DNA from: Agelas oroides
Lineage: Eukaryota; Porifera; Demospongiae; Agelasida; Agelasidae
Length of the DNA stretch: 64,000 bases
Assembly: GCA_949130485.1 (NCBI GenBank)
Contig: OX422183.1
Coordinates: 12,002,543-12,066,542 of the forward strand
Direction: 5' to 3'
Position 1 is the stretch's first letter; every line of letters starts with the position of its first letter. Shown in pieces: positions 1-64,000 of this stretch. Below the pieces are notes generated by a model. It was not told the origin of the DNA. It was given only the letters and a program-made list of their open reading frames with translations, and searched no databases. A program made the position numbers and the translations under genes.

Positions 1-130
1 TTATGGGCTACTCTGGTTACATGTACGTGAAGTTCTTTAGACTCTCCATCCTGGGGCAACAGGCCTGTGTTGGAGTGGCATGTGTATTCTAAAAGTTGGT
101 TAAAGATATTGGTAACGTTTGCATCTCCAC
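1..130 (-). repeat. Interspersed repeat, inverted partial copy of 3,840-3,990
   Basis: Read on the minus strand this stretch matches 3,840-3,990, sharing for example CAACAGGCCTGTGTTGGAGT against the complement of the later copy. It is cut by the left edge of the window. Further similarity to the 2.9-4.2 kb repeats continues near 215-265 (TTGCCAAG followed by GAGGTCAAA). No coding potential is evident. Confidence 0.6.
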
Positions 131-274
131 AACCAGGTTACTGAGGTTTCACTCACTTGATAAATACCTGTCATCTACATTTTGGTCATTTTTACCGTAG
201 TACAAGCACCCAACCTTGTGAGACAAATGCTAATGGTTAGCTGGGCACCTTGCCAAGTTCGTTGAGGTCAAAAT

Positions 275-660
275 TAGTCACGCAAGCCCGACCCACTTCC
301 GCAAGAGAGGGGAAGGGTCTGGTGAACTGCGTATACAAGCCGTATCCCACCGGAATGCAATTAGTTGGATGACATAACCAGATTTCAAATAATGCACTTT
401 TGAATTACCTGTTGCGGAGTAAGCACACTCCCCGAGAAGTAAAGTCGAAGTGTTTTTACAGCTTCTGCAGTAGCGGAAAAGATGCCCTAGCTCATGTCAA
501 GACAGCTATTGCTACTCAAACAGTGATGTAATGCATCATGTGGCAAAATACTGCAATCTGATTGTACCGCACTGTACAGTGCGGCGGGACACGGCTTGTA
601 TACGCTGTTTACCAGACCCTCTCTCTTCTCTAGCGGAAGTGGGTCGGGCCTGCGAGACTA
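275..660. mobile_element. TAG...CTA inverted-repeat element, 386 bp, copy 1
   Basis: The terminal inverted repeats read TAGTCACGCAAGCCCGACCC on the left and, on the complement of the right end, TAGTCTCGCAGGCCCGACCC. The element lies between perfect 9-bp direct repeats GGTCAAAAT (266-274 and 661-669). It carries no recognisable open reading frame, so it is non-autonomous. A second copy in the same orientation closes the window at 63,595-63,974, with the interior (CCCACCGGAATGCAATTA, GTCGAAGTGTTTTTACAGC) aligned throughout. Nine-base target duplications are typical of Mutator-like transposases; that assignment is inference. Confidence 0.85.
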
Positions 661-1543
661 GGTCAAAATGCACTGCAGCACTCAAACTTGCCAGACAAAA
701 TCCAGTATGAAAAAGACTGGGTTCTAGCCACCAACTGTGCTGATGAAAACACTCAGCCACTGCCTGGAAACAACTTACTGTCCTGACTGATAAATGTACG
801 TTCTAAACAAACTACACTGTCAAAGTGTACATGATGATACACTGAAGGGTTGAGAACTTGTACTATGGTAAGTATCTCCCCATCCAGCCTGGATAGTTAC
901 TTGTATGCATAGAAAACGTACCAATACAGGGCCACTAGAAGAAAGTTGAGGAGTATGAGGCTGTTGGGTAAAATGCATGGGGAAAACTGACTTTTAGACC
1001 TACATTTTAGCAGTCAGGAAATGCTTGTTGAACTTAAAACAGGTAGCTACACTGCAAGATAGGTACTTCAAACCTGAAGGTTCCCATGTACTGTTTTATA
1101 TGATCACAACTATATACAGCTAATCTACCTGAATTTAGTCCGGGAACCATAAGATGCGCATAAATCGCACAAAGTTGGGCAAGTCGGCTGGAAAAAAATC
1201 TGCCATGGTCTGACCAGCCATACCAGTTCCAGTGCCTACATATAACTTTAAGTCTGCTAGCCTTGTTCTCAGGCCACCCTCAGATTTACAGATGTCAGAT
1301 CAAAGTTCCATTCAGAAACCTGTACTATACCATTGAGTAAATCATTTTTATGCAGAAATGGTATTTCCTTGCGAAATTTTGCCATCATAAATAGGATTAT
1401 CTAGTTCACTTAGTATTTCCAACTTGTTGGAAATTATGAAAAACGTGCATGTATTCTTGATCAAGGCAGCAACAAATAGTCTTATGTCGAGCCATCCAGG
1501 CCTCCCAATGAAAAATTTCTGGTGGATTGATTCAAATTCCTAA

Positions 1544-1811
1544 AGACTTAAAAAACATTAAAAATGTAAAAAGATGTAGGGATGGCATGCCAAAAAGTAT
1601 GCAAACAAGGTAGGGATGATATAATAGTGAAGGTAAATTTACAAAGCCTCATCCCTGCATCGTTTTCACACTAGTTTGCAACTGTAGTGTAAAAAGATGT
1701 AGGGATAGGACTTTGTAAATACCTTCACTATTATATCATCCCTACCTTGTTTGCATACTTTTTGGCATGCCATCCCTACATCTTTTTACATTTTTAATGT
1801 TTTTTAAGTCT
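1544..1811. mobile_element. Foldback MITE, 268 bp
   Basis: The two halves are inverted copies of each other. The left arm begins AGACTTAAAAAACATTAAAA and contains GATGTAGGGATGGCATGCC; the right arm is its complement and ends TTTTTAAGTCT. The same arms recur at 29.06-29.19 kb and 29.75-29.89 kb around a longer centre. Similarity to the outer flank of that second copy continues past 1,811 (TGTTTCTGTACTTTTTTATC), so the original unit is wider than the visible hairpin. No target duplication was found. Confidence 0.75.
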
Positions 1812-2221
1812 TGTTTCTGTACTTTTTTATCATAATCTCAGTTACAGTTAGACCTGGCTAAGCATCATGAAGACTATTATTCAAGTGTAACCACAGCCTA
1901 AGAACTTGAAGCAGCATCGACAGATTAGTAGACAAGTGGTTCCAAACATGTAATATGACAGCTGGAATCCGATGTAGAGCCAACCACTCTCCATACCAGA
2001 TTTTTAGCCCTTTGTGAAGCAGATTTCCTGATCACATGACAACTGACCAGCACAGAAATCTGTACCCACAGAGCAGCTTTACTAAAGCTATGAGTATATT
2101 TTAGTGTAGCTGTAAGTAAGCAACTTAATGCAGCGCCTTACCTACGTGGTGTCCTTGAACCGTTCCCACTACTACGGGAAGAGACCATCTGTGCTTACTG
2201 GTCAACGCGGCACGTGTGCAC

Positions 2222-2718
2222 TAACCTCGCTCCCAGACCAATGACCGTGGTCTTTGGTCTGGGAACGAAACTGCGTTTGCGCATGCGCACAAGATTAGAA
2301 AATGGCGTCCTACGCAACGGATAGCAGCTGGGCTGTGCTGTGAGCAGCTTGTGAAAGTTGAACTGGAGCTACGGAGAAGCTAGGGATCAGGGGCACTTTG
2401 GGCTGAGGTATGGATCATTTTCGTGCTACAACCACGGTGAGTACCTAAGCCATTCTCGAGATATTTTGGTTGACGAAACAAAGAAAGAATACGAAAAATG
2501 GCACTTTTGCTACCGCACACTTTTGTGTTTAACTGTCTTCCGCGTGGCTTTTTGCCATTTATATGAGTCTTGCTGATCACAAAGGTACTCAAAGAGGAAG
2601 CCTGGGCGCTTAAATAAGCTTTTAGCACATTTGTGGTGAAGTTATATGGCTTTTGCTTAAGTATTGCATATATTGCGCGTCGGCGCCATCCCTACATAGA
2701 GAGTCTACCGACTCTCCG
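2222..2718 (+). repeat. About 0.5-kb interspersed repeat, copy 1
   Basis: This stretch matches the minus strand of 27,214-27,737 almost end to end. Both copies start with a small hairpin built from CCCAGACCAATGACC and GGTCTGGGAACGA, and end in a short palindrome AGAGAGTC-x-GACTCTC next to GGCGCCATCCCTACAT. A GTGAGTAC splice-donor-like site is kept in both. The unit may be a non-autonomous transposon or a duplicated gene 5' end. No protein family was recognised in the open frames. Confidence 0.65.
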
Positions 2719-2889
2719 ATAGTCAAGAAAGCATGTCTAGCAAAACAGGAATGGAGCACTGATGCATACAGTTCCCTATTTGATTATACACTCTTTGATT
2801 TTCGATATTCCAGTTGGAAAGCATCCTAATGACTAACATTTAATCAAACCACCAAGAGGTCAGACATTGTGGAGAAGCACTGGAGACTG

Positions 2890-3140
2890 ACATCACTACT
2901 TGTAGGCCTGTCGCCCCAGCATGGAGTCGAACTTCAGTAGCTATGTGTACATATACCAGAGTAGGCTATAATTTATGCAACCCACATGGACTACTGCTGA
3001 GTTTTACGTCAACTTATGAATTCTGATGCATTGGCACACTTGTAAATCTCTACTGAATACCTTAGGAAGAGCTGTAGAACAGTTGGCTGGGTGCCTTGCT
3101 AAGCAAGCAAAAGTCAGCAGTCGATGTCAAAGTACAACAG
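2890..3140 (+). repeat. Direct repeat, first copy (with 3,920-4,165)
   Basis: The run from CCTGTCGCCCCAG through AGCTGTAGAACAGTTGG to AAAGTACAAC is repeated with roughly 85-90% identity at 3,920-4,165. The second copy also carries an extra CATGTAGCTAC insertion. An inverted fragment of the same unit starts the window. Confidence 0.65.
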
Positions 3141-3339
3141 CCATCCAAATACATAGTCTTGCGCGCGCGAGACTTCCAGCCGCGCCGCGAAGTTGTCTTA
3201 TGAATATTTAATAAGATGATGTCAAAGCGGGTGTATCCCGGTCCCCTTTTCACGGTGGTGAGACAAGGTCACGCCCATAGCTCCACCCACCGGATGCGGC
3301 ATTCGGCCTGTACCTAACAGGAACCAATTTTTTTTGCGC

Positions 3340-3650
3340 ACGTATAACGCACAGCGTTCTAGGGGGGTCTGGGGGCATAAATTTAGCCCATTTGAGAGTG
3401 CTTCTGAGGCCGTCGGAGACCACCATAACCACGCAAATTTATGGCAACTGGACTGTAACTAAGGCGATTCATCGTATGGTCAGGCGTTTCTCGGAGCCCC
3501 CCTCCCTTCGGAATCAGCCTTTGTATGTGAGACACTGCCACAGAACTGTCCGACGGAGCTGCAGATTCGAGTGTTTTATGTTTGCAGGACATGAAGCAGT
3601 GATTCATATAGAGATGTGCACTGTGTCGGAGTAGCTGTACCGGGGCGCGC
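3340..3650 (+). repeat. hAT-like interspersed repeat, copy holding an empty insertion site
   Basis: This region is colinear with 14,050-14,465: AGGGGGGTCTGG, GAGAGTG-TTCTGAGGCCGTC, GGCGATTC-TCGTATG, GAATCAGCCTT and CACTGCCACAGAACTGTC all occur in order. The later copy is split by a 123-bp palindromic element exactly at CCTTAGTAT. Here the corresponding CCTTTGTAT is uninterrupted. The probable right terminus of the family (CTGGATCCACCCCTGG) appears at 4,388-4,403, separated by other repeats. Confidence 0.65.
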
Positions 3651-3760
3651 GTATTTTTTTTTTGGACGCACTTTCGACTTAGTCTCTGGACAGCAATGCA
3701 TATGCGCATGCGCAGTGCCACACCCTCTGTGTACTTGGACCTTTGAGAAGGGCGTGTTCG

Positions 3761-3850
3761 GTTCTAATACAGAAGCAGACAAGTATAAATCACACTGAAG
3801 TCAAAACTTGGACGGCAGACAAGTATAAATCACATTAAAGTCAAAACTTG
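3761..3850 (+). repeat. Two-copy 45-bp tandem repeat
   Basis: The segment GCAGACAAGTATAAATCACA followed by CTGAAGTCAAAACTTG is repeated immediately, with small changes. Confidence 0.7.
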
Positions 3851-3919
3851 AACAAGATACTTGTTATCAATCTCTTCAACCAAACTTTTGTAATATACAT
3901 GCCACTCCAAGACAGACCT

Positions 3920-4165
3920 GTTGCCCCAGGATGAAGAGTCTCAAGAACTTCAGTAGCTATGTGTACATGCATGTAGCTACCAGAGTAGGCCATAGTTTTT
4001 GCAACTCACATGGATTTGTGCTGAGTTTTATGTCAACTTATGAGTTCTGATGCGTTGGTACACTTGTGAATCTCTACTGAATACCTTAGGAAGAGCTGTA
4101 GAACAGTTGAGTGGATGCCTTGCCAAGCAAAGTAAAAGTCAGCAGTCGAGGTCAAAGTACAACAT
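3920..4165 (+). repeat. Direct repeat, second copy of 2,890-3,140
   Basis: Colinear with the first copy, including GAGTTTTATGTCAACTTATGA and AATCTCTACTGAATACCTTA. Just downstream, 4,255-4,335 matches the complement of 8,405-8,490, a part of the 8.3-8.5 kb MITE. Confidence 0.65.
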
Positions 4166-5689
4166 TCATGCAACGCCAGCGCGAAGGGTTAAAATGTATT
4201 ATGAATATTTAATAAGATGACGTAACCGTTTCAACCCGGGTGTAGCCTTGCCCTTATTTCGCATCAGCACTCGCTTCCTTTGAGACCTGCCGCCTCAACT
4301 CTGTCATCATCACCTTCCAAGCAATGACACGCCCACCATAGATTTGCCGCGGTATATAGCGTTTGATGGGCCCCCCATGCCCCCTCCTGGATCCACCCCT
4401 GGTAATGAAGCTTTCAGTGGTCCTCTTTTAAGTTATGGGGGCCTTGAGTTAACAAGTCATGCTTGGAAGCCATTTTCTTTCCACTTGAGTGAAAAAAAAA
4501 AGAAGCTTTCTTTCCCATCATTTTTGAGCAACACAAGACATGGAACAGGACCCATGTGTTATGAAGACTACATAATTATATACAAACATGTATACATGTT
4601 TATCATTTATGAATATTTGTAAGCTACGGATACTTTCCATTCCCTTATTTCCCTGTATGTTTTTACGCAATAGGTATGTCTCCAATGAAAACTCACTCAT
4701 CTACAAGCATTCAGGCACCTCCCAATGTCCATCTCTCCCAGAAGAGTCCAATCCATTGAAGAAACCTCAGGACTTTCAATTTCAATCACCAACAACACCG
4801 CATAGTCCATCTCGGTCACTCCAGGAAGATGACCACCCAGTGAAGCTGCCCCAGGACTATCTTCAACCAACACCGTCACTATCAACACTTCCTAGTCCAG
4901 CTCAGTCACCTCCGGCAGATTGTGATCCTCAGAAGCCGTTCAAGGGTCATCTTGATCAACTGCTGTCTCCCCCAACACTTATGGTCCAGCTCAGTCGCCC
5001 ATGGCAGCTCAGGACCCATGCACTAAGCCATCCCTGGACCAAATGTTGTCACCCCCAACACCTCGCGCTGCGGCTCAGTTTCCCATGGCAGTTCAACAAA
5101 TTCCCAAGAGAAGGTTCCGTACAAGGTCAAGGGGAGAGATGCCACCATTCACAAAAAGAACTGACATTTTTTTAGTTTTCTGTAATCACTTCCGTTGTGA
5201 CATTGTAAATGCGAGAATTTGATACTTACTTTCTCCATTACGTATGTTGCGTGAACTGCAAAGTCGGAGTGCAGTCCATGCACATGAATTTGATTACCTC
5301 AGACTGCATAGTTGTACTGTATTTGTCAAATTCCCAGTAATCTCCTATCTGTGTCAAGGGGATGTGATTACAGGGTCTGCCCCTCTATAGGGGAAATTGA
5401 TGTTTTAGTTAGTCAAATCCCACCTTGCCTCACTATAGCCCGATTTGGGGTGGGTGGGGGTGGGGCATGGGGCATAACATTGATAGATGCGTAAATTTCT
5501 GGCTTGCCCAAGTGACTTCCTGCATGGCCAACTCTCTTGCCTCTCATTCCTTGGGGGTTCTCGTCGCTCATCTGCTGCCCATTACAGTAGTCGCTAAGTT
5601 GACCCTACTCCATGTGGTGACGTCACACTGGCTCCTTACGCATGCGCTCAACTGCATGCACTCAACTGCAGGCTATTGGTAGGAAAGGG

Positions 5690-5950
5690 ATCTTCTGGCA
5701 ACACGTGCTGTGGAGGAGAACATCAAGAAAGCACGGAGAGCCTTCTTCCATTACGGAAGTATTGGTGTGTTCCAGGGAGATCTTAGTCCTTTGTCTTGCC
5801 GCTCTGTGTTGGAGACGTGTCATGCCCATCCTCCTGTATGGAAGTGAGAATTGGATTCTGACTGAGGGCCTGGGGCTAAGTTGGAAGCTTTTCAGGCAGA
5901 GCTGGTGAAAAGAATCCTACAACAAACAACCAGCGCACTGTCCGGTCTAA
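5690..5950 (+). pseudogene. LINE reverse-transcriptase fragment (plus strand)
   Basis: Conceptual translation with frame changes gives a stretch containing KARRAFFHYGSIGVFQGDLS, then VMPILLYGSENWILTEG, then LVKRILQQTTSALSGLST. The LYGSENW block is typical of the region after the polymerase core in animal LINEs. It matches the 12.4-12.5 kb part of the larger LINE (LLFGSENWILT) and the minus-strand copy near 45.2 kb (GSKNWIL). Only this segment of the element is present. It abuts an oppositely oriented fragment at about 5,950. Confidence 0.65.
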
Positions 5951-6950
5951 GTACTGATGGAATGGAATGAATGTCGATGTTGCCCACCAGGAGCACAAGA
6001 CAAGTACAAAACAGGTTCTAAAATATCAATGAGGAACATACAGTTTTCTAAATTTAGGTAAAAAGGCAGTTCTCTGAGTTTCTCCATTAGATCCTTCACT
6101 GTCCAGTTTTGCTCCAGGTTAAGGTCAGGCTTGTGGTATTCCATGATGTGTTCCAAAACTGTTGTTCCAAACTCAGAGTTCTCACACAGTGGTCAAGGAT
6201 ACCGTCCTCTTCCATGGTGGCTCATGACTCGGCTCAATTTCTGCAACCCAGCTGTATACTTTTCCCCAAAACTGAGACAGGTGTCCCACAATTTGCTCCA
6301 GCCAATGTCCTTCGCCACTTCAGCAATAAGCAGGGCCTAAAATAGGGGGGTAACACTGCCCATTTGTGCAGTGATTAAGCTAGATTGGGCAGTGATAAAA
6401 TCTAAGTTGGGCAGTGTTAAAAATTAATGAGTAAGTATATTCAACCAATATCCCATTATCCTCCACATGAAAGAATAAAAACATTTCTGATAAAAAGAAA
6501 AGATACTGAAATGACGGTCCCAAGTTTAGTCGAATTATCATGTGGTTGTTGTCATTTAAACCTGAAATGTAACGAAGCGTTTCCATGCGGGAACTTCGGG
6601 AAGCACTATTGGGCCGTGTTAAAAAATAGATATTTTAGGCCCTGGCAATAAGGGGAGACTTCTCCACACACTGTATCTGTTTGTCATTCTTCCTGATTTT
6701 CTCCTTCATTCCTCTATGTTCAACTGCCTCTCCCCTCAAAATATTCTCGGTGTATCTGGTCATCATCTTCTCCTCCAATTCTTCGCACTCTTTTACTAGA
6801 GATAGAGAGGAGATCTCATCGCAGAAGGACTCCCTTACTTGCACACTAAGACCGTACATGACCCTCTCTGCCAATCACCTGCCTCAGAAAACCTTCACTT
6901 CATTGCTGGTACCTCCAAAGCTGTGAGCGCTGCCGTGTTGGAGAAGTGTC
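5947..6950 (-). pseudogene. LINE ORF2 C-terminal fragment (minus strand), split by a MITE
   Basis: Reading from high to low coordinates, the minus strand encodes broken pieces: SLVKECEELEEKMMTRYTEN, then SPLIARA, then GWSKLWDTCLSFGEKY, then LSRVMSHHGRGRYP, and finally an open 69-residue end with EHIMEYHKPDLN. The same order (ELE block, WTKLWDMVLDHG block, Cys/His end) occurs at the 3' end of the 9.5-13 kb LINE, so this is its C-terminal region. The frame is interrupted between about 6,645 and 6,330 by a hAT-like MITE with its own target duplication. The fragment is dead. Confidence 0.6.
6331..6644. mobile_element. hAT-like MITE, 314 bp
   Basis: The termini are CAGGGCCTAAAATA and its complement TATTTTAGGCCCTG. 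They are flanked by a perfect 8-bp target duplication GCAATAAG (6,323-6,330 and 6,645-6,652). The CAGGG terminus and 8-bp duplication are the hallmark of the hAT superfamily. Short internal motifs TTGGGCAGTG repeat near the left end. The insertion interrupts an older LINE fragment, so it is the younger event. Confidence 0.9.
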
Positions 6951-7289
6951 TGGGCCACTTGAGTGGCTTGTTGGCTAAATGGTAAGGGTTGGGGTTAGGG
7001 CTGGGGCCAGGGAATGCACTAGCTGTACTTTTTTTCCCTCTGGTTTATAAGTGTGGTAAACCTGGCTGCGCGCGACGAGTTACTAAGTAGATGACGTAAC
7101 CGCATAGAGTTGGGTCAACTCCCTTGCCCACCTAGTACCCGCGACAAATTTAGAAGTGCGCATGCGTAGATTTGCAGTGTGAGAGTGTCTCAGTTGAGTG
7201 TTATTGCCGCGCGCCTTAGCGTGAGGCACATAATCGTGCGGGCGCGGCGGGCGCTTATGGGGCCTTAGTCTGATCCTGTGGGGTAGGTA

Positions 7290-7976
7290 CAAAACCTGGA
7301 CTCTGGACTCTGGACTGGACTATGGAACTGGACTATGGACTGGATTATGGACTCGATTTTGGACTTGATTTTGGACTGAACAGCATTATGTACGAACTAA
7401 CCTCGTGTTTCGGAACTTTCCAGGCCTTTCCACAGTCCAGTTTTTGATTGCTTCCATTTGTGTGCCAAAGGCTTATACATTTTTTCAGTGTATATGGCAG
7501 CGTTAAGGCCTAGACAATGCATATAGGTAATTGAGCTAGAGGCCAAGTAATCTCGCAAGCCATACCCTTGCGAAGAGCGGGCTTGCAAGACTAGAGGCTG
7601 AGGTGGTGTATAGTGAGCATATCTGCTCAGGCAAGATGCTCTTACTACTGAGCCACTGGACCCGCGGCAGAGGAGCAGAAGCAAGCCTTGTAACAGGCAG
7701 GCAAGAAATTCAGCTAGCTGTCTAAAGCTTATGTTAGGTATTATAAGCTTACAACTCCTTGCCAACAAGCTGGGCTGGAAGGCTGTAAGAACAGAGTGAT
7801 GGCTTAAACCAACCAGCCAGTCTTGCTAATAGCTGCAAACATATCCGCTTTTTTTTTTACTGTTAGGACAATCTTCTACTCATTGGGCAATCCAGCATTC
7901 TTAAAACAGCAGCTCTAGAACACTATTTACTGTCCAACTGAGTCCAAAATCGAGTCCATAATCCAGTCCATTTTCT
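7290..7976. mobile_element. Possible element with subterminal GGACT-rich inverted repeats
   Basis: An array of TGGACTGGA- and TGGACTCGATTTT-type repeats at about 7,290-7,380 faces its complement (GAGTCCAAAATCGAGTCCAT, AATCCAGTCCA) at 7,938-7,975. The arrangement resembles the better defined element at 44,153-45,012, whose ends carry the same CTGGACTGGATT motif. The outer boundaries and target duplication are not clear here. Confidence 0.4.
7548..7593. mobile_element. 46-bp TAG...CTA mini-element
   Basis: The sequence starts TAATCTCGCAAGCC and ends GGGCTTGCAAGACTA, an imperfect hairpin with the same terminal sequence as the 380-bp elements at the window edges. Flanking 9-mers are GAGGCCAAG and GAGGCTGAG (7 of 9 identical, both differences transitions). 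Next to it, the complement of 7,620-7,660 holds a tRNA A-box-like TGGCTCAGTAGTAAGAGC, perhaps part of a SINE. Confidence 0.55.
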
Positions 7977-8286
7977 AGCTGCCCCAACTTCACCAGCCTT
8001 GGAATTACAATGCCTCACGTGAGCTTAATTAAGTATCGCATCGAACTTGCCAGCAACCAACCAAGCATCGATACTGTAAGTATCGGTATCGGTATCGGTG
8101 GTATCGATAATTCTGGTATCGTATCGCCCGTCTCTAGTATGTGCTAAGTCAGCATATTATACATGCCTTACGGGGTCACTCTAAAAGTAGGAACGGGAAA
8201 TGGGAAATAAGAAATAAGGTATAAAGCTGTTGTAGCTACATTCCCTCCTCCACCAAGTGCATGCAACTATAGTTCACACACAGTAA

Positions 8287-8510
8287 GGCCAGGCAAACTA
8301 GATTTATTGTTTCGCATCAGTCACTTGCTCGAATTGCGTGCGGGCGGGCGGTCATTATTCATTATTCATTATTCATTATTAGACTCGCGACGCTATATAT
8401 GGCCATTAAAAGTGGGCGTGTCATTGCTTGTAAGGCGATAATGATAGTTGAGGCGGCAGGTCTCCGACGAAGCGGCGCTGATGCGAAACAATAAATCTAG
8501 TTTGCCTGGC
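8287..8510. mobile_element. MITE with 35-bp terminal inverted repeats
   Basis: The left end GCCAGGCAAACTAGATTTAT followed by TGTTTCGCATCAG is repeated in inverted form as CTGATGCGAAACAATAAATC followed by TAGTTTGCCTGGC. A possible 4-bp duplication GTAA flanks it (8,283-8,286 and 8,511-8,514). A CATTATT microsatellite lies inside at 8,352-8,380. A fragment of the interior is found inverted at 4,255-4,335. Confidence 0.7.
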
Positions 8511-8699
8511 GTAATTATATTCTCCACAGAGCCAGTGTGTGTATCCACTGAAGAATGACTGCAAACAGGCACTTTGTGAACTTGTTGTATTATCAATTTT
8601 GGATAATACATACTGTTGTAAATAATAGTCCTAGGCTAGTGCTTGTGTGTATGGCCAGGGTTTTCAGAAGGGGTGTCTGATGTATACATGGTAGCATGG

Positions 8700-9400
8700 A
8701 TGACTAGGGGGGTCTGGGGGCATGCTACCCTAGAAATTTTTTTCCAAATTAGATGCTCTGAGATTGCTTTTTAGTCGCAGCGGCGTAATTCGCGCGTTCC
8801 GCGCCTGACCTCCATGAACAAATGGGGTGCATAGCTGCAACCAAACTCGTTTGTACGTCAATGCCAGCGAAGCTAGTGGACCACTTACAAACGGTAGAAC
8901 ACTTAAAATGTACACCTGCCTAGGCTGGACGGTGTATAAAAGCTTTTGAGGCCAAAAGGGGGTTCAATTCCCCTACGACTGAAGTATACGAGTTTACATA
9001 TAGTTTACTTACCCTCCGGCACGTGCCCCTCTTGGTGCACTTGAGCTCACGATACGATGGAAGACTTCGACGACTCGGACGCCAGGCCAGAGAACGCCTC
9101 CAGAGGTACAGAAGACGTTTAAGTGATGAAAAAAGACAGTACGACAGTGAAAAGAGAAGACTTGCGCGCCAGCAGCAAAGCGATTCACTTCCGTCCCTCG
9201 CTGACGGCCCGTGATAGGCAGAGAACAGCACGGCATCGTAGTCGGGAGACTACACAACAACTTCCCACGTCCTCTGCGTGAGGTTTTGTTGTTACTGTGC
9301 TTGGGAAGCTGTCCTGTAACCGCGTATCTGTATCTGTATCTGTGGAAATGGGCTATTCCATTAAATAGGCGTACACTCCCTACGGAAGAGTAATTTTCAG
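8700..9400. other. Unassigned stretch, no supported gene
   Basis: AGGGGGGTCTGGGGGCATGC at 8,707-8,726 is a fragment of the hAT-like repeat seen at 3.3 and 14.05 kb. An Arg-rich open frame at 9,023-9,214 (plus) has no recognised domain, splice context or homologue in the window. A second reading starting MEDFDDSDARPEN near 9,056 is equally possible. I make no gene call here. Confidence 0.4.
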
Positions 9401-9539
9401 CTCCCCCCTAGGACAGCAAATGAGCAGCATAACCCCCCTATGTCACAATCAAAGCAGGCTATTCAACCCCACTAGAAACAATTGAAATGGGAATTTTTAC
9501 CCCCTGGACACGATTATTTTAATCCCCTGGGACTTACTT

Positions 9540-12500
9540 GAGTGCACCCCCTGGGACACGATGAACACTCTTCAGTAGGTATTAGCCCAATGGAAGCTCT
9601 CAGTCAAATTGGTGTCAACCCAGATCTGAAAAGGGAGGACCTTGTGTCATCGTTCCTACTCTCACACACTGAAGACCAGCTGAAAGCAGCTAGAATCCAG
9701 CTGTTTGAAGATGTAAAATGTATGGGGCTGCCCCACCCCAAAGACATTTTAGTAAAGCACATGAAGCGCACAACTGGTCCCCCACTGAGGAAGAAGTCAT
9801 GCCCTCGACATTGTCGTACTTACCTACGTTGTCAAGAATAACCAGCTTGTGCCTCGCATACTGCTGAATAACGGTAAACACTCAGCCACAGCTCAAATGT
9901 CGGCTCTCCACTGGTTCTCCAGCTCCCGAACCCAACCTCAGCTCCAATGTCATGACCCCAATGGCCCCCCCCCCCCCCCCCCCCCACAGCACAAGAATCT
10001 CGCAGAATGTGATTACCACGGTGACAGTGGGTCAACTCAACTCTGGCGAGAGGGATAAGCTCACTGAGAAGTGAGCTGTCCCACCTCAGAACGGAAGTGC
10101 ATGCTCCACCTACAAAATGGCAAGCCTCCTAATGCCCCTGTTGTAACCGATGATTGTCTCCTTTATGTGAGACTGAGAAGCCACCCACTTACCACAGAAG
10201 TGGGGACGTCCATGCTAGAGAACCTGCTGCGATGTCCAATCCTGAACTACTCCATTATTCACCACTCTCCTGCCATGACCCTGAAGGTGAAAATCCCCAA
10301 GTACCATCTTCATTTAGCTCTGACTGCCCCTGACAACCAACTGGTTACAGTACGTGTATGGACTAAATTGCAAGGTGCGGGGCGAGTTTTCAATGACAGC
10401 CCCTCTTGTAGTTAACCAGATCCTAAGCAACGAAGCCATCAGCTGAGAATATCTACATGGAATTGCAGAGGCCTGAACAGAGGTGAACCCTGTGTTCACC
10501 AACTGGCAGACAATGGCTCTGATGTTGTCGTTGTCACAGAACACTGGCTGTGGCCATTTCAATCTCATTGGCTGAGTCAGGTCCACCCCTCCTTTACCGC
10601 AGAGGTCAAAACCGATACTACACTTGACGAAAACTCTTCACTCACAAGGAGATGTGGTGGAGTGGAATTAATGTGGAGGAACACCCTCTATGCCAATCCC
10701 TTTTCATGCATCTCTGGTGATCGAATATGTGGAATTTGTGTGAAGCTGTCTTCATCTGAACCAGCTGAATTGACCATCCTCGAGGTTTACCTCCCCTGTG
10801 CCGACTTAGGACTGGAAACACACTGCGAACATCTAGTGGAGCTGGAGAGTTTGATCTCGGAGGGCCAAAAACTTGGACCTGTGTTGATTGCTGGAGACTT
10901 TAATGCTCACCTGGGTCCACTGGGTGGTGTCAGAGGACAAGGCATCCCCAACCAGCAGGGAGTCTTCTTAAAGCAGCTCCTTGACCAATGCGAGCTACAT
11001 GCCGTGTCCCTCTCCTCTCTGTCTGAGGGGCCTCTGTACACCTTCTGGAACACTGAAGTCTAAAACTGTGCTGCCAATGAAGAGAGAAAAAGGGTGCAAC
11101 TCTTTGACTGGAGATTCAAGCAGAAAAACCCAAACCGCTTTGAGACACCCAAAACATGCCGCCAGGGAACCACACTGAGGGTGGACCCGCTCATAACATC
11201 TGACCCAGATACCATCCTAGCCACCTGAGAGAAACATTTCAAGGACCTTGAAAGAACAATTTCCTGTCCTGTCTGGCGCAAAGGAGCAATTATAAGTAGA
11301 CCAGATCCTGATTAAGTCCCTGGAAAATGAGGAAACATTACCTGATGGTCCTTTTTGCTCCGAAGAGATTGAAGGTGCCCTGAGAAAACTAAAATCTGGC
11401 AAGTCCGCAGGGCACGATTTGCTACAACCTGAACACCTCAAGCATGGTGGTAAAGTCCTCAAAATTTGGATCTAACAAGTCTGAAATGCAGTTGTGGAAC
11501 TCGAAAGCGTGCCTGACTCGCTGAAGTTTGGAATTGTGACCCCCACTTACAAAGGGGGTGGCAAGGATCCTCTCGACACCTACAGCTACCGAGGGATCAC
11601 CCTTACACCAGTGCTCGCCAAAGTGCTTGAGTCCTTAATTCTTGATCACCTCCAAGACCTGCTGTTGGAAAAAGGGATACCTCACCTCAATCAAACCACC
11701 AGAGGAAAGTGTCATGTGGGGAAGCCATCTTCTCGACATTGGAAGCTGTCTCGCAATTTGCCCAGCAGGGTGACAGGATGTATACATGTGCTTTTACGAC
11801 CTCCAAAAAGCCTTTGATTTGGTGCAGTACCCTGTCCTCCTCAAGCGCTCATATGAAGCTGGCATTTATGGCAAAACCTGGAGAGTAATAAGAGACTGGT
11901 ACAATCATCCCAGGAGCAGAGTGAGAATGGGTGGCCAATTGTCAGCTGAATTCAGTCTTGAGTGTTGTATTCTCCAAGGGTCAGTACTATCACCAGTCCT
12001 TTTCCTACTAGTCATGGATTGATCCTCTACTTAGAGAGCTGGAACATAGTAGCCTCGGCTCCTCTGTTTATGGCACCTACACCGGCGCCTTTGCTCATGC
12101 TGATGACATACACACATGCAGTAACCAGCAGCCTGCCTTCACTACAACAGGAGATCCATGTGGTGCAAAAGTTTGCCAAAGAGAATGCCCTGGCACTGAA
12201 TCCAGCCAAGTGTGAGGTCCTGATTGTCTCCCCCTCCAAACCTGTTTCTTGAACGCCTGTCTGCACCCTTGCTGACCAATCACTCCTCCCGAAAGAGAGT
12301 GTCAAGTGCCTTGGATACTGGTGGTCATGGGATCTCTCAGCGACCAAAGCTGTCAACAAAGCCATCAAGAAAGCCAGTAGGGCCTTCCTCACCTATGGGG
12401 CAATGGGAGCCTTCCAAGGTAGATTAAACCCTATCTCGGGCAAACCATCTTCGACACACCCGTCCTACTATTTGGAAGTGAGAACTGGATACTGACTGAT

Positions 12501-13050
12501 TCCTAACATAACACCAGAGTTGCTGTCAAATGGCCCTCAGCCGCAGCCAGAATCCTAACTGAAACTGAACCTTCTTTCCAAGGTCAGCACTGAAGAGGAG
12601 TCTGTTGGCTGTCGTATGTACATATCCCTTATAATTGCTGACCCTCCGTCTCTCAGACTCTTGCAGGTGTGCCTGTCACTGGAGAATAAGCTCGACTGTC
12701 ACGGTGCGACCGATCTAGTCTTGAAAGCTGACAACAATTCTCAAGGTCTACAGGGTATCAAGAAGTTGATCCTCAAGTTTGACTGGACAACCTGTCTCAG
12801 TGAAGCAAGTCGATACCAGAGTACATCCTTTGCTGCCAAACTTGCCACCCATACCGCCTAAACCAAACTGTGGGACATGGTTCTGGATCATGGCGCACAA
12901 GGCACAGCTGCACTACAGGCTCTGTATCGAGCTCTCACCAGACCCAGCTTCAGTCAATAGCCATGCCCTGTCTGTCCACTGAACCATCTCATTTCGAGCA
13001 CTTTATCATTTATCATACACCCTTTGTCAATTTCTGAGTTCATTGTTGAA
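9540..13050 (+). mobile_element. Degenerate non-LTR retrotransposon (APE-type LINE)
   Basis: An open frame at 9,542-9,841 (containing EALSQIGVNPDLKREDLVSS) and a Pro-rich stretch may be ORF1. From about 10,440 an endonuclease domain is readable: STWNCRGLN, VVTEHWL, LPCADLGLE and AGDFNAHLGPLGG, the usual order of the APE/EEP fold. The reverse transcriptase follows from about 11,500 (PDSLKFGIVTPTYKGGGKD, RGITLTPVLAKVLE, YDLQKAFDLVQ, LQGSVLSPVLF) with the catalytic block AFAHADDIHTC near 12,090. The C-terminal part has LFGSENWILT, WTKLWDMVLDHGAQG and a CPVC end near 12,970. Several frameshifts and stops make it inactive. The clade is not resolved from the sequence alone. Confidence 0.85.
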
Positions 13051-13929
13051 TTATTAATCAGAGGGAGAGAGAGGGCAGATATTTTTGTACATCATGTCAA
13101 GCATTTCCTGCATCCTGTATCCGTGTGACCCCTCTCCCTTGCTTGTTGCTATAGCACCTTGCACCTGAGCTGTTGTATACACCATGTTATGCCATGTTGG
13201 CTTCTTATGCATCAACCTTTGAACGTTTGAACCTTTTGGGATGGCCAGAAAATGTATGTTGTTTCCGTTCTCACTTGTCTTTTCTGAACGGTTCCCAGTC
13301 TAGGTGTTTCCATGTACGCTGCCTCATTTCAGACCACATTGAGAAGGACTTGTACATGTACAACTTCTGTAGCTAAACAAACTGCTACAGTTTTTATTAC
13401 TCTGTAAAGTGAGGTAGCTAGTTCACACTATAACTCTGTGGATGCATGCATCCCAGCACAGATAATGAGGCCTGCTATTGGCCAAAACGTATCCTGCGCA
13501 GTGGGTGACTTTATAAAATCTATATAGGCCTATTTTTATCACCTACATGGGGTAGTTGTCATAATTGTGAGAGGAGTGCAACCATGTTTGCATTGCTGGT
13601 TATACTCTGGCTTTGGAGTTAATTAAATTGCTAGCATACTTATGCATAAGAGAATTCACAAACATCCATATCATCTATCATCTCTCCTCACAAAGAACCA
13701 AAAAGGCTAGTACAGACTCTTGTCTGCTAGGTGTTGTTTAAGTATTATCCCGGGCAAGCGCCCACCCCCCAATTTTGACAGTTTTGGAGGTCTTCCGTGT
13801 AACCGTCCACAATGCTATATTCTTGCGTAGTGAATCGAAAGTAGGTCCCTGAGGTCACGTGCATAATTGCGATCTTTCTTTGCGCTCCAGGTGCACGACA
13901 CCCTGCATCAAAGTTTCACACAGTCGTCC

Positions 13930-14539
13930 CAGGGGCGGATCCAGGATTTTAAGAAGGGGGGGGGGGGCAGCATAGGGTGTTTTGTTGGTGCGGCAATGCG
14001 GCGCGCGCAGTGCATGCAGTTTCTGTGCGCGTATAGTGCGTATGACGTAGCGTTGTAGGGGGGTCTGGAAAAATTTAGAAATTTAGACCGTATGAGAGTG
14101 TTTCTGAGGCCGTCCGAGACCACAATAAACACACAAAATTTATGGCAGCTGGACAGTAACCGAGGCGATTCGTCGTATGATCGTTTCTCGGAACCCCTTC
14201 CTTTCGGAATCAGCCTTAGTATTAGTCTCGCGAGCCAGCCGTATTTTTCTTTATTTCCGGTGGGAGGAGCGAGAGGGAGTATTTTTCTCTCCCTCTCGCT
14301 CCTCCCACCGGAAATAAAGAAAAATACGGCTGGCTCGCGAGACTACCTTAGTATATGAGGCACTGCCACAGAACTGTCTCTTGGGAGCTGCAGATTTGAG
14401 TGCTTTATGTTTGCAGGACTTGAAGTAGTGATTGATAAAGAGATGTGCGCTGCGTCGGAGTAGCTACGTGCGTTAAGCGCGGTGAACCTCCGCGTTTTGC
14501 GCTTGCTCAGTCCCGAATGGGGGGGGCATGGGCCCCCCA

Positions 14540-14570
<31 letters not shown>

Positions 14571-14585
14571 CTGGATCCGCCCCTG
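13930..14585. mobile_element. hAT-like element with CAGGGGCGGATCCAGG termini
   Basis: The left end is CAGGGGCGGATCCAGGA and the right end CCTGGATCCGCCCCTG, perfect inverted termini of hAT type. Poly-G runs on the left (13,957-13,968) and poly-C on the right (14,541-14,571) reflect the same expandable tract. No 8-bp target duplication is seen (AGTCGTCC against CATCCGTA). The interior is colinear with 3,340-3,650 and is interrupted by the 123-bp palindrome at 14,223-14,345. A shorter relative is at 21,732-22,050. Confidence 0.75.
14223..14345. mobile_element. 123-bp palindromic TAG...CTA element
   Basis: Two 57-bp arms (TAGTCTCGCGAGCCAGCCGT at the outer end, GCGAGAGGGAG at the inner end) are perfect inverted copies around a 9-nt loop TATTTTTCT. 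The flanks are a perfect 9-bp duplication CCTTAGTAT (14,214-14,222 and 14,346-14,354). The paralogous repeat at about 3,515-3,530 has the site once and uninterrupted, which proves an insertion. Half-arm similarity (TTATTTCCGGTGGGAGGAG) is seen at 56,328-56,346 just upstream of gene D. Confidence 0.95.
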
Positions 14586-15131
14586 CATCCGTAGCCTCGT
14601 TCGTAGCGTTCTTCGCTGGCGGTACGAAATTCACCTACTGCAAGCGACGAACGCTGCGGAAGCTTGGCAACGTGGCTGCGAGTCCGTCTGCTTTCTAGCA
14701 CAATACAGCTTTCTCCACCCTCGGAATGGCGTGCTATACGCCATACGGAGTGGCTCGACGAAACACGAACGAAGCGACGAAGCAGGTCCATTCGGTACCC
14801 CCTGGAAGCTAACTTCACATTAGGGGTGGGCGCTTACACGGGGATCTCCTCCGTACAACCGCTCACCCTCATATTTTGGGTGTGCTCGAGCTGCGAGCGC
14901 CCATGGGCGCTTTTCCGGGACAATATGGTGTATACTATAATATTATATAATGCCAGTTCCCGGGACAATTTGGTGTATACCAGTTTTGCTAGCTGGTTTT
15001 TATAGTCAACCAGAATACCAGGAGTCACACTGATCAATGTTGTGTAAGTTGGTGTGGTGGGCCAGGGAACATCATTCGGCCTGCTTGTGTGTACTCTAAC
15101 ATACATGCATGTCATTATGTAGACTATAATG

Positions 15132-15370
15132 TAGTCTATCAAGCCAGACCATCTCTCACCCTCCAGAACAGCGAGAGGTCTAGCAGATGTTATTAGTATG
15201 CATAGTTCACAGCTTGTTTTAATCTGCAAACCTACAACTGCACCTGCATTAGTCTTACACTCTGAAGTCAAGGTGTTGCTACTGTCTCAAAATTGACGGA
15301 TTCATGAATACTAGTAACATCTGATAGACCCTTTCCTGGAAGGTGAGAGAGGGTCTGGCTTGATAGACTA
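15132..15370. mobile_element. 239-bp TAG...CTA element
   Basis: The terminal inverted repeats are TAGTCTATCAAGCCAGACC on the left and GGTCTGGCTTGATAGACTA on the right, extended by CTCTCACC-TCCAG and its complement. The flanking 9-mers are ACTATAATG and AGTATAATG (8 of 9). No open frame is recognised. It lies about 0.5 kb beyond the 3' end of gene A. Confidence 0.85.
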
Positions 15371-15570
15371 AGTATAATGCAAATGCACATCACTGAAAGC
15401 GATGCCCACTGGGATTGGTTTGAAACTGAGACTAAGTCAGTGAGATTTCAAAGGTGCGGAAGCCAATGACAACTACAAAGAACATGTGTGTCCACCCTCA
15501 TAGTCATAGACTGGGTATGGCAATTAGGTAACTACCACTAGTCTTATAACGGCCGGTGTACGTTCCAACA

Positions 15571-15700
15571 CTCATCATCATCAAACATACAGAATCGTTA
15601 TAGCTACAATTGTAACGTGTTGATACATTGGCAATGTAGGTCATCATCAAACATACAGAATTGTTATAGCTACAAGTGTAACATGCGGATATATTCATAC
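15571..15700 (+). repeat. Two-copy tandem repeat of about 65 bp
   Basis: The block TCATCATCAAACATACAGAA followed by GTTATAGCTACAA and TGTAAC occurs twice in succession, just beyond the 3' end of gene A. Confidence 0.65.
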
Positions 15701-15850
15701 GATATTCATACATACGACCACAAGTCAGAGACAGAATGCTGAGACACAAATCTAGATATAATTATGTTATTACATTACCAATACCATACCAATTAACAGG
15801 ATAAAGCGATGTCTTTTGCTGAAGATCTGATTGCATGTGGGTTGCTTTAG

Positions 15851-18800
15851 CTATGTGAGTACAAGTGCAACTGTACAAACAGTAGTGAAGGCAGTAACAA
15901 TAGTGATAGTGAACATCTTCAGAGGTAGCCAGCTGCTCGAGGAAGTGGGGGGACTTGTGTAGTCTTCATCGTCTGGAATGGAAACTGGAAGAATCAAGAA
16001 ACAAGAGGATGTGCTTATTATGTCGTAGTAGAATACTGAGCAATGCTGAGGTGAATCAAGGAATTTGACATGGCTAAGATATATAGTTGTAGCCACTACA
16101 ATGGAACTTTATTTAATGGACACCTCTGGAGTAGTGGACATTGCTATATATGATGCTTTCCTAAAAAGCATTCTTAACTAGATTGCTTTTTGATAGCATG
16201 TATATTACTAACTGTACATTAGAAACTCCTTAAAAGTGGATACTTTCTACATCATATTCATTGTGTGATGGACTCTTCATGTGGTATGTATAAATTTAAT
16301 TGACCTCAATTAACGATAAATGTTTGTCTACTTCTTCTGCCAAGTCAACAACTGGATACAACTAAGACTAGTATAACTGCATGCATGCATTGTCTGCGCT
16401 CAGGCATGTTTCGCAGTTACCTATAGCTATCTGCATGCAAAGCTACAGTAACAAATTCGGGCGCTATATGTGTACATACACATAACTGGTATATACTAGA
16501 TAGATGCTAGAGAAACTCCCAAATGCAAGCATTGTGCTAAAAGTTACATGTTTACCTGATGGTGTTGGTGTGGCAGTTACTTGAACTGTATTTGTAACAG
16601 TTTTTGTAACAGTTACTTCTACAGTTTCCGTCACGTGCCTTGTAACATCTATACAAGAAAAATATGCTATAATATAAATTTCAATACATGGGAGAGTTTT
16701 GGATGGAAATCAAAGAGTATACCTTTGCATATTTCAATCATAATATTACTGTACTCAAAACGCTGTATTGCCAAACTTCTCTTATGGGTGGTGCTCGTAC
16801 GCACACACTGCATAGATCTATTCATACTCAACACACATGAGCACCGCCTTTAGCAAAAGTTCAGCAATGGATACAGCACCTTGAACACGGTGATGTTATT
16901 GAAAAATACGACGGAATTTTCCATACGTGACTGCAACATATAAAAAATTATATAAATTGTACTTGACAACAGTGTTGTCTGCACATGCTGGAGTAATGCC
17001 ATCACTGTTTATGTTAATGTACTGACCTTGAGTTTGTGCTGGACACTTTACTGATGCTGGTGTTGGCATTCTTGTAGGCACTGGATTCTGGGCTATTGGT
17101 GTTGGAACAATGCTGGTGACCTCATCTACAGAATATGCACAATAAATTGGAGAGAAAGAGACGGAGATGTTAATTTCTATACAAATGCAAGTGTTAAAAT
17201 GTCAGTTGTATTTACATGCAGTGGTGAAGAGCATTTTTAGAAGATTCCTCAATCAGTCTGGTGAAAAGCCAAGGATATTAAAGGTTCAAATTTAATTACA
17301 TATCCGTCAGCATCAAGAACAGTCAACCACATCAAGAACAGTCAACCACAGATAGTATTGTACCCATGCTTTGGGGCAAAAAGCCAAGAAAAGATTATCG
17401 GTTCTCACAAAGCTCTACATAAACTCTTACATAAGATTCTACATCCCTTCACATGCACCTGGATGCACCTGGATGCTATATTATCGCATGCATAGATGAA
17501 AGAAAACCACAAATTATTTTGGGTGCCAGGCCAAGGCTAGTCTATCATCTGGATGTTGACAGCATTGTTGTGATTACTGGTGTTTTAACTTGCTTGGGGA
17601 AAATTTATAAATCAATAAAACAAAAATTGCATTAGCAAATGAATATTTAATTTTCACAGTCAGTGTAACCTCTGTGCAGTCAAACACTCAAGTTCTTGTT
17701 TGCAGTGAGGTCAAGTGATCTAGTAGCGATCTAGTTACATTCAACACACAAGATCGGTTCTGTTGCTTCAATCTTTTGCCAGCGAACCATCTAGGAACCA
17801 CCATGACAATCAAAACTAGCGTACTTGTGACTTTAGCACCTGGTGGGTGGTTGATTTAAACACCAAAATGTAAGCTAGCTATATAGTGTGGGTGGTTAGT
17901 TTAAACATTGAGCTATAAAATCTTTAGGAAAGGAGTTTGGAGTGGTACATGTACTTGTACACACATCCGATCACTAATTTGACTATGATACACCGCCATA
18001 TCCAATTAGTATAGACAGTACCGTTTTATAAATCTTGAGAAAGACAGACTGTTGTTAAACCAAGACATTCAACACTTCATCTAAGTTTGAAGTAAAAGTA
18101 TTGTTGTTTTGTAAGGAGTACTACGTACCATCAATGGTTACACGACAATCTGAACTATGCAACACAACTTGAAGCTGCTCATTGTACAAAAATATTTCCT
18201 TATTGCACTTTCTATTTTTGCCTGTACTGGGCTTGTCCATCATTATCTTACAGCTCAATAGTTACCAAGCACTGAAACAGGATCTGCTAAGGCACTGTTA
18301 CAGTGTAACATCTGTCTATTAGAATTAGCTCCTCAGCCAGGTGGTTAAACCTGTGCATACAATATAGCTCCTGTTTGCCCACTTGTATCGCTTTCGTCTA
18401 ATTTCATTGAAGTGGTATTTCTCCTACGCTTTGAGAATGTGACGTTTTTGAAATGCTATACAAGTGTGACAGACAGAATTGCCTTTGGACATCGTTATGT
18501 GTAGACATTCCATGTATATGTTAGCTACCACAAAGCAATTAAATTTGCATCAAAACATTCCTCAAGTTCTTTGATCTATTAGTGACTCTCAAAGCTCTTT
18601 GAGGAGGCTGTGATCCGGTTTCAAACTGTGTCAGAAATACCTCTGTACTCTTCCTGTTCTTCAGGATCGTTTTTATACATGAACATTACTTCACCGATCA
18701 CTCACTGTATGTGGTTATGACACCCCCTCAAGGTGAGTTTGGATTCTTAAGCTGTCGTTTTGGTACACATCCCACTGCTGCAATGGGAAGTGTCCCACTC

Positions 18801-21800
18801 AACAACACGAACAAACAGTCAAAGGCAACACTAGTTCAGCAGGTCACTTTGACATGACTTTGACTAGGTAGGTAGTGCACCACTTTTTCTGTACAATAAG
18901 AATACGTAAAGTGAGAGTAGGAGAATGATGTTATTTGACATCGTTTTAAGGATTTATAATGAGATAAGTGAAGTACTGACGAAGGCGAAATGGGAGTAGC
19001 TAGGTGAATCCAGAATGGGTGAACCCAGACAAATACCAATTTGAGTGTGTATCCTTAATTATGAGCCTTCAGCTGAAGAAGTCTATTAAACACATGCAAA
19101 GGTGCAACCAAATGTTTGCTAAGAGTATGTATATGTTTTACAAAAGTCATAGAACATTTTATTTTGGTAGTATACATGCATTGGATATGGCCGAGTATTT
19201 CTGAGTGCTTGTGTAAGACGTCGAGATTACTACCTCAGTCATATGTGGTTGGAGCTTGCGTGTGCACAGCAACTCCTCTACAATGTTCCACTTATCTGTA
19301 CAACATCAGTAGCCACAGCAGTAGTAAAACCCGGGTGTAGCTATGGAAACATTTGGTTTTAGCAGCTGGTGTAACTACCGCACTGGGTACCAAATTATAT
19401 TGTGTGGGTACAATTTTGTTTTGATGTTTGAGATCATGAATATCTGGTGGCATAACAATGAAAGCTATTGACAGTAGCCTATGGTCTAACTATGGTAATA
19501 CTTTAGTCTACCTTGTCAAAATGGACATCTGATTCTTGGTAGCACAATCAGATTTTATGGGTACAAATTATTTTTGATCTCTAGATCATAATTGTTATGT
19601 GGTATAATGGTTATGTATTGCCGGTAGTTTGTGAAAAACACGACTGTAAATACAATCAAATCAGCAACTGAAGTTTTAGTAGCGTAATCAGATTGCAGTA
19701 CCAAAATGGTTATGTTGCCTGAGGTCAGGACTATCTTGTAACATGATGGCAACATAATGGGTTATCTTCTAACTATGATAACAGAATAAACTAGCTGCGC
19801 CTCGTGCTTTTGATCAGTATAACTATCTCAAGGTGGTAGGCTAAATACAATCAAATTGCTAGCCTCATTTCCAAGTCCTCCCCCATGACAACTCATTGTA
19901 TTGCAAGCGACAAAAGACTGGGCGGTGGCCTGGGAATGAGGCTATCAGATTTCACCACTGTACAAATTCTTTTTATGAGGTCAGGAGTAACCATTACTAT
20001 ATTTTATGTAATTGCTAATAATCTACTGCCAAACTAAGTTAGCACTATAGGCCTATTGCCTAACTATACAGCAACAAACAGTTGTGTACGTACCTTGTGC
20101 TTCCACTGATAAGACAGCGTAAGGACTGTAGTAATTTAAGAGGTTGGGATTACTCTTAATGGCTGCACACTGCACTGCTATCCCGTCCCACTGGATATCA
20201 CTTCGAAGTTGCAGTTGCTGGATTTCGTATTTCTCATTTAGGTTTCCTGTGAGGGGACACTCAACCAAGGTACGAATTGATAAATCCATCCCTGTGTTGT
20301 CTTGAAAGGTAGACACTCCTAATTGATTGAATCGTCTCGTGTTGATACCACGACGGCCCACAAACCAATACAAGGTGTGTGTTTCCGAATCAATGCATTG
20401 TAGAGAGCAATTAAAATAAGCCTGCTCTCTGCTCTGTACAGTGAGGTCAAGAGGCTGAAGACTGATGTTCATAGCTGCACAAAGATAATACCAAATTTAG
20501 TGCACATTATTTCATTAGCAATAACATTAGCAGTCATTAATATTGAACAATAGTACACGTGGGTTTTCTAGTGGAGTCATGCGGGTCATCATTGACCTCT
20601 CCTGACATTCATATGGTTGAACCCGCAAAAGTGAGAGATAACTTAGATAAGGTTCTCGGTAGTGGTGGATGTGCAAATACTGATTCACAATGCACAGAGG
20701 AGCTCAATGACCCGAGACAATACATTTGTTGCCATGTTACAGTAATGTAAATCAATTGGTGTTCACACTTTGATGTGGGGATGGGTAGCCGATGAGTAAC
20801 TAACATTCCATATCATAGCAATAAAAAACAATGTGCAGTGGGCCGTATACTTATGATTGCTAAAAAATACCTTTGCCTGAGAGGTTTTACTTGGGGGTGA
20901 GCTTGTTCCTATCCTGATTGCTGGAGAAATGCGCGTTACACTCAGTGCATGTGCTACAGTGGTGTAGCCAGGATGAGCAAGTTACGTGGGCACAGCATGG
21001 GCTCACTCAGTGTGTGTGGAGCACACATCTGCTAGGAAATCTGGGGCATGCTCCTGCCATGAAAAATTTCATAATTATACATTCTGAAATCGCATTGGAG
21101 GCCGTTTTCGGCTACAAATACCATTCATTCACTCTTACCTGTATGCTTGCTTCACATCCACATGAAAACTTGCAATCGCACATGCTAATACCTGATCTTT
21201 GACCTTAGCTTTCCAAATTATTTTTACCAGGGCACAAGCGAATTTTACGTGGGCACAGGCCAGAGTATGCTCAGGTGTAGCTACACCACTGATGTGCTAT
21301 GCTCAGGCAGTATCACTTACAATCCAAACAACAAACTCTCAAAATCGGTGTATATATATAATATGTAGTTGGTCTGTGGACTTATCATGATAAACAGCTG
21401 TACGACTATACATGATCTGGTAAGGTCTGGCTTTGGCTACTCCTCAGCATACACAAGCTATGATTTCTGTACTATGTGCATGTTTATGCAGGCACTCACT
21501 CAGGCTCACCCCCACAATGTCCTACAATTCCATAGTAAAAGAAACTACAAAAAATGACTTCTTTATTGCTGATAAGGTTCAAAACTATATGGGACTATAT
21601 CTAATCATCTCACCCCTAGTCGTAATATGTTATCCTTTACTTATTTAAAACTGTTGTGACTGTGGCTGCAGTATATCATCTTCGTAGGCCCAGACCTAGC
21701 TTCCTCACAGTTGTGCAAGCAATGGAAAACTCAGGGCTGATCCAGGACTACTGTGAGGCTAATAGAGAAAATTATCCCATTAATTACTTATGATGTGTTA

Positions 21801-22597
21801 ATTATTAGCATGGAAAGCGTTTACACTCAAAATAAGTTAACTTAAAAACAAACAAACAAACAAACAAACAAACAAACAAAACAAACTTTTCCACCATCTG
21901 TTTGTATGATTAGTGATTTGAGGGTGACATTATGAAGCAGTGAGATGAAATAAGTACGACAACACAAGTGCACAGAAACTCTTTGAAAAGAAAAGAGGGG
22001 GTTGGCTAGTTACCCTTTTTAACCCCCCCCCCTCCCCGGATCAGCCCCTGAAACTGCATGAGTGGAGGCTAGGGATGAGCTCTGTTATGTACGACTATAT
22101 GTACACACTGACTACATCTTCTAGTCTTGACCTTACTGCATTTTTACACTCCTGTCAGCAATCAGCTGGCTAAGGCATCTGTTCCATGTGAGATTTCTGG
22201 CCATTGGAAAGTCTCACTGTTCCTCACTTAGCTCAGTTAATTGTAGCTATATGAATAGGTAGTCTTTCCGCTACAGCTGATTTGGGCACATGGTAATTAC
22301 AGTAATCCTTAACAGTTATGGTTAATACAATCCTGCAAGTCAACAATAGGACAACGCATCTAGCTACCACATATATTTCCGACTAATGGTGGTTGTAAAA
22401 GTATTGCTTGTGTGTAGTTAGCTTGTTAATAGTGTACACGTAGTGACTAGAAGTTAATTGCAGTTAGTTGTTTACTGTCTAGCTACATTCATTTTAGAAA
22501 AGCCTTTCAAGCTATATTGAGTGTACTTACCGTTTACTGCTTGAGCAATTACGAATGCGAATATCATCCAACACGCGGGGCACCCACTCCAAGCCAT
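15851..22597 (-). CDS. Gene A: secreted or lipid-anchored single-Ig protein, 257 aa, 5 exons
   Basis: Exons by homology and splice sites (minus): 22,531-22,597, 20,094-20,474, 17,027-17,125, 16,556-16,648 and 15,851-15,984. All introns are GT-AG and phase 1, and the joined length is 774 nt including TAG. Residues 1-22 (MAWSGCPACWMIFAFVIAQA...) form a signal peptide. Residues 23-149 form an Ig-like domain with Cys45, Trp59 and Cys125 as the core, plus an extra Cys49 (CSLQC) and Cys95. Residues 150-213 are a Thr/Pro/Val-rich stalk from two exons. The end is DDEDYTSPPTSSSSW plus a hydrophobic segment and an immediate stop, fitting a GPI-anchor signal or a tail-less helix. Gene B is its paralogue. 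The function is unknown; a surface recognition or adhesion role is inferred. Extra unseen exons inside the 3-kb intron 2 cannot be excluded. Confidence 0.75.
17127..20093. other. Gene A intron 2, no further exon recognised
   Basis: About 3 kb between the Ig exon and the first stalk exon. It contains an 85-bp TAG...CTA element at 19,860-19,944 and otherwise AT-rich sequence. No stretch combining an open frame, phase-1 splice sites and Ig or stalk similarity was found on the minus strand. Confidence 0.5.
19860..19944. mobile_element. 85-bp TAG...CTA element in gene A intron 2
   Basis: The left end TAGCCTCATTTCCAAGTCC pairs with the right end GGCCTGGGAATGAGGCTA. The flanking 9-mers TCAAATTGC and TCAGATTTC agree at 7 of 9 positions. 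The termini belong to the TAGCCTCGTTCCCAGGCC subfamily also seen at 26.9, 27.8 and 62.3 kb. Confidence 0.65.
20957..21291. mobile_element. hAT-like MITE, 335 bp, in gene A intron 1
   Basis: The termini are CAGTGGTGTAGCCAGG and, in inverted form, AGCTACACCACTG. A perfect 8-bp target duplication ATGTGCTA flanks it (20,949-20,956 and 21,292-21,299). A related copy in the opposite orientation lies at 33,056-33,373, sharing ATGTGGAC/GTCCACAT, GATCTTTGACCTTAGCTTTC and CAGGTGTAGCTA. It is non-coding. Confidence 0.9.
21732..22050. mobile_element. hAT-like MITE with CAGGG(C)TGATCC termini
   Basis: It starts CAGGGCTGATCCAGGA and ends CCCCGGATCAGCCCCTG, similar to the termini at 13,930-14,585. Five bases, AAACT, are repeated directly at both flanks; a full 8-bp duplication is not seen. 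An (AAAC)n microsatellite lies inside at about 21,848-21,885 and a poly-C run near the right end. Confidence 0.6.
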
Positions 22598-22739
22598 CTT
22601 GTCCGGTTTGCCTGTGGCAACTCGCGCTCACCAGCTCTTTAAGTCGATCGTGCATCCGGTCAGAGAAAAGATCAAAGAAGTAGCCCCGCCCACAAGTACG
22701 ACTTTGGGGGTGAAACCTGGGTACAAAGCTACAATAAAG

Positions 22740-24690
22740 CATACGCTAAAGTGCGTGTGCCCAAAGTACTAACAGGGCCGTAGTCCTTGGCTGTGAACAT
22801 CATAATGTCATGCATGCCCTGTTTAGCTAGCATTGAAAGGGAAATATGAGTACCTGCACCTTCGCCAAGCCAAAGACCAAGATCAGGAGTTCTCTATATG
22901 TTTTTGTACCTGATATTTTCCCCCCAGATAACCATAAGAACTAATATAACCATAATATATATAAGCATGAGCAATGTATTTAAGCTGCATAGAACTTATT
23001 CAGTGATGTTGCAAACGTAATAACTTGTTACATATATACAGTGTAATAGTTATATATCTCCCTGTGGGTGATCTTGCACATTGGTGTCAGGCTACTAGCT
23101 AGCTACACCAGCATTATCTTGGCTGTTTACTATAAACAGTGCTGTATCGTTGGCATGGAGCAGTGCTGGTTCAAGGCTTTATCATTATGGTATCACTATG
23201 GTATGAACCTTTTACATGGTTGAATTTTTCCTGGCTTTTGATGATAAAACTCAAAGTGGTCACAGGAAATTCCATTCATGCTCCTTGGTCGGATGCAAGT
23301 ATTCAGGTTTTTGTCAAAACCATTGGAACAGGAAAGTATCTCAGCTAGTTACCATCTCCTCAATCTCTTTCTGAGCGCTTTCAACCTACCATCTATATTC
23401 TATTCCACCAAGCAGTGACTGAAAGTGACTGTAACCACTACGATTATCATCAAGAAATGTGAAACGGCTTAAACGGTGAAACGGCTTAAATGGTAAAATG
23501 GGTTAAATGGTGAAATGGGTTAAACGGTAATCAATAAGTACAGAGATTCCATGTAGCACTCGCATAGCTACACATGCTACTCAATAAGTGGGCAGGAATC
23601 ACCCTCAGTATGCGTAAACATATCTATTAATGAGTAGTCTGGTGGGCCAAGATGTCCAGCCTAGCTAATGAGATTAGCACCATACCAACTATGAATCCTA
23701 CAAATTAACATGCTGAGTGAAATAATTCAAGTATTTGTATTTTGTTAAGTGGTTACATCTATCAAAGGTATAGTTAGATAATTACGATAATAGGATTCAG
23801 TAATGTGTCCTGTGTTGTCATAGCTACCTGCTTACTCAACACTAATTAACATGGCGCCTACCACACTGAGAATGGGAAATGAATACTTTTGCCAAAAAAA
23901 CCCACAACCACCTGTTGTTGCCATAGACCAGTCCTGTAGCTTAGCTACCAATACATAAAGAGCTCAGAGCCAGAGTGGTCTAACCGTAAACCGGGGCTTA
24001 TTTCACATCATGAAATCACACCAAAAATTGTCTAGTAACATAGCTGCCTACAAGTGGCGTAGAAATGTCTTGTAGAAATATATCCCATAGAAATGTTCAA
24101 TAACGTACCAGGTATGTAGCTACCTGGTAATATAACCAACAATATTGTCTGGTAACATAGGTTCCTTGTAGCATATGTATCCAGAAATACCCCAATAAAT
24201 ATAGAAAGACTTCTGTCTACCTGATTTGTTTGTGTCATTTCACTCCTTACATGTAGCGGTTTTGGAAGACTGATCTGCTAAAGCATGCACTGACTGATGA
24301 TCCACTGAACAATGACCTTAGTAGTACCAATAGTATAAAACTTCAATCAGATCATGTGAGTCTAGCTACTCATTCACCAGATTCCACAAGCCAGTTCAAG
24401 TATGGTTATGTTCATAATAACCAGAGTTCCCAGATTTAACCTATCCCTCAAGCCTGCAAATATATAGAGCAGGTGAATACCTGTCCCAATCATTCAGCTG
24501 ATAAAGAAAGAACACTGTCGGCCCTTCCAGTGCCTAAAAATATGGGGGCATCACCAAATGGGCAGTGATAAGCACAGGTTTGAAATTTGACTCAGTGCAT
24601 GGCTGCACTGCAGCACTGCAATGATTATTATGACTGCGTGATGTCATTTCCTGCATTGCACATCGTGCACTCCTAGATACGTCACGCTTC
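22740..24690. other. Upstream of gene A: no gene recognised
   Basis: This AT-rich stretch has no supported coding exon. It includes a short tandem repeat at 23,460-23,530 and interspersed repeat fragments. One fragment at about 24,355-24,490 resembles 49,860-49,990 (GTCTAGCTACT-ATT-ACCAGAT). The region just upstream of the gene A start holds a GC-box-like CCCCGCCCAC at 22,683, possibly promoter sequence; that is a guess. Confidence 0.4.
23460..23532 (+). repeat. Short tandem repeat, 15-16 bp unit
   Basis: Variants of GTGAAACGGCTTAAAC and GTGAAATGGGTTAAAC are repeated about four and a half times in succession. Confidence 0.75.
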
Positions 24691-24699
24691 CTCGGCTAC

Positions 24700-25167
24700 A
24701 TACATCATGCATCACGCCTCCTATAGGTACGCCACGATTGCGGGACCGGACACCCCTCAACAGCGGACACCCACAAGCTAACGGACATTTCCGAAAGTCC
24801 CGACTGTCCTTCCATTCACGCAACCCCTGAATAGCGGACACCACGCAGTTTTCGCGGTCCCAATTGTACTCAAACAGTACCCGATCTACTGTGCACTCGT
24901 CGACCTTTTGAGCAAGATTGTCCACAATCGCTGCTGGAGTTAACAACTTGGCGTTAGACTCAGTATATCGCTGTTACTCGTAATACTGCTTGGCCATCCC
25001 CGCCAGCGTACAGCAAGGGAAAGCTTTGTATTATAAAACGTAGCCACGTTGTGCTCAACAGCCCGATTACGCATACCACGCCTACCGGAAATATACTGAC
25101 ACTCATTACAAGGCACAAAATTTTGGTTCCCAATGGTGTCCGCTATAGAGGGGTTCCACTGTAGCAC
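24700..25167 (-). mobile_element. Possible pogo/Tc1-type transposon fragment
   Basis: The right end reads, on the minus strand, TACAGTGGAACCCCTCTATA followed by GCGGACACC, very like the CAGTGGAACC(C)CT-TATA-CGGACA termini of pogo/Tigger elements. Variants of the same motif (CCCCTCAACAGCGGACACCC, CCCCTGAATAGCGGACACC) recur inside at 24,755-24,840. The open frames between them have no recognised transposase motif, and the left boundary is not defined. Confidence 0.4.
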
Positions 25168-25379
25168 TTAACAGTCTGGTACCCAATAACATTTGGTACC
25201 AGATTCTTCATGGATCAATAGTCAGTTTATCATTAATTAATCAACAAACCAATCATAATAATCAATCATTTGTGTGTATTGCTTATATCACAGCAAAAAC
25301 TACTTGACAGAGTGGTTACTCAAGTTTTTGATTTACTGTTGAGATATTATCTACAATGAAGAGAATTTAAACACTGTAA

Positions 25380-25650
25380 TCACTATCCATCATCCCCCTC
25401 ACAATTCCATCAAACTTCATTAAGAAGCAAAGAGCTAGCACAGACACTTGTCTGCTAGCTAATGCACAATGCATAGCACTTCTTACGGTCCACCTGCTGG
25501 CTATTATCCAATTCCGTAACTATCCATCATCCCCCTCACAATTCCATCATGCAGGCTTTAAGAAACAAGGAGCTACCATGGACAAATATCTGTAGTAGCT
25601 CTTTGCATGCCTGATGAGGGGGATGTTGGATGGTGATATGTTTGTGAATT
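25380..25650 (+). repeat. Partial tandem duplication of a short interspersed unit
   Basis: CTATCCATCATCCCCCTCAC followed by AATTCCATCA occurs at about 25,382 and again at about 25,518, each followed by a similar AAGAA-CAA-GAGCTA segment. A further relative lies at 13,670-13,735 (TCATCTATCATC, GACTCTTGTCTGCTAG). No coding capacity was found. Confidence 0.5.
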
Positions 25651-26924
25651 CTCTTCATAATACTCACCAGTTCAGTGAACCTTGAAACTGGAATAACCAC
25701 TCAGAGAGTGAGTAGATATATATGTGTCACCTGTGAGTGCTGTGTTCAGTGGTCATTCAAAACTAATAGAGAGTAATTGTGCTGGTAGTATTTGAGTCTT
25801 AAGTTGTTCAGAATAAGGTTTTCAAAGTCATGTATACATACAGAAGTGGTGTCTTTTTCAGTTAGAATACAAACATACTATGTTTCATCTCCGTCTGTAG
25901 CTACTACACTGCATAATGTGCATATCAGAAGTAGATTGGTGTGCACGACAAGCTTCCAACAATGCTTCCCTGTTTATATGCACTATAATGATGGGCTTTT
26001 GGTCATGTCATGTGACATCTGGAGTGATAGTGTTGCTATCGCTGTGTGTAGGGCAGTACGACATGTGGAGCACGGACAGCTGCAGGGTGGTCTCCGATAA
26101 TGGTGCAACAACACACTGTGTGTGTACACAACTTCGAAACTTCAGTCTTCTCTTTGTGAGTGATACTGCAAAAGTTAATTCCACTCAATTTAGCAGTATT
26201 ATGAGCAGATGATTAGTGATCCAACTTCCAAGAAGCAAATCACATGCACGTAATGACAAACAACCAAAGATATATTCATATCAACATTTATTATACTGTA
26301 ACGTAATATGGTCTGAAATGAGTGATGATGCTGTTATTGAATAATGCAAAATGCATTTTGCCATGCTACCGTGTAGATTATTCCCACTTTCTGCTTGCAT
26401 GCTGCCAAGATAGCCTCGTTACTCCAAAGATTACGCTAGCATAATAGAATCAAGCCTAAGGGCCACCATAATTATTGGTAACTTTCACATTGTTGTATGC
26501 CAACTGGATACATGTAAATCTGAAGTATTGACATTACAAGAAGGAGCCTCCCAAAGAAGGAACTTAATATATATGCAGCAAATAGTGGCCTAAGCAGCTC
26601 CCCACTCCATTTTTATCTTGCTTGTCTGTTAGCTTCTGTGTAGTACTGTACTATTTTGAACGCCGTGAAACCAAAGAGCAAATTACAGCCCAAGTGAAAA
26701 GGAAAGTGTATAGCTTAGGGCCTAAAATATTTTAAAAATTTACTGAACGTGTAATGGCTGATGACAAACTTGCTAAAACTGCTTGTAGCAATCTCTACTG
26801 TGCCCTGCAGCAATAGTTTACAGCTTTCACAAACCTCGGGGGTATGCCCCCGACAGCTATTTGCTATTCAAGGCAGGAAGGGGCGGAGCGATTGCCAAGG
26901 TAGCGGTAAGCGTACATACCGTAT

Positions 26925-26970
26925 TAGCCTCGTACCCAGGCCGCGTGCACGCGGCCTGGGTACGAGGCTA
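26925..26970. mobile_element. 46-bp perfect palindrome, TAG...CTA mini-element
   Basis: Two 23-bp arms (TAGCCTCGTACCCAGGCCGC and three more bases) are exactly complementary with no loop. The flanking 9-mers are ATACCGTAT and AAGCCGTAT (7 of 9, CCGTAT shared). The outer sequence TAGCCTCGT-CCCAGGCC is the same as that of the 94-bp element 0.8 kb downstream. This is terminus sequence only, with no interior. Confidence 0.7.
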
Positions 26971-27213
26971 AAGCCGTATGTGTTGGATCTTTGCGAGATT
27001 TCTCATTTTCTCATTCGTTGGTTGAAAGGCGCTACTTGCTTCACTGCTGGAGGGGAGGGTCCAAATAACTATCTTAACATGAAGGTACTTGCATTCAGTG
27101 CTAAAGATGCGATTATTTTTGAACCACTGCTAACCTGAGTTATGATTAAAAAAATTGTTCACACTTCAGTGACCACACAAACTTCATCCCGACTTGCAGC
27201 TCTGGAGCCTTGT

Positions 27214-27737
27214 ATCAGAGAGTCGGTAGACTCTCTATGTAGGGATGGCGCCGATGTGCAATATATGCAATACTTAATAAGCAAAAGCCGTATAACTTCA
27301 CCACAAACACGCTAAAAGCTTATGCGCCCAGGCTTCCTCTTTGAGTGCCTTTGTGATCAGCAAGACTCATATAGTTGCCCAAAAGCCACGCGGAAGACAG
27401 CTAAACGCAAAAGTGTGCGGTAGCAAAAGTGCCATTTTTCGTATTCTCTTCTTTCCGGCCGCTTTGTTCAGACCACTTGTCAAACAACGATAACTCGAAA
27501 ACGGCTTAGGTACTCACCTTGATTTTAGCACGAAATTGATGCTCGTCAAAGCGCGCAGCTTCACAACCCCTCAGCGTCTTCATAGCTTCAAATTTACCCT
27601 GGTCAACAAAAGCGATTCACAACACTCTGAGGCTGTTGTCCGTTGCTTAGGACGCAATTTTCTAATTGTGTACGCATGCGTACACGAAGTCTCGTTCCCA
27701 GACCCAAGACCAGGTCATTGGTCTGGAAGCGAGACTA
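27214..27737 (-). repeat. About 0.5-kb interspersed repeat, copy 2 (inverted)
   Basis: The reverse complement matches 2,222-2,718. Shared blocks include GGCGCC next to ATGTAGGGATGG, AGCAAAAGCC, CTTCCTCTTTGAGT, TTTGTGATCAGCAAGACTCA, AAGCCACGCGGAAGACAG and TGCGGTAGCAAAAGTGCCAT. The copies differ by several short indels and about 15-20% substitutions. Confidence 0.65.
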
Positions 27738-27760
27738 GTACAAAGACTACCTTGCTACGC

Positions 27761-27854
27761 TAGCCTCGTTCCCAGGCCATTCCCGCCTCCAGTTTTTGAT
27801 CGCTTGCAGTATCGATCAAAAACTGGAGGCGGGAACGGCCTGGGAACGAGGCTA
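27761..27854. mobile_element. 94-bp palindromic TAG...CTA element
   Basis: The arms TAGCCTCGTTCCCAGGCC followed by TTCCCGCCTCCAGTTTTTGA and their complement face each other around a short centre containing TCGCTTGCAGTA. The flanking 9-mers TTGCTACGC and TTACTACGC agree at 8 of 9 positions. No coding capacity. Confidence 0.85.
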
Positions 27855-28229
27855 TTACTACGCATGGCTGGCACGGTCTTTCCCCCACGGCATTGGGCAA
27901 GGCTTATGAACACCACGTAGGTAAGGGGCTGCATTCAGCTGCCTACTTGTAGCTACACTAAAAGGAGCCCGAGGGGTCCATCACGAAAGAAATCTCGTAC
28001 ACCGTCGGCAGAAATCCAAACTGAAATCCAGAAATCCAATCTGAAATCCAGAAATCCACTCTGAAATCCAGAAATCCACCCTGAATGCAGAAATCCACTC
28101 TAAAATCCGGAAATCCAATTCAGGATTCTATTAAAATACTCCGCAAATATCCGTATACTTTACATTAATTACACTACAAGGACGTGCACGTGCACCGATT
28201 TTCTATGACGTTTGAACGTCACCACAATG

Positions 28230-28278
28230 AATGACCTTTGTACCCGGCCGATCTTCGCGGTCGGGTACAAAGGTCATT
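28230..28278. repeat. 49-bp palindrome
   Basis: The arms AATGACCTTTGTACCCGGCC and GGTCGGGTACAAAGGTCATT (one mismatched base) form a strong hairpin around GATCTTCGC. The termini are not TAG...CTA, and no target duplication was found. Confidence 0.7.
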
Positions 28279-28299
28279 CTTCCAAGGTATTGTCAGATG

Positions 28300-28440
28300 T
28301 ATTATGTATGACGAACATGCAGTACTGTATGAATATGTATGTAACGAACACGCAGTATGGGTATGAATATGTATGACAATCAACGAACACGCAGTATGCG
28401 TATGTATATGCATGACAATCAACGAACACGCTGCCTAAGC
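28300..28440 (+). repeat. Tandem repeat of about 42-45 bp
   Basis: The unit GAACACGCAGTATG-GTATGA followed by ATATGTATGACAATCAAC occurs about three times with changes. Confidence 0.65.
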
Positions 28441-28974
28441 GCTATGTAGCGGTGAACTGCCTGTGACATTGTATTCTGTTAGCATATAGGCTGAGAGGAA
28501 TGTGGTTCATGATTGTTCATGAGTATATTTTAGCTGTATCTTCAGAAATAGCGAAATCCAGAAATCCGCTTTGAAATCCAGAAATCCGCTTGAAATCCAG
28601 AAATCCACTTTGAAATCCAGAAATCCACTTTGAAATCCAGAAATCCATTCTGAAATCCGAAATCCACGTGAAATCCAGTGGATTTCGAAATCTCGTACGC
28701 CGAGGCGCGCCGTGGCGGACCCCTCGAAGTAGCCTACTCACAGCTTTAGTGAACTGTAAAGCTAGGATGGTCAGTTGTCTACTTTTCTGTGCTGCAGCTG
28801 GTCCGGCAGTCGTCATGTGCCTTTGACAACTGAATCGTGAAACTGGTTTCACAAAGTTCGTTAGGGAGAGTGGTTGGCCCTTCATCAGGTACTAGCTGGC
28901 TATATTACACATAATTATTAAATTCCTGGAACCACTACTAAACTGTCAACGCCGTTTCAAGTTCTGGTGTTGTG

Positions 28975-29890
28975 GTTACACTTGATTCAATGAAATATTC
29001 TTCTTAGGCTTAGGTCTATCTGTAACTGAGATTAACATCAAAAAAGTACAGAAACAAGACTTTAAAAACGTAAAAAGATGTAGGGATGGCATGCCAAAAA
29101 GTATGCAAACAAGGTAGGGATAATGCATGAAAGCAAAGGTCAACATTTTGGCAAAGCCCCATCCCTACATCTTTTTCACACTGCAGTTAGACAGCGTGCT
29201 TGAGTTGAGAGCTGAATCTGCAGCCATCCATGCAGCTATTAATGCTGTGCATGAGTACTTGAGTTTTACACTATGATCAGTCTGCAGCCCACTCGAGCTC
29301 AGTGTCTAGGTTATGCCACAGAGATATAACAATGGTGCCACTGTCACGGCAAAAAAAAAAAAATACTAACCTTGGTAGCTACCTACAAGGCACACATCAG
29401 CTGATGCTAGATCATGTCATATTAGGCTCATTCCTAGGCCACGTGGGAGGAGGAAAGTGGCCCCAGGATGAGGCTAAAACCATGCCATGCGCCATGTACT
29501 TTTACTATGATAACTCTGCAGTCTACTCCAAGTCACTGCTTAAGTTGTTTAAGAGGTTTCGTATAACACAATGCCACCAAATGTACCACTATAAACTACC
29601 TGGTAGCTACCAACAAGGCGTGGATCATACCAGCCTCATTCCCAGGCCACGTGGGAGGAGCTAGGAAGTGGCCTGAGAACGAGGCTACAACCATGAACTG
29701 CCAGTAACGGTTGGAGTGAACTTGTGGTACGTCATGCACTGTCTAACTGTAGTGTGAAAAAGATGTAGGGATGGGGCTTTGCCAATATGTTGACCTTTGC
29801 TTTCATGCATTATCCCTACCTTGTTTGCATACTTTTTGGCATGCCATCCCTACATCTTTTAAAATTTTTAATGTTCTTAAAGTCTTTTAA
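28975..29890. mobile_element. Long foldback element related to 1,544-1,811
   Basis: The left arm at 29,060-29,190 (AAAAAGATGTAGGGATGGCA, GCATGAAAGCAAAGGTCAAC) is repeated in inverted form at 29,750-29,890. The about 560-bp centre contains two direct partial repeats, each with GGTAGCTACC and a CTCATTCC-AGGCCACGTGGGA hairpin. The left outer flank (28,975-29,060) matches the complement of 1,811-1,900, so the full unit extends beyond the arms. No transposase frame was recognised. Confidence 0.65.
29423..29687 (+). repeat. Direct duplication with two TAG...CTA-like hairpins
   Basis: Two hairpins occur at 29,423-29,476 (TAGGCTCATTCCTAGGCC to GGATGAGGCTA) and 29,631-29,687 (CAGCCTCATTCCCAGGCC to GAACGAGGCTA). 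Their flanks are also alike (GATCAT before, ACCATG after). Both likely derive from one element copied together with its surroundings. Their flanking 9-mers no longer match. Confidence 0.5.
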
Positions 29891-30576
29891 GGCTAAAGTA
29901 GGTAGCTACATCGTTAACAAGCTAGATCTATCTTCCTGGTAGCAGACTACCAATACAGTGCAGCCACACTGAGCTATAAGTCACTTTTCTGGCTTGCTGC
30001 ACGACAGCACATCCCATGCCTCCACAGTGCTTTGATGGCAACGGCGCTTCTTTACAACAACGATTGACATCTCTCAATAGGCATTGTACGGTGTTCTTAG
30101 CTCTTACACAGCATTCATGCAACAGCAGTATGCTTCACTTCTCTCTACAAGCAATGGCTATGCTTATTGTTAGAAGCTGAATTGTGCACCTAACTCCCGA
30201 CTCCCTGTTCCACTTTTGCCCTAACTGGAGTGCGGTTAGGCTCGAAAAAAAAAAAGAAAAAGAGGGGTGTGTGTGTGTGTGTGTGGGAGGGGAATCCTGA
30301 GAACAAGGGTAGGCTTAAGGTTAATTGGCATTCAGCATCTAGGCAGCAAGTGCATGTATGTAAATCCCAGGTCAGAACTAACCTGTTGTGTAGTAGAATT
30401 CATGTTCTAGCATGTGATTTGAGATACATGTTGTACTGTACTACTGTAGACATTGTTCTCTCATGTCAAAAGCAAACAACAACAACAACAACTGCCGGCC
30501 TGTCTTTGATACTCCAGAAACTGACTTAGATGTTGAGATTGTATAGCAATGTATTAGCGTAATATTTCTATGCAGG

Positions 30577-31171
30577 AAGCTCCAGTTTCTGTACAAGGCT
30601 CAGCTGGTGTCCATGTATGGGCAGCTGCTGATCAACTATGTTACGTTCATAGTGACAGGTCTTGTGACCACTGTTCCTCCTCTCTGTGGGGTAGTAGCTG
30701 CTCTGCTGCAATATTTCCTGCTGGTCTTCTTCGGCTGGACAGCAGTGGAGGCACTATTTCTGTATCAGAAGATCAGGAGTGTATACTGGGTCAAATCTCA
30801 CCCTACCATGGCTTTGTAACACTCTGCAGTAGTTCTAACCCACACATGCTTGTAGTGTATGCATATTTGTAGGTGGGTACACCATGAACACCTGTCATCA
30901 TTCATGCAATAAAATGCTCCCAGGCCTTCCCTGTCAGTCTCTGCTACTCATCCACTAGTCTCATGCCCACCTCCCGGTGAGAAACAGTCTGGTAAGATAA
31001 CTTGTGCAAAAATGTCATTAAAGAGAGAAACAAATAAACTTGTAGCTTAGAGTTTGGATGATGAATGTCTGCATGTTATCCATCTGTACATTCTGTAGTG
31101 GCTCCAATCATGGTTCTTGGAATATCAGCAGGAGCTGGTTATCGCCATTATGTCAACCCATTCCAGTCTTA
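30577..31171 (+). pseudogene. Adhesion-type GPCR transmembrane relic
   Basis: After a TATGCAG acceptor at about 30,575 the frame reads KLQFLYKAQLVSMYGQLLIN, a hydrophobic stretch, then CGVVAALLQYFLLVFFGWTA followed by VEALFLYQKI. This matches the helix 3 pattern of adhesion GPCRs (Cys at the outer end, then a W-x-x-x-E-A-L-x-L-Y block). It runs to a stop at about 30,819. A second block after CTGTAG at about 31,098 reads VAPIMVLGISAGAGYRHYVN and stops, resembling helix 4. No helices 1 or 5-7, GAIN domain or clean donor for the first exon was found. It is a fragment, probably dead; family assignment by pattern only. Confidence 0.5.
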
Positions 31172-31892
31172 GGGGTAGAGGTCTGCATGGGTTGGTACTA
31201 GGATAGTTGACAGCATTTGCCTTTGCACTATGACAATGTCTGCAGGCAGACGACAGAAAGAGCTAAGACATTAGATAGTTCTTGCAGACCAAAAAAAGTT
31301 AGCGATTATAGTAATTGAAATATTCGCTATGTCATGTCTTTGTACTAGCAGTTTTGCAATTGATTACAGAACCTAGAGTTTAGTGCTACCTAGCCTTGCT
31401 CCAAGTCTCTTTCCTCTATAAAACAGGGGGAGGAGAGAGCCTTGGAACATTTGCAAAAAAAAGCTGTGGATTTCCCTCACATCATCATTCATGTGATTAA
31501 CATAGGACACTCACACTTTACTACTAAATGTCATGCGATTTAATAAGCTTCCATGCAATATTCATACTATATCCCTTAGCTGCACAAGCTTGTTGAGTTT
31601 CGTGACACACTTCTTACAAGTAAACTCAGTGCTGTAATGTTGGTGAACAAACTGGTTCCACAAACTGACTACACTGAGCTTTAGTCTCAGACTCTTAGGA
31701 CCTGTGCCCTTCCGCACATCCAAAAACTGTTTTTTCACCGACCTTTGAAGTAAGTGTGAGAGGTGAGTTTATCCAAAATTATAACTGCATGATTGGCATA
31801 AAAATATAGTGACGGCTTGAAGTGTAGTCTGTACACATGCCGGCACTCACTGAGGCTGACCCCCACAATTTCCTACATTCACCTAGTTGTAG

Positions 31893-32250
31893 CTATTTTA
31901 TGCTCAAAATTTTTCGAAAGTGGTGGTTTATTTGATGACTGTAAACATCAGTCTGGAAGAGATAATGCACTGATGCACTGATATCTTCTCCCATGCAGTG
32001 CATGGTGTGGTGATTCTTCCACGTATGCTCCACTATGGCTGACTTTCCCTTGTCGCAGGTGTCGTGGTGCTCCTTCAGTTTTCTCTCCAGTCTCCAGGGT
32101 TGGGATATAGCTATCTTTGTCAAGCGTCAAGGATACATTACCACAAGTAAACAATCTAATATCACCATGCATTCTATTTCTGAAGCTGTGGCCAGTTCTA
32201 CATAGGGGAGACCAATTGGACGATGGAGCAGTTGACCATATGCAGCAGAT
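31893..32250 (-). pseudogene. Possible Penelope-like/GIY-YIG retroelement fragment
   Basis: The minus strand encodes RLERKLKEHHDTCDKGKSAI followed by VEHTWKNHHTMHCMGEDISA. This resembles the R-x-x-EH...SA-x-EH...H pattern common at the C-terminal endonuclease of Penelope-like elements and their decayed copies. The frame is shifted near 32,110, upstream of which a likely continuation (LPYVELATASEIEC) is seen. The assignment rests on a short pattern. Larger open frames on both strands here are shadows. Confidence 0.35.
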
Positions 32251-32929
32251 TGAGCATGAGAGAACCACCACACAAGCTACTGCCTGTTGGGAAGAGACCG
32301 AAACCATGGCAGGCGGACAGGAACTACTAGTGAAGAAAGCTCTGCACATCCAGATGGTACCTGCAGAAGAGCTCTTCAATTGGCTTACTGCATGGACCAT
32401 ACATGGAGAGAGGCAATCCTTTGACTTCCAAGGACATGTATCTTAGTAGCATATAGCTACGTATAAATAATTTGTTCACACTTTTGTCTCTTTTGCCTTG
32501 TATGATGACAACAAAAGCGTAGAGTATGTACACCTTTTTAAAATTTATCATGTGTTACCATACAATTCTGTGAGGCAGCCAAATATCAGTATTTGGGTAT
32601 CAATGATCAGCGTATAATAAAGGGCTCTGTTTAATACTAAATTTGGCAACCCCAAGATTCTGCTTTGTGCTCATTTTCACAGTGCCAGAGCAGCTATATC
32701 GTTGTATTGCAAGTTACTCTTCCATAGCTGGAGACACCAAATCCATCTACAGTTGTGTGACATAGCTGTCATTTCTTCAGATACTTATTCAGGTATAGTC
32801 ACATCTAGAGTAGGTTGTGTGACTTCATGTACTTGAATACTGCCAGCTTTGATCTTAAGCTTATTGTACAATGTTTGCTGCTATGTTGACTACCAATCTT
32901 TCTTTGCTGACATTTACACAGTGATACCT

Positions 32930-33700
32930 AAGGTTGATCCATACCTAGCTGAGTCACCAATGACTGCCTGAGGCTGATTCATAGTTAAATCACTGGCTGG
33001 TGACTGCTTATGATAGCTGCATGGATCATTGGCGTTTGTATGAGGTTGATCTGATCAGTGGTCTAGCTACACCTGGGCATACCCAGGCCTGTGCCCATGT
33101 AAATTTGCTGGTGCCCAGCTAAAACTAATGTAGAAAGCTAAGGTCAAAGATCAGTTATCAGCCGCAAGTTTCATGTGGACATGAAGTGAGCATACAGGTA
33201 AGACTGAAAGATTGGTATTTGTGGTCGAAAACTACCTCAGAAGAGATCTCAGAGTGTAAAGTTTTATGGTGTGAGCATGCCCCAGGTCCCCTAGCAGATG
33301 CGTGTTACACACGCACTGAGTGCATGTGCCCATGCGGTGCACACGTACCTTGCTCATCCTGGCTACGCCACTGGATCCAGTGCCAGATCACTGGTGGCTG
33401 TCTAAGAATGATTTATAATTAGATCACTGGTAGCTGCCTGAGCTTGATCCATAGCTGGAACACTGCATGTTGACTGCTTGAGGCTGATCCATAGCAGGAT
33501 CACTAGTGACTGCTCGACAGCTGGATCACTTGTAGCTGCCTAAATTATACTGCTGGATCACTAGTGATTGCCTCTGGCCAATCTATATAGCTTGATCATC
33601 AGTCACATCCTATAAGTTGAACCATAGCTGGATCCAATCTTAGTTGCCTGCTGCTAATCTATGGCTGAATCACTGGTGGCTGCTTGTGGCTGCTGGGCCA
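32930..33700 (+). repeat. Degenerate tandem repeat of about 55-60 bp, split by a MITE
   Basis: Variants of CTGATCCATAGCTGGATCAC followed by TGGTGGCTGCCTGAGG repeat across 32,940-33,055 and again across 33,374-33,690. The interruption is the hAT-like MITE at 33,056-33,373, which inserted into the array. Confidence 0.65.
33056..33373. mobile_element. hAT-like MITE, 318 bp, second copy (inverted)
   Basis: The ends CAGTGGTCTAGCTACACCTG and CATCCTGGCTACGCCACTG match those of 20,957-21,291 in opposite orientation. The flanking 8-mers are GATCTGAT and GATCCAGT (5-6 of 8), a decayed duplication. It lies inside the 55-60 bp tandem array. Confidence 0.75.
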
Positions 33701-33761
33701 TGGAGCCGCACATGTTCAGATTTCCCGCGCGTTATTCGTGCCTAAACCCCACCCTAGTCTC

Positions 33762-34320
33762 TAGTCTGGCGAAGCCAGACCCAAGCGCGCAGCGCGAGGG
33801 TCTGGTCTAATGCCTATACCTGACCTGTGCATCCTGGAATGTGTAATAAGTGGTTATTATCAGCTTATGAATGTCATTATAATGCGGGAATCGATGTACA
33901 GCCCTTCTGCCTGCATCTGAAACGCTATTGACAAGCAGTACGATATCTTGGCCGTGTCAGTAGTCAATACTGGCGGTGAACTCCCAGGGCTGACCTTATC
34001 AAACTGAAGGGGAAGGAGCCAAGCGGAGACACTTCCCTTAGTCCTTCGGAAGAACAGCGATGCCATCACGCTCTTGCAGGAAGGTAGTTTGCTAACTTTA
34101 GCTGTTTTTCTTTCAAGCTATGGTAGCCTAAAGTCGCTAGTAAGCAGCCTTTGTGCTTTGATTCAAAGCTATGACGTTATCAACCGGATGTTCTTATTAC
34201 ATTCCCGTGACGTTCTGCGATCTGATTGGAGCTGCAATATATTTGCAGTGGGGACAGGTCAGGTATAGGGATTAGACCAGACCCCCGCGCTGCGCGCTCG
34301 GGTCTGGCTTCGCCAGACTA
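33762..34320. mobile_element. 559-bp TAG...CTA element
   Basis: Inverted ends of about 60 bp begin TAGTCTGGCGAAGCCAGACC and continue to TCTGGTCTAAT-CCTATACCTGAC. They are themselves internally palindromic. The flanks are a perfect 9-bp duplication CCTAGTCTC (33,753-33,761 and 34,321-34,329). No open frame of note is present, so it depends on a transposase supplied elsewhere. Confidence 0.9.
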
Positions 34321-34727
34321 CCTAGTCTCGTCCGGGTCGTCCCCATACCCCAGCTTCACACGAGGAGAAACGGTCTGGTGACGAATTTCTTAGCAACGTT
34401 CAAGCCAAACCCTTCAAAAATAGGGACGGATAACTTACTCGAGTAGATTTACCGTTGTAAGGCGGGAATTGGAAGTTTACGTATTAATTACCGATCTCGC
34501 AATCTCATTGGTCCTTACTACTTTTGGGGCATAAGCTTCTCGCCAGGAGGCACGAGACTAATAAGCCCATGCCTAGCCTCGTCCCCAGGCCCCACCCAAA
34601 CAACGGGAAAGGGGCCTGGTGTCACTTGCAAAAATTCCCGTATGTACTGTGTCAGCAGTCTTCGTTTGGAGTAGAGGAATCACGTTCCAGTCGAATCGCC
34701 AGCGTACGTAACGTCAATAGACCTTTT

Positions 34728-35385
34728 ACGCGGGCTTAGTTTACGGGATTTTGCGTAAATGCGGAAGTGCAAGTGCCACGCCCCTTGGTGGGAAAGATAC
34801 GCGCGCTCACACAGCTGCACAGTCGGCCTGCAAATTCACAGAGTTGTATTTTTGTTGAAAATTTTAACACCTGCAGGACAGATGGTTAATAACTGTTGTG
34901 TTGTCGGCTGCACCAACTATGTTAGTAAAAAAAAGGTCTCAGTTTCTACCGTTTTCCTGTAGCTAACAAAGAGAGATGCGAGAGATGGGTGGTTGCTGTG
35001 CGCAGAAAAGACTGGCAACCTACACCACATTCAAGAATCTGCAATGAACATTTTATATCAGGTAATGAACCGTAGAATTGTGTGTACATGGTCGTAGCAA
35101 GCGGTCATGCAGATCGGATTTCGTCCGACCAAATTTTTAATGTGCACATGCACGTCTTTAGTCGAATAACTAAGATCATCCTTCTCTTCAGGATCAAGCA
35201 GCTTTAGTTCCTCTAAGTATCTGCTCTGCGCAACAGCATCTAACTTTCTGTACTACTCGCTCATCGCCTGTCTTCAACACGGTGCAAGGCAGCTGCACAA
35301 CGCAACTTTCCCACCAGTGGGCGTGGCACTTTACTTCCGCTCTACTCCGCATTCCTATAGTAAACGGTGCAGCGTAAAAGGTCTA
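34728..35385. mobile_element. Nested inverted-repeat unit around the THAP exon
   Basis: The left end TAGACCTTTTACGC is repeated in inverted form as GCGTAAAAGGTCTA, with matching subterminal blocks (ATGCGGA-GTG, AAGTGCCACGCCC-TTGGTGGGAAAG against the complement of 35,310-35,340). No target duplication was seen. It may be a separate transposon that landed in the 2.6-kb element, or the original THAP-bearing unit. Confidence 0.6.
34882..35061 (+). pseudogene. Frameshifted THAP zinc-finger exon
   Basis: The start MVNNCCVVGCTNYVSKKK gives the first two THAP cysteines. In another frame the exon continues FYRFPVANKERCERWVVAVR then KDWQPTPHSRICNEHFISG and a GTAATG donor at 35,062. That supplies the conserved P, W, C and H and the closing C-x2-H-F. 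The break falls in an eight-A run at 34,927-34,934, a typical slip site. THAP is a DNA-binding zinc finger found at the N-terminus of P-type transposases and in host proteins derived from them. No DDE-type partner exon was found. A sequencing slip is the alternative to true decay. Confidence 0.75.
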
Positions 35386-37333
35386 TACCCGCCCGTACAA
35401 ATTTATTTACAACGCGGCGTGCGTACGTGCGCAATAATATACGGAGGTGCGCGAAAATGCACGGAAGCTGCATGAATATTTTAACCGCTGTAACTCAGGA
35501 AGCCAATACAGAAATAGCATAAAAATAGAAGGACATGCAATGCATAAGTAGGCCTTCATGTGTAGCAAGTTTAGGACTCATTTCAGCTTTAGGAGCAAAG
35601 ATACTGCAGCTGCAGAGTGATATTCCGGGTCTGTGCCAACAAAGCTGGAACATTTGCCGTAGCCACCTGCTGGAACTATTCCAAAGGCATGCTGTAATCT
35701 GACTGGGTATATTTCATAAAACTAGACCATAAAAATCAGTGTCCACTGTGGCATAACAGTTCAGCGCATGTTCCAAAAACATAGGTATCAAATACTGCTT
35801 TTATGGTGTACGTGCATATATTGTTCAATCTGTCAAGTTCACACACAACTCATTTTGGCTGATATATCATGTTTACATGTAATTGGATACAAATCAACAG
35901 TAAACAGGTGAACACAGGTTGCAGTGAGACGACAATAATGATTGAGCAGAATTCCGGCTAGAGGGCTCAGTCCAGGGATAAAAGAGTTACCATGGGAATT
36001 TCTGGCAACTTTTGGTAACTCCAACAAGGCCTGTGTGGTGAATATACTCAACTGGTCTTTCAGGCACACTCTGCTGGAGAACAGGAAGTAATTATCATTA
36101 CCAAATTTATGGCTGAATCAATGATGGCCTGCACAGCACACATTCGGCATGCTACTAAGGCATTTATAACCCCCACAGTGTCCTGAAACACCTAGCATGC
36201 GGAATGCTACACAGTGATTGAATGCTCTTAAGCAATAGCTAGATTGCATCAAAATCTAATGTGCTCTTGGTAATAGTTATAACTTGTATTCTTGTCTTTC
36301 TATGGAAACACTGGGACACAAGTCTTGTACTCGTTGAGTAGTCTGGGGCAAATAGAAGTAAAATATCCCCAAAATATCAAGTAGATAGGCTCCAGCAATG
36401 AATGATGGAGTGAAGACCCCCACATAATCAAATGGTTAGATCATATTTCGGTGGCACATTTGCTGTAGCCAGCACCTACAACCTCCAAAATTCATGTGTG
36501 TTACCTACAGTTGCTGTAGTTCTTAGCAGCGCATATATCGTTTGTGTCCACTACCCTAGTATGGAAAGCGAGCATAAAACGTTCCTACCCATGACCACAT
36601 GCCCCACACTTACGACGGTTTCCTGGACCCTGTTTAACCTTCAATTTGCTTTCAGTACTCATTCCTACATTCTATTATCTTAGTACTAGCAGCTGAGCTT
36701 ACCTCTAGTCAGGATTTCTACCTACGTCTCCAACGCCAGCCTTCCAAACACAGCTGAACCGCTCCTGCATTTCCCGCTCCAAATAGTGCCTCTTGGATTA
36801 CGTCATTGCAATTAAAGTCCCCGTTTTACGCACGCTGGCGATTCGATTGGTTCGTCCATTACCAATTACTAAATTCTTGATCGACACGTGAAATGAGTAG
36901 TAGACTCGTTCCAAGACCAATTGAAAATGGGAACGAGGCAAGCAGACTTTTCATAAATCTCGGATTTCAGAAACTTAGAGCGTAGTTACGCTTGCTAGGG
37001 TACTACTCTTGTCTCACAGGATTTGTCTGTGTCGCTCCGTAGCAAGATCTGTTCATCTACTCTGTAACGCCATCGTCAACAGTAGCTAGCTACCACGTGA
37101 TCACGTAAGGCATGTAATATGCTGACTCAGCACATACGAGAAAGCTTGCAAGTGACACCAGGCCCCTTTCCCGATTTTTTGGGTGGGGCTTGGGGACGAG
37201 GCTAGCCCATGCCCACCGGTGCACCGCGCCCCACGCCATATGGCCATGCGCGCCCAGTCCACACAATGATGTAATTAGTTGCCTAGCAACGCATGGGAAG
37301 CGAGGGGGTGTGTGAGCGGCAAAACAACACTTT

Positions 37334-37376
37334 TACCTCGTTCCCAGGCCTATGGACTGGCCTGGGTACGAGGCTA
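37334..37376. mobile_element. TAG...CTA mini-element, 43 bp, decayed
   Basis: TACCTCGTTCCCAGGCC and GGCCTGGGTACGAGGCTA form a hairpin of the same subfamily as 26,925-26,970, with one base lost at the left end. The flanking 9-mers do not match. Confidence 0.5.
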
Positions 37377-37399
37377 TAAACAAATTATTGCGCCGCTGC

Positions 37400-39480
37400 G
37401 CCGATACGTGCGCGATATGTACTTTGACCTCTAATGCGCAGTTTTTGGGCATTAGTTCATACAGACTTGTCTGTCAGGCCAACCTTTATCTTGAGGAGTA
37501 AGCGTAAATGGTCTGGCCAGGATTGGTGTGGTCATACTTAGTTTTGTGGTTACTTTGCCCCATTTTGCAGCATACTTGATGTCTGAGTGAAAAGTTTGCG
37601 GATGTTGTGGAAGTCATAAGTAAAGTGTGGCCTTATTGAGCATAATATTGCAATAACACTATTAGCAGTCTGCATGCATTAACCAGTACATAGCTACTTC
37701 TAGTCAAATCCTCCATGCTCATGGCCAAGCTCAGTTATGCTGTGTAATCAGCTGCATGCTGTGGTTCTCTCAAAATGAAGAAATGAACTCCCATGAACTT
37801 TGTATAGAATTAGAGGCATCAGTTGAGTTTGTGTGCACCAGTACTCTATGTGTGCTGCACTTTCATGCGATTAACAAGTCGTGCATGTTGCCATAGCACT
37901 AGCTGTTCTATCCATTTTTGCCATCCAAGGTCATGTGTTTACTGCACAAAGTGGTGTGATGGCCTGGGAAAGAGGCCAACAACTTGCCTTTTTGGTTGTT
38001 ATAAGGCTACCTACACTACGTGCCTTTTTTAGATTCTAAAGATTACATTTTGAACAGTAAATAGGCATAGCTAGCTACCTGAAATGCATGAATGGTTACT
38101 TTTGACCCATTATGTATCTACTTTGTTCTACATCATTGAGCAATATCACCAACAAGGGGATTTGATCTCCAGTGGTAAACATTAACTAATGTTCTGGAAA
38201 ATCTGATCACATTGTTGAGTCCAAAGTAGGCAGTATGCAGCATACCTGTAATAAGTGTAGTTAAGTGCAAATAGCTATAGTTTAGTTGTTGCTACCCTTG
38301 TTCTCATGCCACTTGCCACCTGCATTGTTTTTCTTTTTTGTTTGTTTATGGGAAGCAACGCTATGCATACTATATCATAAATGTAAATGTGATTCATACC
38401 ATAATACGTACACATAGCGACATAGTATAGATTCTACAGTCAATTTAATTCACTTTCCTTGTAATGAAAATCATCGATTCATTCTGGATGCAGGTGCCAC
38501 ATTTCTTCACTTCTGTCTTAATTGTAATTTGATATCTACTGAATAGAGTAAATTGATTGACAAGCAGTGGGTACGGCATTGGAATCCAGGGAGTGAAAGA
38601 TTATGGAAAAGGTTGATATTGGTCAAGTATGAGTGCAATGCAATGTATATCTAACCTCATGCGAGTGGCGAGTTAGGGCCTCTACCTGTAGCTAATACAC
38701 TAGGTCAAATGTTCTCTCACGTATACTTGTTGGCGCGTATATATATGTCAACTAGCAATTAACCAACAGAAGAAACTGCATTAAGAATGCTTGTGTATCT
38801 CACATGCATAATTATGTGTGAGGAAATTGGCTCTAAAGTGTAGCCTGAAACTTACCCACGTGTATATCTACCTATGGTGACTACATAGCTGAATGTAGTG
38901 TTTTAGCCACAACAATAGACAAAAGCATTACTTTGTACTCATTTCTGTTTCATTAAAGATGTTATAAAAATAAAGAACTAATACTTAAAATATCTGAACA
39001 TACACAGATGTAATACACGGAATCATGACAACCATATACAGACATATCTCAAGATGGCAAGTTTGCAAAAGTGATGAATTGATTTGGCATGCAACTGTGT
39101 GGCTGCTCAGTTCGTTCCTGCATAAATGAAAAAATGAATTTTAATCTTAAGCTGGTAACAGAGAACCCCTTTTTCAAAGAGGCAGTACAATACTGTGACA
39201 AATTAGCTTGAGAGTATAACCGTTTTGACAGTGTTACAACACTGGTTTGGCACTGGTCCAATTCTAGGGTATTAGTGATAATGATCAGGCCTGCTAGTCC
39301 TGCATCCATATTGAACAGTGTTTGCGGTCAGTAAATGAGGGTTCCGACAGCACATACAAGGTGGCTGCTGCTAATTCCCAGTTCGATGGTTGCAGCAGAA
39401 AGCACTTCAGTACTTAATCCTAGAGTTAAATACCTAGCCTACAAAAATCCATCCTAAGGTTTGAATCGTGTCCATGGATA
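37400..39480. other. No gene recognised; repeat fragments
   Basis: No exon with splice or domain support was found. The segment 38,095-38,290 matches 46,310-46,470 (CATCATTGAGCAATA-CACCAACA, TAATGTTC-GGAAAAT), an old interspersed or segmental repeat present on both sides of gene B. The rest is AT-rich with simple-sequence tracts. Confidence 0.45.
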
Positions 39481-39511
39481 AGTGCCATATATCCTCTGCT
39501 CAATTTCAAAA

Positions 39512-39585
39512 ATTCCTGTCACTCAGTTGGTAAGAGCATCTGATCAGAATTCAGAAGACCCAGGTTTGAATATCCTGGCTGGATC
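39512..39585 (+). tRNA. tRNA-like pseudogene or SINE head
   Basis: CACTCAGTTGGTAAGAGCATC resembles a D-arm/A-box. TCTGA-TCAGAAT-TCAGA forms a perfect 5-bp anticodon-type stem with a 7-nt loop, and CCAGGTTTGAATATCCTGG resembles a T-arm/B-box with two extra loop bases. Position 33 of the loop would be C rather than U, and the ends do not form a convincing acceptor stem. It is most likely a decayed tRNA-derived repeat. Confidence 0.45.
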
Positions 39586-39916
39586 TCAATGTCTTTTTTC
39601 ACCATGCATACTAGCTGAACCATACCACCAGTCATGTGACTCTCACAATGCATGTAACTATGACCAAATTCCTGCTTGACTGTACAAATTTTGTGCAGCT
39701 AAATAAACACAGTCATCCTACGTATGTTGCAGGGCTGGGTAAGTACCATAAAAGAGTGCTGATCAAGGTTATAGTGAAGTGATTTCTAACAGCAAGCTGT
39801 CAAAGCCATTATTCTCCAATTGCTCACATGATGCACAGGCTGGCAGAATGACAGTTTATCTGTAAGTAACACGGTATTATGTAAGTATATACCTTTGAAA
39901 GAAACCAGTGAAGTCT

Positions 39917-42900
39917 TCAAATGAAGATGATGCCTGCCAAAAGTGTGACCAAGTGAGTTAGAAGCTCAGCTGTTATACGAAAGCCAATTCTTTGATGGGC
40001 GGAGGAGGTTTGGACTGGAAGTGGAAGATCAGATAAAACACATGAATAGACAATTGCATAATTGGTTACATTATAACAATTATGTGGCATGTTTAGAAAA
40101 TTCATTGTCAGGTTTGCAGGCTCTATCCACCTTTGTTATACTGGTCATGTGACGTTGCATACTCAGCAGTTTCATGATGCAAAAAGGGGCAGTACAGAGC
40201 TCCGCAAGTTTCTGTCTATATATAACACATTACATCATCATGTATTGTAAACAATTAACAAATTGCCTACTATATACAATTTGGTTATCTACTGTGTAGG
40301 ATGCCATATATTAGCTACTTATTATCTTTGAGGCTTTCCTATTCAAAATGTGTTCTATATCTGTAACTAATGAGCCAAAATACCATGCTGAATAATACCT
40401 GTTCTATTTATTAGACAGGTAATTGTGACCATATGATTATATGCAAGGACTTACAAGGTTCAGGAGTCATAGTGGGTGTAACAGTGACTGTCACTGTTAC
40501 TGGTATCAGAAGAGTCTCCGTTACTGTGGTTCGTTCTAGATATAGAAACAGACATATATGGCATTAGCACTATACACGCATCGTTAAACAGATTATCTCT
40601 GAACGCTAGCTTAGCAAGGTCAAAAATTAGTGTGCTACCAAATTTGATTCAGCAGACAAAACACACATGCTAACTATAGACACATGGCATATGGTTTAGC
40701 TGAGAAAATGGTATTAGATGGTATTAGATGGTATTTAGAAGTATGGCGCTCATTGTAAACAGTTCACATGGTTTAAAATTACTCTGTCTCTCCCCCAGCT
40801 GAATATTTCCTTTGGGGTTTAGTAGTACTATATTAGTCTACAGGAAATGGGATACCATCATGGGAGCACCGCACATGGGACACACGAACAAGGCCTCGAC
40901 ATATGTGATTTCCTTGGACCAATAAAAACTTATACACTTGTTTGGTCATATTGAGTTCCAAAATGTTCTCAAATGGGTAAGAAAGTATGCCTGGTTACTA
41001 TATATTATTTATTTTTTGCTGTTTGTAAGGTGTGTATGGGCGACACAGCTAGGCATGATAGACACTGGCAGTTGTACACGCAGGTTCTCAGTTCTGTTGT
41101 CAGTTGTGAAAATGAGTCATAGAACACAAACAGCCCAAGCACGAATTGAAAGAATGTGGTATATTATGTACTTAACTGTAACCCTGAAAACAGTAAGTGA
41201 GAAAGCAGTTGCAAGATGTGTGCACAGGCTAATGAACAAAACTGTTACCTAGATACATGTCATGTGATTTCCTTGGCCCCATTAAAGCATTTATTTGGTC
41301 ATAATTATTGAGTTGCAAAAGATCTCACAAGCCAAATTTGGTAACAAATTGTTATTTTAAATTCAATTTTATTGGCAATCCCTCCAACCTGTATAGAACA
41401 TGGATTTGGAATGCAAGAAGTAGTGCCGAATGTAAGCTTTGCAATAGTTATTTATTGAAATAGTGCCTTAGACTACTTTCATAAAACTGTCCATTATCAC
41501 AACCACTGGTTTAAAAATTTGACACACATCAGTACGTAGGCTTAGAAACATAAATTGTCAAATTATTATAAATAAAGGCACAATTAGAGTATGTACACCC
41601 AGCTCCATCTTTCTCACATGGGGAGAGCATGGGAATAAGGCTATGCTAAACCATGAATCATGAACACTGAAGACATACAAGTGACTTACAATAAACTTCC
41701 TGAAAAGTCACATGACCACAAACTATAATCATTTATCTATAAGTGATCACATGCACTGCATGCACTCACTACATTCTGAATACTATACAGAGTATATCAC
41801 ACTGTATACTGGACTGACCTGGTGTAGGTGGTGAACACGAAGTGGGTGAAGGTGTTGGAGTGGGTGGGTCCACTGCTGTGGGTGTGTCCACTGCTCTGGG
41901 TGTGTCCACTGCTCTGACTGTGGTAGAGATACGAAACAAGCAACAGTGATGATAGAACAACCATGCTTGATTCTTGTAAATGAGCTGTTAACCAGTGGTT
42001 ACCATGCACAATGATATCAATTGACAACTTAAGAACAGATCGACCGCAATTACAGTTAAAATGTCATTTGACACTTGAAATCAGAGTAGCATAACTTACA
42101 AGAGAAAACCTGCTTAAAATGTATATGTGCAACAACACACCCACATTAAATTTGATTGCTGGCTGTGTGTTATAACGGTGGGCATGCATGTAGGTCTGAA
42201 TCACCCAATCTTGACAATCAATATGTACCTATGTACACACTAACATGATGCTTATCATGCACACCAACATCACAAGACAAAGTGGGATACATAAGCCATG
42301 CAAGTGCAAAACCAGAATGCCAACCACAAGTAGCAATTATACTCATTCGACAGCTTAAGGTCACCTGTACTTTTCAATAACCTTGGCAAGTTCAGTGAAT
42401 TAACATGCCCACATTACTAGACCAAATGTAAGTAGAGGTATGAACATGAACGTACCATTAAGAAATGCATATCTGCTGTACGCCAGATATGGTGGACAGT
42501 CATTAGTTGTTGGAAGTGATCTTGAAGTAGCACCACATTGCACTGCTATTCTCTGATTCTGTACTGCTTCTCCTGCCATTATGTAGAGCATTTCAGTGTA
42601 GCCACTGCTGGGGTTGCAGTTTCGTACATCGGTGACTCTCTGTCTGCATACCATCATTCCGTCTCTTGTTTCTGTGCACAGTGCCGTTATATCATGTGCA
42701 TAGCCTTCAACGTACCAGTCAATCGCATGTGTACAAGCAACACTGCAGCTGAAATTCCCCCATTCCCCCGGTCGTACTGTTAAGTTTGAAGGGCCATCAA
42801 GTATTACGGCTGTGGAGGGTTAAAGCAGACAAATAAATACAGGTTCTAGATGCATCCGTCTATGGCTGATGCGTAGACAAAATACAATTTTGACGGATTC

Positions 42901-43335
42901 TAGTATTGTTTTGTTTGGTCTGTTGAGCTTTGGAAATTTAGTCTACACTCCAGTGCTCTGCATACATCCCTCCATGTTTCTCCAACAAGGTATCTACAAC
43001 ATGCAATGCCATGTGTAGCAGTATCATATAGTAGATTGTCTATCTAAGCACGTAAGTATTCTTGAGCAGATTGCTGCGTCAAACATGGGTTTGCTCATCC
43101 TTGATGGCTGTGCAACGCGCATCATTGGCTATGTACAGTAACTTTAGACCGCACGCTGTTTTGACCTTCAGATTTTACTTCGGCCGTTATCCCATTGTGA
43201 TTACACCTTGAAGGTATATAAATGCAAGAGATTGCGCGCGAACAACGTACCTGCAAATGCGCTCCGTGTTAAACACGTCAGGAGACAAGCGAACACAAGT
43301 GGCTTCATCTTCAGTAGTAGTGACGATGTCGACAT
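39917..43335 (-). CDS. Gene B: paralogue of gene A, single-Ig protein, 238 aa, 5 exons
   Basis: Exons (minus): 43,251-43,335, 42,456-42,809, 41,819-41,917, 40,455-40,535 and 39,917-40,014. All introns are GT-AG and phase 1, joining to 717 nt with TGA. Residues 1-28 are a signal peptide (KPLVFACLLTCLTRSAFA). Residues 29-146 are the Ig-like domain with Cys50, Trp60 and Cys120, an extra Cys54 (CSVAC) and several more cysteines (73, 83, 93, 133). Residues 147-206 are a Pro/Thr stalk; its first exon, 99 nt like gene A's, has an imperfect AVDTPR repeat. The end is FQTSSAHQRIGFRITAEL plus a hydrophobic run and a stop, as for a GPI signal or tail-less helix. IAVQC-A and YS-YA-L blocks tie it to gene A. 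ATG 43,333 is chosen; Met10 is an alternative start. Confidence 0.75.
41300..41760. other. Gene B intron 3, no exon recognised
   Basis: AT-rich sequence between the first and second stalk exons. The plus-strand open frame at 40,938-41,252 has no domain or splice support. It overlaps an interspersed repeat that recurs near 47.3 and 48.4 kb (GATTTCCTTGG, TTTGGTCATA). Confidence 0.4.
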
Positions 43336-43739
43336 GATATTTTGAAACGTTCCGCCTGGTGGGGTGAGGATCTTCTGTAAACTGTTGTACGATGTTAACT
43401 GCATTCACCAGCTTGTGAATCTGCTTTTGAATCGATCCTCGTGACCCTCCCCCTAAACTAAAGTTCAAAGTTCATCGAATAACACCTGATGTCCCTTCCG
43501 GCCTTCCTTTCGGGTCATCTCGTAATTTCGGAATCAAATGCTTTTTTCTTTAATCAAGTTTGCTGCAAGAGGCAGATAGGTACAACCAAGATAGCAAAAG
43601 TTGCTAGTATATAGGTTCAAAAAAAGAAAGGAATAATAATCCCTTCATTGTTGTGATTTCAGACAAGAATGCTAGCTAACGCTGTTCAGAATGTTCAAAG
43701 TAGCTAAATACATTCTAAAAACAAAAAAGAAAACAGACC

Positions 43740-45745
43740 GTAAATTTGTGTCATTGGAGTTCAGCATCTCCTCTGTTATGGCGATGTGGGTAGGTGCGGT
43801 CTTCTCCAAAACATCAGTGGCATAAAGCCCTTGCCAGCCACTGGATCCTCCTTACACAGTACACCTTTCACCACAATTCAGGGCCATTTCCTACAGAGGC
43901 ACCCAGCCAATTCTCTCTTCAATGGTGACTGCTGCAGATGAGCAATCTGCTGTGCTACACTTCTCCAACACCATCTGTTTGTCTATTCACTTGTCTATCT
44001 TGTACACCTCCTTCTCCGCAATGTTCCGCACATTCACTTGATCTCCAGACCCAGGAATTTTGTCAGTGTAGTGAGTCTGAAAGGTTTCCTCAAGCTCTTG
44101 ACATTCCCTGACCAGGCATAACAATTCCATGTCATCCGACATACTTTGGAGAGGTCGTATCTAATCGCTGGACTGGATTGATGGACTGGATTGTTGAACA
44201 GAAAACTGAACTTTGAAATCACACAAGAGACAGTTGAATGAGTAAAACCACATAGTCTGCTTAAAGGGGCCTAGAAATAGACTAGTAGCTAACAGGAGTG
44301 TCAAGAAGTTTTTTACTGTGAAAAGGTTTAGGTTACTTCAACCATACTTTGGTCAACTGAGTTGCATGACACATGAAGTTCAAGGAATGTTTACAGTTTG
44401 AATCAGAGTGTAGTCGGGAAGCTTTTTCTGTTTGTTAATTAGTATAAATCAGCATTAATGGTGAGGTTTGTTGTTTCTTTGCATCTGCCTCTGGAAGAGT
44501 TCCTTGGTTGCATGGTTATGGTAGAAATGCCAGGATTGTAGCCAAATAGGTCTCCTGAAAGAAGAGACTGATTAAACTAAAAAGCTCCTCAATGAGCTTT
44601 CAAGAAAACCTATTTGGTGGCATTCCAATCCTTGGATAATAGTCACACTGATGCATCTGTGGCAACCTTAAAATGTGGTTGAACTAACTAATATACGTAC
44701 ATGCCTTTAAATACAGAATGCAGCCACTTCAAAAACAACGGAAAACTTCACCAGTGACCTTTTCAGCATGTGTGTGTCTTTTTTTTTAAAGTACTGAATG
44801 TTGTGCAGAGCACACCTAAGCAGCAAGGCAACCATGATATTTACAGCTGACAATGTATCATTGTACTTGCTAATAAAGTCATGTGACCTCTCCACTCTTC
44901 TAGAGATCAGGTGATAAGAACAAATTCAGTTCGATTGTTAATCCAGCAATCCAGTCCATCAGTCCAGTCCAGCAATCCAGTCCACAATCCAGTCCAGTGA
45001 TTAGATACGACCCTTTGGAGAGCCCTTGCACCCAGTGCACGTCCATCAGCCGACACCAATTGCAACCTTAACCCTGATTCCTAACCAGAATCCATCTCTT
45101 CATAGTAGGCCAACCCATCATCACATTCACTGCACTGCCCACTTTGGAAGTTTCAAAATCCTCTCAGCCAGAAAGTTTCAGAACTCTCTTTCCTATCTCA
45201 GCCAGAAAGGATTCCAGCAGGGCAGTTGTGGTCTCATTCAGGATCCAGTTTTTCGAGCCCCATTCATCAAGACTGGCATCACACAAACCTCCACAACTGA
45301 CCTTGCAGGCAGAGGACTCAAATCGCCTGGTATAGACACCAATCCTGCCAAACATGAAGAAACTCCTCCTTGTCTTTTTAATGTTCTCCTGGACAGCTCT
45401 AGCTACTTGACAAAGTTCACCCCTCCATCAGTAGCCAAGACGTACATTTCCCAGTCTCACCAACAGACACAAGTATGCCATCAACACAGTACTATATTCT
45501 ACACAAGTGGCTGGCCTGTTATTTGAGAACACAATCGCTTCGCACTTCCCCACATTTAACTTCGTGGAAATGCTGCTGGCATAAGTGTAAATGTCATCAG
45601 CTCGTAAGAAACAACCAGTGTATAAATTGTTCACAGAGGTGCCCAGACGTAACCTTTCAAGCTGTCTTAGCAGAGGGTCCATTATCAACAAGAACAAGTA
45701 AAAGTAATATATACGCATGTGCAAGTACGGTCGTGACATCATGAT
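43740..45745 (-). pseudogene. LINE fragment (minus strand), split by an 860-bp element
   Basis: Reading downward from 45,742, the frame has LLIMDPLLRQLERLRLGTSV and the catalytic-type FLRADDIYTYASS, then FFMFGRIGVYTRRF, GSKNWIL and LLESFLAEIGKRVLKLSG. Below 44,150 it resumes with LVRECQELEETFQTHYTD. The order matches the plus-strand LINE at 12.0-12.9 kb, so this is the 3' half of the same family. An unrelated element (44,153-45,012) with its own duplication separates the two parts. It is inactive. Confidence 0.65.
44153..45012. mobile_element. 860-bp element with GGACTGG subterminal repeats and 9-bp duplication
   Basis: The ends are GGTCGTATCTAATCGCTGGA on the left and the complement GGTCGTATCTAATCACTGGA on the right. 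Each is followed inward by tandem CTGGACTGGATTG-type repeats. The flanks carry CTTTGGAGA in direct repeat (44,144-44,152 and 45,013-45,021). The interior has no recognised transposase. Repeat-filled inverted termini plus a 9-bp duplication recall Mutator/Rehavkus-type elements; this is inference. Confidence 0.8.
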
Positions 45746-46480
45746 GTTTGTATAGCACAGTCAGCGCAGTTGGATGTACTACTCAAGCTCATTTCTGTGG
45801 CAATAAATGACATGTAACTTTGTTTTTGTCTTCAGCAGCTAAATGTCTGATTGGAAAGACCACTTCTGTTCATACAGAGACATAGATCCAACATGTATAC
45901 CCTAGTAATTATCTGATTCAACAGCTCAGGTTTTCAGATCACAACACTATACTACAGTGGGTCCTCGAGATGTGAACACATTTGCTATTCAAATGACCAT
46001 GTGTTGAATGTAGTCTGTGTAGCTACTCCATCCTCTTAGTTTTACGTATTTGCTTAGCAAGTAACTTGAACTTCCATTTATGCACTAAAGTATGCATGGT
46101 ATTCAGGACGTATAGCCACAGGCACAGTCATGTATGTAGCTAAATTGCAGTGATCAGCTTATATATTGTTGTAGTCCCTTGGTTAGCATCTGTTTGTACA
46201 AGCACTATAGTGTATGTACTGGTATATAGCATGTTTGTTTGGTAGACATGTTTTATTAGCAAGTGTGCTTGTGTACTTCAATCTTGATTCTAGGCCTTTC
46301 TTGGAATGCAAGGATGATTACCCATGACCTGTTATGTCTACACTTTATACATCATTGAGCAATACCACCAACAGGATATCCTATCTTCATTGTTTCAAGC
46401 ACATTAATCAATGTTCCAGAAAATGCAATCATATTGACAATAACAACAGTTAAGTACAAATAGCTAGGCTAGCTCAGACC

Positions 46481-46732
46481 CAGAGGAGGTCGGACATGGT
46501 TGAACTTTACTAATTAAAATGGCTGAGGTCACACTAATTGATTTTTCGTATCTCAACAGACTAGCTCTCTCGGCTTTGACCGAGGTGGGCCCCAGTTTTC
46601 AAATCAGGATTCAAGGCTGGATCCAGTCATAGAAAAAGCTAAAAAAACTTTCTACCTTGCAATATCCAAGATCAATTAGTGTGACCTCAGTTGTTTCAAT
46701 TAGCAAAGGTCAACCATGTCCGACCTCCTCTG
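46481..46732. mobile_element. 252-bp MITE, CAGAGGAGG termini, 9-bp duplication
   Basis: Inverted ends of about 70 bp begin CAGAGGAGGTCGGACATGGT and continue through the complement of GAGGTCACACTAATTGAT. The direct flanks are GCTCAGACC on both sides (46,472-46,480 and 46,733-46,741). The CAG terminus is hAT-like, yet the duplication reads as 9 rather than 8 bp. No coding capacity. Confidence 0.85.
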
Positions 46733-46939
46733 GCTCAGACCACCTGCAGCCAGAATTTTAGGGTTATTTTCCTTTTTTGGTTGGAAGTAAACCTAGAGTA
46801 TAATGAACTGCAAGATGCCATATTTGGTGGACATGTTTTATAGCAAGTACAGATCCAACTTCAATCTTGATCCTAGCCCTATCCTAGCTGCAGAGGATGC
46901 TCTAGTATATTAAGACACAATATGTAGCTATGCAGAGTA

Positions 46940-49900
46940 TTAATCCCACAGGTAATGTGCCTTGCATGGATGGAAGAACTCTTGATTGGTATGAGCACAT
47001 TCAGTTGCACCTGCCCCCAGGCCCCTCTCCCAGCGGCCTATGGACGAGGCTAACCAGGTGGCTGCTATTCGATAGTCACAGTTTACATGGTTGGTTCTAT
47101 ATACAGAAATATACAAATATGGCAAAGAGCTTGTGTTATCAAACAGTGCTAAGGTCAAAGTCTCAGGAGGTAATATGGTATCATAATGGTGTTACCAAAT
47201 ATGGTATTACCTGATAAGCTGACACATGACACTAATGGTTAGCAAACCACATGTCACTTCACTTCCTTTGGGACTTGCTCTTGCAACACCATATATGTCT
47301 ACAGGAAGATGGGGGTACAGTAATGAACCAGTTTAAGGTACAAGTAAAGTACCTAAGGAAATCACATGCATTGAGGCATCTTCCATAATAATACAATACT
47401 TACTTGGTCATACTGAGTTTTAAGAAATATTAATGCCAAATCTGGTGAAGAGTATAGCTAGCTGAATGTAAGTTGCCCAATTGCCCAAAATGTGATCTTT
47501 TTGGGCAATTGACTTCCCATTAGCAATACAGCAGTAACTACAAATTGATCTTATGTGCCGTCATGTAAACACTTCACTCAAAGGTTTTTTGGTAATGTAA
47601 GGTTATGTAGTTATTTGGTCCCAGTTCTCAGTCTCAAAACAGATAGTCTAAGGGCTGACGTTTGAGATGTACAAGTGTCTTATACTTACACTCGTACGTG
47701 TTTTGATGCACCCAAAAACATCAAGCAAGCACCAAATGTGACACGCTTGGTATAAAACGGGAGTAATGTTCACGTGAGCTATTGATAGCTACTCTCTTTA
47801 TTGTTGTTTCAGTCACACATTCTTTTGTTTGAGAAAGAAGGAAAAAAGAATTTCTTCAAATATTTGCAGCAGTTGGTATACTGAATCCAATCCAATTGTG
47901 TTTTTTATTTCCTTTTTTTTCAGACAATCAAGTCAAATATTTAGAATATACGCAACATCTGTATACAAGCAAAATTCTAAAACCTTTTACCGCTTACTGC
48001 TGTTTCTTGAATAATAATTATCTAGATATTCAAAAAGAGCCGTTCTAAAGCTTTTAGAATGATGCAATCAGCTGCTCCATTATTGTAATGTCATAAAATG
48101 CATGGTCACCACCATTTCAATTAGCAACATCTTATAGTGTTTATTAACACATTGTCCCAGATGACCATACCCTGAGGCACATGACACTAGTGGTTGGTAA
48201 ATCACATGGTATTAATAGTCCCCGGTACTTTACCATGAATCACTCCACTTTCTTTGATAACCTATATTTGGTGTGAGAACTATATAATTGCGTCTAAAAA
48301 AGTTGGGATACAGTGTAAACATGATACATACATGGAAGTCATCCACAAACCATACATGGGTACATGTAATTCCCTTGAACACTGTACCTTCCATTAGAAT
48401 GCTTTTCCCCTTTCATATCAAAAACATACCAAATTTGGTAGCATAGTTGATTGCAAGCCTAATATGTGTCTAATAAAAGGTGGGATACAGTGTAAACTAC
48501 TATCATTATGACACATACACGGGAGTCATTAACAAACCATACATAGGTACATGTGATTCCTTTGAGCTTTTTCCCCTTCACATAATAAACATGCCCAATT
48601 TAGTTGATTGTAAGCTTAAACTTTGTAAGGTAATTCACCTCAGAACAAAACACCTCTGCAATCAAGGAAGCAAATAAGCAGCTGACTTTACACTTTGTTC
48701 TTGTGCAATTCAAAGACTGATTGCATAAGCTCATCTTCCATCAAGCTTTATTGGCAGCCCAACCAACCCCTAAGTTTTGAACAGCCTATATGAAGACACT
48801 TGAAAATCATAAATTGAAAAGGCGAAAATGCGTAACGATGAATGGATAACGGATTTTGAGATAATGTGACCTTTCACTGTAGGACAGCACAATCACAGGC
48901 TTGTTGCCGTGCAACTGGTGCATTGCAACATACACTGTTGCATGCACACAGACACGACCAGCTACAGCATGAGTGCATCTATGATGGCTACATGAACAAG
49001 AGTCCACTAACATTTCCTCACAAGCTTGTATAAACTTTTAATGCCACAGCACAACATTATTGCAAATGCTAAGTTGTAGTCTGCTTGGTGATACTATATA
49101 AAACAATTTTATGTTATGCTGTCCTACACACTATTTGCATGAGTCTTTAGTATCAGTTAATTTTATTTCCCATACCCAAGCTTACCTTTCTTTGCTCCCC
49201 CTCTGCTGGCTGGTTGAAGCACCCTGACTTGTTTGTGTTGTACAAATTATGATTGTCCTTATTTGCAAATCTCTGCTACCTCCCTGGTGTTTTCATATGT
49301 TCTCGATCTTCACAATAATTCATACAAAATGAACCATAATACTGTTGTTAACCTATATGCGTGAGACTGTTATAATGACTTCAGATCATGCTTTGTGTAA
49401 TATTTACCCACATTCTGCAATAACTGTATAATTTTGTGTTATATAGCTTCTCCAGTTTCCACCCTGGCAACCTCAATACACAAAGCAAAAAGTAAGTGGC
49501 CAGGCCTCCCACATAAAGCATCTTGCTAAACACATCAAAAAATGTACCAAGGGCATCTTACTCTGAAATTTCCATGAAACACTGTTCTGCAGAACTAATG
49601 TGGTAATGATATTGCAATTTCCTGTACCATGACATGAATTGCTCAGTGATAGCATCTCATTGTTGCCCCGTCTGTAAATGGATCTGCGAAATCAATTTGT
49701 CTGTAGCTCCAGATGCTTGCCACTCGATTCCATTCAATACTGGTTCATGCATTCCACACTATTTCTATACACACTGCTACCATCTCAGAATGCTTCCTTG
49801 CCACTAGAGCTTCATAGATGTTAAAGTGCTAAATACTGCTTTCATTCCATTAGACTTAACTCTGTGAGTCTAGCTACTGATTTACCAGATCCCACAAGTC

Positions 49901-51920
49901 ATTTCAAGTATGTACAAATCACCACCTAACCTGGCTATATTCCAACCTGTTCGACCTAACAAGTGAATAGCCTGTCCACAATCAGCTGACAATGACAGTA
50001 CTATATGAACACTGGCCTCCCTACCTAAACCCCACAAAGCAGTATCACAGTGTCACTTTTGCAACAGATTCACAACTATGCATTGATGAATTAGACCAAC
50101 CATTGTTACATTACCGATTATACCGTCAAATCAACATGAATGTGACAGCAGCTATTCCAACGGTAGATGCAAGACCCATGCAACTGCATGACAAACTGAG
50201 TGTGGTATTAGCTAGCTAGGCATGTCAAGCTTTGAACTGTACCTATTTATCTCATTTGAATGATGCTGAGCATTTCTGAATCATAGCTAGCATGCTGTTC
50301 AGGGTGAGTGGTGGACTGCGCTCAAGTTGTATACAATGTGGTCACTGGCTATATGTATTATTAGATCTACAGCAATGGGCAAATGCAAAGGGCATGCACA
50401 GAGTGCAACTATTATTAACTGAATGTGCTTTCTACAAGAGTTGTGAGTTCATACGAGTAATGCTACTTAAGTCTAAACTATCTGCGGCCATAAAGTTCCC
50501 AGCCCTCATAGCAAACTCCACTGTCACAGTAGCTACTCCATGCAGTCTCAAGGTCTTTGCTGGTACTGTTTCATGCATTGCCTCCTTTAAGTAACCTAAC
50601 TGGCTTCCAAAACTGTAAAGTAAGCCTTGGACCTATTTAACGATTTAGTTAACTCATTTCTCTTCAGCTTATTTAGCTGTAAGTTCATCATCCTTTTGTT
50701 ACCAGTTCCATGGGCTTGTATAAATAACTACCGGGGTTAGTATGTTTTTGCATGACTCATTTAAAGCGTTTGCGGTGATAGAATCGCTTGGTACTGTGCA
50801 TGCTGGAAATTTGCAGCTAAGTGTGTTGTGTACATTTCATTATAGTCAACCTTTATTGATAAAAGCTGTTAATTGTCAAATTTTATCACACTATGTTGGG
50901 GTTATTGGAGAATTTTGGACACAATACATCATGCAGTAGGGTCAAAACAGTTTCACAGTCCCTTAAACTGGTGAGTATTCTACACAACAATAGACACTAC
51001 CCTTTTACATTTGTCATGCATGTAATTATAACATCAACAACAAGGGCAGTGTTTGTAGACTTGATCAAAATAGGTCTGGCCTGCACATGTATTGCGGCTA
51101 TTGGTTAAGTTATTGCTTAAACCATGTGATGATCAAGAGCTCTTTGATGGGAAGGAGCCATGAGGGTTACCGGTAAGGACAGATACCAGCTTTTGTCCAA
51201 TGGACTGTTGAGTGATTCCTCCCGTAGTAACCAACAGTATTTTGGCATCCAACTTGTGCACCATCAGGAACTAAGACTTGCAGATTGCACTTGCCTTTTT
51301 AAGATCCATCCAGAGATACTCAGCAGCTGACTGGAACAGGGCTCGTGAGTTGTTAAACAGTACTAACTGAAATTGTTTTTGAAAACATAAATTATGCATG
51401 GTTTGGAAGCATCCATTTACACAAAAATATTCCCAAAGTCATGTTAACAAAATGGCATAACCTTACCTGGTTGTCGACTTTTCATCAAGGAGCTCCTAAC
51501 CTTATGGTTTTAGCAATAACTTGAACCAACAGCCACAACACATATGTACAATTTTGGTCAAGTCTACAAATACTGCCCTTGATGTTACAGTTTACATGCA
51601 TGACAACTGCAAAGGGTAGTGTCTATTGTTGTGTAGTACTCACCATGACATGCAGTACAATGAATCTTGAAACTGAAGTAGCTATAAAACCATGGGTTGT
51701 TTAACTGACTAGTTTTGGCAGTGTAGCTTTGTCCCTGCTGCATGATTTAAAATTCCAATCCCTCCAACACAACGTGATAAAATGTTTGACCACAGCTGTT
51801 ATTAAAGATCAATTACACACCACGATCGGTAATTTTGCTACAAAGTTACAGCACAGTATAATCAAGAGACTCTATCACTACAGAAAAGTTTTAGGTAGTG
51901 ATACACTGTTCTTTTCTCTC
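46940..51920. other. 5-kb gene-poor stretch
   Basis: No exon with convincing splice sites or domain similarity was found on either strand. It contains a 42-bp half of the TAG...CTA termini (47,020-47,055), an imperfect tandem duplication (48,300-48,640), and scattered AT-rich repeats. A small conserved block (49,860-49,990) resembles 24,355-24,490. Single-exon frames at 49,992-50,219 and 50,292-50,594 have no recognisable features. Confidence 0.45.
48300..48640 (+). repeat. Imperfect tandem duplication, about 180-bp unit
   Basis: GGATACAGTGTAAAC, GAGTCATTAACAAACCATAC and TACATGTGATTCC-TTGA blocks occur in order at 48,307-48,460 and again at 48,483-48,640. Confidence 0.7.
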
Positions 51921-51944
51921 TCAATGTTTCACCCTTTGCGCTTC

Positions 51945-53180
51945 TTCAGGCAATCAACAATACAACATTATAGACAGTAATGTTGTTGTTTGCCTGAAGA
52001 AGCCCAAAAGGCTTGTGTTGTTGATTGCTTGAAGAAGCCCAAAGGGTTTGTGTTGTTTACCTGAAGAAGCCCAAAGGGTTTGTGTTGTTTGCCTGAAGAA
52101 GCACGAAGGGCTTGCGTTTTTGTTTGCCTGAAGAAGCACAAAGGGCTTGTGTTGTTGTTGTTTGCCTGAAGAAGCACAAAGGGCTTGTGTTGTTGTTGTT
52201 TGCCTGAAGAAGCACAAGGGCTTGTGTTGTTGTTGTTTGCCTGAAGAAGCACAAAGGGCTTGTGTTGTTGTTGTTTGCCTGAAGAAGCACAAAGGGCTTG
52301 TGTTGTTGTTGTTTGCCTGAAGAAGCACAAAGGGCTTGTGTTGTTGTTTGCCTGAAGAAGCACAAAGGGCTAGTGTTGTTGTTGTTTGCCTGAAGTAGCA
52401 CAAAGGGCTTGTGTTGTTGTTTGCCTGAAGAAGCACAAAGGGCTTGTGTTGTTGTTTGTCTGAAGAAGCTAAAAGGGCTTGTGTTGTTGTTTGTCTGAAG
52501 AAGCTAAAAGGGCTTGTGTTGTTGTTTGTCTGAAGAAGCCAAAAGGGCTTGTGTTGTTGTTTGCCTGAACAAGCCCGAAGGGCTTGTGTTGTTGTTTGCC
52601 TGAAGTAGCACAAAGGGCTTGTGTTGTTGTTTGCCTGAAGAAGCACAAAGGGCTTGTGTTGTTGTTGTTTGCCTGAAGTAGCACAAAGGGCTTGTGTTGC
52701 TGTTTGTCTGAAGAAGCTAAAAGGGCTTGTGTTGTTGTTTGTCTGAAGAAGCCCGAAGGGCTTGTGTTGTTGTTTGCCTGAAGTAGCACAAAGGGCTAGT
52801 GTTGTTGTTTGCCTGAAGAAGCTAAAAGGGCTTGTGTTGTTGTTTGCCTGAACAAGCCCGAAGGGCTTGTGTTGTTGTTTGCCTGAAGTAGCACAAAGGG
52901 CTTGTGTTGTTGTTTGCCTGAAGAAGCACAAAGGGCTTGTGTTGTTGTTGTTTGCCTGAAGTAGCACAAAGGGCTTGTGTTGCTGTTTGTCTGAAGAAGC
53001 TAAAAGGGCTTGTGTTGTTGTTTGTCTGAAGAAGCCCGAAGGGCTTGTGTTGTTGTTTGCCTGAAGTAGCACAAAGGGCTAGTGTTGTTGTTTGCCTGAA
53101 CAAGCCCGAAGGGCTTGTGTTGTTGATTGACTGAAGAAGCACAAAGGGCTAGTGTTGCTGATTGCTTGAAGAAGCACAAA
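51945..53180. repeat. 35-bp minisatellite with higher-order structure
   Basis: About 35 copies of a unit close to TTTGCCTGAAGAAGCACAAA followed by GGGCTTGTGTTGTTG. The unit is 35 bp, or 38 bp where an extra TTG is present. Variant units (AAGTAGCAC, AACAAGCCCG, AAGAAGCTAAAA, AAGAAGCCCG) recur in the same order, giving a block of seven to eight units that starts at 52,561 and again at 52,844. One inverted unit (CTTCTTCAGGCAATCAACAA) sits at the left edge. The unit has no stop in most minus-strand frames, so long frames of Gln/Asn/Thr-rich protein appear. These are by-products, not a gene. It lies directly beyond the Ig exon of gene C. Confidence 0.9.
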
Positions 53181-53291
53181 GAGAAAAATGTTGCGATGAA
53201 TTACAAGTTGCAAAGGGCAGCGCGTCTCTACTACAAATTCACTCTAGAGGAGTGCTACACGAAATATACTCTATCACTACTCTGGACTTAC

Positions 53292-54020
53292 CCAACCCAT
53301 ACTGACAGTCAGTTGAGCAGTCTCACTGAATGAAGCTCCATCCACATAAGCAAAACAGGTAAAGTTAGTGGTGTTGATGGCAACTGAGGCTGTAACAGTT
53401 GAATGTCTGTATACCGGTGTACTCAGTTGCTTCACTGAATCTAATACGTATAGTTCAGCATATTGTCCATCGCTTTCGAGATCAACCAGGGTACCATTGA
53501 CATACCATCCTGCATTTCATCCACTTGCTTTGCAGAAGAAACTTGTAACAGTATCCATGGGCTTGTTAGATGGATTGACAAAAATCACTGCAAATAATTA
53601 ATATGTATAGTGGCATGTAAGCATGGACTCTTGGTAGACCTCAACATCAACTTTATTACAAAATGACTACATGTATATAGGTTAACACAACTGCAAACAT
53701 GCAACAACACAATATATTTGCTATTAATTGGTACACATATTTAGGAACTGGACTACTGGACTCACGAAACTGCTTCTGAATGAAGTATGAAGGGGTCTAT
53801 AAACACTCCTGCCACAGCCTTGCAAATTGCACAATCCATTCCCAGCGAGATCAGAGTGTTTTAGCTCTAAATTACTATACATTTGCCCTTCAGAGCCAGT
53901 TTTCATGAGTCCAATCCACTGAATAGTAATAGCCCATGTGCACACCTCCTGCGCCTGTAGTGCACGTAGCGATATCTGCAGCATGAACGCTGCCAGGGCA
54001 AGGCCGAGAGCCACAGACAT
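53292..54020 (-). pseudogene. Gene C: broken opposite-strand copy of the gene D 5' part
   Basis: Exon 1 (53,946-54,020) encodes MSVALGLALAAFMLQISLRA, clearly related to the gene D signal peptide. Exon 2 (about 53,292-53,587) encodes an Ig domain sharing SFFCKASG, GWYVNGTLVDLE and [13 protein letters not shown] with gene D. Two faults are visible. A TGA stop follows KASG, where gene D reads on to its conserved Trp. The exon 1 donor has shifted, so the exon is 75 nt rather than 76 and no longer fits the phase-1 acceptor. The exon 2 donor region has also gained bases. No FN3 or membrane exon follows; the minisatellite begins there. It is best read as a pseudogene, though sequencing error at the TGA cannot be ruled out. 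Confidence 0.7.
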
Positions 54021-54356
54021 CTTGGATAAGTTCTGACGTACAAACTGCAAAACTCATCGGTTATATACAACGTAATCTAGCTAAAGTATTGCTCCCGATT
54101 CACGAGCGAGCCGCTCGTTATATCGTACGCTACGCGCATGCGTGCGTCAACCGCGGCGCGGCGCAGCGCCTGCTGTGAGGGTGACATAAGTCCCTTAATT
54201 TAGGTTATTGGCTCCTGATGGTAGTTACACGTGTACACCTTATTTTAATCTACATGGAATTAGCTCTAGGTACAAAAAAATTGAAGCTCAGTCCCCAGTT
54301 TGCCCTATTTCTATAGTTCAGTTGCGTATTCACTAATGCTGGCACTACAGAAATAG

Positions 54357-54470
54357 GACCATTTTCTTCTAAACTGAAAGTAGTCCAGCAACTCCCAGTG
54401 CACCTTGCAACTGAGCTGGGACTCACTCTTTATGTGGTCTGGCTATGGACTTTGCTCTATGCTTGCCTCA
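54357..54470 (+). pseudogene. Relic of a gene D-type FN3 exon
   Basis: CTGAA-GTAGTCCAGCAACTC then CACCTTGCAACTGAGCTGGG and ACTCACTCTTTATGTGG parallel gene D exon 3 (CCAGCAACTTCC, CACCTTACAACTGAGTTGGG, CCCTTTACATGG). About 27 nt have been lost between the blocks, and the frame is not kept. It lies on the plus strand between genes C and D, so a third copy once existed here or an inversion occurred. Confidence 0.55.
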
Positions 54471-54699
54471 GAGTGTCTGATCATCACAATTTAGTTCCAG
54501 CTTGCTTGACTACTAAGTTAATCATAGTAATGCCGCTAGCCTCATGGCTGGTCCATCTCCAGCTAGAGTCTCAATTCTTAATTCTTAATATCAAACTAAA
54601 CATAACACCACAGATAGTATTGGGTGTGCTTCCAAAAACATATCAAGGAAACAATGAACCTATAAATTACTCTCGCTGGTAGATTGATTTTGCGCATGA

Positions 54700-55340
54700 C
54701 CAAAGGTAGCTACACTGTGTGTGTCCAAATAAGACAGTCTAGAACAACTGCTGATAGCCATATTTCTAATCTTGATATTGAAAGTGCACAGTGAGACTAC
54801 AAACTTGCTACACACATACTATGGAAGGCAAGAAATGAGGATTTGTATATATATATACTCATAGAGCATCTTTTGTACAGCATACACCAATGGAGGACTG
54901 AAAACATTAGTTTTTGAGGAGAGAACCTTGGAATGAAGCCACGACAGCTCTACTGTTAATGTGCTTCCAACTGATTCACTCAGCAGAGCCTATAAGTTCA
55001 TGCATGGGTGCCTAGTGTCTCCCAAAAAGCCAGTTACCTTATACTTTGCTCAGTGTTGTATCTGAGCTAGTGTCTAATTCATACAAATGTTGATGATGCC
55101 AATTGTGCATCTAATAAAGTGTATCTAAACTTCCCATCTTTACTTTGGGGATTTTACCATTGATTGGCTCACCACTTTGCTTTTGGCGACCTTATTCGTA
55201 GCTATACCAATATTAACCATGCAAGCCAAAAGGGAGTGGGAGTAATGTATAGTAACTGTAAAAGGGCTTAGATTATGTGTCATGTGTGAAGAACTGAAAG
55301 GTTGCCTCACCATCTGATAGTTTGCTTGCTTGAATATTGT
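54700..55340. other. No gene recognised between gene C and the tandem duplication
   Basis: AT-rich sequence with a TATATATA tract near 54,847 and no frame with domain or splice support. Confidence 0.4.
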
Positions 55341-55344
55341 TTAT

Positions 55345-55705
55345 GGTAGCTCTATGTTTGGTCATTATGCCTGCAGGCTGTTAAGGGGTGCAGCTAATGC
55401 AACCCTAAGCGCCATGAACTGTCAAGCGACTGTGAAATTGTGAAGTGTGCATCAACATTGATCATATGAGCTCAGAATTGAAATGAAGTCTATAAATCCC
55501 TGCTTGACTATCGTTTATGGTATTTACATTCAGTGGGCATTATGCCTGCAGGCTAGTAGGGGATGCAGCTAATGCATGCAACCCATTAAAAGCACCATGA
55601 ACTGTCAGGAGACTGTTTTGCAATATGAAAATGTGAAGTGTAGCTACATCAACATTTGAGCTCAAAATGAAAATGGTGCGTGAAGCCTATAGCTAAATCC
55701 CTGTC
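55345..55705 (+). repeat. Tandem duplication, about 175-bp unit
   Basis: CATTATGCCTGCAGGCT, GGGGTGCAGCTAATGCA-CAACCC, GCCATGAACTGTCA and ACATCAACATT-GAGCTCA occur in order in two successive units with small indels. Confidence 0.8.
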
Positions 55706-56583
55706 AATATTTTCTGATGAATCATACAACCAATCGTGTGAAGCTATATGATGAAGCTATGCAACTATTTTGTTTCACTGTTTAAAAGGCTCTACATTCA
55801 TGGGCTAATTAAATATTGACGCTTGAAGCACATATGAGAGTAGATGCATTTTTATACGGTAATTAAGGCTTACAGTCACACATTCCAAGCTTAGTTACTT
55901 TTTTCACCATGCTGTCTGTGGTAGCCTGGCTTGTCTCCCTTGCATAGTCTGAAACAGCTACCCAAAAGCATGGTGGCATTGCACAGTCTAGCTGTCAGTA
56001 TGGAAAGAACTTTATGCACGGAGAAGTGGACATATTGCATGGCTATTTTAGCGTGGTATATTGGTTCACAGGGGAAGGGGCAGAGTAAGCATGAGCAAAC
56101 CCTTATTCTCCAACTGGGTTCGAGATTTAACCCATGCATCAGGACCATGCTGCATGTTCATTCAGATAGGGAGGCCAATGTCCAGGGCTAAGACTTTCAG
56201 ACTTCTGAGGTGCCCACCTTGAAATTGTAGGCGTGCAGTATGCATGCTCACTGGCTATTGCTATAGAGTTTTGGGCCAGTAAAAATGTTGTTTGTGCCAA
56301 GCAATGATGTTATGACGTCACGCCAGTTATTTCCGGTGGGAGGAGTAGAGGGGAGGCAAATACGTACGACAGGCTGTAACGAGCCCTGCTGTTTGCTCGA
56401 GCAACTCGGAAACTCTCACAGGTAAACTCAAAGGTAAAGACATCATTTTACATTGGACTGTTAATGTTTTAGGAAGATTATTTCCCTCGTTTTGCTGATA
56501 ATGTAGGTATGCAGGCTTTTTAGTCTGGCCGGTCAGAAGGGTTCGGTGTCCATACAGCACGTCAGAGTTCCTCCAGGCCCAGG

Positions 56584-59500
56584 ATGTCGGTGGCTCTCCC
56601 TGCGCTGGCAGCGTTTGTGCTGCAGATCTTGTTGCTTACGTGTGATGCAGATGCACAAGGTACACGTCCAGTCACGGTTCTCGGTGACAGTTGGTGATTG
56701 CTGTACGGTGGTGCACCTTGTATAGTTAAGTATGAATGGTATAGTTTTTGAGTTTGCGCATGTCGTTGAGGTCGTCTGCCAAATCCACATGACTTGTTTG
56801 ATCAGCATGCTAGCAAATTTATATACATGATACTGATGCATGGATGCATGATATTTTGTCTCCTTGTAGAGATCTTGGAAGCTCCATGCAGCCAGACAGT
56901 GCCAGTGAATACCACTACAAACTTTTTTTGCAGAGCAAGAGGACACAATTTGAGATGGTTAATCAATGGTACTCTGGCAGAGTTATCATTCAACAGACAA
57001 ATGTATGCCGAGAGTGGCATTACATTTAATGAAACAACTGAGTCCGATTCTGATGATAGCGAAATTCATACATTCAATGCAACTATAACTGTCAATGCCT
57101 CGGTTGCAATCAACACCACTAACTTCACCTGTTCTGTCTCTGTTAATGTGAGATTTTTCCAAAGCTATCCTGCTCAACTAATTGTTATGGGTAAGTATTA
57201 GTATTATGAATATCTACAGAGTCGCTTGATGTACCTGTGCTCAAATCACTCTTTGTAGATTGAAGATTGGAATCCCTTTATAGTAAATTTGGGCCTGTGA
57301 CAAGTACTAAAAAAATGAGGCTTGTCATAAAGTAATACAAACCATTTTTGGTACTTGACTAGCTAACAGTGTAATGTACTAGCCTATCAATTGTATAACC
57401 GCCTCCCAGTAATACCATTTTCCTCTGAATCGAAGGTGGTCCAGCAACTTCCAATATTTCGCTAGATGTTGTGAATGCAACCACCTTACAACTGAGTTGG
57501 GACCCTCCCTTTACATGGCCTGAGTATGAGATACTGCGCTACACAGTGAGAATGGAGAACAGAAGCAGCGGCATTACTGCAGAACCTGTGGTGTTGTCTC
57601 CTACTGATCTCACATATACGCTGACTACTAGTGCTCCTGTCCAGCACTGTGCTGAGCTGAGATTTAATGTTACAGCATCCAATGCTCTTGGAGACAGTGA
57701 TCCTGCGGTTGTCACTGGAGGATTTCCTAAAGGTGGTATCAGCTGCATACTTTACATACTTTTAGTATTGTGATGGCTGTGTAGCCGGCTACAAACAGAC
57801 ATCAAACGTACAAGTCAACTTGGTAATAATCGATCTTGTAAATGACTGTAGTGACAACTTGCATGTGTATCTATAACAAGACTGTGTAGTGCAACTGTAC
57901 AATTGCTGAAAGCCATACTTCTAATAATACATTGTTCTGATGTGTGAAGTGTACATAGTAGTGAGTGGTAACAAATTGTGCCTTCTCCAAACTTTCCCTT
58001 ATACAGTATGGAATACAGTTTACAGTATCAGCTGTTTCAGACATTTATGGCTTGACAAAGGCCTGAAAGTGATATCTTATTACCACTATATTGTGTCTTA
58101 TGTAGTGACCTTGGCTGGGTACCCATGTGTCAGTATACAGAATTTTTGGCTACATGTACCTAGCTAAAGTAGCCAACATAATTGCAGGAAATTAACCGTA
58201 GCTTATCTAACCACAAGACGCTTAGCTACTAGCCATTACATAGATACAAAACTAGTGGGTGGTAATTTTAGGACAGCTTGTGATATTCTTTCATTCTGTC
58301 ATTCATATGGCCACAGTAATTAAAACACTGCAGCTGCGCTGTTCAATCATTTTGGCTGCATAATTATGTACTGTTCTCATTCCCACTGTTTCTCACTTGT
58401 CTTTATTCACACACAGTGCCAGTGTTTCTTTCTGAACCAACATACAATATTATTTTCCAGCAAGACGGGACTCCAAATCTTCGGTTAGAGTTTGAAGTAC
58501 GTAAGAATTATTGCGAGTGACTGCAAATCAGCTGATATTTACTTTCGAGTTTCACTAAATTACTAACTGAAATTATGTTAATATCAGCAAATAAATCATT
58601 GCATTTGTACACTTGCCTCAGCTTCCGCAGGTCTGTCCCTACCAAGAACTTTCCTACACCATAACAGTTGAGGGAGAGGATGTAATTGGACCCATAATAG
58701 TGCCACCATACTCCAATCAGCGGTTGGTACAGGAGACCATACGTGATGGTTTGGTAATGGGTGCAAGATACTCTGTGGTTGTGAGTGTGAACACTTCAGG
58801 TGGAATGGGTGCATCATTTGAAGAACTAGTTGTTGGTAAGTACATCACATTGTGAATGTTCTAAGCATGCACACTATGTGTAGGTGCACTACACTGTTAT
58901 ACAGTCTGTCTGAGCAGTGAAACAACACACTTTGAACAATATAACTCAATGTAGGGCATTAATGGTGCAGTGACTGTGAGAAAGCAGCAATTTGATGTCT
59001 GCTGTGATTTTGTGACTAATTTTCAGTGGCGTAGGAAGATACTTTCGATTGGGGGGCTGTGAAAGAGTTGTATGTGTAAGCACACAGCAACTGGGGGGGG
59101 GGGGGGGGGGGGGGGGGGGTTGGGGGCATCCCCCTAGGAAAATTTTTGAAATCAGGTTGCTTCTCAGGCCATTTTTAGGCCAAAACAGCCACTAGTATAG
59201 TTCTTTCAGTATAGCGATCACAGATTGGCATCTAGACGCGAGTGCGCAAGCCAGGCCAAGCATAAACATTTCATTTCAGGTCACTTCGGGGCTACAAGTT
59301 TTTGAGTCTACACTCCGGGTACACTGAGGTGCATTGAACGATTGAGGATTTGAACGATGCCCCCCCCCCCCCCCCCCCCCCACCTTTTCGGATATTGTGT
59401 GGGCAACTGCACCCACTGCCACCCTAGATTTTCTATGCCTATGATTTGAAAAAATTTCCAGCATAAACTTTCTTTGGTTTGTCAATAAACTCCAATAGGT

Positions 59501-61306
59501 ATGTTCTGTATGTAAAATATTAGCCCGCTACCCAATGTAGCTATTACTTTTGAACCTTGCTTACACTATATTGTATAATCGTGTAAATTATCATAATGTG
59601 GCCATTTTCAGTGAATGCATTCCTAAGCAGTTCTGGAAATGAGATACTGCATGTCAGCTGTGGTGTGTACAATAACAACAACAGGCATGGGGGTGTCTAT
59701 CACAGAACTGCATACATCTCTGTTTTGCAGATGTGAGTTTCAATGTTCCCACTACGGCAACCACAATAATGACAGGTTTGTTAGAGATATACTACAGGCT
59801 AGCGTGGTGAAAGGATATACACTAGGCAGTTATTCAATTAGAAGCCTCTGCTGTGCCTCGGCTTCTAATTGAATAACTGCCGAGTGTATATCCTGTAACG
59901 GCTAGCCTGTAGTATACCTATATAGCTTGTACTAAACATGGCTTCACTGCCTTCCAAGTATAGTTATATTTGTGTATTTGTGATTATATTATACCATAAC
60001 CTATACATAAGGAATCAAAGTCTGAGCCAAATACAAATCCTTTTCTTATGGCAGACACTTGCAGAACCCAGAGTAGCATAGATGATCTAAGATCTAACAC
60101 TAGAGAGCTGACTTGGGAATGTATTGTCACAAGCTTGAACTAATCTATTCATATAGTGCTCATCAGTTTATTTCCAAATTACGCAGAATTGTGATTGTAA
60201 TTTGCAGCAGTAAATATTACACAATTTATGTACATAAACGTACACACACGTGTGTGTTGTGTGTGTTGTGTGTGTGTGTGTGTGTGTATGAACTTCTTTA
60301 CACATGCAGAAGCTGTGACGCCAGAAAATGCCACCTTGTTCCTCCTGAAGAGTATTCTTCCCTCAGTAGCTGGGGGGATCATCCTCATTGTTGTGGTCAT
60401 TCTAACACTGATCACAGTCATCCTCCTGTGTCGGAGATATAGGGACAGAAGTAAGTAGTTGTACATATTCCTACTTATGTACCGATGTTTATCAATGTCT
60501 GTGTTTATAATTAAATGAGGGTCTGGTACTAGGACTGTGTTAGCATTGCATAAATACCGCACAGTTATGAGTATATTCCTTGTATGGTCAACAGAAATCT
60601 GAACTCTTAGTTCATACTATGTACGTAATTAATTACCTAATGTAAAGGATATTGATGGCATATGTAAAATCCAAACCACATAAAATTTTGCACACATGCA
60701 TTATGCACACCCTCCCACATGCATGCATGCACATGCACATACATGCGCACACATACACACATACACACATACACATGCACTCATGCACGTACGCACACAT
60801 GCATGCACACACGCACACACACACACATGCACATGTATACACACATACACATGCATGCACATGCACTCATGCACGTACGCACATACACATGCACACACAC
60901 ACACACACACATACACACAGATATGAGCAGCATGTCTAAGCCTTTCCCAATGGTGCCTAACCCAGTCTATGAAGGACCAATGTATGAAACTATTGACCAA
61001 AATACTAGTCCGCTACCCAATCAAAACTTGGCCCCACCATCTCCCTATGGAAACATCCCCCTGCATCCAGCTGCAGAGCCCTCTCTGGACAGCATGTTCA
61101 CACATTTCAACCCAGAGGCAGCCCTGCAATGCAATGAGAATGCAACTGTTCCAACTGAGATAATCCCTTCAAGTGTCATAAGCGAGGACAACTACACTGT
61201 GATGCGTTCACCTACATCAACTGTACCTCCAGTGCAACCCCAGCCTGCAGAACATGAGAACACTACAATGAGATATGTGCAACATCCTACAGTGACTGAC
61301 CTCTGA
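56584..61306 (+). CDS. Gene D: type I Ig-FN3-FN3 receptor with tyrosine-motif tail, 516 aa
   Basis: Eight exons: 56,584-56,659, 56,870-57,190, 57,436-57,732, 58,417-58,496, 58,631-58,835, 59,731-59,775, 60,310-60,450 and 60,921-61,306. All introns are GT-AG; all are phase 1 except intron 4 (phase 0), inside the second FN3. The joined 1,551 nt are open. Residues 1-25 are a signal peptide. Residues 26-132 are an Ig domain (Cys46, Trp55, Cys113) with seven N-glycosylation sequons. Residues 133-231 are FN3-1 (LQLSWDPPF). Residues 232-326 are FN3-2 ([13 protein letters not shown]). A short Thr stalk, a helix at about 360-382 and RRYRDR precede a 134-residue tail with NPVY (402), YETI (410), SPYGNI (429) and NYTVM (480). 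These suggest PTB/SH2-type signalling or endocytosis by a surface receptor; ligand unknown. Confidence 0.87.
59029..59450. mobile_element. Decayed MITE in gene D intron 5
   Basis: It starts CAGTGGCGTAGGAAGAT and ends with a mutated inverted match (ATTTTCTATGCCTATG). Inside are a poly-G run (59,094-59,119) and a poly-C run (59,360-59,380). A GGGGGCATCCCCCTAGGAAA block resembles those in other hAT-like repeats (8.7 kb, 3.37 kb). No target duplication was found. Confidence 0.5.
59788..59916. repeat. 129-bp inverted repeat in gene D intron 6
   Basis: The left arm runs TATACTACAGGCTAGC ... GGATATACACTAGGCAGTTA ... CTAATT-complement block; the right arm is its near-perfect complement ending GCTAGCCTGTAGTATA. 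The centre is TCTGCTGTGCCTC. It starts only 12 nt after exon 6. It may be a MITE; a TA duplication would be uninformative here. Confidence 0.8.
60250..60289 (+). repeat. (TG)n microsatellite before gene D exon 7
   Basis: TG-rich run ending about 20 nt before the membrane-helix exon, overlapping its polypyrimidine/acceptor region (...TACACATGCAG). Confidence 0.9.
60690..60919 (+). repeat. (CA)n-rich microsatellite before gene D exon 8
   Basis: About 230 nt of ACAC/ATGCAC-type repeats ending directly at the exon 8 acceptor (CACACACAG|AT). It is complementary to the TG run upstream of exon 7. Open frames of His/Thr repeats through it are artefacts. Confidence 0.9.
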
Positions 61307-61309
61307 GTG

Positions 61310-62335
61310 TGTAAACTACAATGAGATATGTATCCAATTGAGTGTATAAACTGTGTGAATATTCAAAAGCTGTTGTAGCTAATCACAGAAATGCATGGGT
61401 ATGCATAACACTTAGACTTGCTTTAATATGCATTGTTACACTTATACAAGGCATTTGCACTTTTTTCACAAGATGTCGTAGAACTAATTTTGTGTTGTTA
61501 CTTATAGCTTGTTAACAGCTGCTTGGCAGATTATGCAGCAAATGGCTCATCCTTACCAAGTCAGGCATTTGTTTTCGTTATATTACAATGCTTGTTCTAA
61601 CTAATTAGAAATGTGATATCCCTGAGAAACGGCCTGTATCTCTACTTTGATCTAATGCCCTGACTGTGTGCACTCCCCACTATGAAACATTTATGTTTAT
61701 GAGTAAGAGGGTAGGGTCTGGGCACAAGACAAGGTCAAGATTAATACGCAAGGATACCACACAAATGCAAGAGTGGTTGTAAGTACGAGAGGTGTATGCG
61801 ATGGGTAATTGATTTGTATATACCGGTACATACTGTACATATTATACTAAATAATAATACTGCACATAATTTAAACACACACTTATGATGCTGTATATTA
61901 GGTAAGTTAGTACATGCTGTAAGCAGATGTAAATTAATGTACTTAAATAGTCTTAAGTCAAGTATGAGATGTGTAATAAGGTAGTTAGGCTAATAGGCAC
62001 TACCTAAAAGGCAAGACTTGTTACACTCAACAGTTGAGTGGAAGGTATGTCGGTACAGTCATACATTCACAGGCTATACACTAGGTATATGTCTTCATAG
62101 TGGCCTGCAGAACAAAGGTCAGTGAAGATTGCTCCTTTCCTTTCTGCCTCCTCATCACTTCAGTCCAGCTACCTGGTATCATGCAAAAGTGGGATCTGTG
62201 GTGAAGATGGACTGCTCTGTGAGCGGCAGTTAAGCGCTCTGTGAGCGGCAGTTTAAGCCATCTATGACAAGTATTTAAGTCCACACTCTGTGTCAAATGG
62301 TTATACCGTCTATGACAGGTAGTTAACCACTAGCT
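61310..62335. other. Gene D 3' flank, no further gene
   Basis: Probable 3' untranslated region and intergenic sequence. No canonical AATAAA was found close after the stop; the nearest similar string is ACTAAATAATAA near 61,846. A short direct repeat TCTGTGAGCGGCAGTT-AAG occurs at about 62,216-62,254. Confidence 0.4.
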
Positions 62336-62339
62336 AAAT

Positions 62340-62396
62340 TGGCCTCATACCCAGACCACTTTTTCACTCCACATGTACGGCCTGGGCATGAGGCTA
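62340..62396. mobile_element. Decayed TAG...CTA mini-element, 57 bp
   Basis: TGGCCTCATACCCAGACC and GGCCTGGGCATGAGGCTA form the ends. Directly flanking 9-mers match poorly (TAGCTAAAT against CCACTAACT). A better match to the right flank (CCACTAGCT) lies three bases further out on the left. Confidence 0.5.
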
Positions 62397-62399
62397 CCA

Positions 62400-63580
62400 C
62401 TAACTATAGTATTATGGTAGAATTGGCCTTCCTACTAGCTAGGTATAACATGCAACTACAATCAGAATAGTTACAAGTTTAGTATGTCACCGTTACACAG
62501 CTACAAGTCAACATATGTGAGTGGTTCAAGTAAAATCCAAACTTTATGTCCTGTGACTCAAGTTCTATTAAAATTGAGGTTTACAACAATGGAAACACTC
62601 ACAGGTTATTAAAGTTGCTTTTCTCCATCTACAAATGTGCAGGTATCTTACAAACTATTATATATATTACCCAGTGGGTGTTAGCCACACCCACCTTAAT
62701 TGGCACGTGATTCTATGAATATCATTAATATTTGAATTTTACTTGAACCACTCATATATAAACCTCAAGTTGATGGTTGATGTCACCGAGTGGACCCTCC
62801 ATTTGTTGCAGAGCAGAAACCACTTTCACTACTAGCTGTCATCCAAGCTACTTACTAGCTACTTGACTACTGAACTGGGCAGTGTATCTCACAGATATAT
62901 CAAATGAAATGCTGTACAATTGCAGTAAAAGTTAAAGCCATGCAGCATAGTGGCCATGCAGCTAGGAGTACAAGGGGATCCTTTTACCATTTCCTAACAT
63001 TTCATGACTTCTAGTCCAAAATGTAGTTGCAGTTGCACTTCTGGAGACGGAATTGGGTGGAGAGTCCTCTGAGATCTGAAGACTATGTACATTGATGTCA
63101 AGTGGAAGTGCCAGAAGCATGGCTAGCTAGCTACCTCCACTCTGTTCCAGGTTCCTTTTTCTGTTTACTTGCCATTAACACAAAAACTGCCAACTTCAGG
63201 ATTCCAGAGACAACGGAATAAAGTTTTATTTAACCACCCCACAACTTTGAACCCCCATTCTATAGAAGTATTGTAAACTTCAATTCTGTATTCAACACAT
63301 CTTGCTTTACCTGACATGCCTGATGTGCATGTAAGTACAGAATACTTCATCTGAATCTTACATAGTAGCTATTTGCCACCATGGGGTGGAGAGCTGGAAC
63401 ATCAAACTGCTGAATATGTGTGCGTGTGGTCACTGGGTGTCTTCTTACAAGTCATCCAGGGCAGATTTTGTTTTAAAGAGAGCATCAACTAACTATTTTG
63501 CTATTATGGCACTGATTAAGGGATGAAACTGTCTCTGCATGTTTGGCGGAAGTGGGGCTGTTCATCGTTGCTGCGCGCGG
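62400..63580. other. No gene recognised
   Basis: A minus-strand frame at 63,165-63,350 (CVEYRIEVYNTSIEWGFKVV) is protein-like in composition and has a GTAAAG donor-like site inside, but no domain or partner exon was found. The remaining sequence is AT-rich and featureless. Confidence 0.4.
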
Positions 63581-63594
63581 TCGGCAGTAGACAC

Positions 63595-63974
63595 TAGTCT
63601 CGCAAGCCAGACCCACTTCCGCAAAAAGGGAAAGGTCTGGTGAACCGCCTTGTCCCACCGGAATGCAATTAAGTGGATGACGTAACCAGGTTTCGAATAA
63701 TGCACTGTTGTTGCGGAGTAAACACGCTTCTGAGAAGTATAGTCGAAGTGTTTTTACAGCTCCTGCCGTGAGTAGCGGAAAAAATGTCCTAGCTCTTTTT
63801 CGCCGTTTTCAAGACTGCTATTGCTATTCAAACAGTGACGTAATGCGTCATGTGACAAAATACTGAACGTGTTTGATGTGTTTGTACCGCACTGTAGAGT
63901 GCATGCGTCGGGATACGGGTTGTATACGCAGTTCACCAGACCTCTTGCGGAAGTGGGTCTGGCTTGCGAGACTA
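63595..63974. mobile_element. TAG...CTA inverted-repeat element, 380 bp, copy 2
   Basis: The ends are TAGTCTCGCAAGCCAGACCC and the exact complement, ending GCGAGACTA. The flanking 9-mers are AGTAGACAC and GGTAGACAC (8 of 9). The interior is colinear with 275-660 (CCCACCGGAATGCAATTA, TAATGCACT, GTCGAAGTGTTTTTACAGC, TATTCAAACAGTGA) in the same orientation, with small indels such as the loss of GCGTATACAAG after GGTGAAC. No coding frame of note. Confidence 0.9.
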
Positions 63975-64000
63975 GGTAGACACTATTAAGTTTTATTTCG

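Follow-up and report, generated by a model that had tools for sequence, protein, structure and literature searches.

The Foldback elements of Drosophila carry foldback arms and are flanked by 9-bp target-site duplications (TSDs). Related systems have been described. In Aedes aegypti, Muta1 and its derivatives are MULEs of the type-2 foldback kind, with a transposase that is known and active (PMC5225508). Muta1 has been put through excision and reintegration assays in yeast. In root-knot nematodes, Tm1 is placed in Mutator/Foldback, and one type of Tm1 encodes a MULE transposase (PMC3169594). Rehavkus is reported from arthropods and annelids (PMC6446971).

Here, the window (the whole stretch of 64,000 nucleotides of Agelas oroides DNA that was analysed) holds a group of elements that begin with TAG and end with CTA. 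We suggest, with a probability of about 0.63, that the group consists of non-autonomous foldback elements, or palindromic MITEs, which most likely belong to the Mutator superfamily and whose micro-forms arise by central deletion. This figure, and the strengths given below to its rivals, mix two questions (the enzyme and the trimming), and need not sum to one.

Under this reading, a transposase supplied from elsewhere would bind the terminal motif TAG-YCT...AGRC. Movement would be by cut-and-paste, where a staggered cut with little target preference would give mostly 9-bp duplications. Excision-repair (or replication) at an occupied site may then delete the middle of parents of about 400 bp. 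What remains after such a central deletion would be a short palindrome with a junction peculiar to it, still bearing both ends and still flanked by the old duplication.

Ends, duplications and the source of the enzyme

The TAG ends are those of a real family, dispersed genome-wide. An 18-place end motif has 21,180 exact matches in 259 Mb, against 6 for a reversed control motif. These ends probably belong to some ten thousand elements, short and gene-less, that all bear one 18-letter end and whose insertion left a scar of nine letters. Among them are families of roughly fixed length (about 306, 396, and 400 bp), and the TAG elements that were read lack a transposase of their own. Short length, missing transposase, inverted ends, TSD, and high copy number, all seen here, are, of course, the marks of a MITE, or non-autonomous TIR transposon. 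With a single end recurring exactly about 21,000 times, the genome offers an extensive natural collection of foldback elements.

The terminal motif is itself an imperfect palindrome, as in elements of the Muta1 type. In the form GYCT-N7-AGRC, the variable pair (T/C with A/G) is complementary in 45 of 47 matches. Over all 62 motif matches, position 4 and its partner read T-A in 15, C-G in 30, C-A in 2, T-G in none, and otherwise in 15, a count that takes in background sites and related copies and is uncorrected for relatedness. The covariation is not absolute, because ends that start with T and carry AGG exist elsewhere in the genome. In the form with 8-base spacing, T-A is nearly invariant (37/46), and that form therefore gives no test of covariation.

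The initial annotation listed ten elements in the window, and all of their coordinates and flank scores were reproduced (Table 1). Two of them depart from its shared terminus TAG[T/C]CT, namely 275-660 (TAGTCA) and 7548-7593 (TAATCT). Its description of the interiors as unrelated fails for two pairs: 275-660 resembles 63595-63974 over the full length, at 76% identity, and the elements at 19860 and 27761 share one arm. Copy counts from the similarity searches are lower bounds, since scoring stopped at the 40 best candidates for DNA and the 150 best for a family; for example, 63595-63974 is matched over 1-380 at no fewer than 39 other places, by copies of 381-397 bp (best 40 of 694 candidates). 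Some open reading frames appear Ig/FN3-like by eye, which would point to an animal.

Table 1. Elements in the window, with their flanking duplications
Feature	Positions	Strand	Remarks
TAG foldback element, 386 bp	275..660		TSD GGTCAAAAT 9/9; same family as 63595-63974
Degenerate 52-bp member	2222..2273		Absent from the initial annotation; flanks 7/9
Weak 46-bp member	7548..7593		Starts TAATCT; TSD 7/9; arms pair 12/14; weakest
123-bp palindrome	14223..14345		Perfect 57-bp arms; TSD CCTTAGTAT 9/9
239-bp element	15132..15370		TSD 8/9
85-bp degenerate member	19860..19944		TSD 7/9; arm in common with 27761-27854
46-bp perfect palindrome	26925..26970		TSD 7/9
94-bp palindrome	27761..27854		TSD 8/9; query for the 40-copy micro-palindrome study
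559-bp element	33762..34320		67-bp arms; TSD CCTAGTCTC 9/9
2.6-kb composite, outer TAG element, left part	34574..34687		TSD GCCCATGCC 9/9
Nested element in the composite	34688..36849		Ends CAGTCGAATCGCCA; 4-bp TSD GTTC
Doubly nested 670-bp element	34717..35388	+	Ends ATAGACCTTTTACGC; THAP relic at 34923-35054
2.6-kb composite, outer TAG element, right part	36854..37204		Joined length 465 bp
380-bp element	63595..63974		TSD 8/9

The duplications were examined in two larger collections. The first, of 344 kb, comprises the window and 68 loci; these were derived from searches, some overlap, and they are not a random sample. A filter that allows at most 3 mismatches in 16 arm positions gave 26 inverted TAG pairs here, after removal of repeats with identical flanks. 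The filter recovers 8 of the 10 elements first annotated, missing 275-660 (with its TAGTCA start) and 7548-7593, and it admits one false pair within the window (46011-46563, flanks 2/9). When flanks of 9 bp are compared, identity reaches 0.66, whereas all other lengths from 3 to 14 give 0.19-0.34; 13 of the 26 pairs match at 8/9 or better, and shuffled flanks gave a mean of 0.5 such pairs and a maximum of 4 in 500 runs. The second collection consists of 40 further genome copies. Here, 25 match at 8/9 or better (21 perfectly), against a shuffle mean of 0.7 and a maximum of 4 (2000 runs).

In both sets, flank identity peaks at 9 bp only. Four of the 40 copies have an 8-bp TSD, while perfect 10-bp repeats flank L001, L122, and a TAG element nested in L114. 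The flanks are thus far from random 9-mers, and the TSD varies only slightly in length (8-10 bp, mode 9) rather than widely; these were the two outcomes that the initial annotation had named as fatal to its proposal. The values fall within the Mutator range of 8-11 bp, commonly 9. The target-site logo that it had called for, built from 40 TSDs, reaches at most 0.15 bits (positions 1 and 9) and otherwise 0.02-0.05. Target preference is little, with no strong consensus in 40 duplications.

The fullest anatomy comes from a 400-bp family. An intact element with a perfect 9-bp TSD was present in seven of eight regions fetched; the eighth held two micro-elements instead, their TSDs also perfect. Two of the loci, L113 and L114, may not be independent, because a single 9-mer flanks the elements at both, in opposite orientations. 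In all six elements compared (94-99% identical pairwise), the TIRs align over 113-144 bp. The 12-bp subterminal repeat GTAGACGTGAGG occurs in 1-3 exact copies, and its number differs between the two ends in four of seven elements (L109, L110, L111, L114). The Mutator combination, in which a long TIR is accompanied by subterminal tandem repeats unequal at the two ends, is seen in this 400-bp family only.

Taken with the 9-bp TSD and the covarying palindromic motif, these TIRs and 12-bp repeats match the foldback Mutator elements Muta1 and Tm1, and the enzyme is most likely Mutator-like. This agrees with the earlier proposals that one kind of enzyme recognises the shared ends, and that duplications of 9 bp are in keeping with a Mutator-like source; the 8-10 bp spread, the lack of a strong target consensus, and the end anatomy fit that source as well.

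A rival hypothesis holds that a cut-and-paste transposase of another, perhaps undescribed, superfamily makes the 9-bp TSDs and recognises the TAG...CTA ends, the likeness to Mutator being convergence. Within the part of the genome searched, none of the TAG elements proved to have a transposase of its own. Nor was a TAG pair found around the MULE match in 23 MULE loci examined in part (of at least 119 matches); 15 of these spanned about 3.3 kb and 8 spanned 6 kb, several duplicate others in the set, and the shorter stretches may stop before the ends. Two of them (L062, L063) have ends other than TAG. The TAG...CTA ends are, in fact, unlike all those read of two MULEs, two Merlin elements, and four P elements. 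Against this, the TSD of 8-10 bp, the composite long TIR, the subterminal repeats, and the palindromic motif make up the published Muta1/Tm1 set, and we consider the rival possible, at roughly one chance in four.

One candidate for a long member, a 9.4-kb pair formed on C1 by perfect 20-mers, was rejected, having no matching duplication; its three frames of at least 120 aa included none that looked transposase-like by eye.

Micro-palindromes

The 40 copies introduced above are the best matches to the 94-bp query, scored from 1,368 first-look candidates. Their lengths of 85-109 were selected by the search, because they best resemble that query; 22 different lengths are represented. Over 39 insertion sites there are 35 distinct fitted central junctions, whose end points may be off by 1-2 bases because they were fitted to an arm of a related subfamily (L111); element edges are uncertain for L081, L107, and L108. 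A second micro-palindrome family has, by eye, five different centres at five independent sites. Many micro-palindromes keep perfect TSDs of their own.

Most micro-palindromes thus appear to be central deletions that happened once each, as opposed to members of an amplified micro-family. KP-type internal deletion derivatives of P, which arise by interrupted gap repair, amplify as one junction; most micro-copies here have their own. One junction, (57,31), has 5-bp microhomology and was seen three times; two more junctions each appear twice, at different sites. Given this recurrence, mobile siblings could account for a small number of the micro-elements.

Engineered palindromes are the usual material for studying how a palindrome loses its centre. 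Since the duplications survive around many micro-palindromes, these provide a genome-wide record of centre loss in palindromic insertions. Eight short elements had suggested that the arms are homogenised once inserted, but the 40 further copies gave this idea no support and it was dropped; there, arm mismatches number 123/1855 and TSD mismatches 11/252, the latter total being confined to the 28 copies whose TSDs have no more than 3 mismatches.

Alternatively, micro-palindromes might insert already short, the centre being trimmed or re-joined at each transposition, before integration. This would likewise predict perfect TSDs and near-unique junctions. It requires a new step, however, and the same data are explained by deletion at the occupied site, through interrupted repair or palindrome instability; we regard it as unlikely. 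Less probable still is the joint proposal of an undescribed transposase lineage with micro-palindromes trimmed to hairpins one by one, before or during integration. Were hairpins trimmed at insertion, the smallest elements would be reaction products, not later decay.

Merlin, hAT and P-like elements

Other cut-and-paste enzymes are, of course, at hand. Merlin has 23 matches in the genome and hAT at least 150, and Merlin duplications of 8-9 bp would suit the TAG elements. However, the two Merlin loci fetched (of 23) carry GGATCAATC-type inverted repeats, beginning GCGGATCAATC in L123 and GGATCAATC in L124, and these differ from the TAG ends; no duplication could be pinned at either. The duplication of hAT is 8 bp, a length in the minority here (4/40, against 25/40 at 9 bp). 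That either enzyme moves the TAG elements is very improbable.

The initial annotation had also pointed to a P-like enzyme, on the strength of a THAP relic in its largest element, and had remarked on an unusual combination of Mutator TSD and P enzyme. That element, 34574-37204, is a nest: a 465-bp TAG element, its arms identical in 76/85 aligned columns, holds a 1.5-kb element (without its own insert), which holds the 670-bp element with the THAP relic. The 1.5-kb element occurs in at least 27 other places among the matches scored, partial ones included, and the 670-bp element has at least 12 further copies of 98-100% identity in the scored set; a script found no duplication around the latter. 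The largest simple element in the window is therefore 559 bp.

A second locus, L054, seemed to offer a 4.9-kb TAG element with a P-like gene between its TAG ends and a perfect 9-bp TSD. It proved to be a P insertion within a 306-bp TAG element, whose empty form is uninterrupted and full length in 35 of 40 scored matches. P-like elements here have, in four of six examined, CATAGATA ends and perfect 7-bp duplications, and the P superfamily duplicates 7-8 bp between P-type ends, against a mode of 9 bp for the TAG elements. With the THAP/P genes nested in both cases seen, within insertions that have ends of their own, a P-like mover of the TAG elements is scarcely credible, and the unusual combination finds no support. 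The case shows how nested insertions in an element with 9-bp duplications can give the false impression of a hybrid enzyme.

Comparison with described foldback elements

None of six 16-17-base end strings, and no description of TAG...CTA ends, was found in the portions of the literature covered; the portion of PMC13359780 available gives no end motif. Rehavkus is defined by a PHD-finger transposase, which was not found between the TAG ends that were read; it resembles the present family in its 9-bp TSD, TIRs of 26-400 bp, and minisatellite-like repeats (PMC6446971).

Tm1 is also similar (PMC3169594). Its TSDs are 8-10 bp, mostly 9, with no target consensus. Its TIR is composite, with repeats of about 14 bp that are unequal between ends, and its members are mostly MITE-like, with nested insertions that have other TSD lengths. 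In contrast, Tm1 has asymmetric 7-bp terminal motifs where the ends here are symmetric TAG, and a MULE transposase in one type where none was found here.

Muta1 likewise has TSDs of 8 or 9 bp whose sequence is of little importance, TIRs of more than 100 bp, an imperfect palindromic terminal motif, and 12-bp subterminal tandem repeats. Its hundreds of derivatives have truncated TIRs and varied interiors (PMC5225508). It differs in that its transposase is known, while none was found here, where the ends are TAG...CTA. One-off micro-palindromes, present here, find no description for Muta1 in the portion of that source drawn upon. Finally, the scale differs: more than 300 derivatives are counted for Muta1 (PMC5225508), against the ten thousand or so elements estimated here.

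Target duplications and abundance of TAG elements

TAG elements, with their TAG...CTA inverted ends, make up a foldback MITE group that is real, very large and clean. Their ends are abundant in the host genome (259 Mb, 141 contigs). Here, the 20-base end TAGTCTCGCAAGCCAGACCC occurs at 6,712 places with at most three mismatches; its reversed pattern has 25. A wider end motif of 18 places matches exactly at 21,180 places, a figure that includes the ends of a tandem array on contig C1, against 6 for the control. If most ends are paired, we infer that the genome holds about ten thousand elements. On C1, at 1.25-1.43 Mb, TAGCCTCRTCCCCAGGCC ends repeat every ~17.4 kb, in what looks like a tandem array carrying TAG elements.

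The initial annotation listed ten such elements in the window with scores for their flanks, and all positions and values were reproduced. The target duplication is real, and is mostly 9 bp, because flank statistics in two sets show it. In 26 TAG pairs drawn from 344 kb (the window and 68 loci), flank identity is 0.66 at 9 bp and 0.19-0.34 for all other lengths between 3 and 14, and 13 pairs match at 8 or more of 9 positions, against a maximum of 4 in 500 shuffles. The second set holds the best 40 of 1,368 first-look candidates for genome matches to a 94-bp palindrome in the window. Here, identity is 0.76 when 9 bp are compared and 0.24-0.33 for every other length between 5 and 13; 25 of the 40 reach 8 of 9 (21 are perfect), against a maximum of 4 in 2000 shuffles. 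Four copies carry 8-bp duplications and 11 have none by the same criteria. The repeats of L001 and L122 are perfect over 10 bp.

Families, ends and one-off micro-palindromes

TAG elements group into families of near-constant length (~396, ~306 and ~400 bp). The first matches over positions 1-380 at no fewer than 39 places besides its window copy, with lengths of 381-397 bp. An intact 400-bp element was present in seven of eight fetched regions, always with a perfect 9-bp duplication, the duplications of L113 and L114 being an identical 9-mer in opposite orientation that may not be independent. One of the seven is split by a second TAG element with a 10-bp duplication, and the eighth region holds two micro-elements, both perfectly duplicated. 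Among six copies compared, identity is 94-99%, and the arms measure 113-144 bp. These arms carry one to three exact copies of a 12-bp unit, GTAGACGTGAGG, in numbers that differ between left and right in four of seven elements.

The terminal 17 bases, GYCT-N7-AGRC, are imperfectly palindromic, with covariation at the variable pair (C-G 30, T-A 15, C-A 2, T-G 0, other bases 15, over 62 hits counted irrespective of relatedness). This rule is strong, not absolute, since some T-start ends with AGG are present among matches to the 18-place motif. When the spacer is 8 bases, the pair hardly varies from T-A (37 of 46).

The most interesting part of the group is its one-off micro-palindromes. The 40 copies represent 39 sites by flank and 22 different lengths. 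Placed against the 400-bp-family arm, by fits that may be accurate to within a base or two, they give 35 different left/right end-point pairs, with 0-5 bp of microhomology and five one-base insertions; three pairs are not unique, one being found three times and the other two twice, at separate sites. A micro-MITE that multiplied would be expected to show one junction many times. A second family, judged by eye, has five different centres at five independent sites, and for a 101-bp member, identity to the best other match, taken over its full length, is just 84%.

The most economical interpretation is that a parent element inserted with a 9-bp duplication and later lost its centre at that same site, through interrupted repair after excision or through palindrome instability. 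Loss of the centre during transposition itself is a possible alternative. Across the 40 copies, arm equality was found to be no greater than the duplications show.

One micro-palindrome, L128 (C4:7766561-7766714), is flanked by inverted copies at 18 of 18 fetched bases with no direct duplication, and resembles a fold-back event in which one side was duplicated in inverted orientation. It is the only one of 69 elements tested with inverted flanks (it scores 18, and shuffles reach 8.5 at most); the second-highest score, 10, comes from a self-palindromic duplication. At L126/L127, L092/L103 and L117-L119, the same insertion flanks appear at several genome places, some with an altered right flank, which points to segmental duplication.

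Nested insertions and the P-like signal

A THAP relic in the 2.6-kb element had been taken as a pointer to a P-like enzyme. A genome search with 34560-37220 (best 40 of 611 candidates) resolves this element into three layers. The innermost bears its own inverted ends, and the script found no duplication around it; it was probably active recently, because 12 further copies among those best 40 are 98-100% identical. The middle layer has CAGTCGAATCGCCA termini and is flanked by GTTC, a duplication of 4 bp. Counting partial copies, the same 40 include 27 other places where it occurs without the inner insert; in five rows its short left piece adjoins the right piece directly. The outermost is a 465-bp TAG element with arms identical at 76 of 85 aligned columns. 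The relic thus sits in a nested insertion and is uninformative about the TAG enzyme.

Features of the window
Feature	Position	Remark
Endonuclease domain (Exo_endo_phos)	10416-11063	probably from a non-LTR element
Middle layer	34688-36849	
670-bp THAP-bearing element	34717-35388	innermost layer
THAP match	34923-35054	within 34717-35388
Weak tRNA match	39512-39586	E 0.036, barely above threshold
35-bp minisatellite, ~34 copies	51981-53181	long open frame on minus strand

The genome holds 48 P-like transposase matches. Locus L054, 4,885 bp long with TAG ends, a perfect 9-bp duplication and a 572-aa open frame, was rejected as an autonomous TAG element: the P sequence inside it is bounded by separate termini, CATAGATA..., and by a perfect duplication of 7 bp (GTGACAC), and the TAG inverted repeat continues across the P insertion. 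Its 306-bp empty form has 35 full-length uninterrupted places among the best 40 of 291 candidates, the other five being L054 itself and four partial matches. Perfect 7-bp duplications also flank P elements L055, L057 and L059 (L056 and L058 gave no clear reading); these three and L054 are ~5 kb P-like elements with CATAGATA ends. The L054 gene region is matched by L010 and L011 at 99.3-99.4%. The P-like interpretation of TAG elements is an artefact of nesting.

Comparison with Mutator-like systems

The genome gave at least 119 MULE hits, and no TAG pair was seen around a MULE match in the 23 loci examined in part for them. L063 has ends GCGAATTTT and a 9-bp duplication. L062 (C10:4872500-4878499), MULE-like with 76-bp perfect ends, has GGTCGTTACT termini and an 8-bp duplication; its second frame matches a Ulp1-type protease and a PHD finger. 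Two Merlin loci that were read have GGATCAATC-type inverted repeats. A Mutator identity for TAG elements is likely, its gene not being found in the loci examined.

MULEs generally make 8-11 bp duplications, according to the part of PMC6446971 consulted. Excerpts of PMC5225508 describe Muta1 of Aedes aegypti as duplicating 8 or 9 bp at its target, with 145-bp ends that contain a palindromic terminal motif and subterminal repeats of 12 bp; it has derivatives whose ends are truncated and whose interiors vary. For Tm1 of Meloidogyne, passages of PMC3169594 give duplications of 8-10 bp, mostly 9, no target consensus, repeats unequal between ends, mostly MITE-like members, and only one transposase-encoding element in the isolates examined. 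An autonomous TAG element may exist as a single copy, as in Tm1, or may have been lost. TAG elements work like these systems.
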